Shown here: positions 1 to 64,000 of the stretch, in pieces
Layout: the number at the start of each line of letters is the position of its first letter
Position numbering within the stretch: the first letter of the stretch is position 1
Origin: Siphonodentalium dalli
Taxonomy: Eukaryota; Mollusca; Scaphopoda; Gadilida; Siphonodentaliidae
Direction: 5' to 3'
Assembly: GCA_032622095.1 (NCBI GenBank)
Contig: CP136064.1
Span: 49,978,073-50,042,072 of the forward strand
Length of the DNA: 64,000 nucleotides
Notes under the pieces: generated by a model
Database searches by the model: none
What the model saw: only the letters and a program-made list of their open reading frames with translations
What the model was told of the DNA's origin: nothing
Position numbers and translations under genes: made by a program

Positions 1-2
1 TG

Positions 3-878
3 TATAGAAATGTCAATAATCAAGAAGATGCAGAAGATTTACAGCGAGACCTTGACCAGCTATCTGACTGGTCCGACAAATGGTTATTGAGATTTAACGC
101 AGCAAAATGCAAAGTGATGCATATAGGGAAAAGCAACTCGGGACAAAAATACAATATCACAGAGAATGAGTCACATTACGAAATAGAGGAAACCACGGAA
201 GAAAAGGACATAGGAGTCATCTTTAACAACAACTTGAAATTCTCAACACATATTGCAAAGAGCGTCCAAAGAGCCAATCAAAGAATAGGTATAATAAAAA
301 GAACTTTCAGCTACATGGATGAAGAGATGCTAAAAATCCTATACAAATCTTTTGTTCGACCAGTATTAGAATACGGATCATCCATTTGGAACCCACACTA
401 TAAGAAATACAAAACCATGATAGAAAGCGTACAGAGACGAGCTACGAGAATAGTCGCAAGCTTGAGGGGCATGCAGTACGAAGAAAGGATAAGGAAACTA
501 GGCATTCCAACACTAGAGTATAGGAGAGAACGATGTGACATGATCCAAATTTTCAAGATAATAGAAGGATATGATGAAGCTGATCTACCAATGATAATGG
601 ATAAAGAGAGTCGAACAAGAGGGCACAGTAAAAAATTAAGAAAGGAACTATTCACTAGTACAAGGACAAGCAACAATTTTGTGGCGAGAAATATAAATTC
701 ATGGAACGGTCTAACAGATATATGCGTCTCGGCAAATACGATCAATGAATTTAAATCAATTCTTAATGACCAATGGAGAGACAAAGAAAATAAATTCCAC
801 TACGATTTCAATGACATGCGCAACACAAATTTGAAATCAAGGACTAACGTATTAGCCACAACAAGCGAAAGCTTATAA
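3..878 (+). CDS. Non-LTR retrotransposon reverse transcriptase, C-terminal part (5' end outside window)
   Basis: The frame is open from base 3 to a TAA ending at 878, giving about 291 residues. The first residues (LQRDLDQLSDWSDKW, then KCKVMHIGKS) are the stretch that follows the catalytic YADD box in CR1/Jockey-like reverse transcriptases. RPVLEYGSSIWNP near residue 120 and the QRRATRIV segment are the conserved thumb/post-RT region of LINE ORF2 proteins, and a FVARNINSWNGL segment near residue 225 matches the usual C-terminal 'WN-x-L' block. The palm motifs and any endonuclease lie upstream of the window. Such proteins nick DNA and copy LINE RNA at the target. There is no frameshift or stop in the visible part, so this copy is fairly young. 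It could be intact or 5' truncated; the window cannot decide. An internal ATG at 87 is not the true start. The LINE identity is firm; the clade (CR1, Jockey or related) is inferred. Confidence 0.9.
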   Translation, partial: YRNVNNQEDAEDLQRDLDQLSDWSDKWLLRFNAAKCKVMHIGKSNSGQKYNITENESHYEIEETTEEKDIGVIFNNNLKFSTHIAKSVQRANQRIGIIKRTFSYMDEEMLKILYKSFVRPVLEYGSSIWNPHYKKYKTMIESVQRRATRIVASLRGMQYEERIRKLGIPTLEYRRERCDMIQIFKIIEGYDEADLPMIMDKESRTRGHSKKLRKELFTSTRTSNNFVARNINSWNGLTDICVSANTINEFKSILNDQWRDKENKFHYDFNDMRNTNLKSRTNVLATTSESL

Positions 879-930
879 GGCTCAAGAATACAGGTAATAC
901 AGGTAATACAGGTAATAAGTATAGACGTAC
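879..930 (+). repeat. LINE 3' tail with short tandem repeat
   Basis: Straight after the reverse transcriptase stop codon come three copies of a 9-base unit (acaggtaat) at about 892-920. LINEs of the CR1/L2/Rex group end in short tandem repeats rather than poly(A), so this is probably the 3' terminus of the element. There is no poly(A) signal nearby. The exact end is uncertain by about 10 bases. Confidence 0.55.
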
Positions 931-1311
931 GTAAACACATTTCTATAACTGCTCTTGTTTGGGGAGAATCGATTAAAGGGGCATTAGGCATCGCGTAATG
1001 TAAATCCGATCAGGTTTTAGTACACACACCAGTGCCCACAAATGTAATCTGATTTATTGTTTAAAAACATGACCGCCATTGGCTATTTTGAATTTCTACA
1101 TTTGATTTCATTGAAACTACAGCCGTCATTTATGAGCGGATTATTCGGAATATTTACAGGCATTATCATCTCTATGTGGGAGCTATCGAATTTGAATGTT
1201 TTCGATTAATAACATTGCCAAGGGCACCCTTCGTTGTGTTAGTATTATTAATTCCTTTGGCGCTCTCTACAATCAAAATCTTTCATTAGATCAAAATTTG
1301 TTCAACCATCC
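931..1311. other. Unassigned sequence
   Basis: AT-rich sequence between the LINE tail and the first TTAA element. I see no gene, inverted repeat or array in it. Confidence 0.5.
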
Positions 1312-1315
1312 TTAA

Positions 1316-1722
1316 AGGTACTCAATCCGATAAAACTCCTCTCAATTACTATTTCAATGGCTTCGGGTGTCAAAAATATTTGATTCGAGTCGAGGAAGCC
1401 ACCCATTAAAGCTCAGATTTTTTAGATATCGATTTTAGAAATCTATTATTTTTCATTATCGGGAATACTTTCTGTCCCAGAACACAGTCAAAATTGCGTT
1501 ATTATTACCACTTGATTTTAGAGTTATCCATCCTTGTCTGTTTGAATAGTGTTTTGGTGTACACATCTCGAGCATATTACGAAGTTGTTTTATGGGTTCC
1601 TCGACTCGAATCAAATATTTTTTACCCCCAAATCCAAAGAAATAGTAATATAGGACCCTCTGATCGGATTGTTGTTGTTGGAATCTGTTGAGATGGGGAC
1701 CCTCTGATCGGATTGAGTACCT
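1316..1722. mobile_element. TTAA-flanked MITE, AGGTACTC ends, copy 1
   Basis: A 407-bp element with terminal inverted repeats AGGTACTCAATCCGAT at the left and its exact complement at the right, flanked by TTAA at 1312-1315 and 1723-1726. Subterminal sequence is also inverted (the tcgagtcgaggaa motif near 1390 and ttcctcgactcga near 1600). No transposase frame is present, so it is non-autonomous. TTAA duplication with AGG ends fits the Kolobok superfamily better than piggyBac; this is an inference from the ends only. A second copy is at 57066-57478. Confidence 0.85.
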
Positions 1723-1804
1723 TTAATATCATCCATGATTGTTTATTTCACTGTCAACACTAAATCACCCAACACAAACTGAATATCATAATTATATTCT
1801 AATT

Positions 1805-2560
1805 ATAGCCCAGTGCAGTTATGAGAAAAAGTGCCATACCTCAAACTAATTGCAACACAATGTTACTTAGCGGGAATAAGTCTATTAACCCATTATAATC
1901 AATATACTAATAGTCAAAAAGGATCAATAAATGCGAACAATTTGGTAAAATATCCATTTTGTAGAGTACACACTTCTGATTACAGAGCAGCAAACATTTT
2001 CCAACAAGTTGAGTATTTTTCGAGTTTTGTGCCTCCAAAATTGGAAGTTTGTCCAATTGCGGAGCCTCAATTTCTAAGTATTAGCTAAAATCTAAAAGTA
2101 TTTTAGAAACTAGAAAAAAAATATGAAAGGAATTCTTGCTGTTGTATTAATTTCCTCACTAGATTATGCACAAAAATGATTAATTTATGCATCTATAATG
2201 GAGAAGACAAAAATGTTCTTAAACAAAATGAGTTTTCCATTGTATAGCCAAATTTGCCTTGTGACACAGAACTGGTATGATGAAATACCATATTTGAAGT
2301 CATACAACTCAATAAATTGATATCCATATGCCCTGTATTTCTAAAAACCTCTAAATTATACTAGGTTAAATGCACTGTGTTGGAATTGCTAAACACATTT
2401 GTGACAGTTCAACTTATGGTCCTATGAATCCTTATTATTGGCTATTTTCAAATAAAAATGCCACGTTGGACTGTTTATGGGTGTTTTTGTTCATTTTAAA
2501 AGGTATTTTTGTGCACAAATAGTAAAAACAATGAACACAATTAGTGTGGTAATATGCAAA
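1805..2560 (+). repeat. Dispersed repeat R, copy 1
   Basis: About 750 bp related in order and content to 29525-30250 (+) and, inverted, to 2890-3430. Shared landmarks are the run ctcaaactaattgcaacaca near 1840, tgcctccaaaattgg near 2030 and ttagctaaaatc near 2080. It lacks a block present in the inverted copy. No protein family is recognisable in any frame. It may be a decayed transposon or part of one. Confidence 0.6.
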
Positions 2561-2889
2561 ATCATTTGAACATTCCTCCTAAAACACTTATGTTGGAAAA
2601 AAATAGGATTACATTGATTAAGCCAATCAACTGATTTAACATTATTTTTGAATAAACTGACTCCAAATATGAACGTTGATAATGAGGTAGGTGTAAAAGG
2701 CTATGATCTTGTCAACCATGTTCTAGTCAAAAGTGGTTTTATTCCAGTTTGTGCAGATTATTTTTTCATAATAAAACATTTAGTACTTTAGTGGAGGTAT
2801 ATTTAGAACTTTATGGGCATGTTATATAGAACAATCCCGAAATAATAGTTCGCCATCGAGCGGAAACAAATATTATCGTAGCTCTAAAT

Positions 2890-3430
2890 ATGAACATCAG
2901 AACAGGAAGCAGTAAACTCTATATGAAAGAATGTTTGTAGGAGCTGGTGATAGCAAAGTTTTATGCACCAAGATCCATGCTTTCTGAGATTTTGTCAATA
3001 TGGTGTCCCCTACATAATTTTTCAGATATTCAAATTCGGAGTCAGTTTCCAGAAAAAGGGAATTTTGAGAAATTGAGGCTCTGAAATTAGATAAACTCCC
3101 AATTTTGGAGGCAAATAACTCGAAAAGTACTGAACGTATATGGGAAAGGTTTTCTATTCTGTATTCAGGATTTTCTACTCTACATAATGTGAATACAAAT
3201 GGAAGGCCTTGTGAAATAATATTTTTATAAACATTTTTGAAAAGCCATAAATTTAGTATTTTACCAAATTTTGACAAATTTATTTAACAAAATTCACAAA
3301 TTCATCAATTTCGCCTTTCTTGATTATTTTTTGTTTTTAGTATGTCGTTTGTGATAGGTTAATGTACTTATTCCCAAATGAGAAACTTTGTGCTGCAATT
3401 AATTTGAGGTGAAACCATAAATGGACTGGA
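2890..3430 (-). repeat. Dispersed repeat R, inverted copy 2
   Basis: This is the reverse-complement relative of 1805-2560, so the two copies form a large imperfect inverted repeat with a ~330-bp gap. A 126-residue open frame on the minus strand (2897-3277) contains a stretch (SVLFELFASKIGSLSNFRAS) whose equivalent is broken in the other two copies. That could be a relic of coding sequence, but I do not recognise a family. Confidence 0.6.
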
Positions 3431-4472
3431 ATTTTAACATAATACTAAAGTTCCGATGTTTCCATCGATATAATTGCTCTAAGCTCTTATGTCACTGCGC
3501 GTGCCGGTAATATGCGTGTGTCTTGCTAAAACTTGAGGCCGAATTTAGGGGCTAATTGTGTGATAAACATATATATTAAATTTATAATACTTTCCATATA
3601 TAGCGATTGAATATTGTAAAATAGTTCATGGGCGGTCTGATGCGTGCATCGTTTTTTCTTATATGCATTTCTTGTAGCGACTCATCTAATTCATCTCAGT
3701 GAATACGATCTTTTTCGCACACTGTTACAAACATTATTTCCGATTATGTGCACAGCCGCGTCATGGTGTTTTCGTGTGCTTTCACATATTGCATATATAT
3801 ATGTCGTACACAGAGCCGTAAATGGAGAAAGCGAAAGACTGCGCGAATCTGAGTTAGTGGGTTTCTACTCAAATATTCCGAGTAACTTTGTAAGTTATAT
3901 ATGTATATCATTATCACGATGAGATGTTGTAAATATGGACACTATGCATCGCTCTATACCAGGATCAAACTGTCAACAGCCAAGTAGCCAAGTGAAAGAT
4001 ATAGGAACAGTATGCTAAACCGAAAACATGGCATATGAAAAGAATGAGTTAGTTGTATGTAAAATACGCAATTCACCATTGTCTGGACCTGGTGCACATG
4101 GAAGCAATTTCATGAGTTAAAACTATGTCTTGTTTCAAATTGTTTTCCAAAAATGATCATGGCAACCCGAATGGTCGTGCATTATCAAGGGAGCTGTAGA
4201 AGATTCCGAATGGATGCGTGAAGTTCATAACTGTAAGGTGTGTACTTTGGAGTGTGTGTTAGGATAAACGTATTCTGATCATGTTTTCTAATGTTTGCTG
4301 TTTTTGCTTTTAATGTATGTTTCTGTAGTCTCATGTTACTTTCAATTTCGTCATGATGCTTGTTACATGTTTAGATCTATTTTAGATTGTAGAGCGACGC
4401 ATTGTTTTGTGAATTTCATACATTATATTGCCGTGCTCAATTAAACCGAAGATGCATTTTGAGCCCAAATCA
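3431..4472. other. Unassigned sequence
   Basis: Low-complexity AT-rich stretches with short ORFs only. I recognise no protein family and no repeat relative elsewhere in the window. Confidence 0.5.
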
Positions 4473-4498
4473 CACTTTACCCAACAGAACGGCCCTGT

Positions 4499-4567
4499 GC
4501 CAATGCATTCTCTTATATATGCGAGTCGACCATAGGTCGCCTCGCATATATAAGAGAATGCATCGGC
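4499..4567. repeat. Hairpin module, left hairpin
   Basis: A 69-bp near-perfect palindrome beginning gccaatgcattctcttata and ending in its complement, with a short ATA loop between gcgagtcgacc and ggtcgcctcgc. The same hairpin recurs in the order hairpin, AT-rich spacer, inverted hairpin at several sites in this window. Confidence 0.9.
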
Positions 4568-4647
4568 TTAACACATTAAAAATTATAAAATTGTTAAAGA
4601 ATGTAAGAAAAAATGGTAAAAATTGTTAAAAAAAAGATTTTATTTAG

Positions 4648-4716
4648 GCCAATGCATTCTCTTATATATGCGAGGCGACCTATGGTCGACTCGCATATAT
4701 AAGAGAATGCATTGGC
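4648..4716. repeat. Hairpin module, right hairpin (inverted)
   Basis: The same 69-bp palindrome, but in the opposite orientation. The single asymmetric position in the stem (gcgaggcgacc against gcgagtcgacc) is reversed relative to 4499-4567. The two hairpins therefore form terminal inverted repeats of one another around an ~80-bp A/T-rich spacer. The outer flanks are ccctgtgcc and ggcacaggg. Confidence 0.9.
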
Positions 4717-4869
4717 ACAGGGCATAACTGTAACTATCACAATGTGGTCAAGGAGCCGGTTCCAATGATATCCATATTTGTATGGTTCTATTGAGACAGA
4801 CCGAAGATATTTTAGGCTGTTGAAGCTTTATTTGGCCGGTTTTGGCCGGTTTGTTGGGTAAAGGGTTAA

Positions 4870-5445
4870 ACCACCTGGGGCGTTTGTTTCATTTTGTGTT
4901 GCCTACATCAGCAAATCATTCGAACGGATATATGCGAATGACATTTCCATCTTTTTGGTGCATAAATGTATATCGTTTGTTCTTATTTGCCAACTGTGTA
5001 GAATATTCAATATGTTTTTTCTGCCATTGTAAATTTTATTAGATTCCGGCCATTTTGACAGCTATTTCTTGACCTGGATTGCTGCTCTTTGGTCTATTTC
5101 CCGCCCATTATTTGCACTTCTCATATTACGTACACTCGAACGTAACTGTACCATATCCAAAGCTGCAAACATCAGCATAAAACAATATAACACAAGAAAA
5201 CCATAGTCAGAAATGGTAACGCCACCAAGATCGTATTATTAGCCATAAATATAAATAATAATACAATTATTCTATAAACTAGCTTTCAAATTTTATGCGG
5301 GAAATTTGCGTACTTCCATATTTCAAGTTTTCCCGTTTCTCGTGGCATACATTACTTTCATCAAACTGTCTTCTTTATTACACAAGCTGATAGGCCCGAC
5401 TTCACCCGGGCTGTTTCACATCTGCTTTCCGGTGAAAGGTGCGAT
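4870..5445. other. Unassigned sequence
   Basis: No gene or repeat recognised. The last ~50 bases lead into the ~130-bp tandem array. Confidence 0.5.
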
Positions 5446-5958
5446 TTGACCTTCAATTGACTATTTCGAAAGTCAAGGTCAGGTCAGGGTCATGATTTGT
5501 CCAGTCCAAAACACCCCCACCCGTAGAAAACTACCCATAGGTATCAAATTTCGTCGAAATCCGTCCGTTTTACCCAACTTGACCTTTAATTAACAATTTT
5601 GAAGGTCAAGGTAAGGTCAGAGTCATGATTTGACCCGTCCAAAACACCCCCCCCCGACAAAAGTACCCATAGGTATCAAATTTCGTCGAAATCTATCCGT
5701 TTTATCCGAGTTGACCTTTGATTGGCCATATTGAAGGTCAAGGTCAGGCCGAGGTCACGATTTGACCCGTTCAAAACTCTCCTCAGACCAAAGTATCCCT
5801 AGTATCAAATTTCGCCGAAATTTGTCCGTTTTACCCAAATTGACCTTGCATTGACAGTTTTAAAGGTCAAGGTCAGGTCGGGGTCACGATTTGACCCGTT
5901 CAAAACACTTCCCGGACACAAATACCCATAGGTATCAAATTACGTTGAAATCTATGGA
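5446..5958. repeat. Tandem array, ~130-bp unit, four copies, rich in AGGTCA
   Basis: Units start at 5446, 5579, 5711 and 5840 (lengths 133, 132, 129 and a partial ~119) with the shared order ttgacctt, aaggtcaaggtcaggtc, cgatttgacccgt, caaaacac, cccataggtatcaaatt and cgtcgaaat. The units differ by about 10-20 percent, so the array is old. Each unit holds several direct AGGTCA-like hexamers. Confidence 0.9.
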
Positions 5959-6395
5959 AAGCCGAGGAGGACATGTTGGTTGCTAATTGCTAGATATACG
6001 ACGCGGTATTTTGAAGGTGTTTCAAACTAGGAGATAGAAGTATTCTGCCTTTCAAATGGTGATGAATTATAGTAGTTTATTCAAATTTTATGGCATAAAT
6101 TGTTATTAAAACCGTATATACTATAAAAAATTAATGACTCGAAAATTAAGTGGGCCTTTAAACAAAGTCACAATTGCATTTAGGCTCATCTCATACTCGT
6201 CCATTCAGCGATATTCTACTGCGCAGTTTGTTATAGCCTCCAGTATTTATTGAGCGTTATACCCCCAACTGTTATAATTCGCCTTTAGCAGGCGTACTCT
6301 TGCCTCAGATTATTGAGATATTAGGTCACACATAATCACATTAAATCGCATCGTAACATAGCAATTGTGTGGGCTCCTTGGCGTGAATATGTAAT
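5959..6395. other. Unassigned sequence
   Basis: No gene or repeat recognised between the tandem array and the duplicated unit at 6400. Confidence 0.5.
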
Positions 6396-6399
6396 GAGA

Positions 6400-6690
6400 A
6401 ATAAGGTCATACGTAATGACATTAAACTCAAGAAAACCCTCGAAAACAAAACAAAATCACATTTAATGTTTTACGTTATTTCCTTCATCAAAAGAATCTT
6501 CGTGATAATGAACCCTCTCGTTACTTTAGAATATAGAATTAACCTTAAAATAAAAAAAATCTTTGGAACACAGAACCTTCGGAATAACGAACCTTCGGAT
6601 TGGTGAACCTTCGGAATAGCGAACATTCAGAGAAATTTCGGAATAGTGGACCTTCGGGATAGTGAACCTTCGGAATAGAGCCATGCCCCC
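6400..6690 (+). repeat. Direct duplicated unit, copy 1, ending in CCTTCGG minisatellite
   Basis: The run from cgtaatgacattaaactcaa through aacaaaatcacatttaatgt and aatgaaccctctc to a CCTTCGGAATA array (about 6566-6680) recurs in the same order at 6890-7185. Both end in the same motif, gaatag then agccatgcccc or aagcatgtcccc, which suggests the terminus of a mobile element rather than a random array. Confidence 0.75.
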
Positions 6691-6889
6691 CAATATTCAT
6701 ATTATATGCCCAGAGTTCAAAGGTATGGACCCATAAAATTCTAAACTTGGCCCTTAAAATAATGAACTCCAAATTGGAGCACACACAGAACACCACTTAA
6801 GTCAACTGAACCTATGTCATGTCCCAATGCGGGAGGGTCCATATATACCACAACATTCATAGTATATGCCAAGAATTCAAAGGTATGGG
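6691..6889 (+). repeat. Short direct repeat between the duplicated units
   Basis: The motif attcatattatatgcccaga followed by gttcaaaggtatgg (about 6695-6730) recurs as attcatagtatatgccaaga plus attcaaaggtatgg (about 6855-6890), about 160 bp apart. Confidence 0.6.
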
Positions 6890-7185
6890 CCCACGTAATG
6901 ACATAAAATCTCAAGAAAACCAGCGAAAACAAAACAAAATCACATTTAATGTTCTAAGTTAAGTTATTTCCTCCTGTATCTGTATCGGTGTGCGCGCATG
7001 ATCAGTTCGGATGTGAGCGCACACTCCATATAAAGAATCTTTGTGAAAATGAACCCTCTCAAATTAGTCTCAATACTTTAAAATATAGAATTAACCTAAA
7101 AATAACAAAAACCTTCGGAATAGAGAACCTTCGGAATAGCGGACCTTCGGGATAGCAAACCTTCATAATAGAAGCATGTCCCCAC
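6890..7185 (+). repeat. Direct duplicated unit, copy 2, ending in CCTTCGG minisatellite
   Basis: Second copy of the 6400-6690 unit, with an extra ~60-base insertion near 6975-7030. Its minisatellite (about 7107-7170) has fewer units and again ends in a catgtcccc motif. Confidence 0.75.
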
Positions 7186-9166
7186 AATTACACCGGTGAC
7201 GTAAACACATGTGCCAATCTTAGTTGTACTCTCGTAATTATCGGTACGATGAAACGGTGACGGAATCTGACGAGGTTTGCCGAATGTACAATCACCCAGT
7301 GAATTATCGATCGCCCATGCGATACAAAAAAACCAAAAGCAATAAACACCACACTACGGTGGCGTAATAAATTGAATCTGAAACACCGCGAAGAGGCGTG
7401 ACTGTCCGATTTATTAAGTCAGGGTTAACTCAATCACACGTCTTAAAGGGGTGTATAGGACCAAGGTGGACGCGCAGGTCGAATCCGTCCTATAGAGTAC
7501 CAACATGTCCCCTACACCACAACTCATTGGGTGCAGCCACGCAAACAGGGTGCCACATAAGGGGATTCTTTACCCTCGCAGTGGGGCCGTGTACCAACTC
7601 TACCCGTGCCCATTGCACATGGGGATTTATTACCATTAAAAAATAAACTTTCCTCGAAGTTTGTACCGAGGAATCCCATGTGTATATACTGATACATGAT
7701 TGCAGTTTTCTAAAAGTTGGGAAACCTGTTGATTTAGTCGGAAGGTATCAACAAATAAGTGAGCTAAAATAGAATTTCTCGAAGCGTGCTGTTATATGGC
7801 TGACTTTGAAGAAAACGTGTAATATAAACTCGTATGTATATACCCTGCCCACACAATATGTCACAAATCCCCTGACCCGATCCCTATATCTATTATTGTT
7901 TCTATCAGTAGCCCTATTGCGAGGAGATTAACGTCTAGAATCCTATGAGGCAGTAGCATTGGGTATCCATTTCAAAGTTAACCATTTACCTATACATTTC
8001 CCTTATACATTATGAAATTATTTTGGTGAACTATCCAACCATGTGGTAAGTTCTGCCGAAATCATAACGTTCTCGAAAATCGTCAACAGGGCTATTTCAC
8101 CTCATTGGTACCGCCCTCCATCAGCTGTGGACGAAATGGTTAGAGTGTTTCCAATGGTGTTGTACATGTATGTACCCTTTATAATTGAGTATAATATTCC
8201 GTTGAATAATCAACGGGTTTATTTGCGTTTCATATTACACCCTGTGCATACAACTCCTAAAGTATACCATAATGCCGTTCCGTGACCGTCGATCAAAATC
8301 CTTCTTTCAAACCATGGACAATCCGTTGAAATTTACAGCTCAAAGGCAAACACAGAGCAATCAAACCAGTGATGGGGGTCCAACTTTGGTCAAAATTTTC
8401 AACAGTTTGTGGGAAATTTTACGCCACATATAAGTTGAAAATGTTCTCATTGTTTGATTTTCCAACCAATAATAAGTGGGAAATTTATTGTTTTTAGACC
8501 AACTGTAATTTTGCTCTGAAATTGCTTTCAGTGGGAAATTTCCAAACTTAGTTGGTGTCATGTTGGACATTTCCAACTCAATTGGGGTTCAATTGTATTT
8601 TCGTGAACCTTGGATTTAGATCTGGTTCAAGGGAAGGGGCGGGGTTAGAAATATCAATGTGGACCCCTCCCTCCCCCAACGGAGATCCTCTATCACGTCC
8701 CTGAACCAAACCCGTCAGATCTCCATATGAGTAAGCTATCCAAATCGATATACTATAATATTACTATAGTATATTATACGAGGTTATTCGCGTTATTATT
8801 AGAGTTATTTCTGATGTTCCTGTGTAGGATTGAATGAATATTAGGATAATTTGTAATAATAGCACTAGAAAATGTGATCATATGTATGCTCGCGCTCGGT
8901 AGTGATATTTCAAAGATCGTTTATACTCCATTCGTTTGGCATTGAACGTCGAATATCAATCGCAACTCGACTTATGGCTGAGGTAATTTCAATTTAGGTT
9001 GCGCAGACATTGCTATTGCTTTTTTGACATGGAAGCCATGACCAAGTTTTAGAAAACTATATTTTCCGTAAACAAAGCCACTGTACATCTTCAAATTAGT
9101 GGATTCGCTGAAAATACTTAAAACGTTCCATGACTGAAGCTTCCTGAAATTTTGCGAAAAACTTGT
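7186..9166. other. Unassigned sequence
   Basis: Nearly 2 kb without a recognisable gene. Short ORFs at 7398-7646 and 8043-8285 match no family I know. Several scattered gtgggaaattt phrases (8400-8540) recall similar wording near 45090-45420, but no alignable repeat is evident. Confidence 0.45.
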
Positions 9167-9328
9167 GCCAATGCATTCTCTTATATATGCAAGTTTGACA
9201 TCGGGCCTCACATATATATGAGAAAACATTGGCCTAACAATATTTACCTTTATCTTGTAAACCAGTGCATTCTCTTATATATGCGAGGCTCTCTATGGGA
9301 GACTCGCATATATAAAAGAATGCGCACC
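9167..9328. repeat. Diverged double hairpin module
   Basis: Two decayed relatives of the 69-bp hairpin (9167-9233 and about 9262-9328) separated by a short spacer. Stems are interrupted by mismatches (for example tgcaagtttgacatcgggcc). This is an older copy of the module seen at 4499-4716. To its right, gcacccgtcatgaaaggatt then aa resembles the flank at 17135-17162 (gccccgtcaagaaaggttta), hinting at a shared carrier element ending at TTAA. Confidence 0.7.
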
Positions 9329-9589
9329 AGCGCGGCACCCGTCATGAAAGGATTAATTAGTGCCAGAAATGGTCAGCCAATATAACGTTAGTGAAATTTG
9401 GTACAGTTCCTAAATGACACCTGGTAAAGTCAAAATCATATTTTCATACCAAAATTAATCTACTTGCACTAATAAGCCAGTGGGTGTACTAGATTATCAT
9501 ATCAGGATTCATTATATTGTGATTTTCATAAGGATTCAACTTTAGTTCGATTTTTAAGTTCAATTTTATTTTATTTTTAGAAATATTTT

Positions 9590-9955
9590 CTGCTCAGAAT
9601 ATGAGACATATAACTTACTAATGAATATCTCCTTTTGAATTTCAACAGTACCTACAGTTTAGAAAACATGTTTGATTTAATGTGAATGTAGTTCACCAGC
9701 ATCAAGCGTTTTGAATTTTGTTCATAGCAGCCAATCCATATAGCAACACACCGATTCCATATATACCAATCGTTGATATATATATGACATGAATTTCTCG
9801 AAAGTGCGGGGTATCTAAAAAAAAAGAGCTATAAGCTTTCTGAGAATCTTGTATAGTGGCCTATATATTTTCAGTTTCAACAGTAGCTATAGATCAGAAA
9901 CGTGCCTAATTTACTGTGAATTTAGTTAACTGGCATCAAGCCATTTGAATTTGCA
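9590..9955 (+). repeat. Two-copy direct repeat, ~234 bp apart
   Basis: The stretch at 9636-9720 (ttcaacagtacctacagttt ... cagcatcaagcgttttgaat) recurs with changes at 9870-9954 (ttcaacagtagctatagatc ... ggcatcaagccatttgaatt). This is an old segmental duplication of about 85 alignable bases. Confidence 0.65.
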
Positions 9956-10771
9956 GCGATTTTTAACTAAACTTTATTTGAGGGTGGTAAACTTGACACC
10001 TCAGCGTCATCAAAATACTGTTTTCATATTGGCATCAGTGTAAACAATATTTATTCTCCCCAACATAAATATAATATTGTAACTTTAAACAAAAAGCAAT
10101 AGATGAAATCACATTGAATATTAGCATTGGTAATCAGAATCAAATCCATAGCTAAAGCAACACTGGCCATCTGGTCGTGTTGTAATATGATGTTGTTGGC
10201 TGCTGCTGATTTACCTATGATGTTGGGTCCTGCTCACATAGCTGATGTTGATTTGTCCTGTGACTTAGCCATGATGTTGTTGGGTCCTCCTGAATTAGCT
10301 GTATGGTGTTGTTTGGGAAAAGCAAGGCTGTATCGCTAAATTTTATGACATTGTGATTCCAAGATGTTTGGCTATTTAAAACAATTTAAAGGGACTCAAT
10401 GCACTCGCTGTGTGTAAATGTCCAAACCAATTAAAGTTTGTACAAATAGCACCAGTTAGAAGAACATGGAGAAAGATAAACTTTGTTATTATATTCATTA
10501 TATATTCATCCAAAAACGAAATTTCGTGTATTGAAATCATTGTTATGTAAACACAATTCTTACAGTAATTTTTAAATGGTCTCACCCTTTCAAATGTTTG
10601 CGTCAAGGTTTGGTTAAATATTTGTGTCATTTTGGACTTATTGTATCTTTATCGGCAATTCCACTGTAAGCAAACATCTGTAAATAACACTGGTCCCAAC
10701 ATGCGAAATTTCGTCACTGGAGAGTTATCCAATAACAGGGGTTTCATCATCATAAACTTTCATGTGATATA
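9956..10771. other. Unassigned sequence
   Basis: No gene recognised. A gatgttg-rich, imperfectly repeated stretch lies at 10185-10310 (tgggtcct and agctgatgttg phrases); it makes a short open frame that has no recognisable domain. Confidence 0.45.
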
Positions 10772-10942
10772 TAGAGAATACCTACGAGTTTTGGTTGAAT
10801 ACCCGAATTATCTCATGAGTGGGTGCAAGGAAGTACAGAATTTCCACGAGCGGCTGCAAGCCGCGAGTGGAAATTCTGTACTTCCTTGCACCCACGAATG
10901 AGATAATCCGGGTATTCAACCAAAACCCGTAGGTTTTCTTTT
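10772..10942. mobile_element. Foldback palindrome, GAATACCTAC family, full copy
   Basis: A 171-bp near-perfect palindrome centred at about 10857 (gcggctgcaagccgc). Arms begin agaatacctacgagttttgg and run through gggtgcaaggaagtacagaa. The same end sequence (gaatacctac, gtttgaatacc, tctcattcgtg) is found in 53945-54108 and as a half at 11900-11998, with a different inner core. Probably a foldback-type non-autonomous element. Confidence 0.85.
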
Positions 10943-11335
10943 TATTATATGCGCTATAAACCGCACCAAAACTGCTAATTTTGTCCTACAGTTCACTTCA
11001 AATTGTTAGAAAGCTTCGACATTTGCATTTTGTTTACATTCCATCAATTGATTTGCTCACCACCGAATGACAAATATCGAGCATAGCCGCCATAAGAAAT
11101 AGTCCCCATTGTTTTATTCTGAAATGATGCGAGAAAATTAATGTATACATAATTTAGTGATAAGAATATATTAAAACAAATGAGTTAACATTATAACAAT
11201 TAAATAACAGTTTATGAACCGTGAAAATCAATAATTAAAACAATAGTCCGGCTGTTATTGATACGCTTTGAAACTTAATGTGATTCGCCGCTATAAACCG
11301 GAAGTAATCTCCGAAAAAGTAATACTATTGTGTTA
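10943..11335. other. Unassigned sequence
   Basis: AT-rich sequence with no recognised feature. Confidence 0.5.
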
Positions 11336-11392
11336 TCCATCGAGTCGGTCAGTGTTATCCACCGAGTCGGTCAGTGTTACCCATCGAGTCGG
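11336..11392. repeat. Three-copy short tandem repeat
   Basis: Three copies of a ~24-base unit (tatccatcgagtcggtcagt and close variants) in a row. Confidence 0.8.
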
Positions 11393-11439
11393 TCCAGGCG
11401 ATGGATATAACGCTCTACGCCACGGCAATTTCCCACTAT

Positions 11440-12000
11440 TTAATGGGGAAGCATATAATAAAATATTTTATTACATGCTTGGCCATAAAATAGCAGGAAT
11501 TAACCGAAACTCAGATCGTTGTATTTATCCCTTAGAAGCCACAGTGAAAACGATGTCGTTATTTCACTCCAGATAGTGTTATTTCACTGTAGCTTTCCGA
11601 CATCCAATTATCGATTGATCATGAAAGTGTCGCCATCGGGTCGGCGTTTTTGATTGGCTAGCCGCACCATGTAGTTGTGACCCGGCCGTGACGTGGGATT
11701 TTTTATATTTCGACTGTGGTGACACGGAGACTTGTTAGTTTCGATTCCGTATTTCATTTGTCTTGTTGATTTATCTAGGTAATTGTGCACTTATTATTTC
11801 GAGGAAGTATTCTTCCTAGTATTGTTAAAATTGCTGTACTATTAAAATTAAAAATGACTCATAACTTAGAATATTTGAGCTTTAATAATGTGCATATAAT
11901 AAAAAGAATACCTACAGTTTTTTGTTTGAATACCTGAAACATATCATTCGTGACTGGAAAGAAATATCGAATTTTCACTGGCGTGTAGCCGCTCTCCAGA
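11440..12000 (+). mobile_element. Element related to the insert at 53560-54110, with half foldback
   Basis: Shares ordered blocks with 53560-54110: the atgcttggcc and aatagcagg stretch, then ttatcccttagaagccacag, tgtcgttatttcactcc and, 300 bases later, the gaatacctacagttttttgt foldback arm (about 11903-11998). Only one arm of the palindrome remains here. No coding capacity was seen. Confidence 0.65.
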
Positions 12001-12483
12001 CAATCATGTGCAGATATTCTATATATTCTCAAAATATTAGGAAGCTCTATTCATATAAGGGTTAACTATCCATTCATGACTGTTCGATCGATATACTGTT
12101 TTCTTGAAGGGTTGGGTCGGACCAAATGATTGTTCTAATAGCCGACTACTACGCAAGTGTCAAATATCTGTCAATTAGTCGAATTGTGCGTGGGTTCCCT
12201 ACTCGCGCCGCATGATGGGGTCAAGGTTACGTTCACCTACAGGTAGCAATCTTGGTTGGCAAATGAATGTTCTTCACATATATCTATCTGTTGCACAGTT
12301 CTATGTGTTACGTTTTGGAATTACAGCATATGCAACTTCGATTGGTGAATTGCTTCTTGTAGCTATAGAATACCACGAGTCGTTTCACGGTTGATATGTT
12401 GGCAGACATTGAAGGCTAATCTCGGGTAATAGTCAGTTGTAGAATACAGGCATCAATTAATGTTGGCGGACATGAGCAAAATG
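12001..12483. other. Unassigned sequence
   Basis: No gene or repeat recognised. Confidence 0.45.
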
Positions 12484-12838
12484 AGGTTTCCAGAGGGTGA
12501 ATTTTGTGATGCTACCCCGCAGAGTGGGCTAGCATCACTACATTCACCCCATGTGGATATTCTGATTCGGCTTTATCGTCTCTGGAAAGTATCTTTATTA
12601 TCAAATCAATTTTTACTTCAATTACTTTTTTAGTTAAATTTCTCTATGTACCCAAATTGGCAGGCGACACAATGCACAATCGAGGTTCCCAATGGGTGAA
12701 CATCACCATCTTCACCGTCTGGGAACCATAGTAGCTGATGCCATGCAGAATGGGGTCCCCATGCAGATGGTGGATTTGGTAACGCTATGGACCGCTGTGC
12801 GATGTAGCGACATTAAATTCACCCTCTGGGGATCTCAT
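12484..12838. mobile_element. Inverted-repeat element with GAGGTTTCCAGAGGGTGAAT ends
   Basis: The left end, gaggtttccagagggtgaat followed by ttgtgatgctac, is matched by the complement of the right end, gtagcgacattaaattcacc then ctctggggatctc. A second nested inverted copy of the same arm (tagcatcactacattcaccc) lies at about 12529-12549, so the left side is itself a hairpin. About 355 bp with no coding capacity. Target duplication is unclear; no superfamily assigned. Confidence 0.65.
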
Positions 12839-13759
12839 TCTGCAAATGTCCAGCACCATATTTTGAGGCCTGGTCGAATAACTTAAGAAAGTTCAAAGTT
12901 CTCGCCTCTCGTCCAGTAAACAGTTGAGCATACGCATTTATAAGTAATTTGTCGTTCATATCATAGCACACTATATAGCCAGCTATACGACGAATTACCT
13001 CAAAAATTGCCAGCTTGTGAGCGTACACTCTAACAGAAGGTTATTTTAGTGATTGAGTGATCCCCGACTAAAAGCGTATCCGTGAGGCTGTGATGTATTG
13101 TATAACAAATGATGGAATGGCCCCGTGTCGACCCAAAGGAGTCAACTATTCGCAATTGTATGTAAAAAGATAAATCGGTTTATGTTGTTTCGAGAAGCAT
13201 TTGTTTGCCTGAACATTCATGGCACAAATCCAGGATATTTACAGGAACAGTTAGACACATTTCAAATAGAATTCTTTAATGAAATTTCTCATTGCATTCC
13301 TTGAGTATATGCTGGCATCAAGGAAATTACCTGTAGTATGTGCTTTAAGACCTTTGAAGCCAATTAGTTTCTTGCTGGTAATTGTGATGCGCAGATAGAA
13401 GGAAGTGAGCTATCACTTGTGAGTATGGCAATGTGATTTGTATTCAGGGGTTATGCATCCACTGCATGCATGGGGTGGAAAGACATAACACTTATACCCG
13501 TTTGTATTGTAATTTAAGCAATTTAATTGCGATAATACCTCTGGCCCGCTCATCATATTCCCATTTGTGTCTTATGATGTTCTGCACTCAATTATATCAA
13601 TCTTAGCGTCGTTTAAGCTGTCTCGATTTCTATATTTAGAATTCGCGGTTGACGAATCTCCCATAACATTCGTTGGTCCATGCATCATGGTTCACGATGG
13701 CCAGAAACTTCTTTTGGCCATTTGTTGGCCATTTCTGAAACCTGAAATTGTTTGGCCAT
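12839..13759. other. Unassigned sequence
   Basis: No gene recognised. A local cluster of tggccatt words at 13697-13760 looks like simple-sequence duplication. Confidence 0.45.
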
Positions 13760-14011
13760 TGTTAGTCCTTGACAAGTAGTTCCCTTAGGAAATGTTCAGG
13801 TAATAAGTTCCACAAACGACCATATGTATCTTGAACTTATTATCTGAACATTTCCCTCCAATGAAAATGAATCTTTCTGCACTTGTGTATTATCTTTACG
13901 TCTGTCTGTTACGTTTTCATGTTTCCTGAACACACATCGAAATGAATAATATAGACCATTCCAATGTATACTTTGATACTGGGTGGGAAAATCCATTTAG
14001 TATAGAAAGGG
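13760..14011. mobile_element. piggyBac-like MITE, CCCTTTNTATAC ends, copy 1
   Basis: The right end (ccatttagtatagaaaggg) is followed by TTAA at 14012-14015. Inside lies the family hairpin, aaatgttcaggtaataagtt against aacttattatctgaacattt (13790-13855). The left terminus is decayed (tccttgacaagtagttccc aligns with the left end at 53440). Relatives are at 47760-47967 and 53426-54227. Confidence 0.75.
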
Positions 14012-14015
14012 TTAA

Positions 14016-15024
14016 TAGTGTATAAAGGATTTTAGACTTTTTTTTTGGAATAGAAGACTCTAAAACAATGCGCACATATCACTGGGAGCATACTCTATGA
14101 GAGAATTATCAGGGTAGGGAGTCAGAAAATGTGGATTTCAAATTACCGATGGGCGTAATAATAAATCTGCTTATTTTGGTTAATTCCCTTGAAAGCAATT
14201 AGCAGTACGACGTTTTCAAGTTGCCCTACCGGAAGCGACAACAATGAGAACTGAGAAATGGCGGTTGCATTGAGTACAATGTCTCATTCGTAATTACTAA
14301 ATACACAAACTCGAAAATATTCAATCGCCTTCATTTTCTTTCAAACTGCACCCGAACGGACGCACCTTCTCGGACTGAATCACCAGTTTCTGTACAAAGA
14401 CGCGTTGTGCCATGAACCCCAGAAAATATCATCAGATAGGGAATTTCTTTCAGAGCTAAAACATCTCTGATATATCAAACCCAAGTTGGACATGCCAGTG
14501 GCCAACCATTTTAGGTCACCAGGAGATAACGCATTCACTGACTTTCGTTTCATGCCCATACAGAAAGTCCCTCTCTGTGAAACAGAAGAGGAAACTAAAT
14601 TAATGAGACTTTAGAGAGAAGCATTTTGGCTATCAGCCCTTAAAACCACAACTCCTTATATGGAATAAATGTGTATCATCCAGTTCCGTGGCACACACGA
14701 CCATATAGGTCTGCCTTCCTCTTGTATATAATCGCCGCACACGGAAATTGCGCAAATATATAATGCGGTACAGTATAGGTCGGAGAACTGGTTGAACCAC
14801 TAACAAAAAAGTTATCATCGCATATAAGAAGAATAAGAATCTAAAAGATAAGCTAGTCAGAGCTAAACTTGGTTAATTCAATATCTAATAGAGTTTCATC
14901 TGCTTTGTTTTCTATCTTTCCTTATATATTCCACGATGTTTTACATCGTGGGGACATCTCGGATTTCAATGTGAATGCCCCATTAATTACACTTTGGGCG
15001 CACAAACCTTTAAAATAGTTTTCC
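14016..15024. other. Unassigned sequence with one small hairpin
   Basis: No gene recognised. A small perfect hairpin, cacgatgttttacatcgtg, occurs at 14932-14950. Confidence 0.45.
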
Positions 15025-15028
15025 TTAA

Positions 15029-15679
15029 ATGCACGTGAGGCCGTAGTTGTCGAAAATATTCATATTTGTTCTAATCACCGTAAACAGAAAAACATTAAAA
15101 CGCATACAGTTTCGTTCATATATACCATGACCATCACGTAAAGTCGTAAACAGCATGTTATCATAAATACCTACTATATTTTACCTAAGCAAGAGCCTGA
15201 TTGTGTTACAGAAGACACAAATGGCATAAACACTCTTTGTTAGTTCCATATCAGGAATTCACCAACAAAGAACGCTCTTTATGTTTACCATCATAATATA
15301 AACAAACACCAGAAAAGTAACTTTTTATGCTTTTGTTTACATAACAATGGCTAAACATATGAGAATAACATACTGTTTATGCGAGATTTCTTATTTGTAT
15401 ACGGACAAAGTCTGTCTACATTTTGATGTTCTTTTTGTTTGTGGCGGTTTTTGACGGGTGGAAATATTTTCACAGGATACCCACCGCCAAGGCCAACCGT
15501 ACTTTATACCCACCGCCAAGGCCAAGTGTACTTTATACCCACCGCCAAGGCCAACCGTACCTTATACCCACCGCCAAGGCCAACCGTACCTTATACCCAC
15601 TGCCAAGGCCAACCGTACATTATACCCACCGCCAAGGCCAACCGTACCTTATACCCCACCGCCAAGGCCAACTGTACCT
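15029..15679 (+). mobile_element. TTAA-flanked MITE, AGGCACGT family (subfamily A), with expanded right end
   Basis: Starts at atgcacgtgaggccgtagtt after TTAA (15025-15028) and ends at gtacct before TTAA (15680-15683). The internal sequence is collinear with 30727-31214, 32129-32608 and 39041-39534 (gttgtcgaaaatattcatat near the left, tggcggtttttgacggg near the right). Unlike the others, its last ~29 bases are repeated seven times, making it 651 bp instead of about 490. Confidence 0.9.
15478..15679 (+). repeat. 29-bp tandem array, seven copies, derived from the MITE right terminus
   Basis: Seven units of acccaccgccaaggccaacc plus gtaccttat with a few substitutions. Single-copy versions of exactly this sequence form the right terminus in sibling elements (for example 31186-31214). 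Because 29 is not a multiple of three, the array keeps all three forward frames open; these ORFs are artefacts. Confidence 0.95.
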
Positions 15680-15683
15680 TTAA

Positions 15684-16717
15684 AACACTCGTCGGATGAT
15701 TCATTTTCTTTTTTCCTTCACATTTGAACCTCGGTGGTTTACGTCATCGCTTGGGCATCTTAAGTCCAATATTGCGTAATATCCGTATATTTAGTATTCC
15801 ATATGTTTTATACCCGCGATGATTTCTGTCGTCGCCGGGACATCTTTAAGTTATCATTTTAATAACTATGCAAATATCACATAAGGCGATGAGGCGGAGT
15901 GAGGTATATATACATGTACTAATCCATCCACGATTATTTCAGTCGTCGCTGTGACATTTTCAGTTCATCATTTATTCATGTTTTGAGAACGGGGCCCGCA
16001 TACCCACTGCAGCTAGACGCCACAGCCATGTTGGTCAGATGTCTAAATGTCTCTTTGAAAGAAATATGTGTGTGCGAGCTTTGTTTATTTATTTAATAGC
16101 CATTTCTTAATTTATTTATCAGCAGCATTGGTATACTTAAAAGAATCCTTAGCATTTCAATCAGTACTCAAGGCAATTATAAGTACGCAAGGATGACTCA
16201 CATTGAATGTCCACAAACTTGAAGGACAGTGAAAGAAAGAAGTAATTTATTTCACTGAGCCCGTGCCTCATACCTTTGAATATATAAGCTGATGTCGCAT
16301 GATGCACTTGTGATAAAAGCGCATTTTGGCTCTATATCCGTCTGACGAAGACGATACTCTGATTATGCTCTATATTGCTTTATCAAACTTTATGTAATGA
16401 TGCCACCTTTTTATTGAGCGCGTGGTATGCGGCCATGTGTTCTATGTTTCCGTGGTGTTTTGCTGTATGCTTAGAGTGCTCGATGTTTATGCTAACTAAT
16501 TGAACGTGATGGCACTCTGCTTTCTTGCATAACTCCCGCTAATGAGATCACGATGATGTGAGTAGCTTAATTTAAAACATTGCCCCCGTATTATATCATA
16601 AGGGGACTCCCATGTTCAGTCACAATCTAATGCAAAATGAAGGTAACTATAGGATGAGGTTATCTGGCGAATTATTGCTAAACGGTCGCAAGAAAAACTC
16701 TTCCGACTTGCGACATT
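15684..16717. other. Unassigned sequence
   Basis: About 1 kb with no recognised gene. A weak direct similarity (cgatgatttctgtcgtcgcc at 15817 and cgattatttcagtcgtcgct at 15931) is the only structure noted. Confidence 0.45.
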
Positions 16718-17126
16718 GCATTGTAGGTGGCATCGCATATATAAGATAATGCATTAGCCTAACTATATTTACATTGACCTTGTAAGAAAGTGCATTCTCT
16801 TACACTGTAGATATGCATGGCTCCCTATGGGAGATTCACATATATAAGAATATAAAAAATATATTATAAAAATTATAAAGAATGTAAGAATTTTTTTATA
16901 AAATTGTTAAATAATACAAGACCGAATGATAAAAATTGTTATAGAATGTAATATAAAAAATTATAAAAATTGTTAAAGAATATAAGAAAAATGATATAAA
17001 AAAATGATAAAAATTATTAAAGAATGTAAGAAAAGTGGATAAAAATAATGTTAGGCCAATGCATTCTCTTATAAGAGAATGCGACCTATTGTCGACTCGC
17101 ACATATAGGAGAATGCATTGGCACAG
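16718..17126. repeat. Decayed hairpin-module cluster around an AT-rich tandem spacer
   Basis: Contains partial hairpins at 16718-16759, about 16790-16852 and 17053-17126 (the last ending gaatgcattggcacaggg). Between them, 16860-17045 is an imperfect tandem of ~40-base A/T-rich units (aaaattgttaaagaatgtaa and variants), which is an expanded form of the spacer seen at 4568-4647. Confidence 0.75.
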
Positions 17127-17448
17127 GGTCTTTAATGTTGCCCCGTCAAGAAAGGTTTAAATGCTCATTTCATAATTTTTTTTAAGTGGCCTTGCAAAGT
17201 CTTGAAGGGGGCGATCCATTGTCTGTATATAACCTCGGCAGTCGCCGTGAATGTCGGAACAGTCGAGTGGTTGGACATTCGGAACGAGAAGGGCGGTATT
17301 TTTTATGTGAATGCCAACCGACGAAGCCACAAACCAACATGTAACGCAGCTTTAGTGTGTTGGGGTTCTTCGTGACATTTATACATTTCATCAAGCATAA
17401 TAGTTATTCACCAATCGCATGCGGCCCATGCGCAACATTTCCGAAACC
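17127..17448. other. Unassigned sequence
   Basis: Short flank gccccgtcaagaaaggttta resembling the flank of the hairpin module at 9328-9355; otherwise nothing recognised. Confidence 0.45.
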
Positions 17449-17585
17449 TACAGTAATGCTCTAATTAATCGACTCGGGGAGAGCTTTCCGATGAATGGCA
17501 ACAAGCCATATTTCCGACTAAATCCTGAAAAGTTACCCATAATTCTGCTGTGTTTAAGGAGTCGATTAATTAGAGCATTACTGTA
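17449..17585. repeat. Perfect 27-bp inverted repeat with ~83-bp spacer
   Basis: tacagtaatgctctaattaa then tcgactc at 17449-17475 is exactly complemented at 17559-17585. The length and perfection suggest the ends of a very small foldback element or a recent inverted duplication. Confidence 0.85.
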
Positions 17586-17844
17586 TCTGGATTTCACGTC
17601 TCATTTTTTTCACCGGCGAGTATATATATATATATTTTTTTTCGAATTTTCAAAGTATTGCAATCCTAAGTATCGCATTCATCGTAACATTGAAAACACA
17701 CTGGCCTTATTGCTTTTCGGGTGAGGTGAAACAAGTATAATTATGTTTTCTTACATTTACAGGGACAGAGAAGAGGTGTGTAATTGGCGAAATTCAGGCG
17801 AATAGAGCAAGTGAGTTATTACTATATTTCAACATTATACTTAA

Positions 17845-18436
17845 AGGGGTACTGTACGCCATTTTCAATAAATTCCCGGTGATAACAAAGATCTATTATC
17901 GATACTATATAGAAATATAAGTAATTTGAGTCGAAGATGTATTCTGTAAACGCTCAGGTTAATAGGCTATCTTAAAATTTAATAATTTAAAAGTTAATAA
18001 TTTAATATAAATTGATTTTATGGCTCCAGCCATAAAATGGCGTCTCTTAAAATTCGAATTTCCGTGTACAAAACGTAATCAAATTATAATTGAGGGATAC
18101 TGGATTAGGAAAACAATTGCACACACGATCGTTTGAAACATTATGCTTATACGGGGAGAAAACCCAAGCCACTCATTGACTAGTGACGGTACACTAACTT
18201 AAATGAGTATATGGGACTACTAAGCATATAATATAATGTTTATTTGATTCATTTGGTTGAAAACTTTACAAAAATTACTCGACAACGACAATTTGTATTT
18301 TTGCATTCCGGTAAATTTGCCATCCGTAACAATACTTCGTACTCAACAGACTTTCAAAAAATGGAAAAGTTGTTAACTTATTCTCCGACTCGGGGATTAT
18401 AGAAACCAACAACAACATCTTGGGTACAGTACCCCT
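17845..18436. mobile_element. TTAA-flanked MITE, AGGGGTAC ends
   Basis: A 592-bp element whose left end AGGGGTACTGTAC is matched by GTACAGTACCCCT at the right, flanked by TTAA at 17841-17844 and 18437-18440. The AGG-type ends group it with the Kolobok-like families here. It has inserted into a 21-bp tandem array (see 18437-18538): the sequence to its left (caacattatac) matches the end of one array unit. Confidence 0.85.
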
Positions 18437-18538
18437 TTAATGTACTCAATGTTATACTTAATGTACTCAATGTTATACTTAATGTACTCAATGTTATACT
18501 TAATGTACTCAATGTTATACTTAATGTACTCAATGTTT
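18437..18538. repeat. 21-bp tandem repeat, about five copies
   Basis: Unit ttaatgtactcaatgttata plus c, repeated four times with a fifth partial copy. Each unit contains one TTAA, so the array offers a series of identical targets for TTAA-specific transposases; one was used by the element at 17845-18436. Confidence 0.95.
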
Positions 18539-19989
18539 TGGCTCAAATTTTTCGGCTTTCTTTCCGTGTAAATTTGTAACCAAATCGGCCAGATCCTAGT
18601 GTATAAATTTAGGCAAGGGAAAAGAAACAAACACATTTAAAAATATTAATTTAAAAAATACACATTTCCCCATTTTAATCAAGTTTCGGAGCCGTAAGGG
18701 TTATGATACACGTAACAACTATTAGGTTTCCTGTTCACTGACTCAGTTTATATGGTATACCCTTGTTAGGTTTCCTTTTCACTGATTCAGTTTATATGGT
18801 ATATCCTTGCAAAACAAGTTTTGCGAGAACAGCTTTCATTGTTGATGTCAATGCATATTTCATGAGGAAATGTTGGTTTTACTTTAAATAACAAAATATA
18901 AAACTCGATCTTTGAAACTGTATTCTTGATTCCCTGTTTTGAAATTGAATGGTGTATGTTATGAATGACATATATGATAATATATATAATGTAGGCACGG
19001 ATATTATACATTATACCTTACTCGTATTTATTTTGCGCAGTACTGTTTTTCGCTCAATTTTAAATTCGCACACCGTGCTGCATGCGCGAATTCAAAACTG
19101 ACAAAAATATTTTCGCCAAAGACTTATATCTTGTGACAATTTCAGTTCTCAATCGTTCCTGAAGGTACCTGTGTATATTAAAGACCACCACGACGAAAAT
19201 TAACATCGAGGTTGAATAGTGGTATTCAGAATGCATGCCCGCATATCAATATAATTTTCGGTATTCAATCCAACCGTCTGTAATGTACGTACATGTAACT
19301 CAATAACATAACTGATTTCCCCTGTGATTTGGTATAAACTCAGGAGTCGCACTATTTTTCGCTCAGTTTTAAATTCGCGGACCCATCGGTGCGCGAAAAA
19401 TAGCATTGCGCGAATTTAAATACGAGCACGGTATGTAGTTTTAACAATGGCTTCAACAAGTAACTTAAAGTGCCCCAATGCGTTCGCAGTGGGTAGAGGT
19501 GAAACAAATTATACAAAGTTTGTTACGCCAATATTACCAAAAAGAACATGAAAAAATAGAAGGAATTTGACAGTGTTCTTACTTACTTACTTATCAACAA
19601 TCCTTCAATTCCATTGTTTATTCTCTTCAATCAAAACACAACATTAATGTTGAGACATATAACATATTTACATGGCATAGAGTTTTATACATCATATATA
19701 CCGGGGGCAGGCGCGAGTATTGCGATATGTATATCCTGCACATATGCACATGCCGTGACCAGATCTCGTATGTTGATACCATTGTTTGTATACATTACGC
19801 TGAATATTTCCTCATTAATTTATTTGCAGTAGCAATTGATGCACTAAAGCACTGCACACTGCATTATGTTCTTGGTGTTAAACAAAAGAAAACATTACTT
19901 TAGCACTTGGCATAACTCTTCCGGTAAATAACGCAAGGAGTAAATTTGTTATATATTATTGAGAAGCAAATATTTAGGTGATATATAAT
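18539..19989. other. Unassigned sequence with two small duplications
   Basis: A tandem duplication of about 44 bases (ttaggtttcctgttcactga ... atggtatacccttg) lies at 18722-18809. A ~30-base phrase (tttttcgctcaattttaaat) at 19045 recurs at 19354, with partial inverted copies nearby (gcgcgaatttaaatacgag at 19408). No gene recognised. Confidence 0.6.
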
Positions 19990-20146
19990 ATAGAATACAC
20001 ACGAGTGTTTCTGAATACCAAATTTAAACCACCACGAGTGGGGTTGATGATTTACCGCACGAGCTTTAGCGAGTACCGTAAATCATTTATCCTATACGAG
20101 TGGTGTAATTTGGTATTCAGAAACACTTTATACGTGTGTTTTTTGT
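19990..20146. mobile_element. Foldback palindrome, about 157 bp
   Basis: Arms gaatacacacgagtgtttct ... gaataccaaatttaaaccac and their complement meet around a core gatttaccgcacgagctt. The design (gaatacc near the ends, cacgag steps inward) resembles the 10772-10942 family but the sequence differs. Confidence 0.8.
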
Positions 20147-20483
20147 TTATACCATGATCATACCGATAAGAATAATAATAGAAAGTTAGAACTTAAAATA
20201 TCGAATAAATTTGTCAACACTTCAACCCTCCATGGACCCCGCGGCAATTCAGTACATTAGTACTGTTACCTGGCGAAGGTATATGAACCAGAGGGAATTG
20301 TGGAAGTGTATAAATTTATGATAACATTTTGTGGTCACATAATTTCAGATATGTTACATAATATCACAGACTTATGATAGTATAACTAACGTTTTGTTTA
20401 TTAACGTGTCAACTTGGAACTATATTTTGCCACGGAATTGTTAATACCGGTGTTATATTACTGTAACGCGGCATTGTAGTGCC
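20147..20483. other. Unassigned sequence
   Basis: No gene or repeat recognised between the palindrome and the CACTG element. Confidence 0.45.
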
Positions 20484-20485
20484 TA

Positions 20486-21787
20486 CACTGAAGAAAAAAG
20501 GTTAGTCAATATGACTAACTTGGGTTAGTCAACTATTTGTCCAAATGACGACTAACTTAGCTTAGTCACAATGACTAAGGCGGAAAATTAGTCAATGACT
20601 AGGGTGAAGTTAGTCATAACGACTAATGGTTAGTCAAAATGACTAATTATGCCATTAAACTACAAATGTGTTAGTAAACATTTACCAGGATTGAGTCATA
20701 ACGACTAACGTTTCTGAGTCACTGAGAATGTGAACATGTAATTTGGTGGGAATTCTGTGCAAGTAATTTAAATACTCAACCAGATGATATATTATCCAGA
20801 ATCAGAAAACGAATTGAAAACAGGACAAACTTTCAATCCATTCCATAAAACACAGATTTAGGTGCAAGTCTATTGAGAGGTACATGTATACTGCTAGTTT
20901 GAACTTTGTTGTTTATGTCTGTTTAAAGGCACGGGCGGCGTTCGTTGCAGAAATATTCATATTTGTTCAAATCGCCATCAACAGAAGGAATATAATATGC
21001 CAAACATAATCAGCGCGTAAATAGTATATTGTCGTCAAGACGTACGACGGTGTACGTAAACACGAGCCTGCTCGTGTTACATAAGTTTTGTTTCTGTTTA
21101 CATAACACAGCGCAATTCTATTGGTTAATCACACAAAAATGATATAAACGCTCTTTATTATTTCCATATCAGGAAAACAGTAACAAATAACGCTTTTTAT
21201 GTTTACCATATCCGGATCTAAACAAAAGCCAGGTTCTGTAACGTTTTTTGCTTTTGTTTACATAACAAAGGAAAAACATTTGACAATTACATACTGTTTA
21301 TGCCATATTTCTGATTGGTATACGAACAAGGTCTGTTTATATTTTACTATTCTTTCTGTTTATGGCGGTTTTTGACGGAGGAGAATATTTTAACAGCATA
21401 CCCACCGCCAACGCCGCCCGTATCTTTAACTGGTTCAATTTTCCGAATGTCTGTGCATATGGTGTCATGGAATAAGAACCTTGTATCCTAATAGTGCCGC
21501 CTTTGATGTGGGAGGTAAGTTATGATATATATGCCATTATTTCCTCCCTTCACATTCTTTCAATTAGAGATCTAATATAACTGCGATAAAATGAAAATTG
21601 AATATTTAGCAATGCATATTAAGCATAATTCAAGACAGTGTTGCAATTATTCTTGGTGTAACTTAGTCACTATGACTAACACCAGAGTTAGTCATAGTGA
21701 CTCACTGAAAGGTATGGGTTAGTCAAAATGAACCTTCCTTGTGACTAACCCGAAGTTAGTCTTATTGACGCGATTTTTTTCTCAGTG
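20486..21787. mobile_element. CACTG-ended element built of ttagtca dyads, carrying a nested MITE
   Basis: Left end CACTGAAGAAAAAA and right end TTTTTTTCTCAGTG, flanked by TA on both sides (20484-20485 and 21788-21789). Both flanks of the element are packed with dyads such as gttagtcaatatgactaac (20500-20720 and 21655-21775). CACTG ends recall the EnSpm/CACTA superfamily, but the 2-bp TA could also fit others, so the class is open. A 499-bp TTAA MITE (20927-21425) lies inside. No transposase frame. Confidence 0.75.
20927..21425 (+). mobile_element. TTAA-flanked MITE, AGGCACGG subfamily B, nested copy
   Basis: Starts aggcacgggcggcgttcgtt after TTAA (20923-20926), ends cgccgcccgtatct before TTAA (21426-21429). 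Interior is collinear with 41918-42432 in the opposite strand. It sits inside the CACTG-ended element, so it is the younger insertion. Confidence 0.9.
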
Positions 21788-21904
21788 TACTGTCGGTATA
21801 TCACTTTGCCGTTCAAAACGTTGCCGTTGGGAAACGTTTATACCTACAACGTGCCTTTATACCTAAAGTGGCGCTTAACAACTTGTATTCCACAATGACC
21901 GTCA

Positions 21905-22100
21905 ATACTATAGTACGTGACCATGGTATCTATATATATAATGGAGTATAGGATCTGTCTGTCCATTTGTTCGGAATTTTCTCCCAGACCCCTAGACCGA
22001 TTTCAACCAAATTGGATATTGTGACTCAGGGTAACCCGGCGGTGGCGTTAACGGTGTTAGTTTAAAAAAAAATTGATTAAAAAAAATATTTAATTAAATA
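21905..22100 (+). repeat. Dispersed repeat with ccgatttcaaccaaatt motif, copy 1
   Basis: ctcccagacccctagaccga then tttcaaccaaattggatatt, gtgactcaggg and an A/T-rich tail recur at 58190-58360. No coding sequence is recognisable; the family is unknown. Confidence 0.6.
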
Positions 22101-22139
22101 AATATATGAAAGTATCAATGACAGTAGCTCAACTTGGGA

Positions 22140-22390
22140 AGGAGTTATTTTTTCTGAAGGAAAGTAAATTAGAGGTCATCCCGAAAATCCATATGAAGTT
22201 TGGTGATTATCGGATGAGAGATGCGGTCTGTAGAGTGCGCCAAAGTATTTAGCCATACAAAGAGTAAATTCCAAGATTGACGTGGCGGCCATGTTGTTCA
22301 ACGAATTTCGGTAAAAAAAATAGGAGGCTCCCATCTATAGGTCACCCCGAAGATCCACATGAAGTTTCGTGATGATCGGATGAGAGATGT
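22140..22390 (+). repeat. Degenerate repeat with gatccacatgaagtttcgtg motif
   Basis: Two tandem related phrases (aatccatatgaagtttggtg at ~22187 and gatccacatgaagtttcgtg at ~22350) separated by aagattgacgtggcggccat. The same phrase order is seen at 27890-28370. I recall this phrase style from molluscan genomes; that attribution is from memory. Confidence 0.55.
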
Positions 22391-22394
22391 GGCC

Positions 22395-22856
22395 TGTTAA
22401 AATATTCACTTCCGTCAAAAACCGCCATAAACAGAAATAATAGTAAAATATAGACAGACTTTGTTCTTATACGAATCAGAAATATGGCATAAACAGTAAG
22501 TAATTGTCAAATGTTTTTTCTTTTGTTATGTAAACAAAAGCAAAAAACGTTACAGAACATGGCTTTTGTTTAGATCCGGATATGGTAAACATAAAGAGCG
22601 TTATTTGTTACCGTTTTCCTGATATGGAAATAATAAAGAGCGTTTATATCATTTGTGTGTGATTAACCAATATAATTGCGCTGTGTTATGTAAACAGAAG
22701 CAAAACGTATGTGATACGAGCAGGCTCTTGTTTACGTACACAATCGTACGTCTTGACGACAATATACTATTTACCCGCTGATTATGTTTGACATATGAAC
22801 AACACTATATATATTTTAATATTCCTTCTGATTGGCGATTTGAACAAATATGAATA
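22395..22856 (-). mobile_element. AGGCACGT family MITE, subfamily B, truncated at both ends
   Basis: Reverse-strand copy: the interior matches 41940-42410 closely (ttcacttccgtcaaaaaccg ... atttgaacaaatatgaatat) but both ~25-bp termini, including the TTAA, are missing. Confidence 0.85.
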
Positions 22857-24223
22857 TTTATTTATTTTAATGCATCTGTTGACAAAATTATGTTCTTGTT
22901 TGTCCCTTTCGGTACAAAGAACTGCTAGAACCATTAGTAATTTCACACAACACTCCAGTCCAAATAGCTTATTGTCTTGGCTCTATTTGAGGAGGCTTCA
23001 TTTGTATCACTATATTGAGATATATTTTTAATTGCGCAATATAGCATCATATACCCCCATATATTATAATGAAGAATAAAGCAGCCACAAATACTCCCAA
23101 TGATGATGTGCAGTGTGGTTCACACAAGCATGGGACAATCAATTGGAATTAGTACACAGTGTTAAGAGATATGGTGGTCAGCGTTAACTTGGTTATGAAC
23201 ACATGACCCAGAACCAATGTCAGCCCAACTTTCCATTGACAAATGACATGACATGAACATTCTAAAATATAGAACATTATTTATGGGTAGTTGCCTTTCG
23301 AAATAAAATAATCTTTCAATTTTACGAATCGAGAATAATTAAGTCACCTCTCGTGATTTTCAGATTTTATATCATGTATACGTGAACTGCACTTTTGAAA
23401 AAACTTGGTCTACAGAAGTTCTTGGTACCTGGAAACAGAGAAATTTTAAAGATATTTTATGACATAAAAGTAAAGTAAATGGGTTATAATATCCAATGGT
23501 TCTTAAATATTGTGTCACAATAAGCGTTTGTACCAAATTTCACAAAGAAATTCCTGACAAATTTTGAGAAAATCAACCGGGAAACACCGGGAAATTTTGG
23601 CAAAATGTGCGTCTGACCCTTAAACCAAATATTATACTGTTGGGTCTGTTTCACAACCTACGTGACTCCCCCATATGAAATGAAGTTTCCATTATAAAGG
23701 TGAATATCTAGCCGATTAAACCGTGCATTAAAATGTACATACGCATATAGTCATGTGTACCTACACCAGGTTATATCATTCCAAGGTCAATAATAAGTGG
23801 TGGCATATCGACCGAGCACTTGATGAACACCTGGAGTCGTGTAATTTAGGATTGTAAAACAGTGACATATGCTGGATTATCCCGCTGATTAGCGAGTTAA
23901 GTCAGTTCATCCGAAGCTATAAATCGCATGCAGTTACGTAAACACATCCTTATAATCCTACAGGTGGTTGATTGCACTGTGGTAAACGTTGAGAACATGG
24001 CTACCTGCAAGGGTTTGTATAGAACTGGGATCAATTTATAGGCAGTTTAAGAGCACTATATGTGAATCTGCTCATGCAAATTAAAAAAATTCCAAGCAAC
24101 TTCGTCTCCCCATCCTGGAAACAACAGGTCAATTTAATATTTATCCACTCACTGAGCAAAATTAAGGAAATACTTCTTTATAGTGCACACTATATCACTC
24201 TAATACCACATTCACAGGATACG
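22857..24223. other. Unassigned sequence
   Basis: About 1.4 kb with no recognised gene or repeat. Confidence 0.45.
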
Positions 24224-24390
24224 ATTTGGTCCCCGAATATACTGTCCGGGATCAAATAGAGAGTCGGGGACCTTAAAATCATCATGTAAATGCAATTGGT
24301 CTGGGACTCCATTGATCCCCGACTAAGTTTTAAAATTTGGTCCTGCTCGTGAGGTGGACCAACTCGTCATAGTCGGGGACCAAAGCATCA
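24224..24390. repeat. Small inverted-repeat element with TTTGGTCCCCGA ends
   Basis: atttggtccccga at 24224 is matched by tcggggaccaaag at about 24374-24388, with two further copies of the same word inside (gtcggggacctt at ~24253 and gatccccgacta at ~24314). Looks like a very short MITE or foldback; class unknown. Confidence 0.5.
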
Positions 24391-24862
24391 AACTTGTGTT
24401 TGTGAATGCTCGAGTGAATGAGGGACCAAACAAAAGTTTACCATTAATTTTACACGGCACAGTACAATTTAACCAAGTGAACATTGCTGGTACATGGATA
24501 TTTGATAACTCAATGTTGATTTTGATCTCATCGGCTCCGCCTCAACGTTCAAAAAGATGCACCCATGTATCAATCACCCATGTACCCCACGATGAGCAAG
24601 AACACGCGAATTTGCCCCCGCCACAATTGGTCTACAACTCCAAGTTTACTGTGTTTCTCATTGCATCCTTTTATTTATTCACAACAATAAGATGGATTAA
24701 ATAGCAAAGGCCGAAAGTGTTGTCTCTGCAAATGTTTCCCCCATTCTACTCTATAGTTAACTCACATGCAGCATTGAAAGCCAGCGCCAACACTGCAGGA
24801 AACCCTACCGGAAAGTCACAAAACCACGGAACAATTCACTTAATTATCATAAAGATGGAGTG
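24391..24862. other. Unassigned sequence with a 116-residue ORF
   Basis: A plus-strand frame (24354-24704) is open for 116 residues and includes a hydrophobic C-terminal stretch (FTVFLIASFYLFTTI), but I recognise no family, and its start lies in the small inverted-repeat element. Probably chance. Confidence 0.35.
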
Positions 24863-24864
24863 TA

Positions 24865-25664
24865 CACTGGGAAACAATTCGGGTTAATTTGACTAATTTA
24901 GGGCTAGTCACAAGCATTTGGAAACACTTCGACTAAGCCACATATTTCAGCTAGTCTCCGTGACTAACTCTGGTCTTAGTCATAGTGACTGTTAGACGAT
25001 GAATAACTCCAATTGCAACACTGCCTTAAATAATGTTTCATATTCATTACCAAATGATCGATCCATTGCATCGAAAACCTAGATGTTAAGATTTATAATT
25101 GAATGAATGTGATGTCAGGATATACTGACATACTTATATATCAGAACTTCACCACACCAAAGGCTACATTATTTGGAAAACATGCAGGTTATTTTTTCAT
25201 ACACACAAAAGACATACTGGAAAAAAAACAAATTAAACAGACCCCACACCACAAACTATATATATATTGGTCTACCTCTCAACAGACCAGTGTTGTAATC
25301 TGAGTTTTAGAGACTTGATTGAAACTTGTCCTGCTTTCAACTCGGTCTCTGATTCTGGATATATCATCTCGTTGAGTATTGGTATTATTCGCACCAAATT
25401 ACATTTTCACCTTCCGGGTGACTATCAAAAGTTAGTCATTATGACTCAATCCTGGTCATTTTGACTAACACAATTATAGTCGAATGCCCAAATCAGTCGT
25501 TTTTACTAATCATATTTTAGTCGTTGCGGCTAACATGACCCTATATAGTCATCATAAATAATGTTCTGCGTTATGGCTAATGTTAGTCATCATAGTGATA
25601 AACGTTTTACTAACATAAGTTAGTCATATTCACTAACTTCCCCCGAACATTTCAAAAGTAAGTG
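24865..25664. mobile_element. Second CACTG-ended, ttagtca-dyad element (diverged)
   Basis: Left end CACTGGGAAACAATT preceded by TA (24863-24864), followed by gactaa/ttagtca dyads. Further dyads at 25430-25640 lead to a weak right end near 25664 (agtaagtgt). No nested insert. An older relative of 20486-21787. Confidence 0.55.
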
Positions 25665-26337
25665 TCTGGGGCTGAAAAATAAAGAGTTTTATCAACAGTT
25701 ACATTCTTTTCGGCGGCAATCGACTTCCGAATATATTGGAACAGCCTATAAATGGGCCAACTTTTTGACAGGGTTCATCGAAAGGTGTATTGTGTATTCG
25801 GAAGTCATCTATCTAATGACCCACATCAGTTATGAGGAAACAAATAAAATGTGTGTTTATCGACTGTCCATCAGTTTTATTACTCTCGTCGAAGATTTGT
25901 CGCGCCAGATATAAAAAATACATTGCCTTGTTTGGTTTATATAAAGATGTATTATTCCATTCGTTAAACCAATTCTATAAAAATTATATATGCGACGGTT
26001 ATTGCATAACAGGAAATAGTGTCTGCAGGACCAGGTGTACCCAAATTTGTTTATTGTTGCTCAAACGTAAAAACCCGATGTTCGATCGGGGGAATCGGTG
26101 CATGTCTGCGACTGATATTGATATATATAGTTTGAAAGAATTGTATTTCATTAAATTTACGCCATTAAATACGTCAACGAGTCTTATTTATCTAGGGACT
26201 ATTTCTTTATACGGACAAACAACGCATAGTTATGTGAAACGTCATCGCACGCCTTATAGAGGTCGCTGTTAGTTTCACGTCCAATTTATTGATCTAAGTA
26301 TGTTTTATGCAGATTTTGGATCAAATAATAAATGTAA
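25665..26337. other. Unassigned sequence with the longest chance ORF
   Basis: A short inverted pair, gacttccgaatatatt at ~25725 and tgtattcggaagtc at ~25793, is present. A 146-residue plus-strand frame (25832-26272) is open but has no recognisable domain, unusual composition or splice signal; I do not call it a gene. Confidence 0.4.
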
Positions 26338-26426
26338 ATCTACAACTCGTACCCAGTTTATAGCGAACTTTACAAACTGGATTCGTTTTGTAAATTTCGC
26401 TATAAACTGGGGACAAGTTGTAGATC
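26338..26426. repeat. 89-bp palindrome
   Basis: atctacaactcgtacccagt ttatagcgaa... is complemented by the right half ending tgggg then acaagttgtagat. Stem of about 43 bp with a few mismatches and almost no loop. Confidence 0.85.
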
Positions 26427-27232
26427 CCTATCAACACTCACATGCGTCACCACACGGGGGGTTAACAATCTACGTCCCAACTCCAATGGCGCCCACTCCT
26501 TATATTCAAGGTAAATGAACTGACGTAATGAAAATCGTTAATTTTGAATCATCATATAGCTGGCGATTAAGTGGGAGTACTTTGTGTGGATCGAGTGGGT
26601 GGGGCGCACTATGTGGCTATACATAACTCAACTGAGCCTCAGCGGTCTTATGTCATCGACGAACTGTTCAATAGCGATTAATTTCGATATACACATAATA
26701 CAAGGGGCGCTACTCTATATACTACGCTACCAGCAGTCCAGGTGAGAGGATAATCTCGCATTTGATCGCTGGGCATGAGCCAAACTGAGTAGGTGTAGTG
26801 TTAGTCACGCAGAGATGTTCTTGTATCCTCGTAAATTACGGAGCAACGCACTGGCGCACCTGCAACTGGAATCTAAGAAATAGTTCGGGGTAAGATTGAG
26901 TTATCTCTCTTTGATTCATCGGAGAGCACGATTCGACATCAAACAAGCGATTGACTAACACACTGCAGTACGAATTTAGTTGCATATATAACTATTATTC
27001 ACATCTCGCGGATTTCTTCTTCCTCTTTTAATAAGATGCGACACCGCAATTCTGCGTATTGTCGCATTTGATTCGCCAAAATAAAAAAGGCACGTGGTAG
27101 AAGCTGACCCACCTTTAGCAGGGGACATGTGTGTTCTATTTTATGCTTGAGAATAGCAGGGGAAAAAACCTGAAATATCACCATAAAAACAAAACTGTTG
27201 GAAGGTATCGAGAGCAAAATACGTGCTGGAAG
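26427..27232. other. Unassigned sequence
   Basis: No gene recognised. The last 12 bases (gtgctggaagtt, 27221-27232) are repeated at the centre of the adjoining palindrome. Confidence 0.45.
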
Positions 27233-27404
27233 TTACTTGACAAACACGCGCAATTTAAATATGATGCTTGTAGTTTTTCGTCCTGGGCACGGATCAACGA
27301 GGCAGAACTTCCAGCACGCGTGCTGGAAGTTCTGCCTCGTTGATCCGTGCCCACGACGAAAAACTACAAGCATCATATTTAAATTGCGCGTGTTTGTCAA
27401 GTAA
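27233..27404. repeat. Near-perfect 172-bp palindrome
   Basis: Two 86-bp arms meet with no loop at CACGCGTG (27315-27322). Only one mismatched position was found by eye (cctgggc in the left arm against the right arm). Identical ORFs on both strands are a trivial consequence. Such structure extrudes easily into a cruciform. Confidence 0.95.
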
Positions 27405-27499
27405 TGGGCAGTCAAAATACGTCTGTAAATACACTTATATGGGAATGCTTTGTTCGATGACCATAATGAACAATTGGGCAAATATGCAGCCTTTTCTCC

Positions 27500-27742
27500 T
27501 GCAAATAAGTTCATATTGGTCGTATTTCAAAATCCCAAATACGCCCATATCGGCGTTATATGAACCTGAATTACGCTCTATATGAATGTAGGGGCACGAA
27601 AACAGTCGTATTGTGGACTTTTTTCATAATCGACTGTGTTCGTGCCCCATTTACGTTCATACAGAGCGTAATTCAGATTCAAATGAAGCCGATATGGACG
27701 TATTTGGGTTTTTGAAATACGTTCAATATGAACCTATTTGCA
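27500..27742. mobile_element. Foldback palindrome, about 243 bp, ttcatattg/aatatgaa ends
   Basis: ctgcaaataagttcatattg then gtcgtatttcaaaa at the left is matched by the complement of ttttgaaatacgttcaatat then gaacctatttgcatg at the right; the core is gggg cacgaaaacagtcg around a short loop. End-like phrases recur near 49515-49560, 58385-58510 and 60893-60920, so this is a dispersed family. Confidence 0.85.
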
Positions 27743-27889
27743 TGGAGGATATGTTGAAATATCATAGCGCATTCTGTTCACCAAAATATCCGGGCACCTG
27801 AGTGATGACAATGGAAGTGAAGAGGGGATAATGTCATACATTACACAATTTACAGTCAATGTAGCAATAACTTGAGGAATGTGGAAATT

Positions 27890-28370
27890 TTAAATCTTTA
27901 AGTAATACTATAGAGGTCAACATATGCAGAGAGCCTTATGGATTTTGATCAATCTGAAGGACATTGATGATTATTCGGTGTGAGTGTGACAAAGTATTTG
28001 GTCATGCAAAGAGTAAAATACAAGATGGCTACCATGTGTTTGATAAAAACTCGTTCAAATTCGATAGCTCCCATGTAAAGGTGATCCCAAAACATGGCTG
28101 TAAATTTTCAAAACATTTCGCCAAATGTGTGCCGATGGATTCAAATGTGAAATCCAAGCGGTCATGTTTTAAAACAAAATTAGGATAAAATGGTAAGCTT
28201 CCATCTAGAGGCCACCATGATGATCCACATAAAGTATGGCCACGGTTGGAAGAGGAATCTGTCATGTATGGTGTTCCAATGGAGATTGTTGGAGGATGGA
28301 CGGACGGCGGACGCCACATTATGGCAATAGCACAAACTTGACTTTGTCAAGTTGGGCGAAAAATGGACGT
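27890..28370 (+). repeat. Degenerate dispersed repeat ending in a hairpin
   Basis: Phrases atgcaaagagtaaaatacaa, gatccacataaagtatggcc and the end ggacggacggcggacgcc are followed by a small hairpin (acttgactttgtcaagt, 28337-28353). Many molluscan genomes carry a repeat with this 'ggacggacgg' run and terminal hairpin, to my knowledge; a 3' hairpin near the end recalls Helitron termini, but the CTRR end is not clear here. Confidence 0.6.
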
Positions 28371-29524
28371 TACAGAAATTTGTGCATTTCATTTTGATCT
28401 GTTGGCAAGGTATTGTTATGTTCATAAATCGGACCAAGCACAAAATTAATTGCTACATGCTCATGTATATCGAAGCTCTTACACAGCTGAAGATATACCC
28501 ATGTCAGCCGATGCTAGTATATGTGCAGGATATCTTGGATTCTCTTGTTGGTAGCAATGGCATTGCCACTGGCTGTTTGAATTAGAATACAATTATGGAA
28601 GTTCCAACATAATTATTAATGTGTAGCATTGCAGTATGAAAATATTGTTGGTACATGTTTGCCTACTAAGCTATATATACACAATAAAGCCGAATCGTTC
28701 TTCACTTTCTCCGGAATTCATGATAATGTTGATATGTGGGAAAATTGCTATGGTAAACCAGTGATGCAACTCCATCTATACAAGAGTTGGCATGTATGGG
28801 TGGAGGTTTGTCTATCAAGCTAGTTTATATATGTTGGTAAAACACAAGCAGTTTTCTACTTATACAAACCTTAATGATTGTCACTATTTGATAACAATCT
28901 GTTTCCGTTGCTATGAAGGTAATGGTAGTGGTGACCCCTCACACCGGATAAGTAATGTATCGTGAACCATATACACCTTTCTCGAAGGTCTTGCTGTACA
29001 TGATGCATGTCCCTATAAAATATGTTAGCAGCACTAAAAATACATTTCAATGAATGTTTATATATGCAATATTCTATATTAATTCAAGTCTCAAGGAGTA
29101 TTTACCTAGTGAATATATGTAAGTCTAATATCTTTGATAACAGAGCAATTGACAATTCCAAAGAAAATATTAGGTTTGTTATTGTATTGTCTTATTTTGT
29201 TTTGACATTTCTTTATAGCATTTCATGTCGTCTGCAAGACTGAGATAAGATTAATTTTGATTATCTTCAAATGTATAAAATTGTAATAATTTCTAATAAA
29301 CACAATGCTTTGACAGAAAACAAAATATTCTGAGATATTTAAAACTGTTTTTGTTTTAACGTAGCTGTATACCTTTAATCAAACATGACTAATGACTCAT
29401 TAATAAATAATAAATAATAAATGTTTTCATTCAGTTCTAAACATACATGTATATATTGTACTTTGGTATGAAAACTTATAAGATTGTGTATGAAAAAAAA
29501 AAACGTTCGCCATCTGGAAAACTT
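28371..29524. other. Unassigned sequence
   Basis: About 1.15 kb of AT-rich sequence without a recognisable gene or repeat. Confidence 0.45.
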
Positions 29525-30250
29525 GGTAAAATTTAGCCCAACAATGTTATGTTCATGTTAGTTACAGTAATACAGTTGGAAGTTCAACGTTTGGTCAGGT
29601 GAATTTATGTGAAAAACATGCCAAATCCCCAAACTAATTGCAGCACAATGATTATTAGCAGGAATAAGTGTATTAACCATTTATACACAACATGCTAACA
29701 ATGTGAAATAAATTTGTGAAAATTTGGTATATTCATACACTTACGGCTTTCCAATGATGTTTATAAAACAACATTTCAATAATTCCTCCAGTTTTACAGT
29801 TATTTTGTAGATTTTGTATACAATGGTGATTGCAGAACAGAAAACCTTTCCCAGAGTATTTTCGAGTAGTGTGCTTCTAACATTGGGAGTTTATCTAATT
29901 CCACAGCCAGAATTTCTCAGAATTAGCTAAAATCAATTTTTTATGGTCTAGTATTTTAAAAACGGGAAAGGCTATGTTTTATTAATTTTCTCACTCGATT
30001 TTGCACAAAAATAAAATAATTACGTTCTGAATCTATGATTTATAAGACAAATAATTTATAATTATGACCTGTATTTCTCTAAATTTCTTTAAAGTATACA
30101 ATGTGAATGACTTTCCACAGAATTGCTGATGAGACTTACGGCTCTTTGAATCTTTAGTCTTGACTCGTTTCCACAAAAAGCCAAAGGGCGTTTCTCTCCA
30201 TTTCTAAAAGTTGTGCATATATTGAAAAATGCATTGAGTGCAAAACTTTT
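29525..30250 (+). repeat. Dispersed repeat R, copy 3
   Basis: Collinear with 1805-2560: ccaaactaattgcagcacaa then gcaggaataagtgtattaac, later attttcgagtagtgtgcttc, ttagctaaaatcaatttttt, and ctgtatttctctaaatttct. Moderately diverged from the other two copies, so an old family. Confidence 0.65.
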
Positions 30251-30420
30251 TAAATCTTATCTCATGAATTGCAATTGTGTTTCGTTAGCATTTCGTTGTC
30301 ACTGAATTTCACTCATTTTCGGGAAGCTGACGACAAATTTGAACATCGAAAAATGGGGTTGTGGGAAAGCATATTGACAAAACGTAAGAAACATGCATCT
30401 TGAAGAATGAAATTATCACC

Positions 30421-30552
30421 AGCACAGTGGGCAGGAATCTTGTATTATGGATATTTATATAATTCTTGGGGCAGGAATATTTTATTATGGATAGTTATAA
30501 TTTCGAAGAATTATATAATTATCCATAATAAAATATTCCTGCCCACCCCTGT
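30421..30552. repeat. Inverted repeat with duplicated left arm
   Basis: ggggcaggaatattttatta then tggatagttataatt (30468 onward) is complemented up to about 30548 (taaaatattcctgcccac). A second, slightly different copy of the left arm (gtgggcaggaatcttgtatt) precedes it at 30428. Confidence 0.85.
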
Positions 30553-30726
30553 GGTCACCAGCTCCTGCATTCACTATTCTTTCAAATAGAGTTTGCATAT
30601 TTCGTTTGATTTTCAGTTTCGGGGCCATGATCTTTTTTGTTCTAGCTTGCTTGACAGTGAAATGTCTAATTGGTATTTTGGACTTGTTTTTATATGGCCA
30701 TCAAATTCAAAATAAACCCCCATTAA

Positions 30727-31214
30727 AGGCACGTGAGGCCTTAGTTGTCGAAAATATTCATATTTGTTCTAATCACCGTAAACAGAAAAACATTAAAACG
30801 CATACAGTTTCGTTCATATATACCATCACGTAAACAGCATGTTATCATAAAGACCTACTATATTTTACCTAAGCAAGAGCCTGATTGTGTTACAGAAGAC
30901 AGCACAATGCTACTGGCTAATCACACACAAATGGCATAAACGCTCTTTATTAGTTCCATATCAGGAATTCGCCAACAAAGAACGCTCTTTATGTTTACCA
31001 TCATAATATAAACAAACACCAGAAAAGTAACATTTTATGCTTTTGTTTACATAACAATGGTCAAACATTTGACAATAACATACTGTTTATGCGATATTTC
31101 TTATTTGTATACGGACAACGTCTGTCTACATTTTGATGTTCTTTCTGTTTGTGGCGGTTTTTGACGGGTAGAAATATTTTCACAGGATACCCACCGCCAA
31201 GGCCAACCGTACCT
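30727..31214 (+). mobile_element. TTAA-flanked MITE, AGGCACGT subfamily A
   Basis: A 488-bp copy beginning aggcacgtgaggccttagtt and ending ggccaaccgtacct, flanked by TTAA at 30723-30726 and 31215-31218. No coding capacity. It is the closest sibling of 15029-15679, lacking the terminal array. Confidence 0.95.
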
Positions 31215-31218
31215 TTAA

Positions 31219-31844
31219 AGTGTTAAAGAGCGTTCTGAACTACGGGCGTTTGCTATAGTTTTCGACGTATTACTCGTGGATGATATTGTGATGATTTTGC
31301 TGGGCCTGTGATACGAATGGCTGTGATTGCAAAATATCGTTCAATTTCTTTTATCCGGTAAGCTGAAGAATGGCGTAGGAACTTATTTCGTGTCAAATCG
31401 TTCCGGACATCTTGATAATCGACAATTTAAAACTCAAAAACAGATTACACATCACACTTACAACATAACCCATTCGAATTTTATTTAGCAAACTATAAAG
31501 GCGATAGCCTATATGTTTGTTATAACTTCCGTGAATGAAACCAATTTATTTTAATGTGTGTCCATATTGACCACAAAAACATTCATGGTTGAAAATAATC
31601 CACTTGAATGTTACCCTGGTACTGGTAAGCGTATGCGTTCAGTTTTGGTACTTGGTGAGACGGGTGCCAACCCTTACAACCATGTGTGTATTTAAAGCCA
31701 CATGGCGGTTTGCGCTCCAAAATACACCTAATAATATGAACCACCTTTCTGTGAGCATTATATGTCACAGAAAGACGCATTGAAGTAATAAAACAATACA
31801 ATTTTTAATACTGTTTGGGCCCCAAAAACAACACAGCCATCTGC
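31219..31844. other. Unassigned sequence
   Basis: No gene or repeat recognised. Confidence 0.45.
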
Positions 31845-32124
31845 GCGGCATGGAACAGAAAAGAGCGTCCCGTGTTAGTCAATTCCGGATATGGTAGAAA
31901 TAAAGAGCGTTTTTTTCACATGTGTGCGAACGATTGAAAATAACTGGAAAGTGGCTCTATTTCTCAATATTTATTAGCAATTATGAATAAAGTACCAATT
32001 AAACCATGACAAGTTTATTAAGAGCATACGTAGTCGTTATATCAATATTTGGTGTATTTATAAACCTATACCTCCTTCTAAATTACACAGACAAAATTTG
32101 GAAGCTCGAATGAGCCATGTCCGT
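31845..32124 (+). mobile_element. Repeat S, copy 1 (3' end at TTTAA)
   Basis: Collinear with 50470-50700: catggaacagaaaagagcg, gatatggtagaaataaagag, atacctccttctaaatta and acaaaatttggaagctcgaa, ending immediately before a TTAA. The left boundary is uncertain. Another TTAA element starts directly after the shared TTAA. Confidence 0.65.
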
Positions 32125-32128
32125 TTAA

Positions 32129-32608
32129 AGGCACGTGCGGCCTTAATTGTCGAAAATATTCATATTTGTTCCAAACACCGTAAACAGAAAAACAGTAAAA
32201 CGCATACAGTTCCGTTCATATATACCATGAGCATCGCGTAAATAGCATGTTATCATAAAGACCTACTATATTTTACCTAAGCAATAGCCTGATTGTGTTA
32301 CAGAAGACAGCACAATGCCACTGGCTAATCACACATAAATGGCATAAACGCTCTTTATTAGTTCTATATCAGGAATTCACCAACAAATTTACCATCATAA
32401 TATAAACAAACACCAGAAAAGTTACTTGTTATGCTTTTATTTACATAACAATGGTCAAACATTTGACAATAACATACTGTTTGTGCGACATTTCTTATTT
32501 GTATACAGACAAAGTCTGTCTACATTTTGATGTTCTTTCTATTTGTGACAGTTTTTGACGGGTGGAAATATTTTCACAGGATACCCACCGCCAAGGCCAA
32601 CCGTACCT
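32129..32608 (+). mobile_element. TTAA-flanked MITE, AGGCACGT subfamily A
   Basis: A 480-bp copy from aggcacgtgcggccttaatt to ccaaccgtacct, flanked by TTAA at 32125-32128 and 32609-32612. About 20 bases near 32390 are deleted relative to siblings (the aagaacgctcttt stretch). Confidence 0.95.
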
Positions 32609-32738
32609 TTAAGAAATGAAAGTAGTTTGAGTGTGTTTTATGAATGGTGTATATAGCACTGTGACCATTGAATAAATCGTGAAAACCGTGAACCGCGAAG
32701 CTGTTCACACTAAATATGCTTCAACGATCACAGTGTTA

Positions 32739-32945
32739 TACCCAACCACATTCCAACTACATTCATATCTTATATTTATAGAGTGCTATACCCAACCACA
32801 ATCAAACTACATTCATATCTTATATACCCAACCACAATCAAACTGCATTCATATCTTATATTTATACCGATACACAATCAAACTGCATTCATATCTTATA
32901 TTTATACCCATACACAATCAAACTGCATTCATATCTTATATATTT
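32739..32945. repeat. Tandem repeat, five copies of ~36-52 bp
   Basis: Five units sharing ccacaatcaaactgcattca followed by tatcttatat, with variable linkers (tttataccc or tatagagtgc). The overlapping plus-strand ORFs reading HNQTAFISYI repeats are products of the array. Confidence 0.9.
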
Positions 32946-33608
32946 ACATACACCTAATATCTCCTCCGATTTCCCCATAGCGTTACTGTAGACACGCCCC
33001 CGTATTCAATGCGTTCATAAACCTATGAACGCAACGTGACGTCACTTCCAATGTCGTTCATAGGTTTATGAACACATTGGTCCCGGAAATGACCGGGGAT
33101 TGTCGGACATTGCCGACTGCTAGAGTATCTATATAGTACGTCCGGATTTGGCAAGAAATTTATTTTAGTCTATAATCAGTGTTCTTGTCCGGTGTTACTG
33201 AACGTTGATGTTCAAAAATCCCGTTACTTAATAACGTTTTATCATTTTCCTTACCGCTACAAATATTCCCCCGAACCTCACACGTAAGTCGTATATCATT
33301 ATGCTAGAACGGCGTGTTGTCGATTTCTTATCCACAGCCGAAACTTAATTGTTAGTTTCAGTTACGCTATCATTCTTGAAATCAACACGTCTACATTAGT
33401 TACTAGTTAAACAGGACAGTTTGTCATATGTGTATACTGAACTGTGAAATTGCGTTTTTTTCCATTCTTCAAGAACGGATTCTCAAAATGTTTGGTTTTC
33501 CAAAAAACGAGGATTCGCACTTTCTGAACTGAACTCCATGTGTTCATTTAAATAGATGAATAAATAGTGGGAAAGACAAACAATCCTAGTTCATAATGAA
33601 TTTAAGTA
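32946..33608. other. Unassigned sequence with a short inverted repeat
   Basis: 33005-33088 holds caatgcgttcataaacctat and its inverted counterpart (gttcataggtttatgaacac); each arm can itself fold (gttcata / tatgaac). Otherwise nothing recognised. Confidence 0.6.
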
Positions 33609-33780
33609 TATAAATATAAATAATAAACGGCGGATTCAACGTGGTCATGGGTTTTGACCGCGTTTAAAAATCAGCAAACTGCGCATGAACCCCTTCGGGG
33701 TTCATGCAGTTTGCTGATTTTTTCTCGCGGTCAAAATCCCATGACCACATTGAAACCGCCGTTTATTTCTTATATTTATA
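33609..33780. mobile_element. Foldback palindrome, 172 bp
   Basis: Arms tataaatataaataataaac ggcgg... and ...ccgcc gtttatttcttatatttata meet at gaaccccttcggggttc. A few mismatches in the stem. Class unknown. Confidence 0.9.
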
Positions 33781-33935
33781 GAGTTATTTTCCTTATTAAT
33801 TTCTATGAACTCAGCTGAATGTTTTTCATCTTAAATCTGCCTGCAGATTGGATATTATACCATGCAGCATTATAAGATACCAAGTATTCTACTTGTACAA
33901 AATATTGGTCGATTAGTTTGTGGCCAACAACCCAC

Positions 33936-34254
33936 TAAATCCGGCCATTTATGGGACCATATCTTTTTACATTCAACATAATATATGCAACAAATGAGTG
34001 AATTTGAGCCATGGATTAGTACAAAATATACATTCATGTGTTCTATGACCGATGCAAACAACATGGTAATTATAATGAAAATAAATGTATGACTCCAGAC
34101 ATTTATTCATTTTCATTATAATTACCATGTTGTTTGCATCAATCACAGAGCAAATGGGTGTAGTTTTCACTAACCCATGGCTCAAATTCATTCATTTGTT
34201 GCATATATTCTGTTGAGTATAAAAGAAGATGGTACCATAAATGGCCGGATTTGT
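33936..34254. mobile_element. Foldback palindrome, about 319 bp
   Basis: Left arm aaatccggccatttatggga ... aacaaatgagtgaatttgag ... catggtaattataatgaaaa is mirrored by the right arm through aatggccggatttgtg. Centre near 34095. Some internal mismatches (for example catgtgttctatgaccga against gtgattga). No coding capacity. Confidence 0.9.
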
Positions 34255-36949
34255 GTACAGTACCGCTTTTGACACACACTCAGTTAATATATATATACTC
34301 CATTTTATCATCCTGGTCAACACGATGTGACGTCGGTTCGTGTTATGGTTTGTTTTATTGGGTATGAAACGCATGACCTATATATAATTGGCAATTGACC
34401 GATCACATAACATGATTCAGCGTAACACACATGGGATATGCAACGATATTCGAATACCATCAATCTCCTACATGCGGATTGAGAGCGGCATGCTTTAGCT
34501 TGCATATTGCATTAAGGTCGTCGATGATGCAAAACATTTGGCACTCTGGTATACTGGGATGGTTACAAGTATATCGCTCTAAATTATAACTTATATGTTG
34601 ATTCATCTGCACCAATCTATTTCTACTAAGCAACCGTGAAGCCGCTTTGTTCGCTCTAAAGAAACATATAATTATAAAGCAGTGTTTTTTATCATAATAT
34701 TTCCATGGCGTTAATTATTAATTTCACCCGGTATACCATCATACAATCTAAGGTATGCATATATTTGATGCTTATTACCCTTGGTGTAGAACGCATGCAG
34801 TCTCCAGGCAGGCCTGCTTAGTATCTCTATCATTCCCAGACGCGTCATGCGGTACCCAGATGCAGGTGATAACACACCCAACCCGGTCGAAATTCTGCCC
34901 ATCCATCACCACAGGCGTCGGATAGGTACTAAAGCTAGATTTTCATGTTCATTCTCCAGCTACATTAACCATTCGATGACTCGATACTCACTAACGAGCA
35001 GATTACTCGAAGACTGATAAGATAATGTTAAAATCCTGTTTGTTGAACTTATCTGACCATTCCATCGACTAACTGAATGAGAATCATAAATTTGCTGCAT
35101 GTGTATTATCAAAACTCAGCAGCCTATAGGACCATGTAGTGAATAAATGCCATTGAAATGTATAATTTTATAACTAATAGGTTCATCCATTCAGTAATGA
35201 AACAGAGTCTGGAAACACAGCGGATGAAGGCCACGTGTCCAGATGTGGCCAAATATTTTTTTGCAAAGAGAGTGTTTGAATTCTTCTGTCACAGAAAATG
35301 TTCCCCGAATGAATTTGGTCCGAGAGTGGTCGGCTTGTATTTGCCCAGGTATTCAGATATTTGAACTTGCTCCCGTGACCAGCGTATTCACACACACATT
35401 TTTGTAAGCCAACCCAGTGCTTTTGATCGTTGGAGATATTACTCTCCCCGTTCAAATTATATTATCATTCAAGTGTGAAGCCACTAAGCATATCCTTGAT
35501 CGTATGGTATAGGACTTGTTCACCGCACATACGAGATTAAGTTCCCAAAGTTTCATTACATAGTCAATACTGACTGGTACATCATATACGATAGCCTCTA
35601 ACATTTCTGGGGGACTTACTTTTAATTGACGCTTCGACATATATTAGCATTATCCAATCAGATAACGGCATCTTTCACTGAGAGCCTAGCGTTATTTCCG
35701 GTAAGACATCAATGTTTGTTAATTGTGTAGCAACACTCAATATCGGCGGATGTTTGTTCGGATTAAACATCATTTTTTGTGTAATTAGCAAGACTATTAA
35801 ATTTCATACTAAGTATCCGTGCATCACCTTATCATCCAATCAGAAAATGTTGTCATTTATTCCTGGTTTGGTGATTAATTTCGACGCCCGGCGAGAGATT
35901 TCGTTTGTCTTATTAACAGTTCATACGGATAATTTGTTCGATGTGCACCAGAATATTTCCAAGCTGAGTCGGGTTTTCATAAAATGGTGAAAACGTATAG
36001 CCATGGGAGGTGTAACACTGACAATCGATACCCGGATAGATGCATCGGAGCGAATTTTATTTCGCTTGCGAAGCCGAAAGTTGACATTGACAAACTATGT
36101 TATTATAATTGAATAGTTATTGTGTTCTTATATCTGACTGCTAGAACATTTGAGTAAGCAGTTCAAATGAGGTGTGTTCACAGTTCGTGAGCTGCAACTG
36201 ATTATGGGATTACGTAATGATGTAATTATGTGCAAAATGGGGTCTCAGTCCCGGCCCAATAAAACCATGTTTAACCGGATCCATGTCATGCTAATCACCT
36301 TTGTTAATGAGTCTGCCAAATAACGAGAGTGTCACTTACACCCTGGCTGCATTAGTAATGACGTGTGAAGTAATTGATTTATAATATGTGTTGTCTCAAT
36401 GACAGTTATACCTATAATCAATAAGTCTCATCACACTTGGCTTCTTTCTTTGTCGATCAGTTAGAAGTCTGGCATTTGTTACACATAACTTGGTGATTGC
36501 CACATGCTCGATCTTGTCACCACGTGGAACAGACCACAGTGACTGTGTCAGATTTTTAGGTAGAAAAGGATTTCATTTACATACACTAAACACCAAAATC
36601 CTCAGACGACAAGCTTGTTGGGTAGGGCTGGGGGTTGTATGTATTTCACAAAGTAAATCCCCCAAATATAACATTTTGGAATTGGGGCATGAGTAAAGGT
36701 AATATAAGGTCAGCGCGTTTTAAACGTTTTATAGATATAAATTACCAATACAGAATCAGTGTGTATCCACAGCATTGGGCCCGATTATGTCTATAGGGCG
36801 AATCGAAATGCGATTAGGTGACCCAAACAGACTTCTCTATATTTGTATTGTATTGTATTGTGTTTGTGTTTTTTATTTTATTTTAAAAAATAAATATTGT
36901 TTATACACCAACCAGACTTGATGCTAATTTGTGTTGTATTGAATTGTTT
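34255..36949. other. Longest stretch with nothing recognised
   Basis: About 2.7 kb without a recognisable repeat, palindrome or gene. Short frames such as 34711-34902 (-) and 35712-35990 (+) have no known domain. It may contain regulatory or intronic sequence, or the unique genomic background. Confidence 0.5.
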
Positions 36950-37142
36950 AATGCATAAAGCCACCATTTAAGGTGGAACATACACGAACATATATACACT
37001 ATATACATAAGATATTTCAACAAGCATTTTGGCATCATACTACATATGGATTATATAAGTAATAAATTCATTTTTAAAATCACGAGTCTATCTGTCGATC
37101 GACTCACACCAATAGTGCATACATATACATACATATACATAC

Positions 37143-37198
<56 letters not shown>

Positions 37199-37351
37199 CT
37201 ATATATACATATAAACATATATATATACATAGACATATACATACATATATACATATATGAGTAATTACATATAGATGTAACTACATATATGATTAATTAC
37301 ATATAGATGTAAATGCTGTCAACGCCAGATCATCAGTATAGTTGTAAGTTA
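36950..37351 (-). repeat. LINE 3' untranslated region with (TA)n microsatellite
   Basis: On the minus strand this follows the LINE fragment at 37352-37837. A (TATACA)n and (TA)n microsatellite lies at 37107-37260, and the far end, aaagccaccatttaaggtgg then aacatacacgaac, matches 39545-39580 beside the second LINE fragment, so the 3' region is shared. Confidence 0.6.
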
Positions 37352-37837
37352 TTATCTCAATTTTCTGAAGGCTAATTTTAGAAATATACTCACCCTCTTC
37401 AGGAGCGATATATTAGCTATAGATATCAAACCATAAAACCTTTCTCGCGTTGGAGATAGCCAATAGTATTTTGGAATGAACTGTTCACGGATATCTCTAA
37501 ATTCGTCGCATATCAGTAGGAGATGATACTCGTCCCCTATCCCGTTACCGCACTGTTCACAGGTATTACAAGGTATACTGTTTCGCCACCGCCTTTTTTC
37601 AATGGGGAGTCGGTGGTTGGCTGTTCTAAATTTCACCATATAAGGGATCAGATGATCTGGCAACTGAAGCAAATACCGGCTAATACAGGGGCTGGTTTTA
37701 ATCTTTCTGTAAAAAGTTGCTCTTGACGAATCAGATAATTCTAAATCGATAAAAAGTTTAGCCCAATGCTGATCTATAAGAAAGGTCTTAATATTGCGAA
37801 TGTCCTGTTTAGATAAAGCAGACTGTGACAAACACAA
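37352..37837 (-). pseudogene. LINE ORF2 C-terminal fragment
   Basis: About 160 residues, open on the minus strand. MVKFRTANHRLPIEKRRW followed by CNTCEQCG and IGDEYHLLLICDEFRDIR is the zinc-knuckle-like C-terminal module of many invertebrate non-LTR retrotransposon proteins ('RxxNHRLPIE...W...C..C....GDEYHxLxxC'). The C-terminus (LLKRVSIFLKLAFRKL) is also typical. Everything upstream, including the reverse transcriptase, is missing, so this is a dead-on-arrival 5'-truncated insertion. No ATG is needed or present in frame at the left edge. Confidence 0.85.
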
Positions 37838-38239
37838 TAAATTTAGGTGGTGATAATAAATTTTGATTCTTACGTTTATATCGTCATTTAGCTACAAAAT
37901 GCCGTTATGGTCAAACTAGTTTTGAAGAAATGTACGTTACAATTCAAAAATTCAAACGAGCAGCCTTGACGTCGCGCGTGATCGCTGATCGGGAGGGACG
38001 GATTGACCAAAATCAGTAGCAACACAAACGTTCTGAGCGTCATAGCATACGAACATAACACTAAAATGTATATAAACATCAAAATCACTCGTTATGAATA
38101 ATACCAATACATATGTAGTAACACATATCCATGTAGATGCATCCCATAAGTGGTTTGGATACTTTATTTGTCTATTATCAAGTACATTCTATCCTTTTCA
38201 TTATCATTTCACTTCATTAGTTGCCACTTCATGTTTGTA
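37838..38239. other. Unassigned sequence
   Basis: No gene or repeat recognised between the two LINE-derived pieces. Confidence 0.45.
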
Positions 38240-38378
38240 TATGTAGGGGCGACAGGAAGACGGCCCATCTGGGCCATGTCGCTCCTGTATAATATCATTT
38301 TTGTTTGTTTATTATCACCATTGTCATAAGCTTGTAAATATTATACAAATAAACAATCATCATCATCATCATCATAAG
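38240..38378 (+). repeat. LINE 3' tail with (ATC)n terminus
   Basis: gggcgacaggaagacggccc then atctgggccatgtcgctcct (a small hairpin) is followed by a T/A-rich stretch and ataaacaatcatcatcatca at 38347-38374. A GC-rich hairpin then a trinucleotide tail is a common ending of CR1/L2-like LINEs. No coding sequence is attached, so it is a very short 5'-truncated copy. Confidence 0.6.
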
Positions 38379-38515
38379 CTCGGAATTTACAGATCGGATA
38401 TATATTCCACATATCGGTCGTATAGTTTCGGCAAATGTATGGTGGGTTGCACAGCACAAACTTGTATATTCACAAAAATAATGCAGCATTAAAAAGATAT
38501 AATTATTGCACTCAC

Positions 38516-38796
38516 CCAGCTTGACAAGAGCAGTGGACATAGGAAATATTCGATGAATCAACCTCTAAATCAACCTGGAGTGGACTTTCATTTTTCCGCT
38601 GGTTTCGGTGACATTTTGCTCCAACAAACAGTTTATTTTCCAACTTATTTATTGACACGTTGTGGACATAACCTTCGCTATAGTATCTGAAACCTTGCTG
38701 ACGGGATTTTAAATATGTTCCCACCGAATTAAAAAAGATTTTATCGAAATTGTCCGGCAAATCCGACAGAGCTCCTATGCGCGCGGCTTCACAGTT
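38516..38796 (-). CDS. Exon of a SWIM zinc-finger protein (partial gene)
   Basis: The minus-strand frame is open from a stop near 38798 to 38514. It reads RYYSEGYVHNVSINK, LFVGAKCH, LQVDLEVD and then VHCSCQAG. An extended beta-rich segment followed by C-x-C-x-A-G is the first half of a SWIM zinc finger (CxC...CxH), used for DNA or protein binding, often in invertebrate proteins with transposon or YqaJ-nuclease relatives. Right after CSCQAG the sequence is GG|GTGAGT, a consensus 5' splice donor (exon end 38516, intron begins 38515), so the stop read two bases later is intronic. The second half (C-x-H) should lie in the next exon; I could not place it. A possible acceptor is ..GCATAG before 38774, but it lacks a pyrimidine tract. 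It could be a live host gene or a decayed copy. Confidence 0.6.
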
Positions 38797-39036
38797 TCAC
38801 TCATATTTACCATTTGATTGTCTTACCGCAGCCAGCTGTAGGCGAGATTATCGGCCACTGGCCGAAAGGTGAATTTAAAAGAGTTTTGAAAGAGTCGGGC
38901 CCCTGACTACATCTTTAGTTACTCGAGGGCATTGCGCATACTTCCCCATTGACTACTTCAATATATTATCATATACATAGTCATAATTATTTACCTGGTA
39001 TCTCAACGTTGTGTTGACATGATTTTAAGGATGAGT
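38797..39036. other. Unassigned sequence
   Basis: Possible upstream intron of the SWIM exon; no other signal seen. Confidence 0.35.
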
Positions 39037-39040
39037 TTAA

Positions 39041-39534
39041 AGGCACGTGAGGCCTTAGTTGTCGAAAATATTCATATTTGTTCCAATCACCGTAAACAGA
39101 AAAACATTAAAACGCATACAGTTTCGTTCATGTATACCATGACCATGGCGTAAACAGCATGTTATCATAAAGATTTACTATATTTTACCTAAGCAAGAGC
39201 CTGATCGTGTTACAGAAGACAACACAATGCTGCTGGCTAATCACACACAAATGGCATAAACGCTCTTTATTCGTTCCATATCAGGAATTCACCCACAAAG
39301 AACGCTCTTTATGTTTACCATCATAATATAAACAAACACCAGAAAAGTAACTTTTTATGCTTTTGTTTACATAACAATGGTCAAAAATATGACAATAACA
39401 TACTGTTTATGCGATATTTCTTATTTGTATACGGACAAAATATGTCTACATTTTGTTGTTTTTTCTGTTTGTGGCGGTTTTTGACGGGCGGAAATATTTT
39501 CACAGGATACCCACCGCCAAGGCCGCACGTGCCT
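39041..39534 (+). mobile_element. TTAA-flanked MITE, AGGCACGT subfamily A, best-preserved ends
   Basis: A 494-bp element with ends AGGCACGTGAGGCCTT and AAGGCCGCACGTGCCT, flanked by TTAA at 39037-39040 and 39535-39538. Inside it are taaacgctctttatt and aagaacgctctttatg, an internal inverted motif shared by all copies. Non-autonomous. Confidence 0.95.
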
Positions 39535-39744
39535 TTAATGCGAAAAGCCACAAATTAATGTGGAACAAGCATGATAACATATATACACTATGTACATTGG
39601 TATGAATACTAGTTTCATCAGAATTTCAAGTTCATACATACTAAATTGTATGTAATACTTATATAAATATATCATATGTATACTGTATACATATATATGC
39701 ACACGTGTATAGCTATGTATATCTCTATAGATCAGTGTACTATC
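39535..39744 (-). repeat. LINE 3' untranslated region, second copy
   Basis: gcgaaaagccacaaattaat then gtggaacaagcatgataaca matches 36955-37000; an AT-rich microsatellite (39655-39735) follows as in the other copy. The neighbouring MITE has inserted at or near the LINE end. Confidence 0.6.
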
Positions 39745-40200
39745 TTAGTTATATTCTTTAAAAACATGTTTCAAATAAGTGCTAACGTTCTTCAATATTG
39801 ATATATTTTCAATAGCATGGAGGCCATATAATTTTTCTAGTGAAGGGTTCAACCAGTAACAGTCAGGAATGTATTTTCTTCTGATTGTGACAAAATTGTC
39901 GCAGATAAAAAGAATATGATACTCGTCACATGTTCCGAACCGCACATTTTACATAGTAAACTCTCGTGTTTTCGCCATATGGAAAGCTCGTTTGGCAGTC
40001 TATAGTTCGCTGTCCTAAATTTCACCAATGTTGGTATGAGATGTTGTGGTTGATAAATAAGTTAGCGAATAATACTCGAGTGACGCTTTATGTTATTATA
40101 TAAAGTTCCTCTTGATGATTTAGATGCTTTCATGTCACGAAACATTTTAACCCAGTGGTGTTCAATTAGATGAGATTTAATATTCTGCATAGTGGAGGGA
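39745..40200 (-). pseudogene. Second LINE C-terminal fragment, frameshifted
   Basis: Minus-strand frames give LVKFRTANYRLPNELSIW then, after one frameshift near 39945, TCDEYHILFICDNFVTIR and ISILKNVSTYLKHVF. This is the same module, in the same order, as 37352-37837 but more diverged and broken. Upstream sequence toward 40240 is weakly LINE-like. Confidence 0.75.
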
Positions 40201-40350
40201 GCGTTTGATTGCTGAGCTGGAGTTGGTTATCACTGTCACAACCTGGCGCTCTTCAGAACCTATACAGACATCCTTGGGATCTTGAACGTACAACTCATTT
40301 TAAGCTTCGTACATGTAATTGAGAGAATGATTATCATAACATGCATTTAA

Positions 40351-40844
40351 AGGTACGGTTGGCCTTGGCGGTGGGTATCCTGTGAAAATATTTCCACCCG
40401 TCAAAAACCGCCACAAACAGAAAGAACATCAAAATGTAGACAGACTTTGTCCGTATACAAATAAGAAATAGGGCATAAACAGTATGTTATTGTCATATGT
40501 TTGACCATTGTTGTGTAAACAGAAGCATAAAAAGTTACTTTTCTGGTGTTTGTTTATATTATGATGGTAAACATAAAGAGCGTTCTTTGTTGGTGAATTC
40601 CTAATATGGAACTAATAAAGAGCGTTCATGCCATTTGTGTGTGATTAGCCAGTAGCATTGTGCTGTCTTCTGTAACACAATCAGGCTCTTGCTTAGGTAA
40701 AATATAGTAGGTCTTTATGATAACATGCTGTTTACGTGATGGTCATGGTATATATGAACGAAACTGTATGCGTTTTAATGTTTTTCTGTTTACGGTGATT
40801 GGAACAAATATGCATATTTTCGACAACTAAGGCCGCACGTGCCT
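40351..40844 (-). mobile_element. TTAA-flanked MITE, AGGCACGT subfamily A, reverse copy
   Basis: A 494-bp copy in reverse orientation, ends aggtacggttggccttggcg and aaggccgcacgtgcct, flanked by TTAA at 40347-40350 and 40845-40848. With 39041-39534 it brackets the second LINE fragment as an inverted pair. Confidence 0.95.
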
Positions 40845-40848
40845 TTAA

Positions 40849-41913
40849 AGTATTTCAACATATATTTTTGCCATACTTTTGAGAGAATTTGTTTGTGTGT
40901 GTGCCAAAATCATGAACATTCAAAGCAACAAATATGGCGTTATGAGCTATTTATATGTGCGTTTATATCCGTGTAAACAAGCGGCAACATTCCCCACTTG
41001 AATCTGTAAGACGTGACTCATTCACAGGTTACCAATCTATCAAATTGATCTCGGTTTGGTCACACACCTGTCGGTGTTATCTAGAGTTTTATGGATTGTA
41101 ATAGGTGAATGCCTTGTTTGTGTTCAGCAAAAAGTTATTTAAAAAACGTCTTCAGGTTCTCAGATCTTGACAGTTTGCCTCCACGGCCCATCAACGTTAT
41201 TAGACATGACTTGCATACTATTAATTAGAGGAACCACCTGACGCTTTGTGAGTAATAGACATGGCAACTGTTGAAGCAGTACTGGCTCACAACATCTCAA
41301 TCTAGGGTTGTCAGCTAACTGAACTGTTGTCTCACCGAACAAAAAAGGACTCATTACTTTCACCCCGGTGCACAGGCACCTGAGAAGTTCATCCCTAATC
41401 AAACAGATACAAATCAGGGGTCCCTGTGTTGTAGCTATGTAGAGAGGTTAACTATAATGGTCCATGTGATCCAGCGATTTATTTCAAGACGAATTCATAT
41501 GAGTCCATGAATGGTGGGTTACCAAGACCTATACATGCAATGTGTGTATATATACACCGAAAACGAAACAGGTGCACGGGTCATAATGTCGTGTTTTTTT
41601 TGGGTCGAAATCATTGATTTCCGAAAACGGTGGCGTGAATATAATCACCCCAAGCACGACGCCACGATGTTCCTGGTTTGTTCTTGGTCTTGTCTCGGTT
41701 TTACAATTTTACGTTGAGAATGACGTTGTGGTGGTGAACTTTTAAGGACGGATATTCGAATACACCGAAGGGTGCAACCAGCATGCCAAATTCCAAGCTT
41801 AGACAACGCCATGACGAACACAACACTATTTCAATACATATCAATTGAGGTCAACGGTGTATATTATGATAATAATACATTTTCAATGTATGATACTCTG
41901 CGAAACATGTTGC
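40849..41913. other. Unassigned sequence
   Basis: About 1 kb without recognisable gene or repeat. Confidence 0.45.
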
Positions 41914-41917
41914 TTAA

Positions 41918-42432
41918 AGATACGGGCGGCGTTGGGGTGGGTATGCTGTTAAAATATTCACCTCCGTCAAAAACCGCCATAGAAAACAGAAAGAAAAGTA
42001 AAATATTGACAAACTTATACCAATCAGAAATATGGCATAAACAGTATGCTATTGTCAATTTGTTTTCCTTTGTTATGTAAACAAAAGCAAAAAACGTTAC
42101 AGAACCTGGCTTTTGTTTATATCCGGATATGGTAAACATAAAGAGCATTATTTGTTACTGTTTTCCTGATATGGAAATAATAAAGAGTGTTTATATCATT
42201 TGTGTGTGATTAACCAATATAATTGCGCTGTGTTATGTAAACAGAAGCACAACTCATGTAACACGAGCAGGCTCTTGTTTACGTACACCATCGTACGTCT
42301 TGACGACAATATACTATTTACGCGCTGATTATGTTTGGCATATGAACAAAACGATATATATTTTAATATTCCTTCTGTTGATGGCGATTTGAACAAATAT
42401 GAATATTTCTGCAACGAACGCCGCCTGTGCCT
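41918..42432 (-). mobile_element. TTAA-flanked MITE, AGGCACGG subfamily B, reverse copy
   Basis: From agatacgggcggcgttgggg to cgccgcctgtgcct, with TTAA at 41914-41917 and 42433-42436. It matches 20927-21425 in reverse. The right-hand TTAA is shared with the next element, which starts at 42437. Confidence 0.95.
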
Positions 42433-42436
42433 TTAA

Positions 42437-42828
42437 CCCTTTACCCAACAGAACGGCCCTGTGCCAATGCATTCTCTTATATATGCGAGTCGACCATAGG
42501 TCCTCTCGCATATATAAGAGAATGCATTGGCTTAACACATTAAAAATTATAAAATTGTTAAAGAATGTAAGAAAAAATGGTAAAAAGTGTTAAAAAAAAA
42601 ATTTGTTTATGCCAATGCATTCTCTTATATATGCGAGGCGACCTATGGTCGACTCGCATATATAAGAGAATGCATTGGCACAGGGCATAACTTTAACTAT
42701 CACAATGTGGTCAAGGAGCCGGTTCCAATGATATCCATATTTGTATGGTTCTATTGAGACAGACCGAAGATATTTTAGGCTGTTGAAGCTTTATTTGGCC
42801 GGTTTTGGCCGGTTTGTTGGGTAAAGGG
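42437..42828. mobile_element. piggyBac-like MITE, CCCTTTACCC ends, copy 2, with double hairpin
   Basis: CCCTTTACCCAACAGAACGG at the left, ccggtttgttgggtaaaggg at the right, TTAA at 42433-42436 and 42829-42832. 392 bp. It is nearly identical to 4473-4865, so both copies are recent. The hairpins are at 42463-42531 and 42611-42679, in opposite orientation to each other. Confidence 0.95.
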
Positions 42829-42832
42829 TTAA

Positions 42833-43199
42833 AGTCTGGTTCCAAAACGTTGTCCTTGATTATTTTTTCTGAATTAGGCTTGAAATACTTGGACTTTACT
42901 TATTCATTGTGACATAGACATGCACAACACAGACCTTATTGCAAACAATTTGTAGTTGAAGCTTTAATAGTGAACATTGGATTGGAACACATTTTATATA
43001 TACAACGAAACATATACATATATTAATTTATCACATAATTTGGCCATAAAAGCAGTTTCATAATTATCGGTAATAGACACGTTTAATATCAGCGCGTGCG
43101 ATGACGTCACGACGTTCTTCAAATAACTTGCGATCGCTGTAGTTTATGATTGTTGTTTTCGATGAATATTTCGCGTTGCTTCGGGTTTATTTGATCATG
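42833..43199. other. Unassigned sequence
   Basis: No gene or repeat recognised. Confidence 0.45.
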
Positions 43200-43365
43200 T
43201 GATAAAAGGTATCTCACACTCGTCCTATTTTATACGTAATTTATCAACCTCGTCCTCTAAATTCTATTTGAGCCTCGGTAAACCTCGGCTCAAATCGAAT
43301 TTAGTGAACTCGGTTGATAAATTCCGTATAAAATAGAAACTCATGTGAGATCCTCTATTTATAAG
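43200..43365. mobile_element. Foldback palindrome, about 166 bp
   Basis: gataaaaggtatctcacact cgtcctattttatacg... is complemented through gtataaaatag...ctcatgtgagatcctctatt. The core gagcctcggtaaacctcggctc forms the apex. Several stem mismatches indicate age. Confidence 0.85.
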
Positions 43366-43924
43366 AGTTCCTTTCCTCTGATTGGTCAAGTGCTGATACA
43401 CGTATACAACTAATAACAACATTGATGTACGTGTACCGAGAAAGGTGGGGCGATGAGCCTGATCGTGAAGTGATGCCATGTTACTGTCATGGAATCTTTG
43501 AAACTTCAGGAACAGCATTATGAAAAATGGCTTGTGTCAGCTGTTAGTAGACCGTTCCATGCAGTATATATTTGCTAGATTAACTTCATAGATAGTTATT
43601 ATAAAACCTTGATTTCATACGGCGACGGCTACCCCGATTAACTTCAAAGGCATTCTAAGCGCGTGAGCTCAGCACATTAATTGGTTCTGGTCAGTGCATA
43701 GGTCTGGTAAAACCAAAATTTAATTGAAAAGAGACTGGAACTTTTTCACTCCCCTTGAACTTTCGTAGATACATTATCGCTGCCCACAGGGGGCACAACA
43801 TGCAATAAAATGAGTATGTAAAAAGAGTTTTGAATAATCTCCTCCGTTGCCAAGACAATATCTAAACGAAATAGACCAAGGTGTTATCAGAAGGGTGCCG
43901 GTGGAAACTGCAAATGGCGTTTAT
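43366..43924. other. Unassigned sequence
   Basis: No gene or repeat recognised. Confidence 0.45.
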
Positions 43925-44285
43925 TTATAACACAGTGAATTCTTTGATACAAGAATCCCGACGCGACCTTTCCACGCAGTCTCTGGGCAGATGAGAGAAG
44001 TGATAGAGCAGAGTGTATTCCTTCGCATGCACTCCTTCGACGGCCGGTGTCTGCGCATCTAACACTTCCACTAGACTGGCTACCTGGCACTGCACATGAT
44101 TCATATAATTCATCACGTGCTGAGTAATAAACCGGAATCGGAACACTAACGCGGAACTGATTCGTATGATTGATTCTGTAGTTGTGAGTTCGTTTCGGAT
44201 AACTGATCTCGCTCCTGGTTTCTTCTCCGCCGATGGACGACTCGGCATTAATAGAACGAATCGGAAGGAAAAGGTTAGTCCCCAC
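43925..44285 (-). other. Candidate coding patch, strand uncertain
   Basis: This is locally GC-richer than its surroundings and open in several frames. The minus-strand frame 43925-44248 has an ATG and a natural-looking composition (FITQHVMNYMNHVQCQV, VEVLDAQTPAVEG, AKEYTLLYHF) with a TAA and an aataaa just beyond; a second minus frame (43887-44285) overlaps it. On the plus strand, 44124-44273 is open and ends at AAAG|GTTAGT, a good splice donor. I recognise no family in any frame. It may be one exon on either strand, or chance. Confidence 0.3.
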
Positions 44286-45279
44286 CTTGTGATATTGTCG
44301 TCAATCTATTCTTTATTATACTGCAACTGTTTAGTGTTAATGTTCATCAAATTTACGATGTGCTAATCGATAGAACTAAAATATAAATATTTACATGTAG
44401 TGTAATGCTAGTACTTCCTAAAACACAGTCCAGTTCCAGACAGGTTGTGTCCCTTCTCGGTGGAAAAAACTTGTAAGATGGTTTGCAGTCGTAGATAAGT
44501 TTGTATTAGTGTTCAAAGAAAACAGGCGAGGAACATCGTGTCATACATATTCAATTTGAAAGATACATTTTCCTTTGAAAAATACAAAAATATTACTGCT
44601 GAACAGTGTAATGTTCTAAAACTAGTAACCGTTCAGTTGTTGTCCATTGTCTGCTGGTGTATTTAAACTAAAGTACATTAGTGTAAACATATTTTATTCC
44701 AATCAAAATAATAACATATATAAACATTTAACAGACATTTTACATGCAGGAGTATAGAATACTATAAATTCGATTGATTGGAAAGGGGATTAAACAACAA
44801 GACCAAGGGCTTTTATTAAGTTTGCTCCCCTTAAGTACATTGACACTCAGTTACTGCTGCAATGTGTCTGTTAATCATAATTCTGGGAAGAAACTAGAAG
44901 AGATGACACATTTTCGGCTGTATAGGAGTGTTTATCTTCTTGTTTTGTTGTTGGTTATCTCTTTGATTTATTTGTTGATTTCGAAATCACAATATTTTCA
45001 GCGGGAACTGGACAAGAGATAATACCTAAAGTAGGAAAATATTCGATTTTTTGCCTAAAAATAAATTTCCCATTGGATACTGGGTTTGACAAATCTATTT
45101 CTACTTATTTATGATCTGAAATTTCCAAATAAGGTTGTGTCGATCATGAAATGTCCCACTGTTGAAAATATTGACCGCAGTTTTTTAATGGAAGCACTGC
45201 GTCCCCGATGTTAAGTAGTTTCGGAGCTTGACTGATTTCCATCCTCACATTTCCCATTATGTAAAATTCGGGAACAACC
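44286..45279. other. Unassigned sequence
   Basis: No gene or repeat recognised. Confidence 0.45.
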
Positions 45280-45283
45280 TACA

Positions 45284-45735
45284 GGTTACACTGGTGTAAA
45301 TATTTCCCATAGGCTTCAATGTTAACGTTTGTTGATCTGCATCAGAGGTCAAATGGAAACTGTTCAAACTGCCTTCGGATTATGTGAGCTTGACATCTGT
45401 GGAAACTTTCCCAATAAAAAAATCAACACCGTCTAGCAGGGAATCCACTTCAAATTTTCGTTTTTTCATGACTAGGGTCAGTTCCGCACTAAAAAAATAT
45501 TGTCATTTTTTCAATCACACTTAAAATTTCTAAACAGCCACAACAGACTTCACCTTTAATGAATGGGCCTCTTGGCAAATGAAGTTTGTGGGAGAATGAT
45601 TCCTTGAATTTTTGTCAACAGTTTACATTTAATTCATGCAACCAATCACAGCCCAGAGTGTTTTAACTGTGAAACTCTATACTCCTCCCGCAACCGCAGG
45701 GGGGAGCTGCCTATAGTATTTACACCAGTGTAACC
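45284..45735. mobile_element. MITE with GGTTACACTGGTGTAAATA ends and TACA duplication
   Basis: Left end ggttacactggtgtaaata is exactly complemented by tatttacaccagtgtaacc at the right; TACA flanks both sides (45280-45283 and 45736-45739). 452 bp, no coding capacity. A 4-bp duplication does not point to one superfamily; if the boundary shifts by one base the duplication becomes 2 bp. Confidence 0.75.
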
Positions 45736-45739
45736 TACA

Positions 45740-46089
45740 GCCACTGTCGCCTCGTTCAAGCTGGGTGGCAAATACGGGATTGAACGACATATTAAGTTGA
45801 TGCGGGTTTCAACTGGGATATCGATAAAGATAATAATTATTTGGATTGTCGCTCTGAAGGTTCTATATATCTAAGGTAAACCGTTCGTTATTTCAATGAG
45901 CTTTGAATGCATGCTCATCATTGTGTTGTAATTCCTAGTGTCTCCGAACTCCAAAGTCCTTTTCCCCAAACCCATGCAACATGCATGGTCCCACATCTAA
46001 AGCTTCAATCGACCTGCTGCTTTAGTCGGCCGCCTCCTCGAACCCGCAATGTCACACATGAGCAACATATAGCCAGGTTGGCATGTTCA
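45740..46089. other. Unassigned sequence
   Basis: No gene or repeat recognised. Confidence 0.45.
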
Positions 46090-46170
46090 TATATTATAAC
46101 ACCCCAACCAGGAGGGGGTAGTAAAAAAAATTGCAAGAACGTATGCCGTTTTTTTGCATCTGGCATTTTC
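46090..46170 (+). repeat. Arm related in inverse to 47385-47460
   Basis: aacaccccaaccaggagggg then gtagtaaaaaaaattgcaag and aacgtatgcc is matched by the reverse complement of 47385-47460 (ggcatacgttcctgcaaata then ttttactacccc). The two arms lie ~1.2 kb apart and may be ends of one decayed element or two inverted copies. Confidence 0.6.
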
Positions 46171-46428
46171 GGGGACCCACCACCCCCAAACCTGAAAAAG
46201 AAAAAAAAAAGTCCCAATTTTTTGACACCCACCCCTAAATTTCACTAAAATTGGTCTAAAATCGCATAAAACTCTACTGATAACACTCATATGAGTGCGA
46301 ATTATCTTAATTAGTTCAAATAACAGTTTAACCTGTTTCAGAAGCTGTTTTAATTGAAAAAAAAAAGTGTTATAAATTGCTGATCATCTGTAAACCAAGG
46401 TCATTGTGCAGAATGCACAAAATTTCAT

Positions 46429-46920
46429 AATTTCTAACTATTTCCTGATTAGTCTGTCAACCAGCCCATTATCTAACATATTCCAGACCACTTATGTTAG
46501 TCTACTTGATCAACTTACTTCTATTATACTAAACTAGATGAAACAGGCTCCCTTTGGGAGATTATATTCAGCGTCGGAGATACCTGTGGGACTTCGCACA
46601 CATTTTGATCTTAGACAGAGCCTTCATTTAGCGGTGGCCCATTTGTGCGCTTCAAACACATTTGGTCATTGAAACATTTTGATTTATATATATTGTTTTT
46701 ATATTTTTGTTTAAGAGTGAATTCCTTGCTCAATTTAACAAAACCAATTTTATTTTATTTGTTACATCAGGACAAGTTTACTTATATATGCATTGTCATT
46801 GTACAGGATACACACAATTCCACAATTTCTAACAATTTACCGATTAGTCTGTCAACCAGCCCATTATCTAGCATTATGCCTTAACACTTTTGTTAGTCTA
46901 CTGGAGCAACCTCTGTTATA
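46429..46920 (+). repeat. Direct repeat pair, ~391 bp apart
   Basis: gattagtctgtcaaccagcc then cattatctaaca at 46449 recurs at 46841; flanking ttctaac and ttagtctact phrases match too. Between them, an aacaggctcc ... gacagagccttcattta stretch (46548-46640) recurs inverted at 58690-58765. Confidence 0.7.
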
Positions 46921-47384
46921 ATAAATGACAAACAGTCACTATGCCAGACTTGGATATTTTAGGTGATGTGAGAGTAACAGATCATGAGTTGATAGACATG
47001 CAAATATTTCACTGATTGGCTTGATGCACCGATGAACAGTGTGATGACGGTTATATTCTAGCCATTGATAGTCACATTAATGTTTGAGACAGTTGCTCGT
47101 TCTTTTTCCATGCACACAATGATCTAGGCTTTAGTTACATCAAGACAAGTTTATTTCAGTTTTACATTTCTCGAAGCTTCTTTCCGAAGGGTGTCGGTAA
47201 GGAAATTTTTCACTCACCCGCCCCATATGCAACATGCCATAGTTTAATGTCATCTCCACTAAGGCCTATATGAGGTCCCAGTATCATAAATATGGTGTTT
47301 TTGCAGTTATAAATTCTTATAATATGTTTTAAACTGTTACAAATGTCAAATAAGGGCACAAAAGGTCTTGCCCCTTGGGCCACC

Positions 47385-47460
47385 CACCACCCCGGCATAC
47401 GTTCCTGCAAATATTTTACTACCCCCCACCCCCCCCGGCCCCAACACTATATTATAATGG
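47385..47460 (-). repeat. Inverted counterpart of 46090-46170
   Basis: See the entry at 46090. A C-rich run (accccccccc) lies within it. Confidence 0.6.
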
Positions 47461-47499
47461 GTGCAGCGATACTTTGTCCCGGGAAACTGATCATGTTTT

Positions 47500-47726
47500 T
47501 TTATATCAGGAATTAATGTCTTCAGAATTAGCATTTCTATAATGGAATCAAACTTGTATACTTCTTTCTGTACAAGAGTCAACCCGCGATTAAAATATAT
47601 ACTGCGTTCCATCACAAATTCAGGTAGACAGTTCCAGCGTGATACCATTCGATTCGCGAATACGTTTTTTCTATGTATCGGTTTCTTAGAGTGCTCTCGT
47701 ATATTCCATATATTACAAGTGCTCAC
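47500..47726 (-). pseudogene. Probable LINE C-terminal remnant
   Basis: The minus-strand frame starting at 47726 reads HRKNVFANRMVSRWNCLPEF then VMERSIYFN. A basic residue run, F-F/x-A-N-R, then W-N-x-L-P is the conserved tail of CR1-like LINE proteins; the same block is seen as FVARNINSWNGL in the copy at 3-878. Only about 60 residues match and the rest of the frame (to 47346) reads into unrelated sequence. Confidence 0.5.
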
Positions 47727-47759
47727 TTGGTCAATATTGTAAATATTGAATGCAATTAT

Positions 47760-47967
47760 CCCTTTTTATACTAAATACTCATTGACGAGTAGTTTCATTG
47801 GAAATGTTCAGATAAATAGTAAACATTTCCCAGCAATGAGCATGAATTCTTCTGATCATTTCGTCTGTCTGCTGTCTGCTCGTGTACCCTTAACATCCCT
47901 CCAAATCACCATTCACATTCTAATGTTTTTATTACTGAGTGGGAGAATCGATTTAGTATAGAAAGGG
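47760..47967. mobile_element. piggyBac-like MITE, CCCTTTNTATAC ends, copy 2
   Basis: A 208-bp element, left end ccctttttatactaaatact, right end gatttagtatagaaaggg, TTAA at 47968-47971; the left TTAA is mutated to TTAT. The internal hairpin (ggaaatgttcag ... gtaaacatttcc) is shortened relative to its siblings. Confidence 0.9.
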
Positions 47968-47971
47968 TTAA

Positions 47972-48798
47972 ACTCTGTCTGTTACTCTGAACCTGAATCT
48001 GAATAACACGATGTCATTGGGCAAACTTAGACCGCTGATACTAGTTCATCCGTGCGGGAGGTGGCTGACCAGACTGGTAACATGGAACTAACAGATGGTA
48101 TACTTGATATATGATATTCATTCTCGATTCGTATTTGCCAAGTCGGAATGTATGTATCTTGCTCTCATACTCACCAAAATAGTATGAATGTCAATCTTTA
48201 TTTTTTCTGATACCCCCGGTGTGCAGAAACCTCCAATCGTGTGTTGCCACAACAAGGCTAATTTTGTAGAGAAATTGGTGTTAACACATATAAGTTTTAC
48301 CCGGAGAACTGTTTGTGCGAGTTTAATCAGGTTTAATGTTCCTTTTGAAGATTGGCATCTCCCTCGCATTAAATTGTAGAGATGCTACTTATGTACTCTC
48401 AGGGAGAAATTAATACCCATGTTACGCATCTGAACTAAAAATAATATAATTGAAAAATTCGCTCCACGTCTAATTAGTGTAGAATTTTCTTCTGCCAGAT
48501 TATCGCCAGCCTGATATCTTTGAGTGCGTTTAACCAATTTGCATGGTAATATATATTGTCTGGATCAAACTACTTGAAATAGTCACATGATTCATAATTC
48601 TAAAGGTATCGTAAAGACATAGGGTGGACTTATTTCATTGAATAAAACTGATCCAAACACGTTCTCCACAAGAAGAATATAAGAATGTAGCAATGAATTA
48701 ATATATTGTCGAAAATTCCAACCACATTGAATGTGCCAGAGCACAAAAACAAACATTTTACTGCTCTGTGCGGGACGAATTATTGGGTGATCATGCAA
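47972..48798. other. Unassigned sequence
   Basis: No gene or repeat recognised. Confidence 0.45.
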
Positions 48799-49271
48799 CA
48801 TATACGTGACCCGCCATATCAAATCCAGTCGTAAGTCGGGATTTTTTTTACCATGTGCCAATGCATTCTCTTATATATGCGAGTCGACCATATGTCGCCT
48901 CGCATATATAAGAGAATGCATTGGCCTAACAATTTTTTACAATTTTAATAATTTTTTCTTGTATTCTTTAACAATTTTATAATTTCACCCATACAGAGCC
49001 CCAGACAAACATGAGCAGACGACACTCTTCTATATGCTTCTATATATGTGTGGGGTTCCCTGGAGGGTAATGGATGTTTTTTATTTTATGTCCTAAATAT
49101 TGTAAGAAACATTTATTTAAAAAAAATGATAAAATGTTTTTAGGCCAATGCATTCTCTTATATATGCGAGGCGACCTATGGTCGACTCGCATATATAAGA
49201 GAATGCATTGGCACAGGGTAAAAAAAAACCCGACTTACGACTGAATTTGATATGGTGGGTCACATATATAC
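48799..49271. mobile_element. Large inverted-repeat element enclosing a double hairpin
   Basis: Outer arms acatatacgtgacccgccat then atcaaatccagtcgtaagtc (left) and its complement at 49218-49271 (right) enclose two 69-bp hairpins (48857-48925 and 49144-49212). In folded form the whole 473 bp is a stem whose two arms each bear a side hairpin. The middle (48990-49080) holds non-repeated sequence, including a ctggagggtaatgg stretch. Confidence 0.85.
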
Positions 49272-49900
49272 ATGGCAACGATTCCATCAACAACATGCAC
49301 TTCATGTACATGGTTTATATCAATGACGCTATTTTCTGCCTATTTGGGTATTAAAATTATGAAAATATTACTAATTTTGGCCAGATTACTTGCTGCTCCG
49401 TTCTGGACACATCAGCGGAGTGTTTCACAACAATTAAAGGTCATTAGTCCACCGTTTCCTTCCTTTATTAGTATGTGTAGGTTTCGTATAGTGGTATGAA
49501 GATTGCTCAATAAAAACCTAATTGGAGGTCGAAATAGGTTCATGTGGACGTATTTCAAAAAGAAGGAAAATAGTCCAGTATGACACCATTTGAGCAATAG
49601 GTTCTATACACGCCTATTTACCGTTGTAATGTGTTTTCACTGTGACTTGGATGGGCAGTGATTTCTGACAGTCTATAGAGATTTTAATTGCAAATGAATT
49701 CAATTAGTAAAACAGTGTGGATAGAATAAATTGGAATGAGTGTGTTACATGTTGGTATTGCTAATACATATTAATTTCAAGGAACGGTCTTATTATCAAG
49801 TCACACAATTTGACATGTTACCTCTGTGGTCTCCATGGTGCACGAGTGTTACGAATGGTGTTGATTATAATTAGTAATTTTCATTTTTTGTTCGAAGTGG
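49272..49900. other. Unassigned sequence
   Basis: No gene recognised. At 49517-49562 the phrase aggtcgaaataggttcatgt then ggacgtatttcaaa resembles the ends of the foldback at 27500-27742. Confidence 0.45.
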
Positions 49901-50335
49901 CTAAAGAACGGTATACCGCTCTTTAGTACTGAGGGCTAAAGAACGGTATACCGCTCTTTAGTGATGAGGGCGAAAGGGCGGTACGGATTATAACGTTATG
50001 TGTTGGCGCAATGCGCAAAATATCTTGGCAACGCACGTGCCGCTCATCCATCGATCTATATTCAATATACGTCCATGGCTCATCCAACCTGGACCGCTCT
50101 TTAGCACCGAGGGCTAAAGAGCAGTATACCGTTCTTTAGCACCAAACGCTATAAAGAGTGGTATACCGTTCATTAGCGTATAAGGCCCATATGGCTAAAC
50201 CGCGGTATACCGCTCTTTAGCGTTTGTCACTAAAGAGCAGTATACCGTTCTTTAGCACCAAACGCTAAAGATCGGTATACCGTTAATTAGCGTATCAGGC
50301 CCATATAGCTAAAGCGCGGTATACCGTTCTTTAGC
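49901..50335. repeat. Cluster of eight short dyads centred on GTATAC
   Basis: Eight near-identical palindromes of 26-31 bp of the form gctaaagaNcggtataccg then Ntctttagc lie at 49901-49926, 49936-49961, 50113-50140, 50148-50178, 50194-50221, 50230-50256, 50264-50291 and 50308-50335, plus a half site at 50091-50105. The right six form a higher-order repeat of about 115 bp (linkers caccaaacg and gtataaggcccatat recur). Core changes in one arm are often not mirrored in the other. Confidence 0.9.
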
Positions 50336-50469
50336 CACGGCCTTTTTTGTTATATAGATTGAGCAAAACTGACTATTTTTTTAAACCACTTGGCAGTTTG
50401 AAGGTCCATATTATCCTCGCCTTTGTTTCATCGCGGTCGACACATACGCTTACTATTCTTATATCTTCT
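50336..50469. other. Unassigned linker
   Basis: Includes tttttaaaccacttggcagtt, a weak match to the inverse of the right end of repeat S, which may mark the left end of that element. Confidence 0.35.
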
Positions 50470-50700
50470 GCATGGAACAAGAAAGAGCGTTCACTTTTAG
50501 TAAATTCCTGATATGGTAGAAATAAAGAACTTTTGTTTTCCATTGTGTGAATAATTTAAAACAACTGGAAAATTGCCGTGTCATTGGCATGTATTTTTGA
50601 GAGCATATGAAACTCGTATATAACAAAATCGTGTATTTATCAACTTATCTTATACCTCCTTCTAAATTATGTGGACAAAATTTGGAAGTTCGAATGACCC
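50470..50700 (+). mobile_element. Repeat S, copy 2
   Basis: Collinear with 31845-32124 (catggaacaagaaagagcg, gatatggtagaaataaagaa, atacctccttctaaattatg, acaaaatttggaagttcgaa), again ending at TTTAAA. Possibly another TTAA-targeting element. Confidence 0.6.
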
Positions 50701-51584
50701 ACCTCCGTTTAAATGACCAAATTACATGCAATACCTCATTAGTCATATATATATATATTTTTTGAGACTTCCGTATATGTGTCCTTTATAGACTCGAAAA
50801 CGGCTCCACCTACTGAGACCAAACTTCCTATCTAAGGGTAAAATCCACGGGCAATGTCATCGGACCGTTCGCGAGCCCATGTGACCATTCCTTCGCCCTT
50901 CAACTGCCACCGCAATGGGGATTGATGGGTTAATCGCGTGATAATTAATGAGCGTTTGTATATGACGCGTCGCTATTAAAGAGCGTTTGTTTACAATATC
51001 TACACAACGTTATCGCTCGAAATTAAGCATCGAAACAATTTAATTTCTTCCATCTAAAACATAATTTCGTGTTGGACTCTGTCATTTTAAGAATATATAA
51101 GTATTGCACGCAGACACACCAAGTCGCAGCTTAAAATTTGAAAAATAAGAGTTTTATCGACATAAATCGATTTGAATGGGAAATCCTATGTTAATAATTT
51201 TTAGGGCTCTGCGAGTTTTTTCTGAGCGGTGACATCGATGTGAAATTTGTTATTTATGGTCAACTCGGGACGGGAAATATTTTTGTCGGGTTATTTTGTC
51301 CACCCAACCGACCTTGGGCGATATTTCGGGCATCAGCGGTGGCAGCGACGAGAAATTTGTTATGTATGGTCAACTCGGGACGGGGAATATTTTTGTCGGG
51401 TTATATGATAGCATGCTGTCGGCGTGCATGTGCGGGGTTACCTTGAAAAACAAAATTTAATGGATCGACCAAAGCCATGGGACCAATGCCGCCAGTATTT
51501 CATATTTTAAAACTTGTTAAGATGTTGGATATTTCTGGCAGCTTGGAGTTCCTATGTTCACTTTTGGAATGACGACATTCAGAA
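50701..51584. repeat. Unassigned sequence with a ~53-bp direct repeat
   Basis: gaaatttgttatttatggtc then aactcgggacgggaaatatt at 51241-51294 recurs nearly unchanged at 51351-51404, 110 bp away. No gene recognised. Confidence 0.55.
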
Positions 51585-51695
51585 TAAAGAACCGCCGTGC
51601 TAATTTCAGAATACAGACCTTCGGAATAAAGAACCTTCGGAACAAAGAGCCTTCGGTTACTGAACCTTCGGGTTAAAGCCCATTCGGAATAAAGA
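51585..51695 (+). repeat. CCTTCGGAATA minisatellite
   Basis: About six units of aaccttcggaataaag with variants, ending in ggaataaagacatgtgc. The end resembles the array ends at 6660-6690 and 7150-7185 (gaatagNagccatgtcccc). Confidence 0.8.
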
Positions 51696-53425
51696 CATGT
51701 GCATAACCACCATAATGACTCGTTGTGTAAAGCTCCGACTGTTTCCTGCTGCATATAGTACACAAAAAAGCTCATACGTAATTTGGGCATTTTTAAAGAC
51801 TCGAGGCCGCGTCGTCGGCTAATACTTATTGGCCGACTGATACCTAAATGAGAGCAAATACCAACTCAATACAAATACACCTTGATATTTGTCTTGAAAG
51901 GTTCAGTTTTTGCTGATAGCTGGATTATTATCAACCGACATTGCATGTGGAATACAGAGTAGTCCCTGCCAACGTAACTATGACTTCATATATTTCCACA
52001 GGAGTTATGCAAACATCAATTGTGTACAACCCAATATCAATTCTGGCTCATGATCCCCACAACATACACAATTAAGACGCCCAGAATAACTCACAATATA
52101 TATGGTGGTGGTTAGCAAAACAGTTATCAGGAAGGATGAAGATAAATCGTGTTATGGATTTCATTATGCACCCTGTGGTTTCTTTTGAGTAAAGGGAAGT
52201 ATAATATGCTGGAAGAGGGCGAGCAACATGTGGTCTGGCGGCCAGATTAACCAGATATAAATACACTTGAATAATGCTATTACCTGCGCATACCTGGTAC
52301 ATGCCTACCAGGTATAGACACAATAGGACTGCCTGGTTTCTGGGAGATAATATACAACAATTCTTGAACATATGTCCAGCAGGCAGCCATCCCATCACGT
52401 ATGATTGACACCACATACCAAGTTGATTTTTCGTTGCGAGGGAATGTTTAAGACTCGCCTGGTATTGAAGACCACCCTCGGTGCATGAGACCATTGCTAC
52501 TATAGGCATAGTTGGGAATAACCATAAACAATTATTTTTGTCTGCATCTACTCCATTTTGTCATGTTCTGAGTGGCGATGCCCATGTTATATTCTGGACT
52601 CAGATGAAATGAAGCGGAAAAATTCACAAGATCATAATACTATTGACAAAAATTTAAACGAACATATTATAATTGTCCAACAAGCATATTAGATATCTTT
52701 TACATTCATTCATAACAGGACGTTATAACGAAACAAAGTTTATAGCAAACCATAAAGTTCATTAGCTCATCAGCTCAGCTCAATACCAGTGGCAACTTTC
52801 CGTCAAATTGTGAGAGAAAAAAAAATCTTGTTTTAGAACTTGAAGAAGTTCGTGTGGGAACTCTGAGTAAAAAACCTGTAAACAGCAAAAACAAGTCTGA
52901 CAACATAACAGATGCAACAAATCCCTCTGAGCACCACTTTGGCCAATAAACTGAGCAAAATTGCTTTGGAGCTATTGCTTATATACATGTATGGGAATTC
53001 TTCCTCCCCTCGCTCTCGGTCTTCCGATCCAGAAATAAAATGCGGACAGGTAACCTGTTGATTCTTCCGACGTAATTGTTTGTACACACCCAACAGAGGA
53101 AGCACTTAATACTTTCCTACTATTAGCTGTCAATTATTCCAACGCTTGAGTAATCTGCAGAATGACTTAGACTGATTGTTATTGCACATCCTTTTTGCAG
53201 TTTACATAGAGGCAATACGTCAACGAGAGGTCGGAATGTAGCGAGAAATAGAAATAGAAAATGAACATGTATACACCACAATTAAGAACAAAGGAAGTAA
53301 AAACGATGATGAGAGCAGCATCACTCTCTTCGTGTGAATTCTTCCTGATAATCGAGGATACAACGGCCATATGCCAAAGGGATCGTATCCGTACGACAGG
53401 AACAGAAGGGGTTGTCTAACTCTAG
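51696..53425. other. Unassigned sequence
   Basis: About 1.7 kb with no recognised repeat. A 145-residue minus-strand frame (52072-52509) and a 90-residue one (52833-53105) match no family I know. Confidence 0.4.
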
Positions 53426-54227
53426 CCCCCTTTTTTTAAACTAAATAATCATTGACGAGTAGTTCCCTTCGGAAATGTTCAGATAATAAGTTCAACAAAC
53501 AACCATACAGTTGTTGAACTTATTATCTGAACATTTCACATCAATGAATGAGAATCCTTCTTCACTTAAATTATATATGTTATTATATGCTTGCCTATAT
53601 AATAGCGGGAAATTACCGAAACGTATATCGTTGTATTTATCTCTTAGAAGCCACAGTGAAATACGATGTCATTATTTCACTCTAGCGTTATTTCACTGAT
53701 GGTCTTGAAACTAACACGAACTGTTAAGGTAGATCGATTGGTCATCATGATTGCTTGCTCACTGTCAGCTAGCCAATAAAAATCGACGAATTTAAGACTG
53801 CGTGTGATCAATGACAATTCTATGTTTGAGTAGCAGAGTGTCAAATTCAACTTTACGCCTAAGCTCTTTCCTATTAGTGAAATTAAGTACAGTTAATTAA
53901 TTAAGACTTAACTTAGCAACTTTGAGCTTAAATAAGCCGCATATAATAAACAGTTTTTTGTTTGAATACCTGAAACATCTCATTCGTGTCGGAAAAGAAA
54001 TATCGAATTTTCACTCGCGGCTTGTAGCTGATGGTGAAAATTCGATATTTCTTTCCAGACACGAATGAGATATTTCTTTATTTAAAAAAACCCTGTAGGT
54101 ATTCACTTTATTTTTTCGCCGGTCTGTCATCGGCTCATTTTCCATAACACCCCTCCAAATGAACAATTGAACTTTCCATTACATACTTTCAAAACCGGGT
54201 GGAATAGTCCATTTAGTAAAGAAATAT
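53426..54227. mobile_element. piggyBac-like MITE, CCCTTTNTATAC ends, copy 3, interrupted
   Basis: Left end ccccctttttttaaactaaa, internal hairpin aaatgttcagataataagtt / aacttattatctgaacattt (53476-53537), right end gtccatttagtaaagaaata. About 545 bp at 53566-54110 is an insertion, since its flanks (gagaatccttcttcac and cggtctgtcatcggctc) join to match the uninterrupted copies at 13860-13920 and 47845-47900. TTAA sites are decayed. Confidence 0.75.
53566..54110 (+). mobile_element. Insert related to 11440-12000, with full foldback
   Basis: Contains ttatctcttagaagccacag and gatgtcattatttcactc, both found at 11530-11570, and ends in a foldback palindrome (53945-54108: gtttgaatacctgaaacatc ... 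cgaattttcactcgcggctt and complement). It sits inside the MITE at 53426-54227. Confidence 0.7.
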
Positions 54228-54499
54228 AACATTTCAACATATTGACTCACCCATATGTCATGTTACACGCATGCTTCACACATATAACCCCAATATAATA
54301 ACGAGAAGAGAAGTAATATATTGTCATGAGAGCAAAATACATCAATTTGGACTGTTTTATCCATTGATCATTGTCGTCTTACTCTGACAAAAAAGTGAAC
54401 TCCGTGGAATTATGTCACTATCTTGCCATTTGATGCTCCGATGCCCATGTTCGTGATTAAATTTACGGGATGGGCCAGTTTGCAGTCAAAGGATTTGTT
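54228..54499. other. Unassigned sequence
   Basis: Nothing recognised before the satellite. Confidence 0.45.
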
Positions 54500-55430
54500 A
54501 AATGTGACTGAGAATGGCCCAGGGATACACATTGTTAAATGTGACTGAGAATGGCCCAGGGATACACATTGTTAAATGTGACTGAGAATGACCCAGGGAT
54601 ACACATTAAATGTGACTGAGAATGGCCCATGGATACACATTGTTAAATGTGACTGAGAATGGCCCAGGGATACACATTGTTAAATGTGACTGAGAATGGC
54701 CCAGGGATACACATTGTTAAATGTGACTGAGAATGGCCCAGGGATACACAATAAATGTGACTGAGAATGGCCCAGGGATACACATTAAATGTGACTGAGA
54801 ATGGCCCAGGGATACACATTAAATGTGACTGAGAATGGCCCAGGGATACACATTAAATGTGACTGAGAATGGCCCAGGGATACACATTAAATGTGACTGA
54901 GAATGGCCCAGGGATACACATTAAATGTGACTGAGAATGGCCCAGGGATACACATTAAATGTGACTGAGAATGGCCCAGGGATACACATTAAATGTGACT
55001 GAGAATGGCCCAGGGATACACATTAAATGTGACTGAGAATGGCCCAGGGATACACATTAAATGTGACTGAGAATGGCCCAGGGATACACATTAAATGTGA
55101 CTGAGAATGGCCCAGGGATACACATTAAATGTGACTGAGAATGGCACAGGGATACACATTAAATGTGACTGAGAATGGCCCAGGGATACACATTAAATGT
55201 GACTGAGAATGGCCCAGGGATACACATTAAATGTGAATGAGAATGGCCCAGGGATACACATTAAATGTGACTGAGAATGGCCCAGGGATACACATTAAAT
55301 GTGAATGAGAATGGCCCAGGGATACACATTAAATGTGACTGAGAATGGCCCAGGGATACACATTAAATGTGACTGAGAATGGCCCAGGGATACACATTGC
55401 CCTGAGAATGGCCCAGGGATACACATTGCC
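54500..55430 (+). repeat. 34-bp satellite, about 26 copies plus one partial
   Basis: Unit aaatgtgactgagaatggcc then cagggatacacatt. The first six or so copies carry an extra gtt (37 bp), the rest are 34 bp. Substitutions are rare (gactg/gaatg, one accc, one ccat, one gcac), so the array is young or efficiently homogenised. The last unit is truncated and ends cattgcc. The unit has no reading frame that persists. Confidence 0.97.
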
Positions 55431-55782
55431 ATTTCCAGATGAATGTGATATATGTCGAATATGAATATCCGTATTTGGTCTGGTCACCTGTTGGGGAAAT
55501 GGGTGCAAATCCAGATGTTATAAATACAGAAGTATACAACCAAAGCTCAAACTTAAGGCGCACGATGAACTGTTTATACGTGTTCCACTCTTGAAAGTGT
55601 CAGTTTTGTATTTTCGAAATGGATGTAGATTTTGTTGCGTTCCGTGGAACATTGTTGCAAGTTGGTCTGACATCAGTCCTTATATTTACTCTAAACTGGA
55701 AGATTAAAAGAAAATTTATTGCTCAAACTGAATGATATTCTTACAGCGCGTTTCAAGTTGCTGCCATACAATCAATTATATG
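55431..55782. other. Unassigned sequence
   Basis: No gene or repeat recognised. Confidence 0.45.
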
Positions 55783-55790
55783 GAAACTTG

Positions 55791-56284
55791 TTGGGGTGCA
55801 ACGATGCATCGAGATTTCAATGCATTACGATTCTTTCTCTGCATTGCATCGTCGGGATGTTACTTCGATGCATCACGACTCACAGTTGTTTGAAATTTGT
55901 GTATATAAAACCCTGAGAAAAAAAAACTTATTTTGTCTGCCCCCCCCCCCCCCCACAAATATCCAACAGCTGTGCTATCCATGTACTGAAGTTTGACTTA
56001 GAATTTCCAACCTTTCATCCAACAAGTTTGGGGACAATCCGACTGCATGTAAAACTGTTTCAGTTGTTCTGTCAATTTATCACACACTATATATTTGTAA
56101 CACATAGATATAGAAAAATTGGCTAAACTTCAAGGTACACACATTTACTGTATATAGCTGTATATCATGCATAATTCTGAAGTGACAATTGTCAGGTTCA
56201 TCAACCTAAGTTTGAATCGCATGTTAATTGGGGGAAATCGTGATGCGCATTGCATCGTGAACCATCCGCATCGTTGCAGTCATA
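55791..56284. mobile_element. hAT-like MITE with 8-bp duplication
   Basis: Left end ttggggtgcaacgatgcatc, right end complement tatgactgcaacgatgcgga. The flanks gaaacttg (55783-55790) and gaaactag (56285-56292) form an 8-bp target duplication with one mismatch. The gNgtgcaacgat end is characteristic of animal hAT elements. 494 bp, no transposase; it includes a run of 16 C near 55941. Confidence 0.8.
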
Positions 56285-56292
56285 GAAACTAG

Positions 56293-57061
56293 TTGGGATA
56301 TCCACGGGACGTCATACAAAGCGATCTCAACCAACCAACGTCCGGGATTCAAGTTTCACACTTTGATTGCACATAATACCACACATGAGCGTAAATATAT
56401 ACCCGTATACGTCATACAAATGTGTGCTGATATCATGCAGCGGGGAATACAAAACATCTCAATTGAAAATTAGCTACAGATCAGCGGCAGTACGTCATAG
56501 GTCAGTATTCACTTGATATCGTATCAATAAAATGAACCATTCCGTTTTTATCTTCGACACAGGAAGCGCCTCATTTCGCGAGGAAGCTTACATGCGAACA
56601 GACTTGTCTCAGATAATTTACGCATTCGCAGATAATCTAATGACCCCGGAAATGTTTTGTTTTCTGGTCGATGATATTTATATGTATACTTTGACTTCCG
56701 CGTTATCCAAAGTTGTTTGAATTTGATAATGAACGTTATGGGATCGCGGGATTGATATGGTTTAGTCTATTTTATATAATGAGTGCGTATATTCACATGT
56801 CCATGTACTCCACAATTCACGAAATAGTTGCTTCTTCTGTGTGCACCAGTCATGTATAAATTTGTCCGCAATCATTCTCATGCATGTGTCCAGGTTTATG
56901 ATGGCACAACCTCACCTGTATGTATTTTGTTACCGATTCGTTAGTCGGTTTAAAAGATACAGCCCTAATCCATTATATTCCATGGATGATGGATTACATT
57001 TCTCTATAACGATGCCATGTATATATGTTTTGTGTATTTCTTCGTGAAGAATTTCCTCCAA
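56293..57061. other. Unassigned sequence
   Basis: No gene or repeat recognised. A 62-residue frame at 56532-56720 has no known relative. Confidence 0.4.
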
Positions 57062-57065
57062 TTAA

Positions 57066-57478
57066 AGATGCATAATCCGAATTAACGCTCGCAAATTACT
57101 GGTCCCTTGGCTTCGGGGGTACTACACATTTTATTCGAGTCGAGGAACCCACCCATCAATTAGATATCGATTTTTTAAATCTATCATTTTTCACCACCAA
57201 TAATTTTTTAGTGGCCCAGTAAACGTCGACGAGAAGACGGTCTCGGACCAATTGCGGATGAAGATGGATAATTCTAAAATCAAGTGGCCTTTTTGTGTCA
57301 GCAATTTCGTTGAGCAAAATGTTGATAAATAACAGGTTTTGGGGCAATATTATACTATAGTTGACTGTGGTTAGCATTATTTTTGGGCAATTAATCGAAT
57401 CTGATAACTGAAGCGAAATTTCAAAAATTGTTGTTGAAATATGATGATATGGGGACCATCTAATCGGATTGAGTACCT
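57066..57478. mobile_element. TTAA-flanked MITE, AGGTACTC ends, copy 2
   Basis: TTAA at 57062-57065 and 57479-57482. The right end atcggattgagtacct is intact; the left end agatgcataatccga has decayed. Interior matches 1365-1440 (tggcttcggg, tcgagtcgaggaacccaccc, tagatatcgatttt). 413 bp against 407 bp in copy 1. Confidence 0.85.
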
Positions 57479-57482
57479 TTAA

Positions 57483-58189
57483 TAATTAGTAAATACTATC
57501 CAAATTTATCAAGTCTTTGGCTCCTGGAATTCCTTATTACAAATGCAAATTAAATACTTCCATTTGAAATCATTACAAATACAGTACAAATAGAGAATAA
57601 GATTACCCCACCCCTGCTAGTTAATATAGATGTACATGTATATATCAAGTGAGTTTAAGTATATCAGTAAAATTTCTAAAGTGTGCATCTTAAAACGCAA
57701 CAAACCTTCGGTTAAACTCAGCCACCAAGAAATAAACTTTATATAAAGAGGAATGGCTCTCAGGTGGACCGGCTAAAAATAAAAAATCCCTGACGGAAAT
57801 GTGATTATAATATAAGATACTGATACACACGAAGATTAATTACCCGATAACAGGTCCATTTGAACCCGTTTCGTTCGCGTGGCCCGCGCGTGCTCCATAT
57901 TATTCCACAGCAGGTTTCTTCTATCTTAAGTTCTATTAAGACGATTAAAGTCTGCCAGATGCAAAGTGTTATTTATCAAGATATAATTGAAAGACTCCGA
58001 TTTCATGGTTAAATGTTTGTAAAGTTTGTATAATATTATGTTTCTGGTTTCTACACCTATTACCCAGAGTACAGTGCCATTCGTGTCGACTATATATTAC
58101 ATTCCGATGTACTTTTCAGTCCCAGCACTGACTCCCAGATGTCCAGTTTATCAACATGAAGTACTCAGAATTATCTGCATATATACAAG
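57483..58189. other. Unassigned sequence
   Basis: No gene or repeat recognised. Confidence 0.45.
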
Positions 58190-58360
58190 AGTAGGATCCG
58201 TATATTTGTCCGGATCTTTCTCCCAGACCCTTCGACCGATTTCAACCAAATTTGGTGTTGTGACTCGGGTTATAACGGCTTTAGTTTTTTTTCTTCAAAT
58301 ATTGTATATAATTTTTTTTAATTAATACATAAATATAAAACAAAAAACAATTAAGCTCAC
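58190..58360 (+). repeat. Dispersed repeat with ccgatttcaaccaaatt motif, copy 2
   Basis: ctcccagacccttcgaccga then tttcaaccaaatttggtgtt, gtgactcgggtt and an A/T-rich tail, as at 21905-22100. Confidence 0.6.
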
Positions 58361-58660
58361 TATGACCTTATTTCAGAACCAAAAAAGTTTAATATGAACC
58401 TATGTAAATATTTAGGTCCAACATGAACCTATTTGCACGAGGATATGTTGCAACACCAGATGTATACGCTCTTTATAAGTATTTTCACTTTAGTCCGCGC
58501 CATCCAAATAGGTTCATTTTTTACCTAAATATTGATATTGGTTTATATTAGACTGATTTGATTCTGGAATAAGCCCATAGTGGACTTATACCCATAATAC
58601 CGTTGGGTATTAGACTTATTTCAATCCGGAATAAGCCCATAGTATCCTTAACATTTTAAC
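58361..58660. repeat. Aataggttcat-type foldback remnants
   Basis: catgaacctatttgcacgag and the inverted aaataggttcatttttta lie ~80 bases apart; aataagcccatagt occurs twice at 58573 and 58634. These are fragments of the family seen at 27500-27742. Confidence 0.45.
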
Positions 58661-59065
58661 GATCAAAATGTGCGCATAAAATGTGCGTAATGCACACAAA
58701 TGGGCCGCCGCTGAATAAAGGCTCTGTCTAAGATCAAAATGCGCGAGAAGAGAGCCTGTTTTTCTCTCTTTAGTATATTATTATAAATGGTATAAAAGTA
58801 CATAGACACCATTTGAAAGAACCGTCCCTGTTGGAATTTCCAAAGGACATGTTACTACAAATTATGTATATTATTATATACTAGCTGAAAACGGCTCCCT
58901 GTCACAAAGTGACTGACGGCCCTAATTTTTTGCACTAATTTAAAATTAAAAACTTTTTTTTATTTATTGGGCTAACTTACAGTCCTGCATGATATATCAC
59001 AACTGCACACATGATTCATACCAAAAAATAAGGAAAGTCCACTTAAAAGCTGTGTAAATAGAGAA
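58661..59065. other. Mostly unassigned; inverted match to 46548-46640
   Basis: ctgaataaaggctctgtcta then agatcaaaatg (58710-58740) is the reverse complement of sequence at 46600-46640. Nothing else recognised. Confidence 0.5.
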
Positions 59066-59158
59066 AATGAATGTAGTTTGAATGTGTTTTATTACCGTCA
59101 GTGCCCAAGCGGCAACAGCGTCATACTCTTAACAAAAAAATACTCAAACTACATTAAT
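59066..59158. repeat. Short inverted repeat
   Basis: atgaatgtagtttgaatgtg at 59066 and tactcaaactacattaattt at 59140 face each other; a single similar word (gaaagtagtttgagtgtgtt) is at 32617. Confidence 0.6.
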
Positions 59159-59531
59159 TTCTTAAATGTGCCATGTGACTGCACTTCATACCATGTAATG
59201 TAAAACATGGGTAGTATGCCCACGTCCTTCATAAGAAATGAATCACCGATAGTAACAATGATACGGAAGCAATGCCCAACAGTTCAATATCATTTCTCAA
59301 CATTTTTGATGAGACGTTTCTTTTGGCAATTTGCAATGTTATATAATATTTATACTTTCACCGCTTGGATTAGACCTCCGCGCACACGTTTAGTAACACG
59401 TGATCACTATACGTGAGTCTGATTGGTTTATACGGACACCATATAATCGATGTCTATTAGATCGATCTCTTGGTTGCGTGGAATCAAAATTCGCAGGAAA
59501 CAAAATAACATGGTGAAGTGTGTGGGATTAA

Positions 59532-59988
59532 CCATTTGAGTTCCAGGTCTGATTTTTGTATCAACCCATATACCCTGTGCCAATGCATTCTCTTATATAT
59601 GCGAGTCGAGCATAGGTCGCCTCGCATATATAAGAGAATGCATTGGCCTAATAATTTTTCATCATTTGTTATTATTTTTTACAATTTTTTACAATTTTAA
59701 TAATTTTTTCTTATATTCTTTAACAGACTTATTTTGTAGGTTTAGTGCCAGGGAATCTCACGTTTTTCATGGGCATCAAAATTATTACTATGAATACTTG
59801 GTGATAGTTTTTTAGTTATAACATGCCCCTAAGGTTTTATCCAGTTTGTTTTTAAATTCGCTATAGCAAGCTTAAACATACCCAAAAAAAATTCAACCAA
59901 AAAAAAATAATCTAAAAATGTTTTTTTAGGGCCGATTTTACACACCGTAAATTGGGGCCGATGACATCGGCCCCTGGCACTCAAAGGG
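59532..59988. mobile_element. piggyBac-like MITE, CCMTTTGAG ends, with one hairpin
   Basis: Left end ccatttgagttccagg, right-end complement ccctttgagtgccagg, flanked by TTAA at 59528-59531 and 59989-59992. This end type (CCCTTTGAGTGCC after TTAA) is typical of piggyBac families. It contains a solitary 69-bp hairpin (59579-59647) followed by half of the AT spacer; the partner hairpin is missing. Confidence 0.9.
59579..59647. repeat. Solitary hairpin module
   Basis: The same 69-bp palindrome as at 4499-4567, preceded by ccctgt, in a carrier with different ends. The spacer after it (acaattttaataattttttc) also matches that at 48945-48965. Confidence 0.9.
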
Positions 59989-59992
59989 TTAA

Positions 59993-60425
59993 ACCAGGAT
60001 TAAAATGGGAATAAACATGATAATGAAATTTTGTATTACAAATGAAAATAATTACATCGATACATCTTATCACAACTGGACAAGATATGAATATAGGGCG
60101 AGGAAGAAGACACTATAATACATCTCATTTATATATCAGTTGCGATTGTCGTGTGTAATATGTATGGATTAGGGTGATTACATGCCAAAGTATTTGATAA
60201 AAATACAATACAATACATTAATTGCCAACAGTATATACTTTCTGAATACTTCGAGATGATATAATGGAGAAACTCATTTTGTTTTGAAATACCGACAGTT
60301 TTGATATAAAACAAACATAACATATAATCATTTTGAAAATTAAACTTACATATGCATGGACGATATGTGACAAAAACACAACACAGGCGCTATTACGATG
60401 TAATGTTTATTGTTGATATATTACT
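59993..60425. other. Unassigned sequence
   Basis: No gene recognised. Confidence 0.45.
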
Positions 60426-60500
60426 AATAGATAGATAGATAGATATATTTATTGCAAAACACCAATTTATGGCAGTTGCACAATTGAAAATAACGAACAT
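60426..60500 (-). repeat. Possible LINE 3' end with (TATC)n tail
   Basis: On the minus strand, ccataaattggtgttttgca then ataaatatatctatctatct reads like a LINE 3' end followed by a tetranucleotide tail (60430-60446). No coding piece is adjacent, so the call is weak. Confidence 0.4.
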
Positions 60501-60586
60501 ATATATCATAAACAACATAATAACAAACATAATATAGTTAATTTCTAATATTGATCATGACACATTTGCAATTGTCAACTACTAAT

Positions 60587-60746
60587 GAGCTGTTTTCTCC
60601 GAAAACATTATATGTAAATATAATGAGCTGTATATATATGTAAATATAATGAGCTGTTTTCTCCGAAAACATTATATGTAAATATAATTATTATATGTAA
60701 ATATAATTATTATATGTAAATATAATTATTATATGTAAATATAATT
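60587..60746. repeat. AT-rich tandem repeats
   Basis: Two copies of gagctgttttctccgaaaac then attatatgtaaatataa, followed by four to five copies of a 17-bp unit (ttatatgtaaatataat). Confidence 0.9.
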
Positions 60747-60929
60747 CATTTTGACATAAAGAGATAATATCGGGTGTTCTGTATTGGCTAAGAAATAATT
60801 AATAGTACACCGATCAAAAAAATATGAAATGCTAGAACATGGTTCGTTCGATTTATGGTTGTTGATAAGTTGTTCAGCCTGTTCTCTTGAAAATAAGCTC
60901 ATATTGAACTTATTTAAAAAACACAAAGG

Positions 60930-61345
60930 TTGAGTTCGAATTTGAGTTTGATCCGATGATTTTTCCTAGAGTTATGGACTTTTTTCGACTTAGAAAATTC
61001 AATTTTCTTCTTTTTTCTTTGGTTTCCGGATGATAACTCAAGTTTGGACTGTTCAATTGAAAATTCCGTTTTTTTTTGAGTCATTGATATCAAAATACAG
61101 GTCAAGTTCGAATTTGAGTTTGATCCGATGATATTTCTCAGAGTTATGGGCTTTTCGACTTAGAAAATTCAATTTTTCGTGTTTTTTCTTTGGTTTCTGG
61201 ATGATAACTCAAGTTTGGATTGTTTAATTGGAAATTCTGTTATTTTTTGTGGGTCGTTCATATCAAAATACAGGTCAAGATCGAATTTGAGTTTGATCCA
61301 ATGATTTTTCCCAGAGTTATGGGCCTTTCGACTTTGAAAAACATT
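60930..61345. repeat. Tandem array, ~171-bp unit, about 2.4 copies
   Basis: gttcgaatttgagtttgatc at 60936, 61107 and about 61279 marks three starts; each unit continues gagttatggNcttt, cgacttagaaaattcaattt and gatgataactcaagtttgga. I recall related minisatellites from bivalves. Confidence 0.9.
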
Positions 61346-61394
61346 TTTTATTATTTTCTGTATGAAGGTACCTTCATGGTATTATCTCCTCCTC

Positions 61395-62375
61395 CTACAG
61401 GCCCAATACCCCGAAGGTCTAATACTCCGAAGTTTTTTTTTACTCCGAAGACCGATTACTCCGAATGTCCGATACTCCGAATGTTTTCTGATGTAACGAC
61501 GGGTTTCATCGCGTGCAGGGGTTTCACCGCGTGCAGACCATTGATTGACGTTTTAGGGGTAGATCTACCGATGCTTGTGCATTGTCGTCAATGTGAGGTT
61601 CTGAGATTCCGCATCATCCCAGTGTTCCTTACTCACCATGCATCATAAAATGACCGGAATGACACCAAATTCGTTCATAGCCACCTCGGCCAAACATTTT
61701 GGTCTGAAAAATGTCAGGGTCGCGGTTGAAAAATGGGTATATCGGGACTTGGGGGAATTGACCCCAAATTATATTTTTCGGCCCGCACAGCGCTGGGACC
61801 ACTTCTCGACCCAACTCTGTTTCGACTCAAAATGTTTGGCCGAGGTATCTATGAATGATTCTGGAGGTATATCGGTCATTTCCCGACTTTTCCTATTTTC
61901 GACCCATATACTGACCTCACTAAGTACTATATATGAGAGAGTCAACGAAGTCAGAATTACCGCGCATACTTGAGACAAACGCTCTTCATTCTAACGGTAT
62001 GATGGCAGGGAAACACAAATATCCTTTTCGAAATTATGAATCTTTTGAATAATTTACAGGGTCGGCATCTATAGGTATTCCACGCACACGCTGACTTATT
62101 TTATCAACGCAACGGGACATAAAAAACATATATGTTCATGCAATATGAGGTTCGAAAATTATAAGTCGCTTCAAGGCAAATTACAAAAATATAGTTGTGA
62201 CTTGTATTGACAGTCCATATAATAATCTGACCTTCGGAGTTTCGGTGTATGGGACTTTCGTAGTATCGGACTATTGGGTCTTCGGGGTATCGGGCCTTCG
62301 TAATATGGGACCTTCGTAATATGGGACATTCGGAGTATTGGACCTTCGGAGTATCGGAATTCGGAATAAAGGGTT
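61395..62375. mobile_element. Element bounded by inverted CTCCGAAGG minisatellites
   Basis: Left side 61395-61480 (aataccccgaaggtctaata, ctccgaatgtccgatactcc) and right side 62230-62375 (ggaccttcggagtatcgg units) are inverted arrays of the same ~16-bp unit. The ~750 bp between holds a ~110-residue plus-strand frame (61638-61973) with no recognisable domain and an overlapping minus-strand frame. Array-as-terminal-repeat elements are plausible but not proven here. Confidence 0.55.
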
Positions 62376-64000
62376 GACAGAATTGAAACGAGACATGTGA
62401 CGCAACTGATAAATTTGCCAGATGAACGAGACCATCCGCATTTTATTAGGACTTCATGAGAATTAACGCTTATCCGAATTCAAACCACCATTGATATCGC
62501 TGGGCGGCTTTGAACCCTAGCTCCCCACAACGATCGACACCCTGATCCCGGGCTCCCAGTGGTATTTTGACTTATTGTAGACAGTAGTTAGGCGCATGGT
62601 GTTGTATTGCATGCATTTTCTAATTTCTACCATAAGTTTTATTCCGTTCGAAATGCTATTTAATTCTGAATTAAGCACAGCAAAATCCGTTTGAATATAT
62701 CTTAAATTGAGAAATAGTTATAAAAAATAGAAAACTTGACTGGATTTATTATACAAACTGCCAAGAAATGTTACTTTACGTAACGTCGCAATCCCAACCT
62801 AAATACACGGCGTTGTATGGGTTTTAGCCAAAGCAAAATCTGGGTGTTCACTAAATACACACCAATAACTAAATTGCGCGGCATTGCGCGGTCTATTTGC
62901 TTATACCATCTTAAAGACGAGATTCTGAGCTTTATGCTCATGTAAATCTATATGGCGTGTACATTTGCTATGATTTAATGAACTCAGAAGTTTGTATATT
63001 CGTGAACAAAACTCGTATGACATGAGTTTACATCCGACAATTGCTGGCGCGAATTATGTAAATTAGTGGGAATTTCTTCACACGTTGGGAGTTATGAATT
63101 CTCAAAGAATACATCACTAAAGTTCTTACCCGTTAATATAGTTTTTAGTTCACTTATGAGCAATATAAAGCTATATAACACAACGCGAAACGAGAGGTCG
63201 CGAATAATTAGATTACCGTAACCAAGAAAAACTAATGTTGAGATATTATTATCTATTAGTCACTTAAGGGGGAGACGCACGTTTTGCATAAATCCAGCAA
63301 AAAATGGCAAGAGATTTTCAACAAAGAATTTATCTGGATCTATCTGGCAAAAATTCTTGAATTTCACATATCATCTTCATTGTATGTAGAATCTGAGCAA
63401 TTATAAAGAGACAACAAAAACAATGGGTTTTAGGGTGGATACACACATGCATGTAATCTCTGTAAATATCGTGTATTTCGAGTTTTACATGGTTCATACA
63501 CACCGTGTAATATGTGTCCGCTGACAACCCAATCATTGCGACTGTGTTTGACCACAGTGAGTTAAACTCTGAACCGCTGAAGAGCCGTTGACTGGGACGA
63601 AGTAGTCAGGCCGCTTAAAATAATTATTCGCGCGATAACTGAAATGGTCGACGTTCTGTTTAAATCATTGTCAGTATTCTATTGATGTTAATACCAGTGA
63701 TGGCCTCTTCCACAACGCAGGGGGCTATGACCCCCAACATACACGGGGAGCTATAGTATCCCAGAAGCTACCGAATTCACCATATTTCCTCGACGGGGGT
63801 GTGCACGCAGCACCCTGAGTCCTGACACCCTGCTTTATAAATATCGTAGTCATGTCTGTCGTGTCTGTTTTCTACGAGTGATTAATCTAATATGCAGCAA
63901 TTTATGCTATTCATATAATTATGAACATATTATACAGCTTTAAATTTGAATGCATGGTGTTGCTGTTTGTCTTCATTCGGCGAAAGGGTTGCCTAGCTAC
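62376..64000. other. Unassigned sequence to window end
   Basis: About 1.6 kb with no recognised gene or repeat. Short frames only. Confidence 0.45.

Follow-up and report, generated by a model that had tools for sequence, protein, structure and literature searches.

A 69-nt palindrome carried by four MITE families of Siphonodentalium dalli is a candidate cis-acting mobilisation part

Introduction

The success of MITEs is usually credited to their end sequences, through which they borrow a transposase. Foldback elements such as FB and Galileo have self-folding ends and long repetitive TIRs, and mitochondrial double-hairpin elements are repeated hairpin units, suspected to be mobile, that are found in organelle genomes and not inside TIR elements. 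Closer to the present case, TTAA MITE families of corals that have different ends possess a common, conserved 75-bp internal region that may aid transposition, and CCYT is given as an end motif in the same study (PMC2872659). Palindromes at the ends of piggyBac and piggyBat are bound by two transposase C-terminal domains (PMC11707139), while a conserved stem mismatch is required by the transposase of one REP group (PMC3116915, PMC8266576). Here we describe an abundant palindromic module in the genome of the scaphopod Siphonodentalium dalli, starting from a stretch of 64,000 nucleotides (the window), and we compare it with these systems.

Results

The window features seven good copies of a 69-nt imperfect palindrome, which consists of 33-nt arms, an ATA loop and a single off-centre T:C mismatch. 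An earlier note on this DNA had placed these hairpins at 4499, 4648, 42463, 42611, 48857, 49144 and 59579, and each of these starts was borne out, with a length of 69 nt in every case. All seven are oriented outward and share the foot CCCTGTG, except for CCATGTG at the left hairpin of carrier C. A module is described here as this foot, the palindrome and an A/T-rich inner arm of approximately 50 nt. The carriers and modules in the window are as follows:

4473-4869, plus strand: carrier A copy 1, a TTAA-type MITE; left TTAA lost, right end ..GTTGGGTAAAGGGTTAA
4493-4722, plus strand: module of A copy 1; foot, hairpin 4499-4567, A/T spacer, hairpin 4648-4716, foot
9117-9356, plus strand: decayed D-family element; hairpins near 9167-9233 and 9262-9323, ends approximate
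16718-17160, plus strand: decayed D-family remnants; hairpin pieces 16724-16849 and 17042-17128, A/T spacer, ends approximate
42433-42832, plus strand: carrier A copy 2, complete, with TTAA on either end
42457-42685, plus strand: module of A copy 2; hairpins 42463-42531 and 42611-42679
48806-49263, plus strand: carrier C element; ends GTGACCCGCCATATC.., flanking 4-mers ATAC / ATAT
48857-48925, plus strand: left hairpin of C
49144-49212, minus strand: right hairpin of C
59528-59992, plus strand: carrier B element; TTAA-CCATTTGAGTTCCAGG .. CCTGGCACTCAAAGGG-TTAA, one hairpin only
59579-59647, plus strand: single hairpin of B

The decayed copies that had been noticed at 9167, 9262 and 16718-17128 are real and were assigned to an older family, D. 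The hairpins are usually paired, but the copy at 59579 comes from a family with one hairpin and is not half of a pair.

Across the genome (2.23 Gb in 9 contigs), an exact 19-mer from the arm was found 158,302 and 158,106 times on the two strands, a total of 316,408, against 0 for a reversed control, which excludes a chance origin. The 25-mer spanning foot and arm has 71,663 and 71,312 exact occurrences by strand (142,975 in total) and a 25-mer covering the tip with its mismatch has 59,729 and 59,471, so the copy number of the palindrome in the genome is well over 100,000. The predicted RNA fold of 4499-4567 has an energy of -50.1 kcal/mol, compared with -13.9 (sd 2.8) for shuffled sequences. 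A search of the window with Rfam returned no family at gathering score.

The 19-mer was used to sample 83 matches (41 and 42 by strand), from which 78 loci were taken; a second match within an already sampled element was left out, as were four of the six matches that lie clustered on contig 5. With a score cut of 0.6, carrier assignment gave 48 A, 16 C, 3 B and 7 D loci, and the four loci under the cut were judged by eye, one of them being D by its flanks. Among the 48 A loci, L074 is composite, with one of its sides resembling B. Three loci, representing two events (L057/L082 and L065), lack complete C ends, and all anchor hairpins in the 78 loci are attributable to the four MITE families. 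A fifth carrier had been considered at L065 and was dropped, because it is flanked by direct repeats and retains part of one C end.

TTAA flanks were seen by eye at both ends of most complete A and B copies, whose ends were partly sampled with patterns containing TTAA, and of several D copies. The ends of A, B and D start CCYT (CCCTTTACCC, CCCTTTGAGTG and CCCTTTCATGAC), and Kolobok-type ends (TTAA plus an AG purine start) were not seen in these three families, whose ends start with CC. Carrier C does not have a TTAA target duplication. Its flanking 4-mers are identical in 16 of 20 end pairs (13 ATAT and one each of ATTT, AATT and AAAT), where pairs were matched by pattern and one of the 20, the second L108 row, joins the ends of two copies. 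This is best read as a 4-bp target duplication composed only of A and T because of the three non-ATAT cases; ATAT by itself could also reflect a TA duplication, and an assignment of C as a TA-type element was dropped on the same grounds. The module is thus present in unrelated carriers, as the earlier note had claimed: three TTAA families plus one with other A/T target duplications. The third, unrelated inverted-repeat carrier of that note is real, although the element runs from 48806 to 49263 and is not TTAA-type. The possibility that all copies lie in one carrier family was tested and is contradicted by this distribution.

Since selection by an exact 19-mer favours intact hairpins, separate sets were sampled by carrier ends: 20 A stretches from 100 listed end sites, all on contig 1; 20 C stretches from a contig-1 list, nine picked for odd spacing and 11 blind to spacing; and 20 B stretches picked as facing end pairs. 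The module is present at 20/20 A ends. It is also present at 10 of the 11 C ends chosen without regard to spacing, a count that includes L113 (truncated hairpin start), L121 (tip deletion), L119 (beginning of the hairpin missing) and L117, where the sequence diverges past the first hairpin; L118 is the one unselected C end with no module there. Among the 20 B elements, 17 have the full module, two a partial one, and one has lost it while retaining part of the foot and spacer. No carrier predating the module was found among the sampled A, B and C ends.

Direct duplications just outside ccctgtgcc/ggcacaggg were looked for by eye at the sampled loci and none was found. There were likewise no clear cases of a self-standing module outside carriers in the 78 loci, with L057/L082 ambiguous. 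These two loci have a module without C ends and are 98% identical, and therefore represent one event. A solo insertion there was rejected, since the flanks match separate repeats and there is no joined empty site; a single test for an empty site of L057, in which 40 of 529 candidates were scored, yielded none. Because sampled carrier ends almost always have the module, and at a fixed position, with neither edge duplication nor empty site, it is not visibly hopping now. Present-day movement of the module on its own, one of the two options in the earlier note, accordingly finds no new carrier, clear solo insertion, edge duplication or empty site in its favour; the observations agree better with the other option, in which different elements acquired a functional part. 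This suggests that the palindrome aids the movement of its carriers rather than jumping by itself.

For alignment, a single BLAST piece covering at least 85% of the reference was required, and 62 A and 28 C copies passed. Of the end-sampled A stretches, 19/20 passed this cut (L085 failed), and L083 was removed as a duplicate to leave 61 A copies. Sites with shared (subfamily) variants are absent from the A hairpins (0/138) and occur at 20/128 sites of the right flank (61 copies, p 2e-7); the 19 end-sampled copies gave 1/138 and 15/128, respectively (p 1e-4). Private mutations are equally frequent in hairpins (29/2523) and flank (23/2371; p 0.58), and the 20 bp at the right end of A, at 0.9% from the majority, are conserved as much as the hairpins. 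There is no clear deficit of shared variants in the hairpins of C, for which 15 of the 28 aligned copies derive from the 19-mer sample. The claim that the hairpins are far better conserved than their carriers thus stands for shared variants in carrier A only, and does not extend to private mutations or to C. Hairpins were also considered as deletion hot spots in A, and this was rejected: deletions of at least 8 bases number 3 in 40 hairpins and 8 in the right flank, three of the latter from one badly aligned copy (L085).

The majority hairpin is identical between A and C, and that of 21 B stretches is the same; the exact 69-mer is found in 8/21 B stretches and the hairpin is lost in 1/21 (L152). 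The A spacer, in contrast, differs from the C spacer, with 46/53 positions matching, and from B copies, with for example 35/41 for the B copy in the window. We compared 141 young hairpins with 28 diverged ones, the latter being all those below 95% identity, mostly D with some decayed young ones. Compensatory stem changes were found at pair 5 (A-T/G-C, in 12), pair 30 (G-C/T-A, in 19) and pair 31 (A-T/C-G, in 12), counts that take no account of relatedness and reflect few independent events. The T:C mismatch is retained in 138/141 young and 19/28 diverged hairpins. Young-type tips occur in two D carriers, L028 and L077. As the A hairpin has no subfamily variants and the stem changes are compensatory around a mostly kept mismatch, the pattern may be read, from sequence comparison, as constraint on active copies. 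What is seen in A would also be compatible with source copies whose hairpins were recently replaced.

The genome has 128 piggyBac-domain matches, many with open frames. At three loci (L129, L130 and L134), CCCTTT-type ends adjoining TTAA lie beside piggyBac frames, and such ends are therefore plausible for piggyBac elements here. No autonomous partner of the carriers came to light in 18 of the 128 loci, covering about 1.7 kb on each side of the piggyBac domain: neither the hairpin nor the A, B or D ends searched for occur there. A search for the Y1 HUH domain (PF01797) gave 0 matches in the genome, the assembly of which may have gaps, while the same search was positive in 5/14 control genomes. 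A search for a mollusc haemocyanin domain as a lineage marker had no match in this genome and none in the control genomes, and is uninformative.

Discussion

We propose, with a probability of roughly 0.5, that the module is a cis-acting part of MITEs that is oldest in D, was taken up by A, B and C, and is kept intact in active copies. As part of the same proposal, it would be a fixed MITE part acquired a few times and not a present-day transposon of its own. The module would have arisen earliest in the TTAA-type family D, from which it probably passed in a few founder events to the TTAA-type families A and B and to C, with its A/T target duplication of probably 4 bp. These three families would then have amplified it as a fixed part, with active source copies keeping the palindrome intact and dead copies decaying normally. 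The palindromic site is perhaps used in mobilisation, to judge from the sequences: it may be a recognition site near the transposon ends that is bound by a protein dimer, most simply, in the TTAA families, by the C-terminal domains of a piggyBac-type transposase, or it may alternatively be read as an extruded hairpin. Elements bearing the module would be mobilised more often as a result. The right hairpin of A lies about 150 bp from the element end, which is far for a transposase core site and counts against this explanation. The target duplication of C differs, which makes a single transposase for the four families hard to envisage. A further reading is an exchangeable transposition enhancer: a single palindromic cassette, maintained by selection on active copies, would raise the mobility of non-autonomous elements driven by different transposases, of the TTAA type and of another A/T-target type, and the MITE families of this genome would evolve by acquiring this common mobilisation part. 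We regard this as rather unlikely.

A quite different account would require no function. Long palindromes may provoke recombination, gene conversion or template switching, and the hairpin would have spread among source elements in one of these ways, so that its conserved look reflects the youth of the present version in every carrier. The identical majority hairpin in A, B and C, alongside an A spacer that differs by roughly 10-20%, is what such exchange would produce, and the equal rate of private mutations, the ordinary conservation of shared sites in C and the rearranged surroundings of C interiors at L057/L082 and L065 point the same way. On the other hand, the outer edge CCCTGTG is uniform across carriers, more regular than random recombination would give; the compensatory changes and mostly kept mismatch of the diverged copies also argue against it, as does the lack of a deletion hot spot in A. 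We consider this account doubtful, while giving it real weight.

The foot-hairpin unit, with or without spacer and second hairpin, could instead be a non-autonomous mobile element that makes no target duplication and parasitises MITEs, in the manner of REPINs or mitochondrial double-hairpin elements. Its outer edge is defined in four carriers, L057/L082 has a module without C ends, and one REP group likewise has imperfect palindromes in inverted pairs whose mismatch is conserved (PMC8266576, PMC3116915). Anchor hairpins outside carriers were nevertheless confined, in the 78 loci, to the duplicated L057/L082 and the truncated L065, L057 has no empty site and B has only half a module. A REPIN-like origin through Y1 HUH was rejected as the genome search gave no match to this domain, and the mobile-unit explanation as a whole seems improbable. 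Still harder to sustain is retention of the hairpin as RNA, where a transcribed 69-nt stem-loop would make or absorb small RNAs and allow carriers to escape silencing. The very stable predicted fold and the compensatory stem changes would suit this role, but no Rfam family reached gathering score in the window and a stem common to all carriers should lead to cross-silencing among them, which makes it very improbable.

An internal part common to several MITE families, under constraint in their source copies and present in elements whose target duplications differ, would amount to a portable, exchangeable mobilisation signal.

By analogy, the nearest precedent is the coral CMITEs (Wang et al. 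2010, PMC2872659), which also comprise several TTAA families with differing piggyBac-type ends, mostly CCCTTT.., and have an internal region conserved more strongly than their ends, with a proposed role in transposition; tandem arrays are a further likeness. The coral region is 75 bp long with about 1,600 copies estimated in one species, compared with 142,975 exact foot-and-arm matches here, and the coral families are TTAA-flanked, whereas one carrier here has another target duplication. The words palindrome and hairpin are absent from the main text of that paper; the module here is a palindrome with a retained mismatch and is usually paired. The piggyBac and piggyBat transposons similarly have subterminal palindromes near their ends, arranged asymmetrically between the two ends, but these are 14-19 bp rather than 69 nt, and binding is known for them and putative here (PMC11707139). 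Kolobok T2-MITEs of Xenopus are likewise TTAA-flanked, very numerous and long-lived, but their ends start AG (AGGRR motif), unlike the CC of A, B and D (PMC6004289). Bacterial REP, BIME and REPIN sequences share inverted pairs of imperfect palindromes, a conserved foot and compensatory stem changes with the present module, but are linked to Y1 HUH (PMC3116915, PMC8266576), whereas the hairpins here lie inside MITEs in a genome with no Y1 HUH match. In contrast to foldback elements, the palindrome described here is internal to ordinary short TIRs.

Structure and abundance of the hairpin module

The seven 69-nt palindrome copies that an earlier note had located in the window were all recovered in the sequence at their reported positions. 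Each window hairpin consists of an ATA loop flanked by two 33-nt arms, and the common form features a single unpaired position, T (28) opposite C (42), with all other pairs matching. This off-centre mismatch confers a direction on the hairpin, and the side bearing a CCCTGTG foot points outward in nearly all copies sampled. Facing hairpin pairs around an A/T-rich spacer, also described in that note, proved to be the normal arrangement, making the module an inverted repeat in which each arm is a palindrome in its own right. A single hairpin folded as RNA reaches -50.1 kcal/mol (z -13 against shuffles), and the entire module folded as a DNA strand gives -94.3 (z -24).

A whole-genome search of the source genome (2,226,750,531 bases, 9 contigs) with an exact 19-mer from the hairpin arm returned 158,302 and 158,106 matches on the two strands, while the reversed 19-mer returned none. 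A 25-mer spanning foot and arm matched 71,663 and 71,312 times, approximately 90% of what one outer arm per hairpin would give (half the 19-mer count), and a 25-mer tip including the mismatch matched 59,729 and 59,471 times. At approximately 735-926 kb of contig 1, hairpins are regularly spaced in steps of ~14.6 kb and then ~11.2 kb, which indicates that some copies lie within large tandem duplications.

Carriers of the module

To sample modules blind to carrier, the 19-mer was combined with a fixed 8-mer ~550 bases away, which gave 83 matches across all nine contigs; 78 of these were fetched as 1,371-base loci and assigned to a carrier from their flanks. This showed that the module does reside in unrelated carriers, as the earlier note had proposed, with four families represented genome-wide: A (48 loci), C (16), D (7) and B (3), plus four loci below the cut.

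Carrier families of the hairpin module
A: TTAA-CCCTTTACCCAACAGAASGG..module..GTTGGGTAAAGGG-TTAA; ~400 bp
B: TTAA-CCCTTTSAGTGCCAGG; single hairpin close to one end
C: ends GTGACCCGCCATATCAAATCCAGTCG
D: older TTAA family; hairpins mostly 83-88% like young ones, often only ~14 bases apart

No fifth carrier was found among the 78 loci. Judged from its flanks, one locus below the cut (L042) is D, two (L057 and L082) are a single duplicated locus (98% identical) with a C interior lacking C ends, and the last (L065) retains one C end in part; one locus counted as A (L074) is composite, its sequence being B-like on one side. Genome-wide, the A left end occurs 21,793 and 21,838 times on the two strands, the C end 8,840 and 8,883 times and the B end 7,409 and 7,560 times. 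Facing B ends are mostly ~220-280 bp apart among those listed, and longer forms exist, such as the window copy. The 4-mers flanking C are identical in 16 of 20 paired ends (ATAT 13, ATTT 1, AATT 1, AAAT 1), where a 4-bp target duplication rests on ATTT, AATT and AAAT because ATAT alone also fits a TA duplication. Two C elements seem to have inserted within another hairpin, with pieces of palindrome arm flanking the element on both sides (L109) or on one side (L110).

Two further C-type loci on contig 1, L106 (4495954-4497739) and L107 (4549531-4551340), have C-type ends and partial hairpins enclosing a reading frame. A domain scan of the L106 frame identified a Bcl-2 family domain (PF00452, E 9.6e-11), and the L107 frame is very similar; this is a putative apoptosis-regulator-like gene captured within a transposon. 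The window also contains three other repeats, the second of which is possibly another TIR element:

27233-27404: inverted repeat, two 86-nt arms, 99% complementary, without spacer
39036-40849: inverted repeat, 503-nt arms, 94% complementary, 808 nt apart
54498-55427: tandem repeat, 34-bp unit, 27 copies, 96% matches

Support for past transfer rather than present-day mobility

If the module were self-mobile, both carriers without modules and modules without carriers would be expected. All 20 fetched A stretches run into a module, a whole or truncated hairpin follows 10 of 11 C ends not picked by spacing (the exception is L118), and 20 B stretches comprise 17 with a full hairpin, two with a partial one and one (L152) in which the hairpin is deleted and part of the foot and spacer retained. 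By-eye inspection of A, B, C and D elements revealed no direct duplication bordering the module, and a joined-flank query for an empty site of L057 matched only the two flanks separately. Present-day independent transposition, one of two options raised in the earlier note, is therefore unsupported. Past transfer between carriers is supported, since A, C and 21 B stretches have the same majority hairpin at all 69 positions. Homology extends to the inner arms of A, B and C, with 46 of 53 positions the same between C and A, 44 of 45 between C and the window B copy, and 35 of 41 between A and that copy. Young-type tips occur in two D carriers (L028 and L077), from which we infer that D is the likely source of the module and hence the direction of transfer.

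Conservation and stem evolution

Across 62 A and 28 C copies, distance from the majority was 0.6-1.3% (A) and 0.9-1.7% (C) in hairpin arms, versus 3.3% in the spacer and 2.8% in the right flank of A, and 2.2-3.1% in the spacer and ends of C. Because many of these copies were selected via the exact hairpin 19-mer, and the A right end (20 bp) is as conserved as the arms (0.9%), one-off and shared variants were counted separately. In 19 A copies selected by their end, and thus unbiased for hairpins, private changes were equally frequent in hairpin (29/2,523 bases) and flank (23/2,371; p 0.58), whereas shared changes numbered 2 and 61, respectively, at 1/138 hairpin and 15/128 flank sites (p 1e-4). 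With 61 A copies and a minor count of at least 3, shared-variable sites were 0/138 and 20/128 (p 2e-7). Dead copies therefore decay evenly, and source lineages differ only outside the hairpin, a pattern that fits either constraint on active copies or recent hairpin replacement among them. In 28 C copies, shared-variable sites were 5/138 in the hairpin, 22/218 in the spacer and 9/104 in the ends, and end-sampled C copies showed no clear difference between hairpin and the rest, which weakens any general claim. The suggestion that hairpins are better conserved than their carriers thus holds for shared variants in A, but not for private mutations in A, and C shows no clear contrast in shared variants. 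Hairpins were not borne out as deletion hot spots in A.

A comparison of 28 diverged hairpins (<95% identity, mostly D) with 141 young ones revealed two-sided replacements at pair 5 (A-T to G-C, 12 copies), pair 30 (G-C to T-A, 19 copies) and pair 31 (A-T to C-G, 12 copies). These changes, which represent few independent events, appear to preserve the palindrome as its letters turn over. The T:C mismatch is kept in 138/141 young and 19/28 diverged hairpins; diverged hairpins without it include five with T:T and one with T:A, and a D-type tip without mismatch occurs only 30 and 22 times on the two strands of the genome.

A putative recognition site for mobilisation

Our preferred reading is that the hairpin would be a palindromic recognition site serving mobilisation. 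In piggyBac and piggyBat, a pair of C-terminal domains from the transposase dimer binds palindromes near the ends (PMC11707139). At one end of carrier B a short palindrome directly adjoins the terminal repeat (GGGCCGATCTCATCGGCCC in L142), and at the other end the 69-nt hairpin follows the repeat at a distance of ~30 bases; this layout may, by analogy, resemble asymmetric piggyBac ends. The genome contains 128 scored matches to piggyBac transposase domains, many in open frames. Uninterrupted frames of ~500-720 aa are numerous, with several groups of near-equal score at separate places, possibly reflecting recent activity. All 18 piggyBac loci fetched, with ~1.7 kb on either side, lack A-, B- or D-type ends and the hairpin; one (L130) has a solitary CCCTGTGCC 9-mer, and L129, L130 and L134 feature a different CCCTTT-type end adjoining TTAA. 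The main difficulties for a recognition site are carrier C and this missing autonomous partner. A REP-like HUH mechanism acting on the hairpin would explain the stem mismatch well, as a bulge of this sort is required by the REP transposase of E. coli (PMC8266576), but the genome yielded no Y1 domain match in a search that was positive in 5 of 14 control genomes.

No published description of this design was found in the openly accessible literature searched. The hairpin-bearing MITEs are of the same kind as the coral CMITEs (PMC2872659), TTAA MITE families that differ in their ends (mostly of CCCTTT type) and have a conserved internal region of 75 bp, the origin and role of which were left open. 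Compared with CMITEs as described there, the features of the present system are the palindrome, a far higher copy number and one carrier with another target type.
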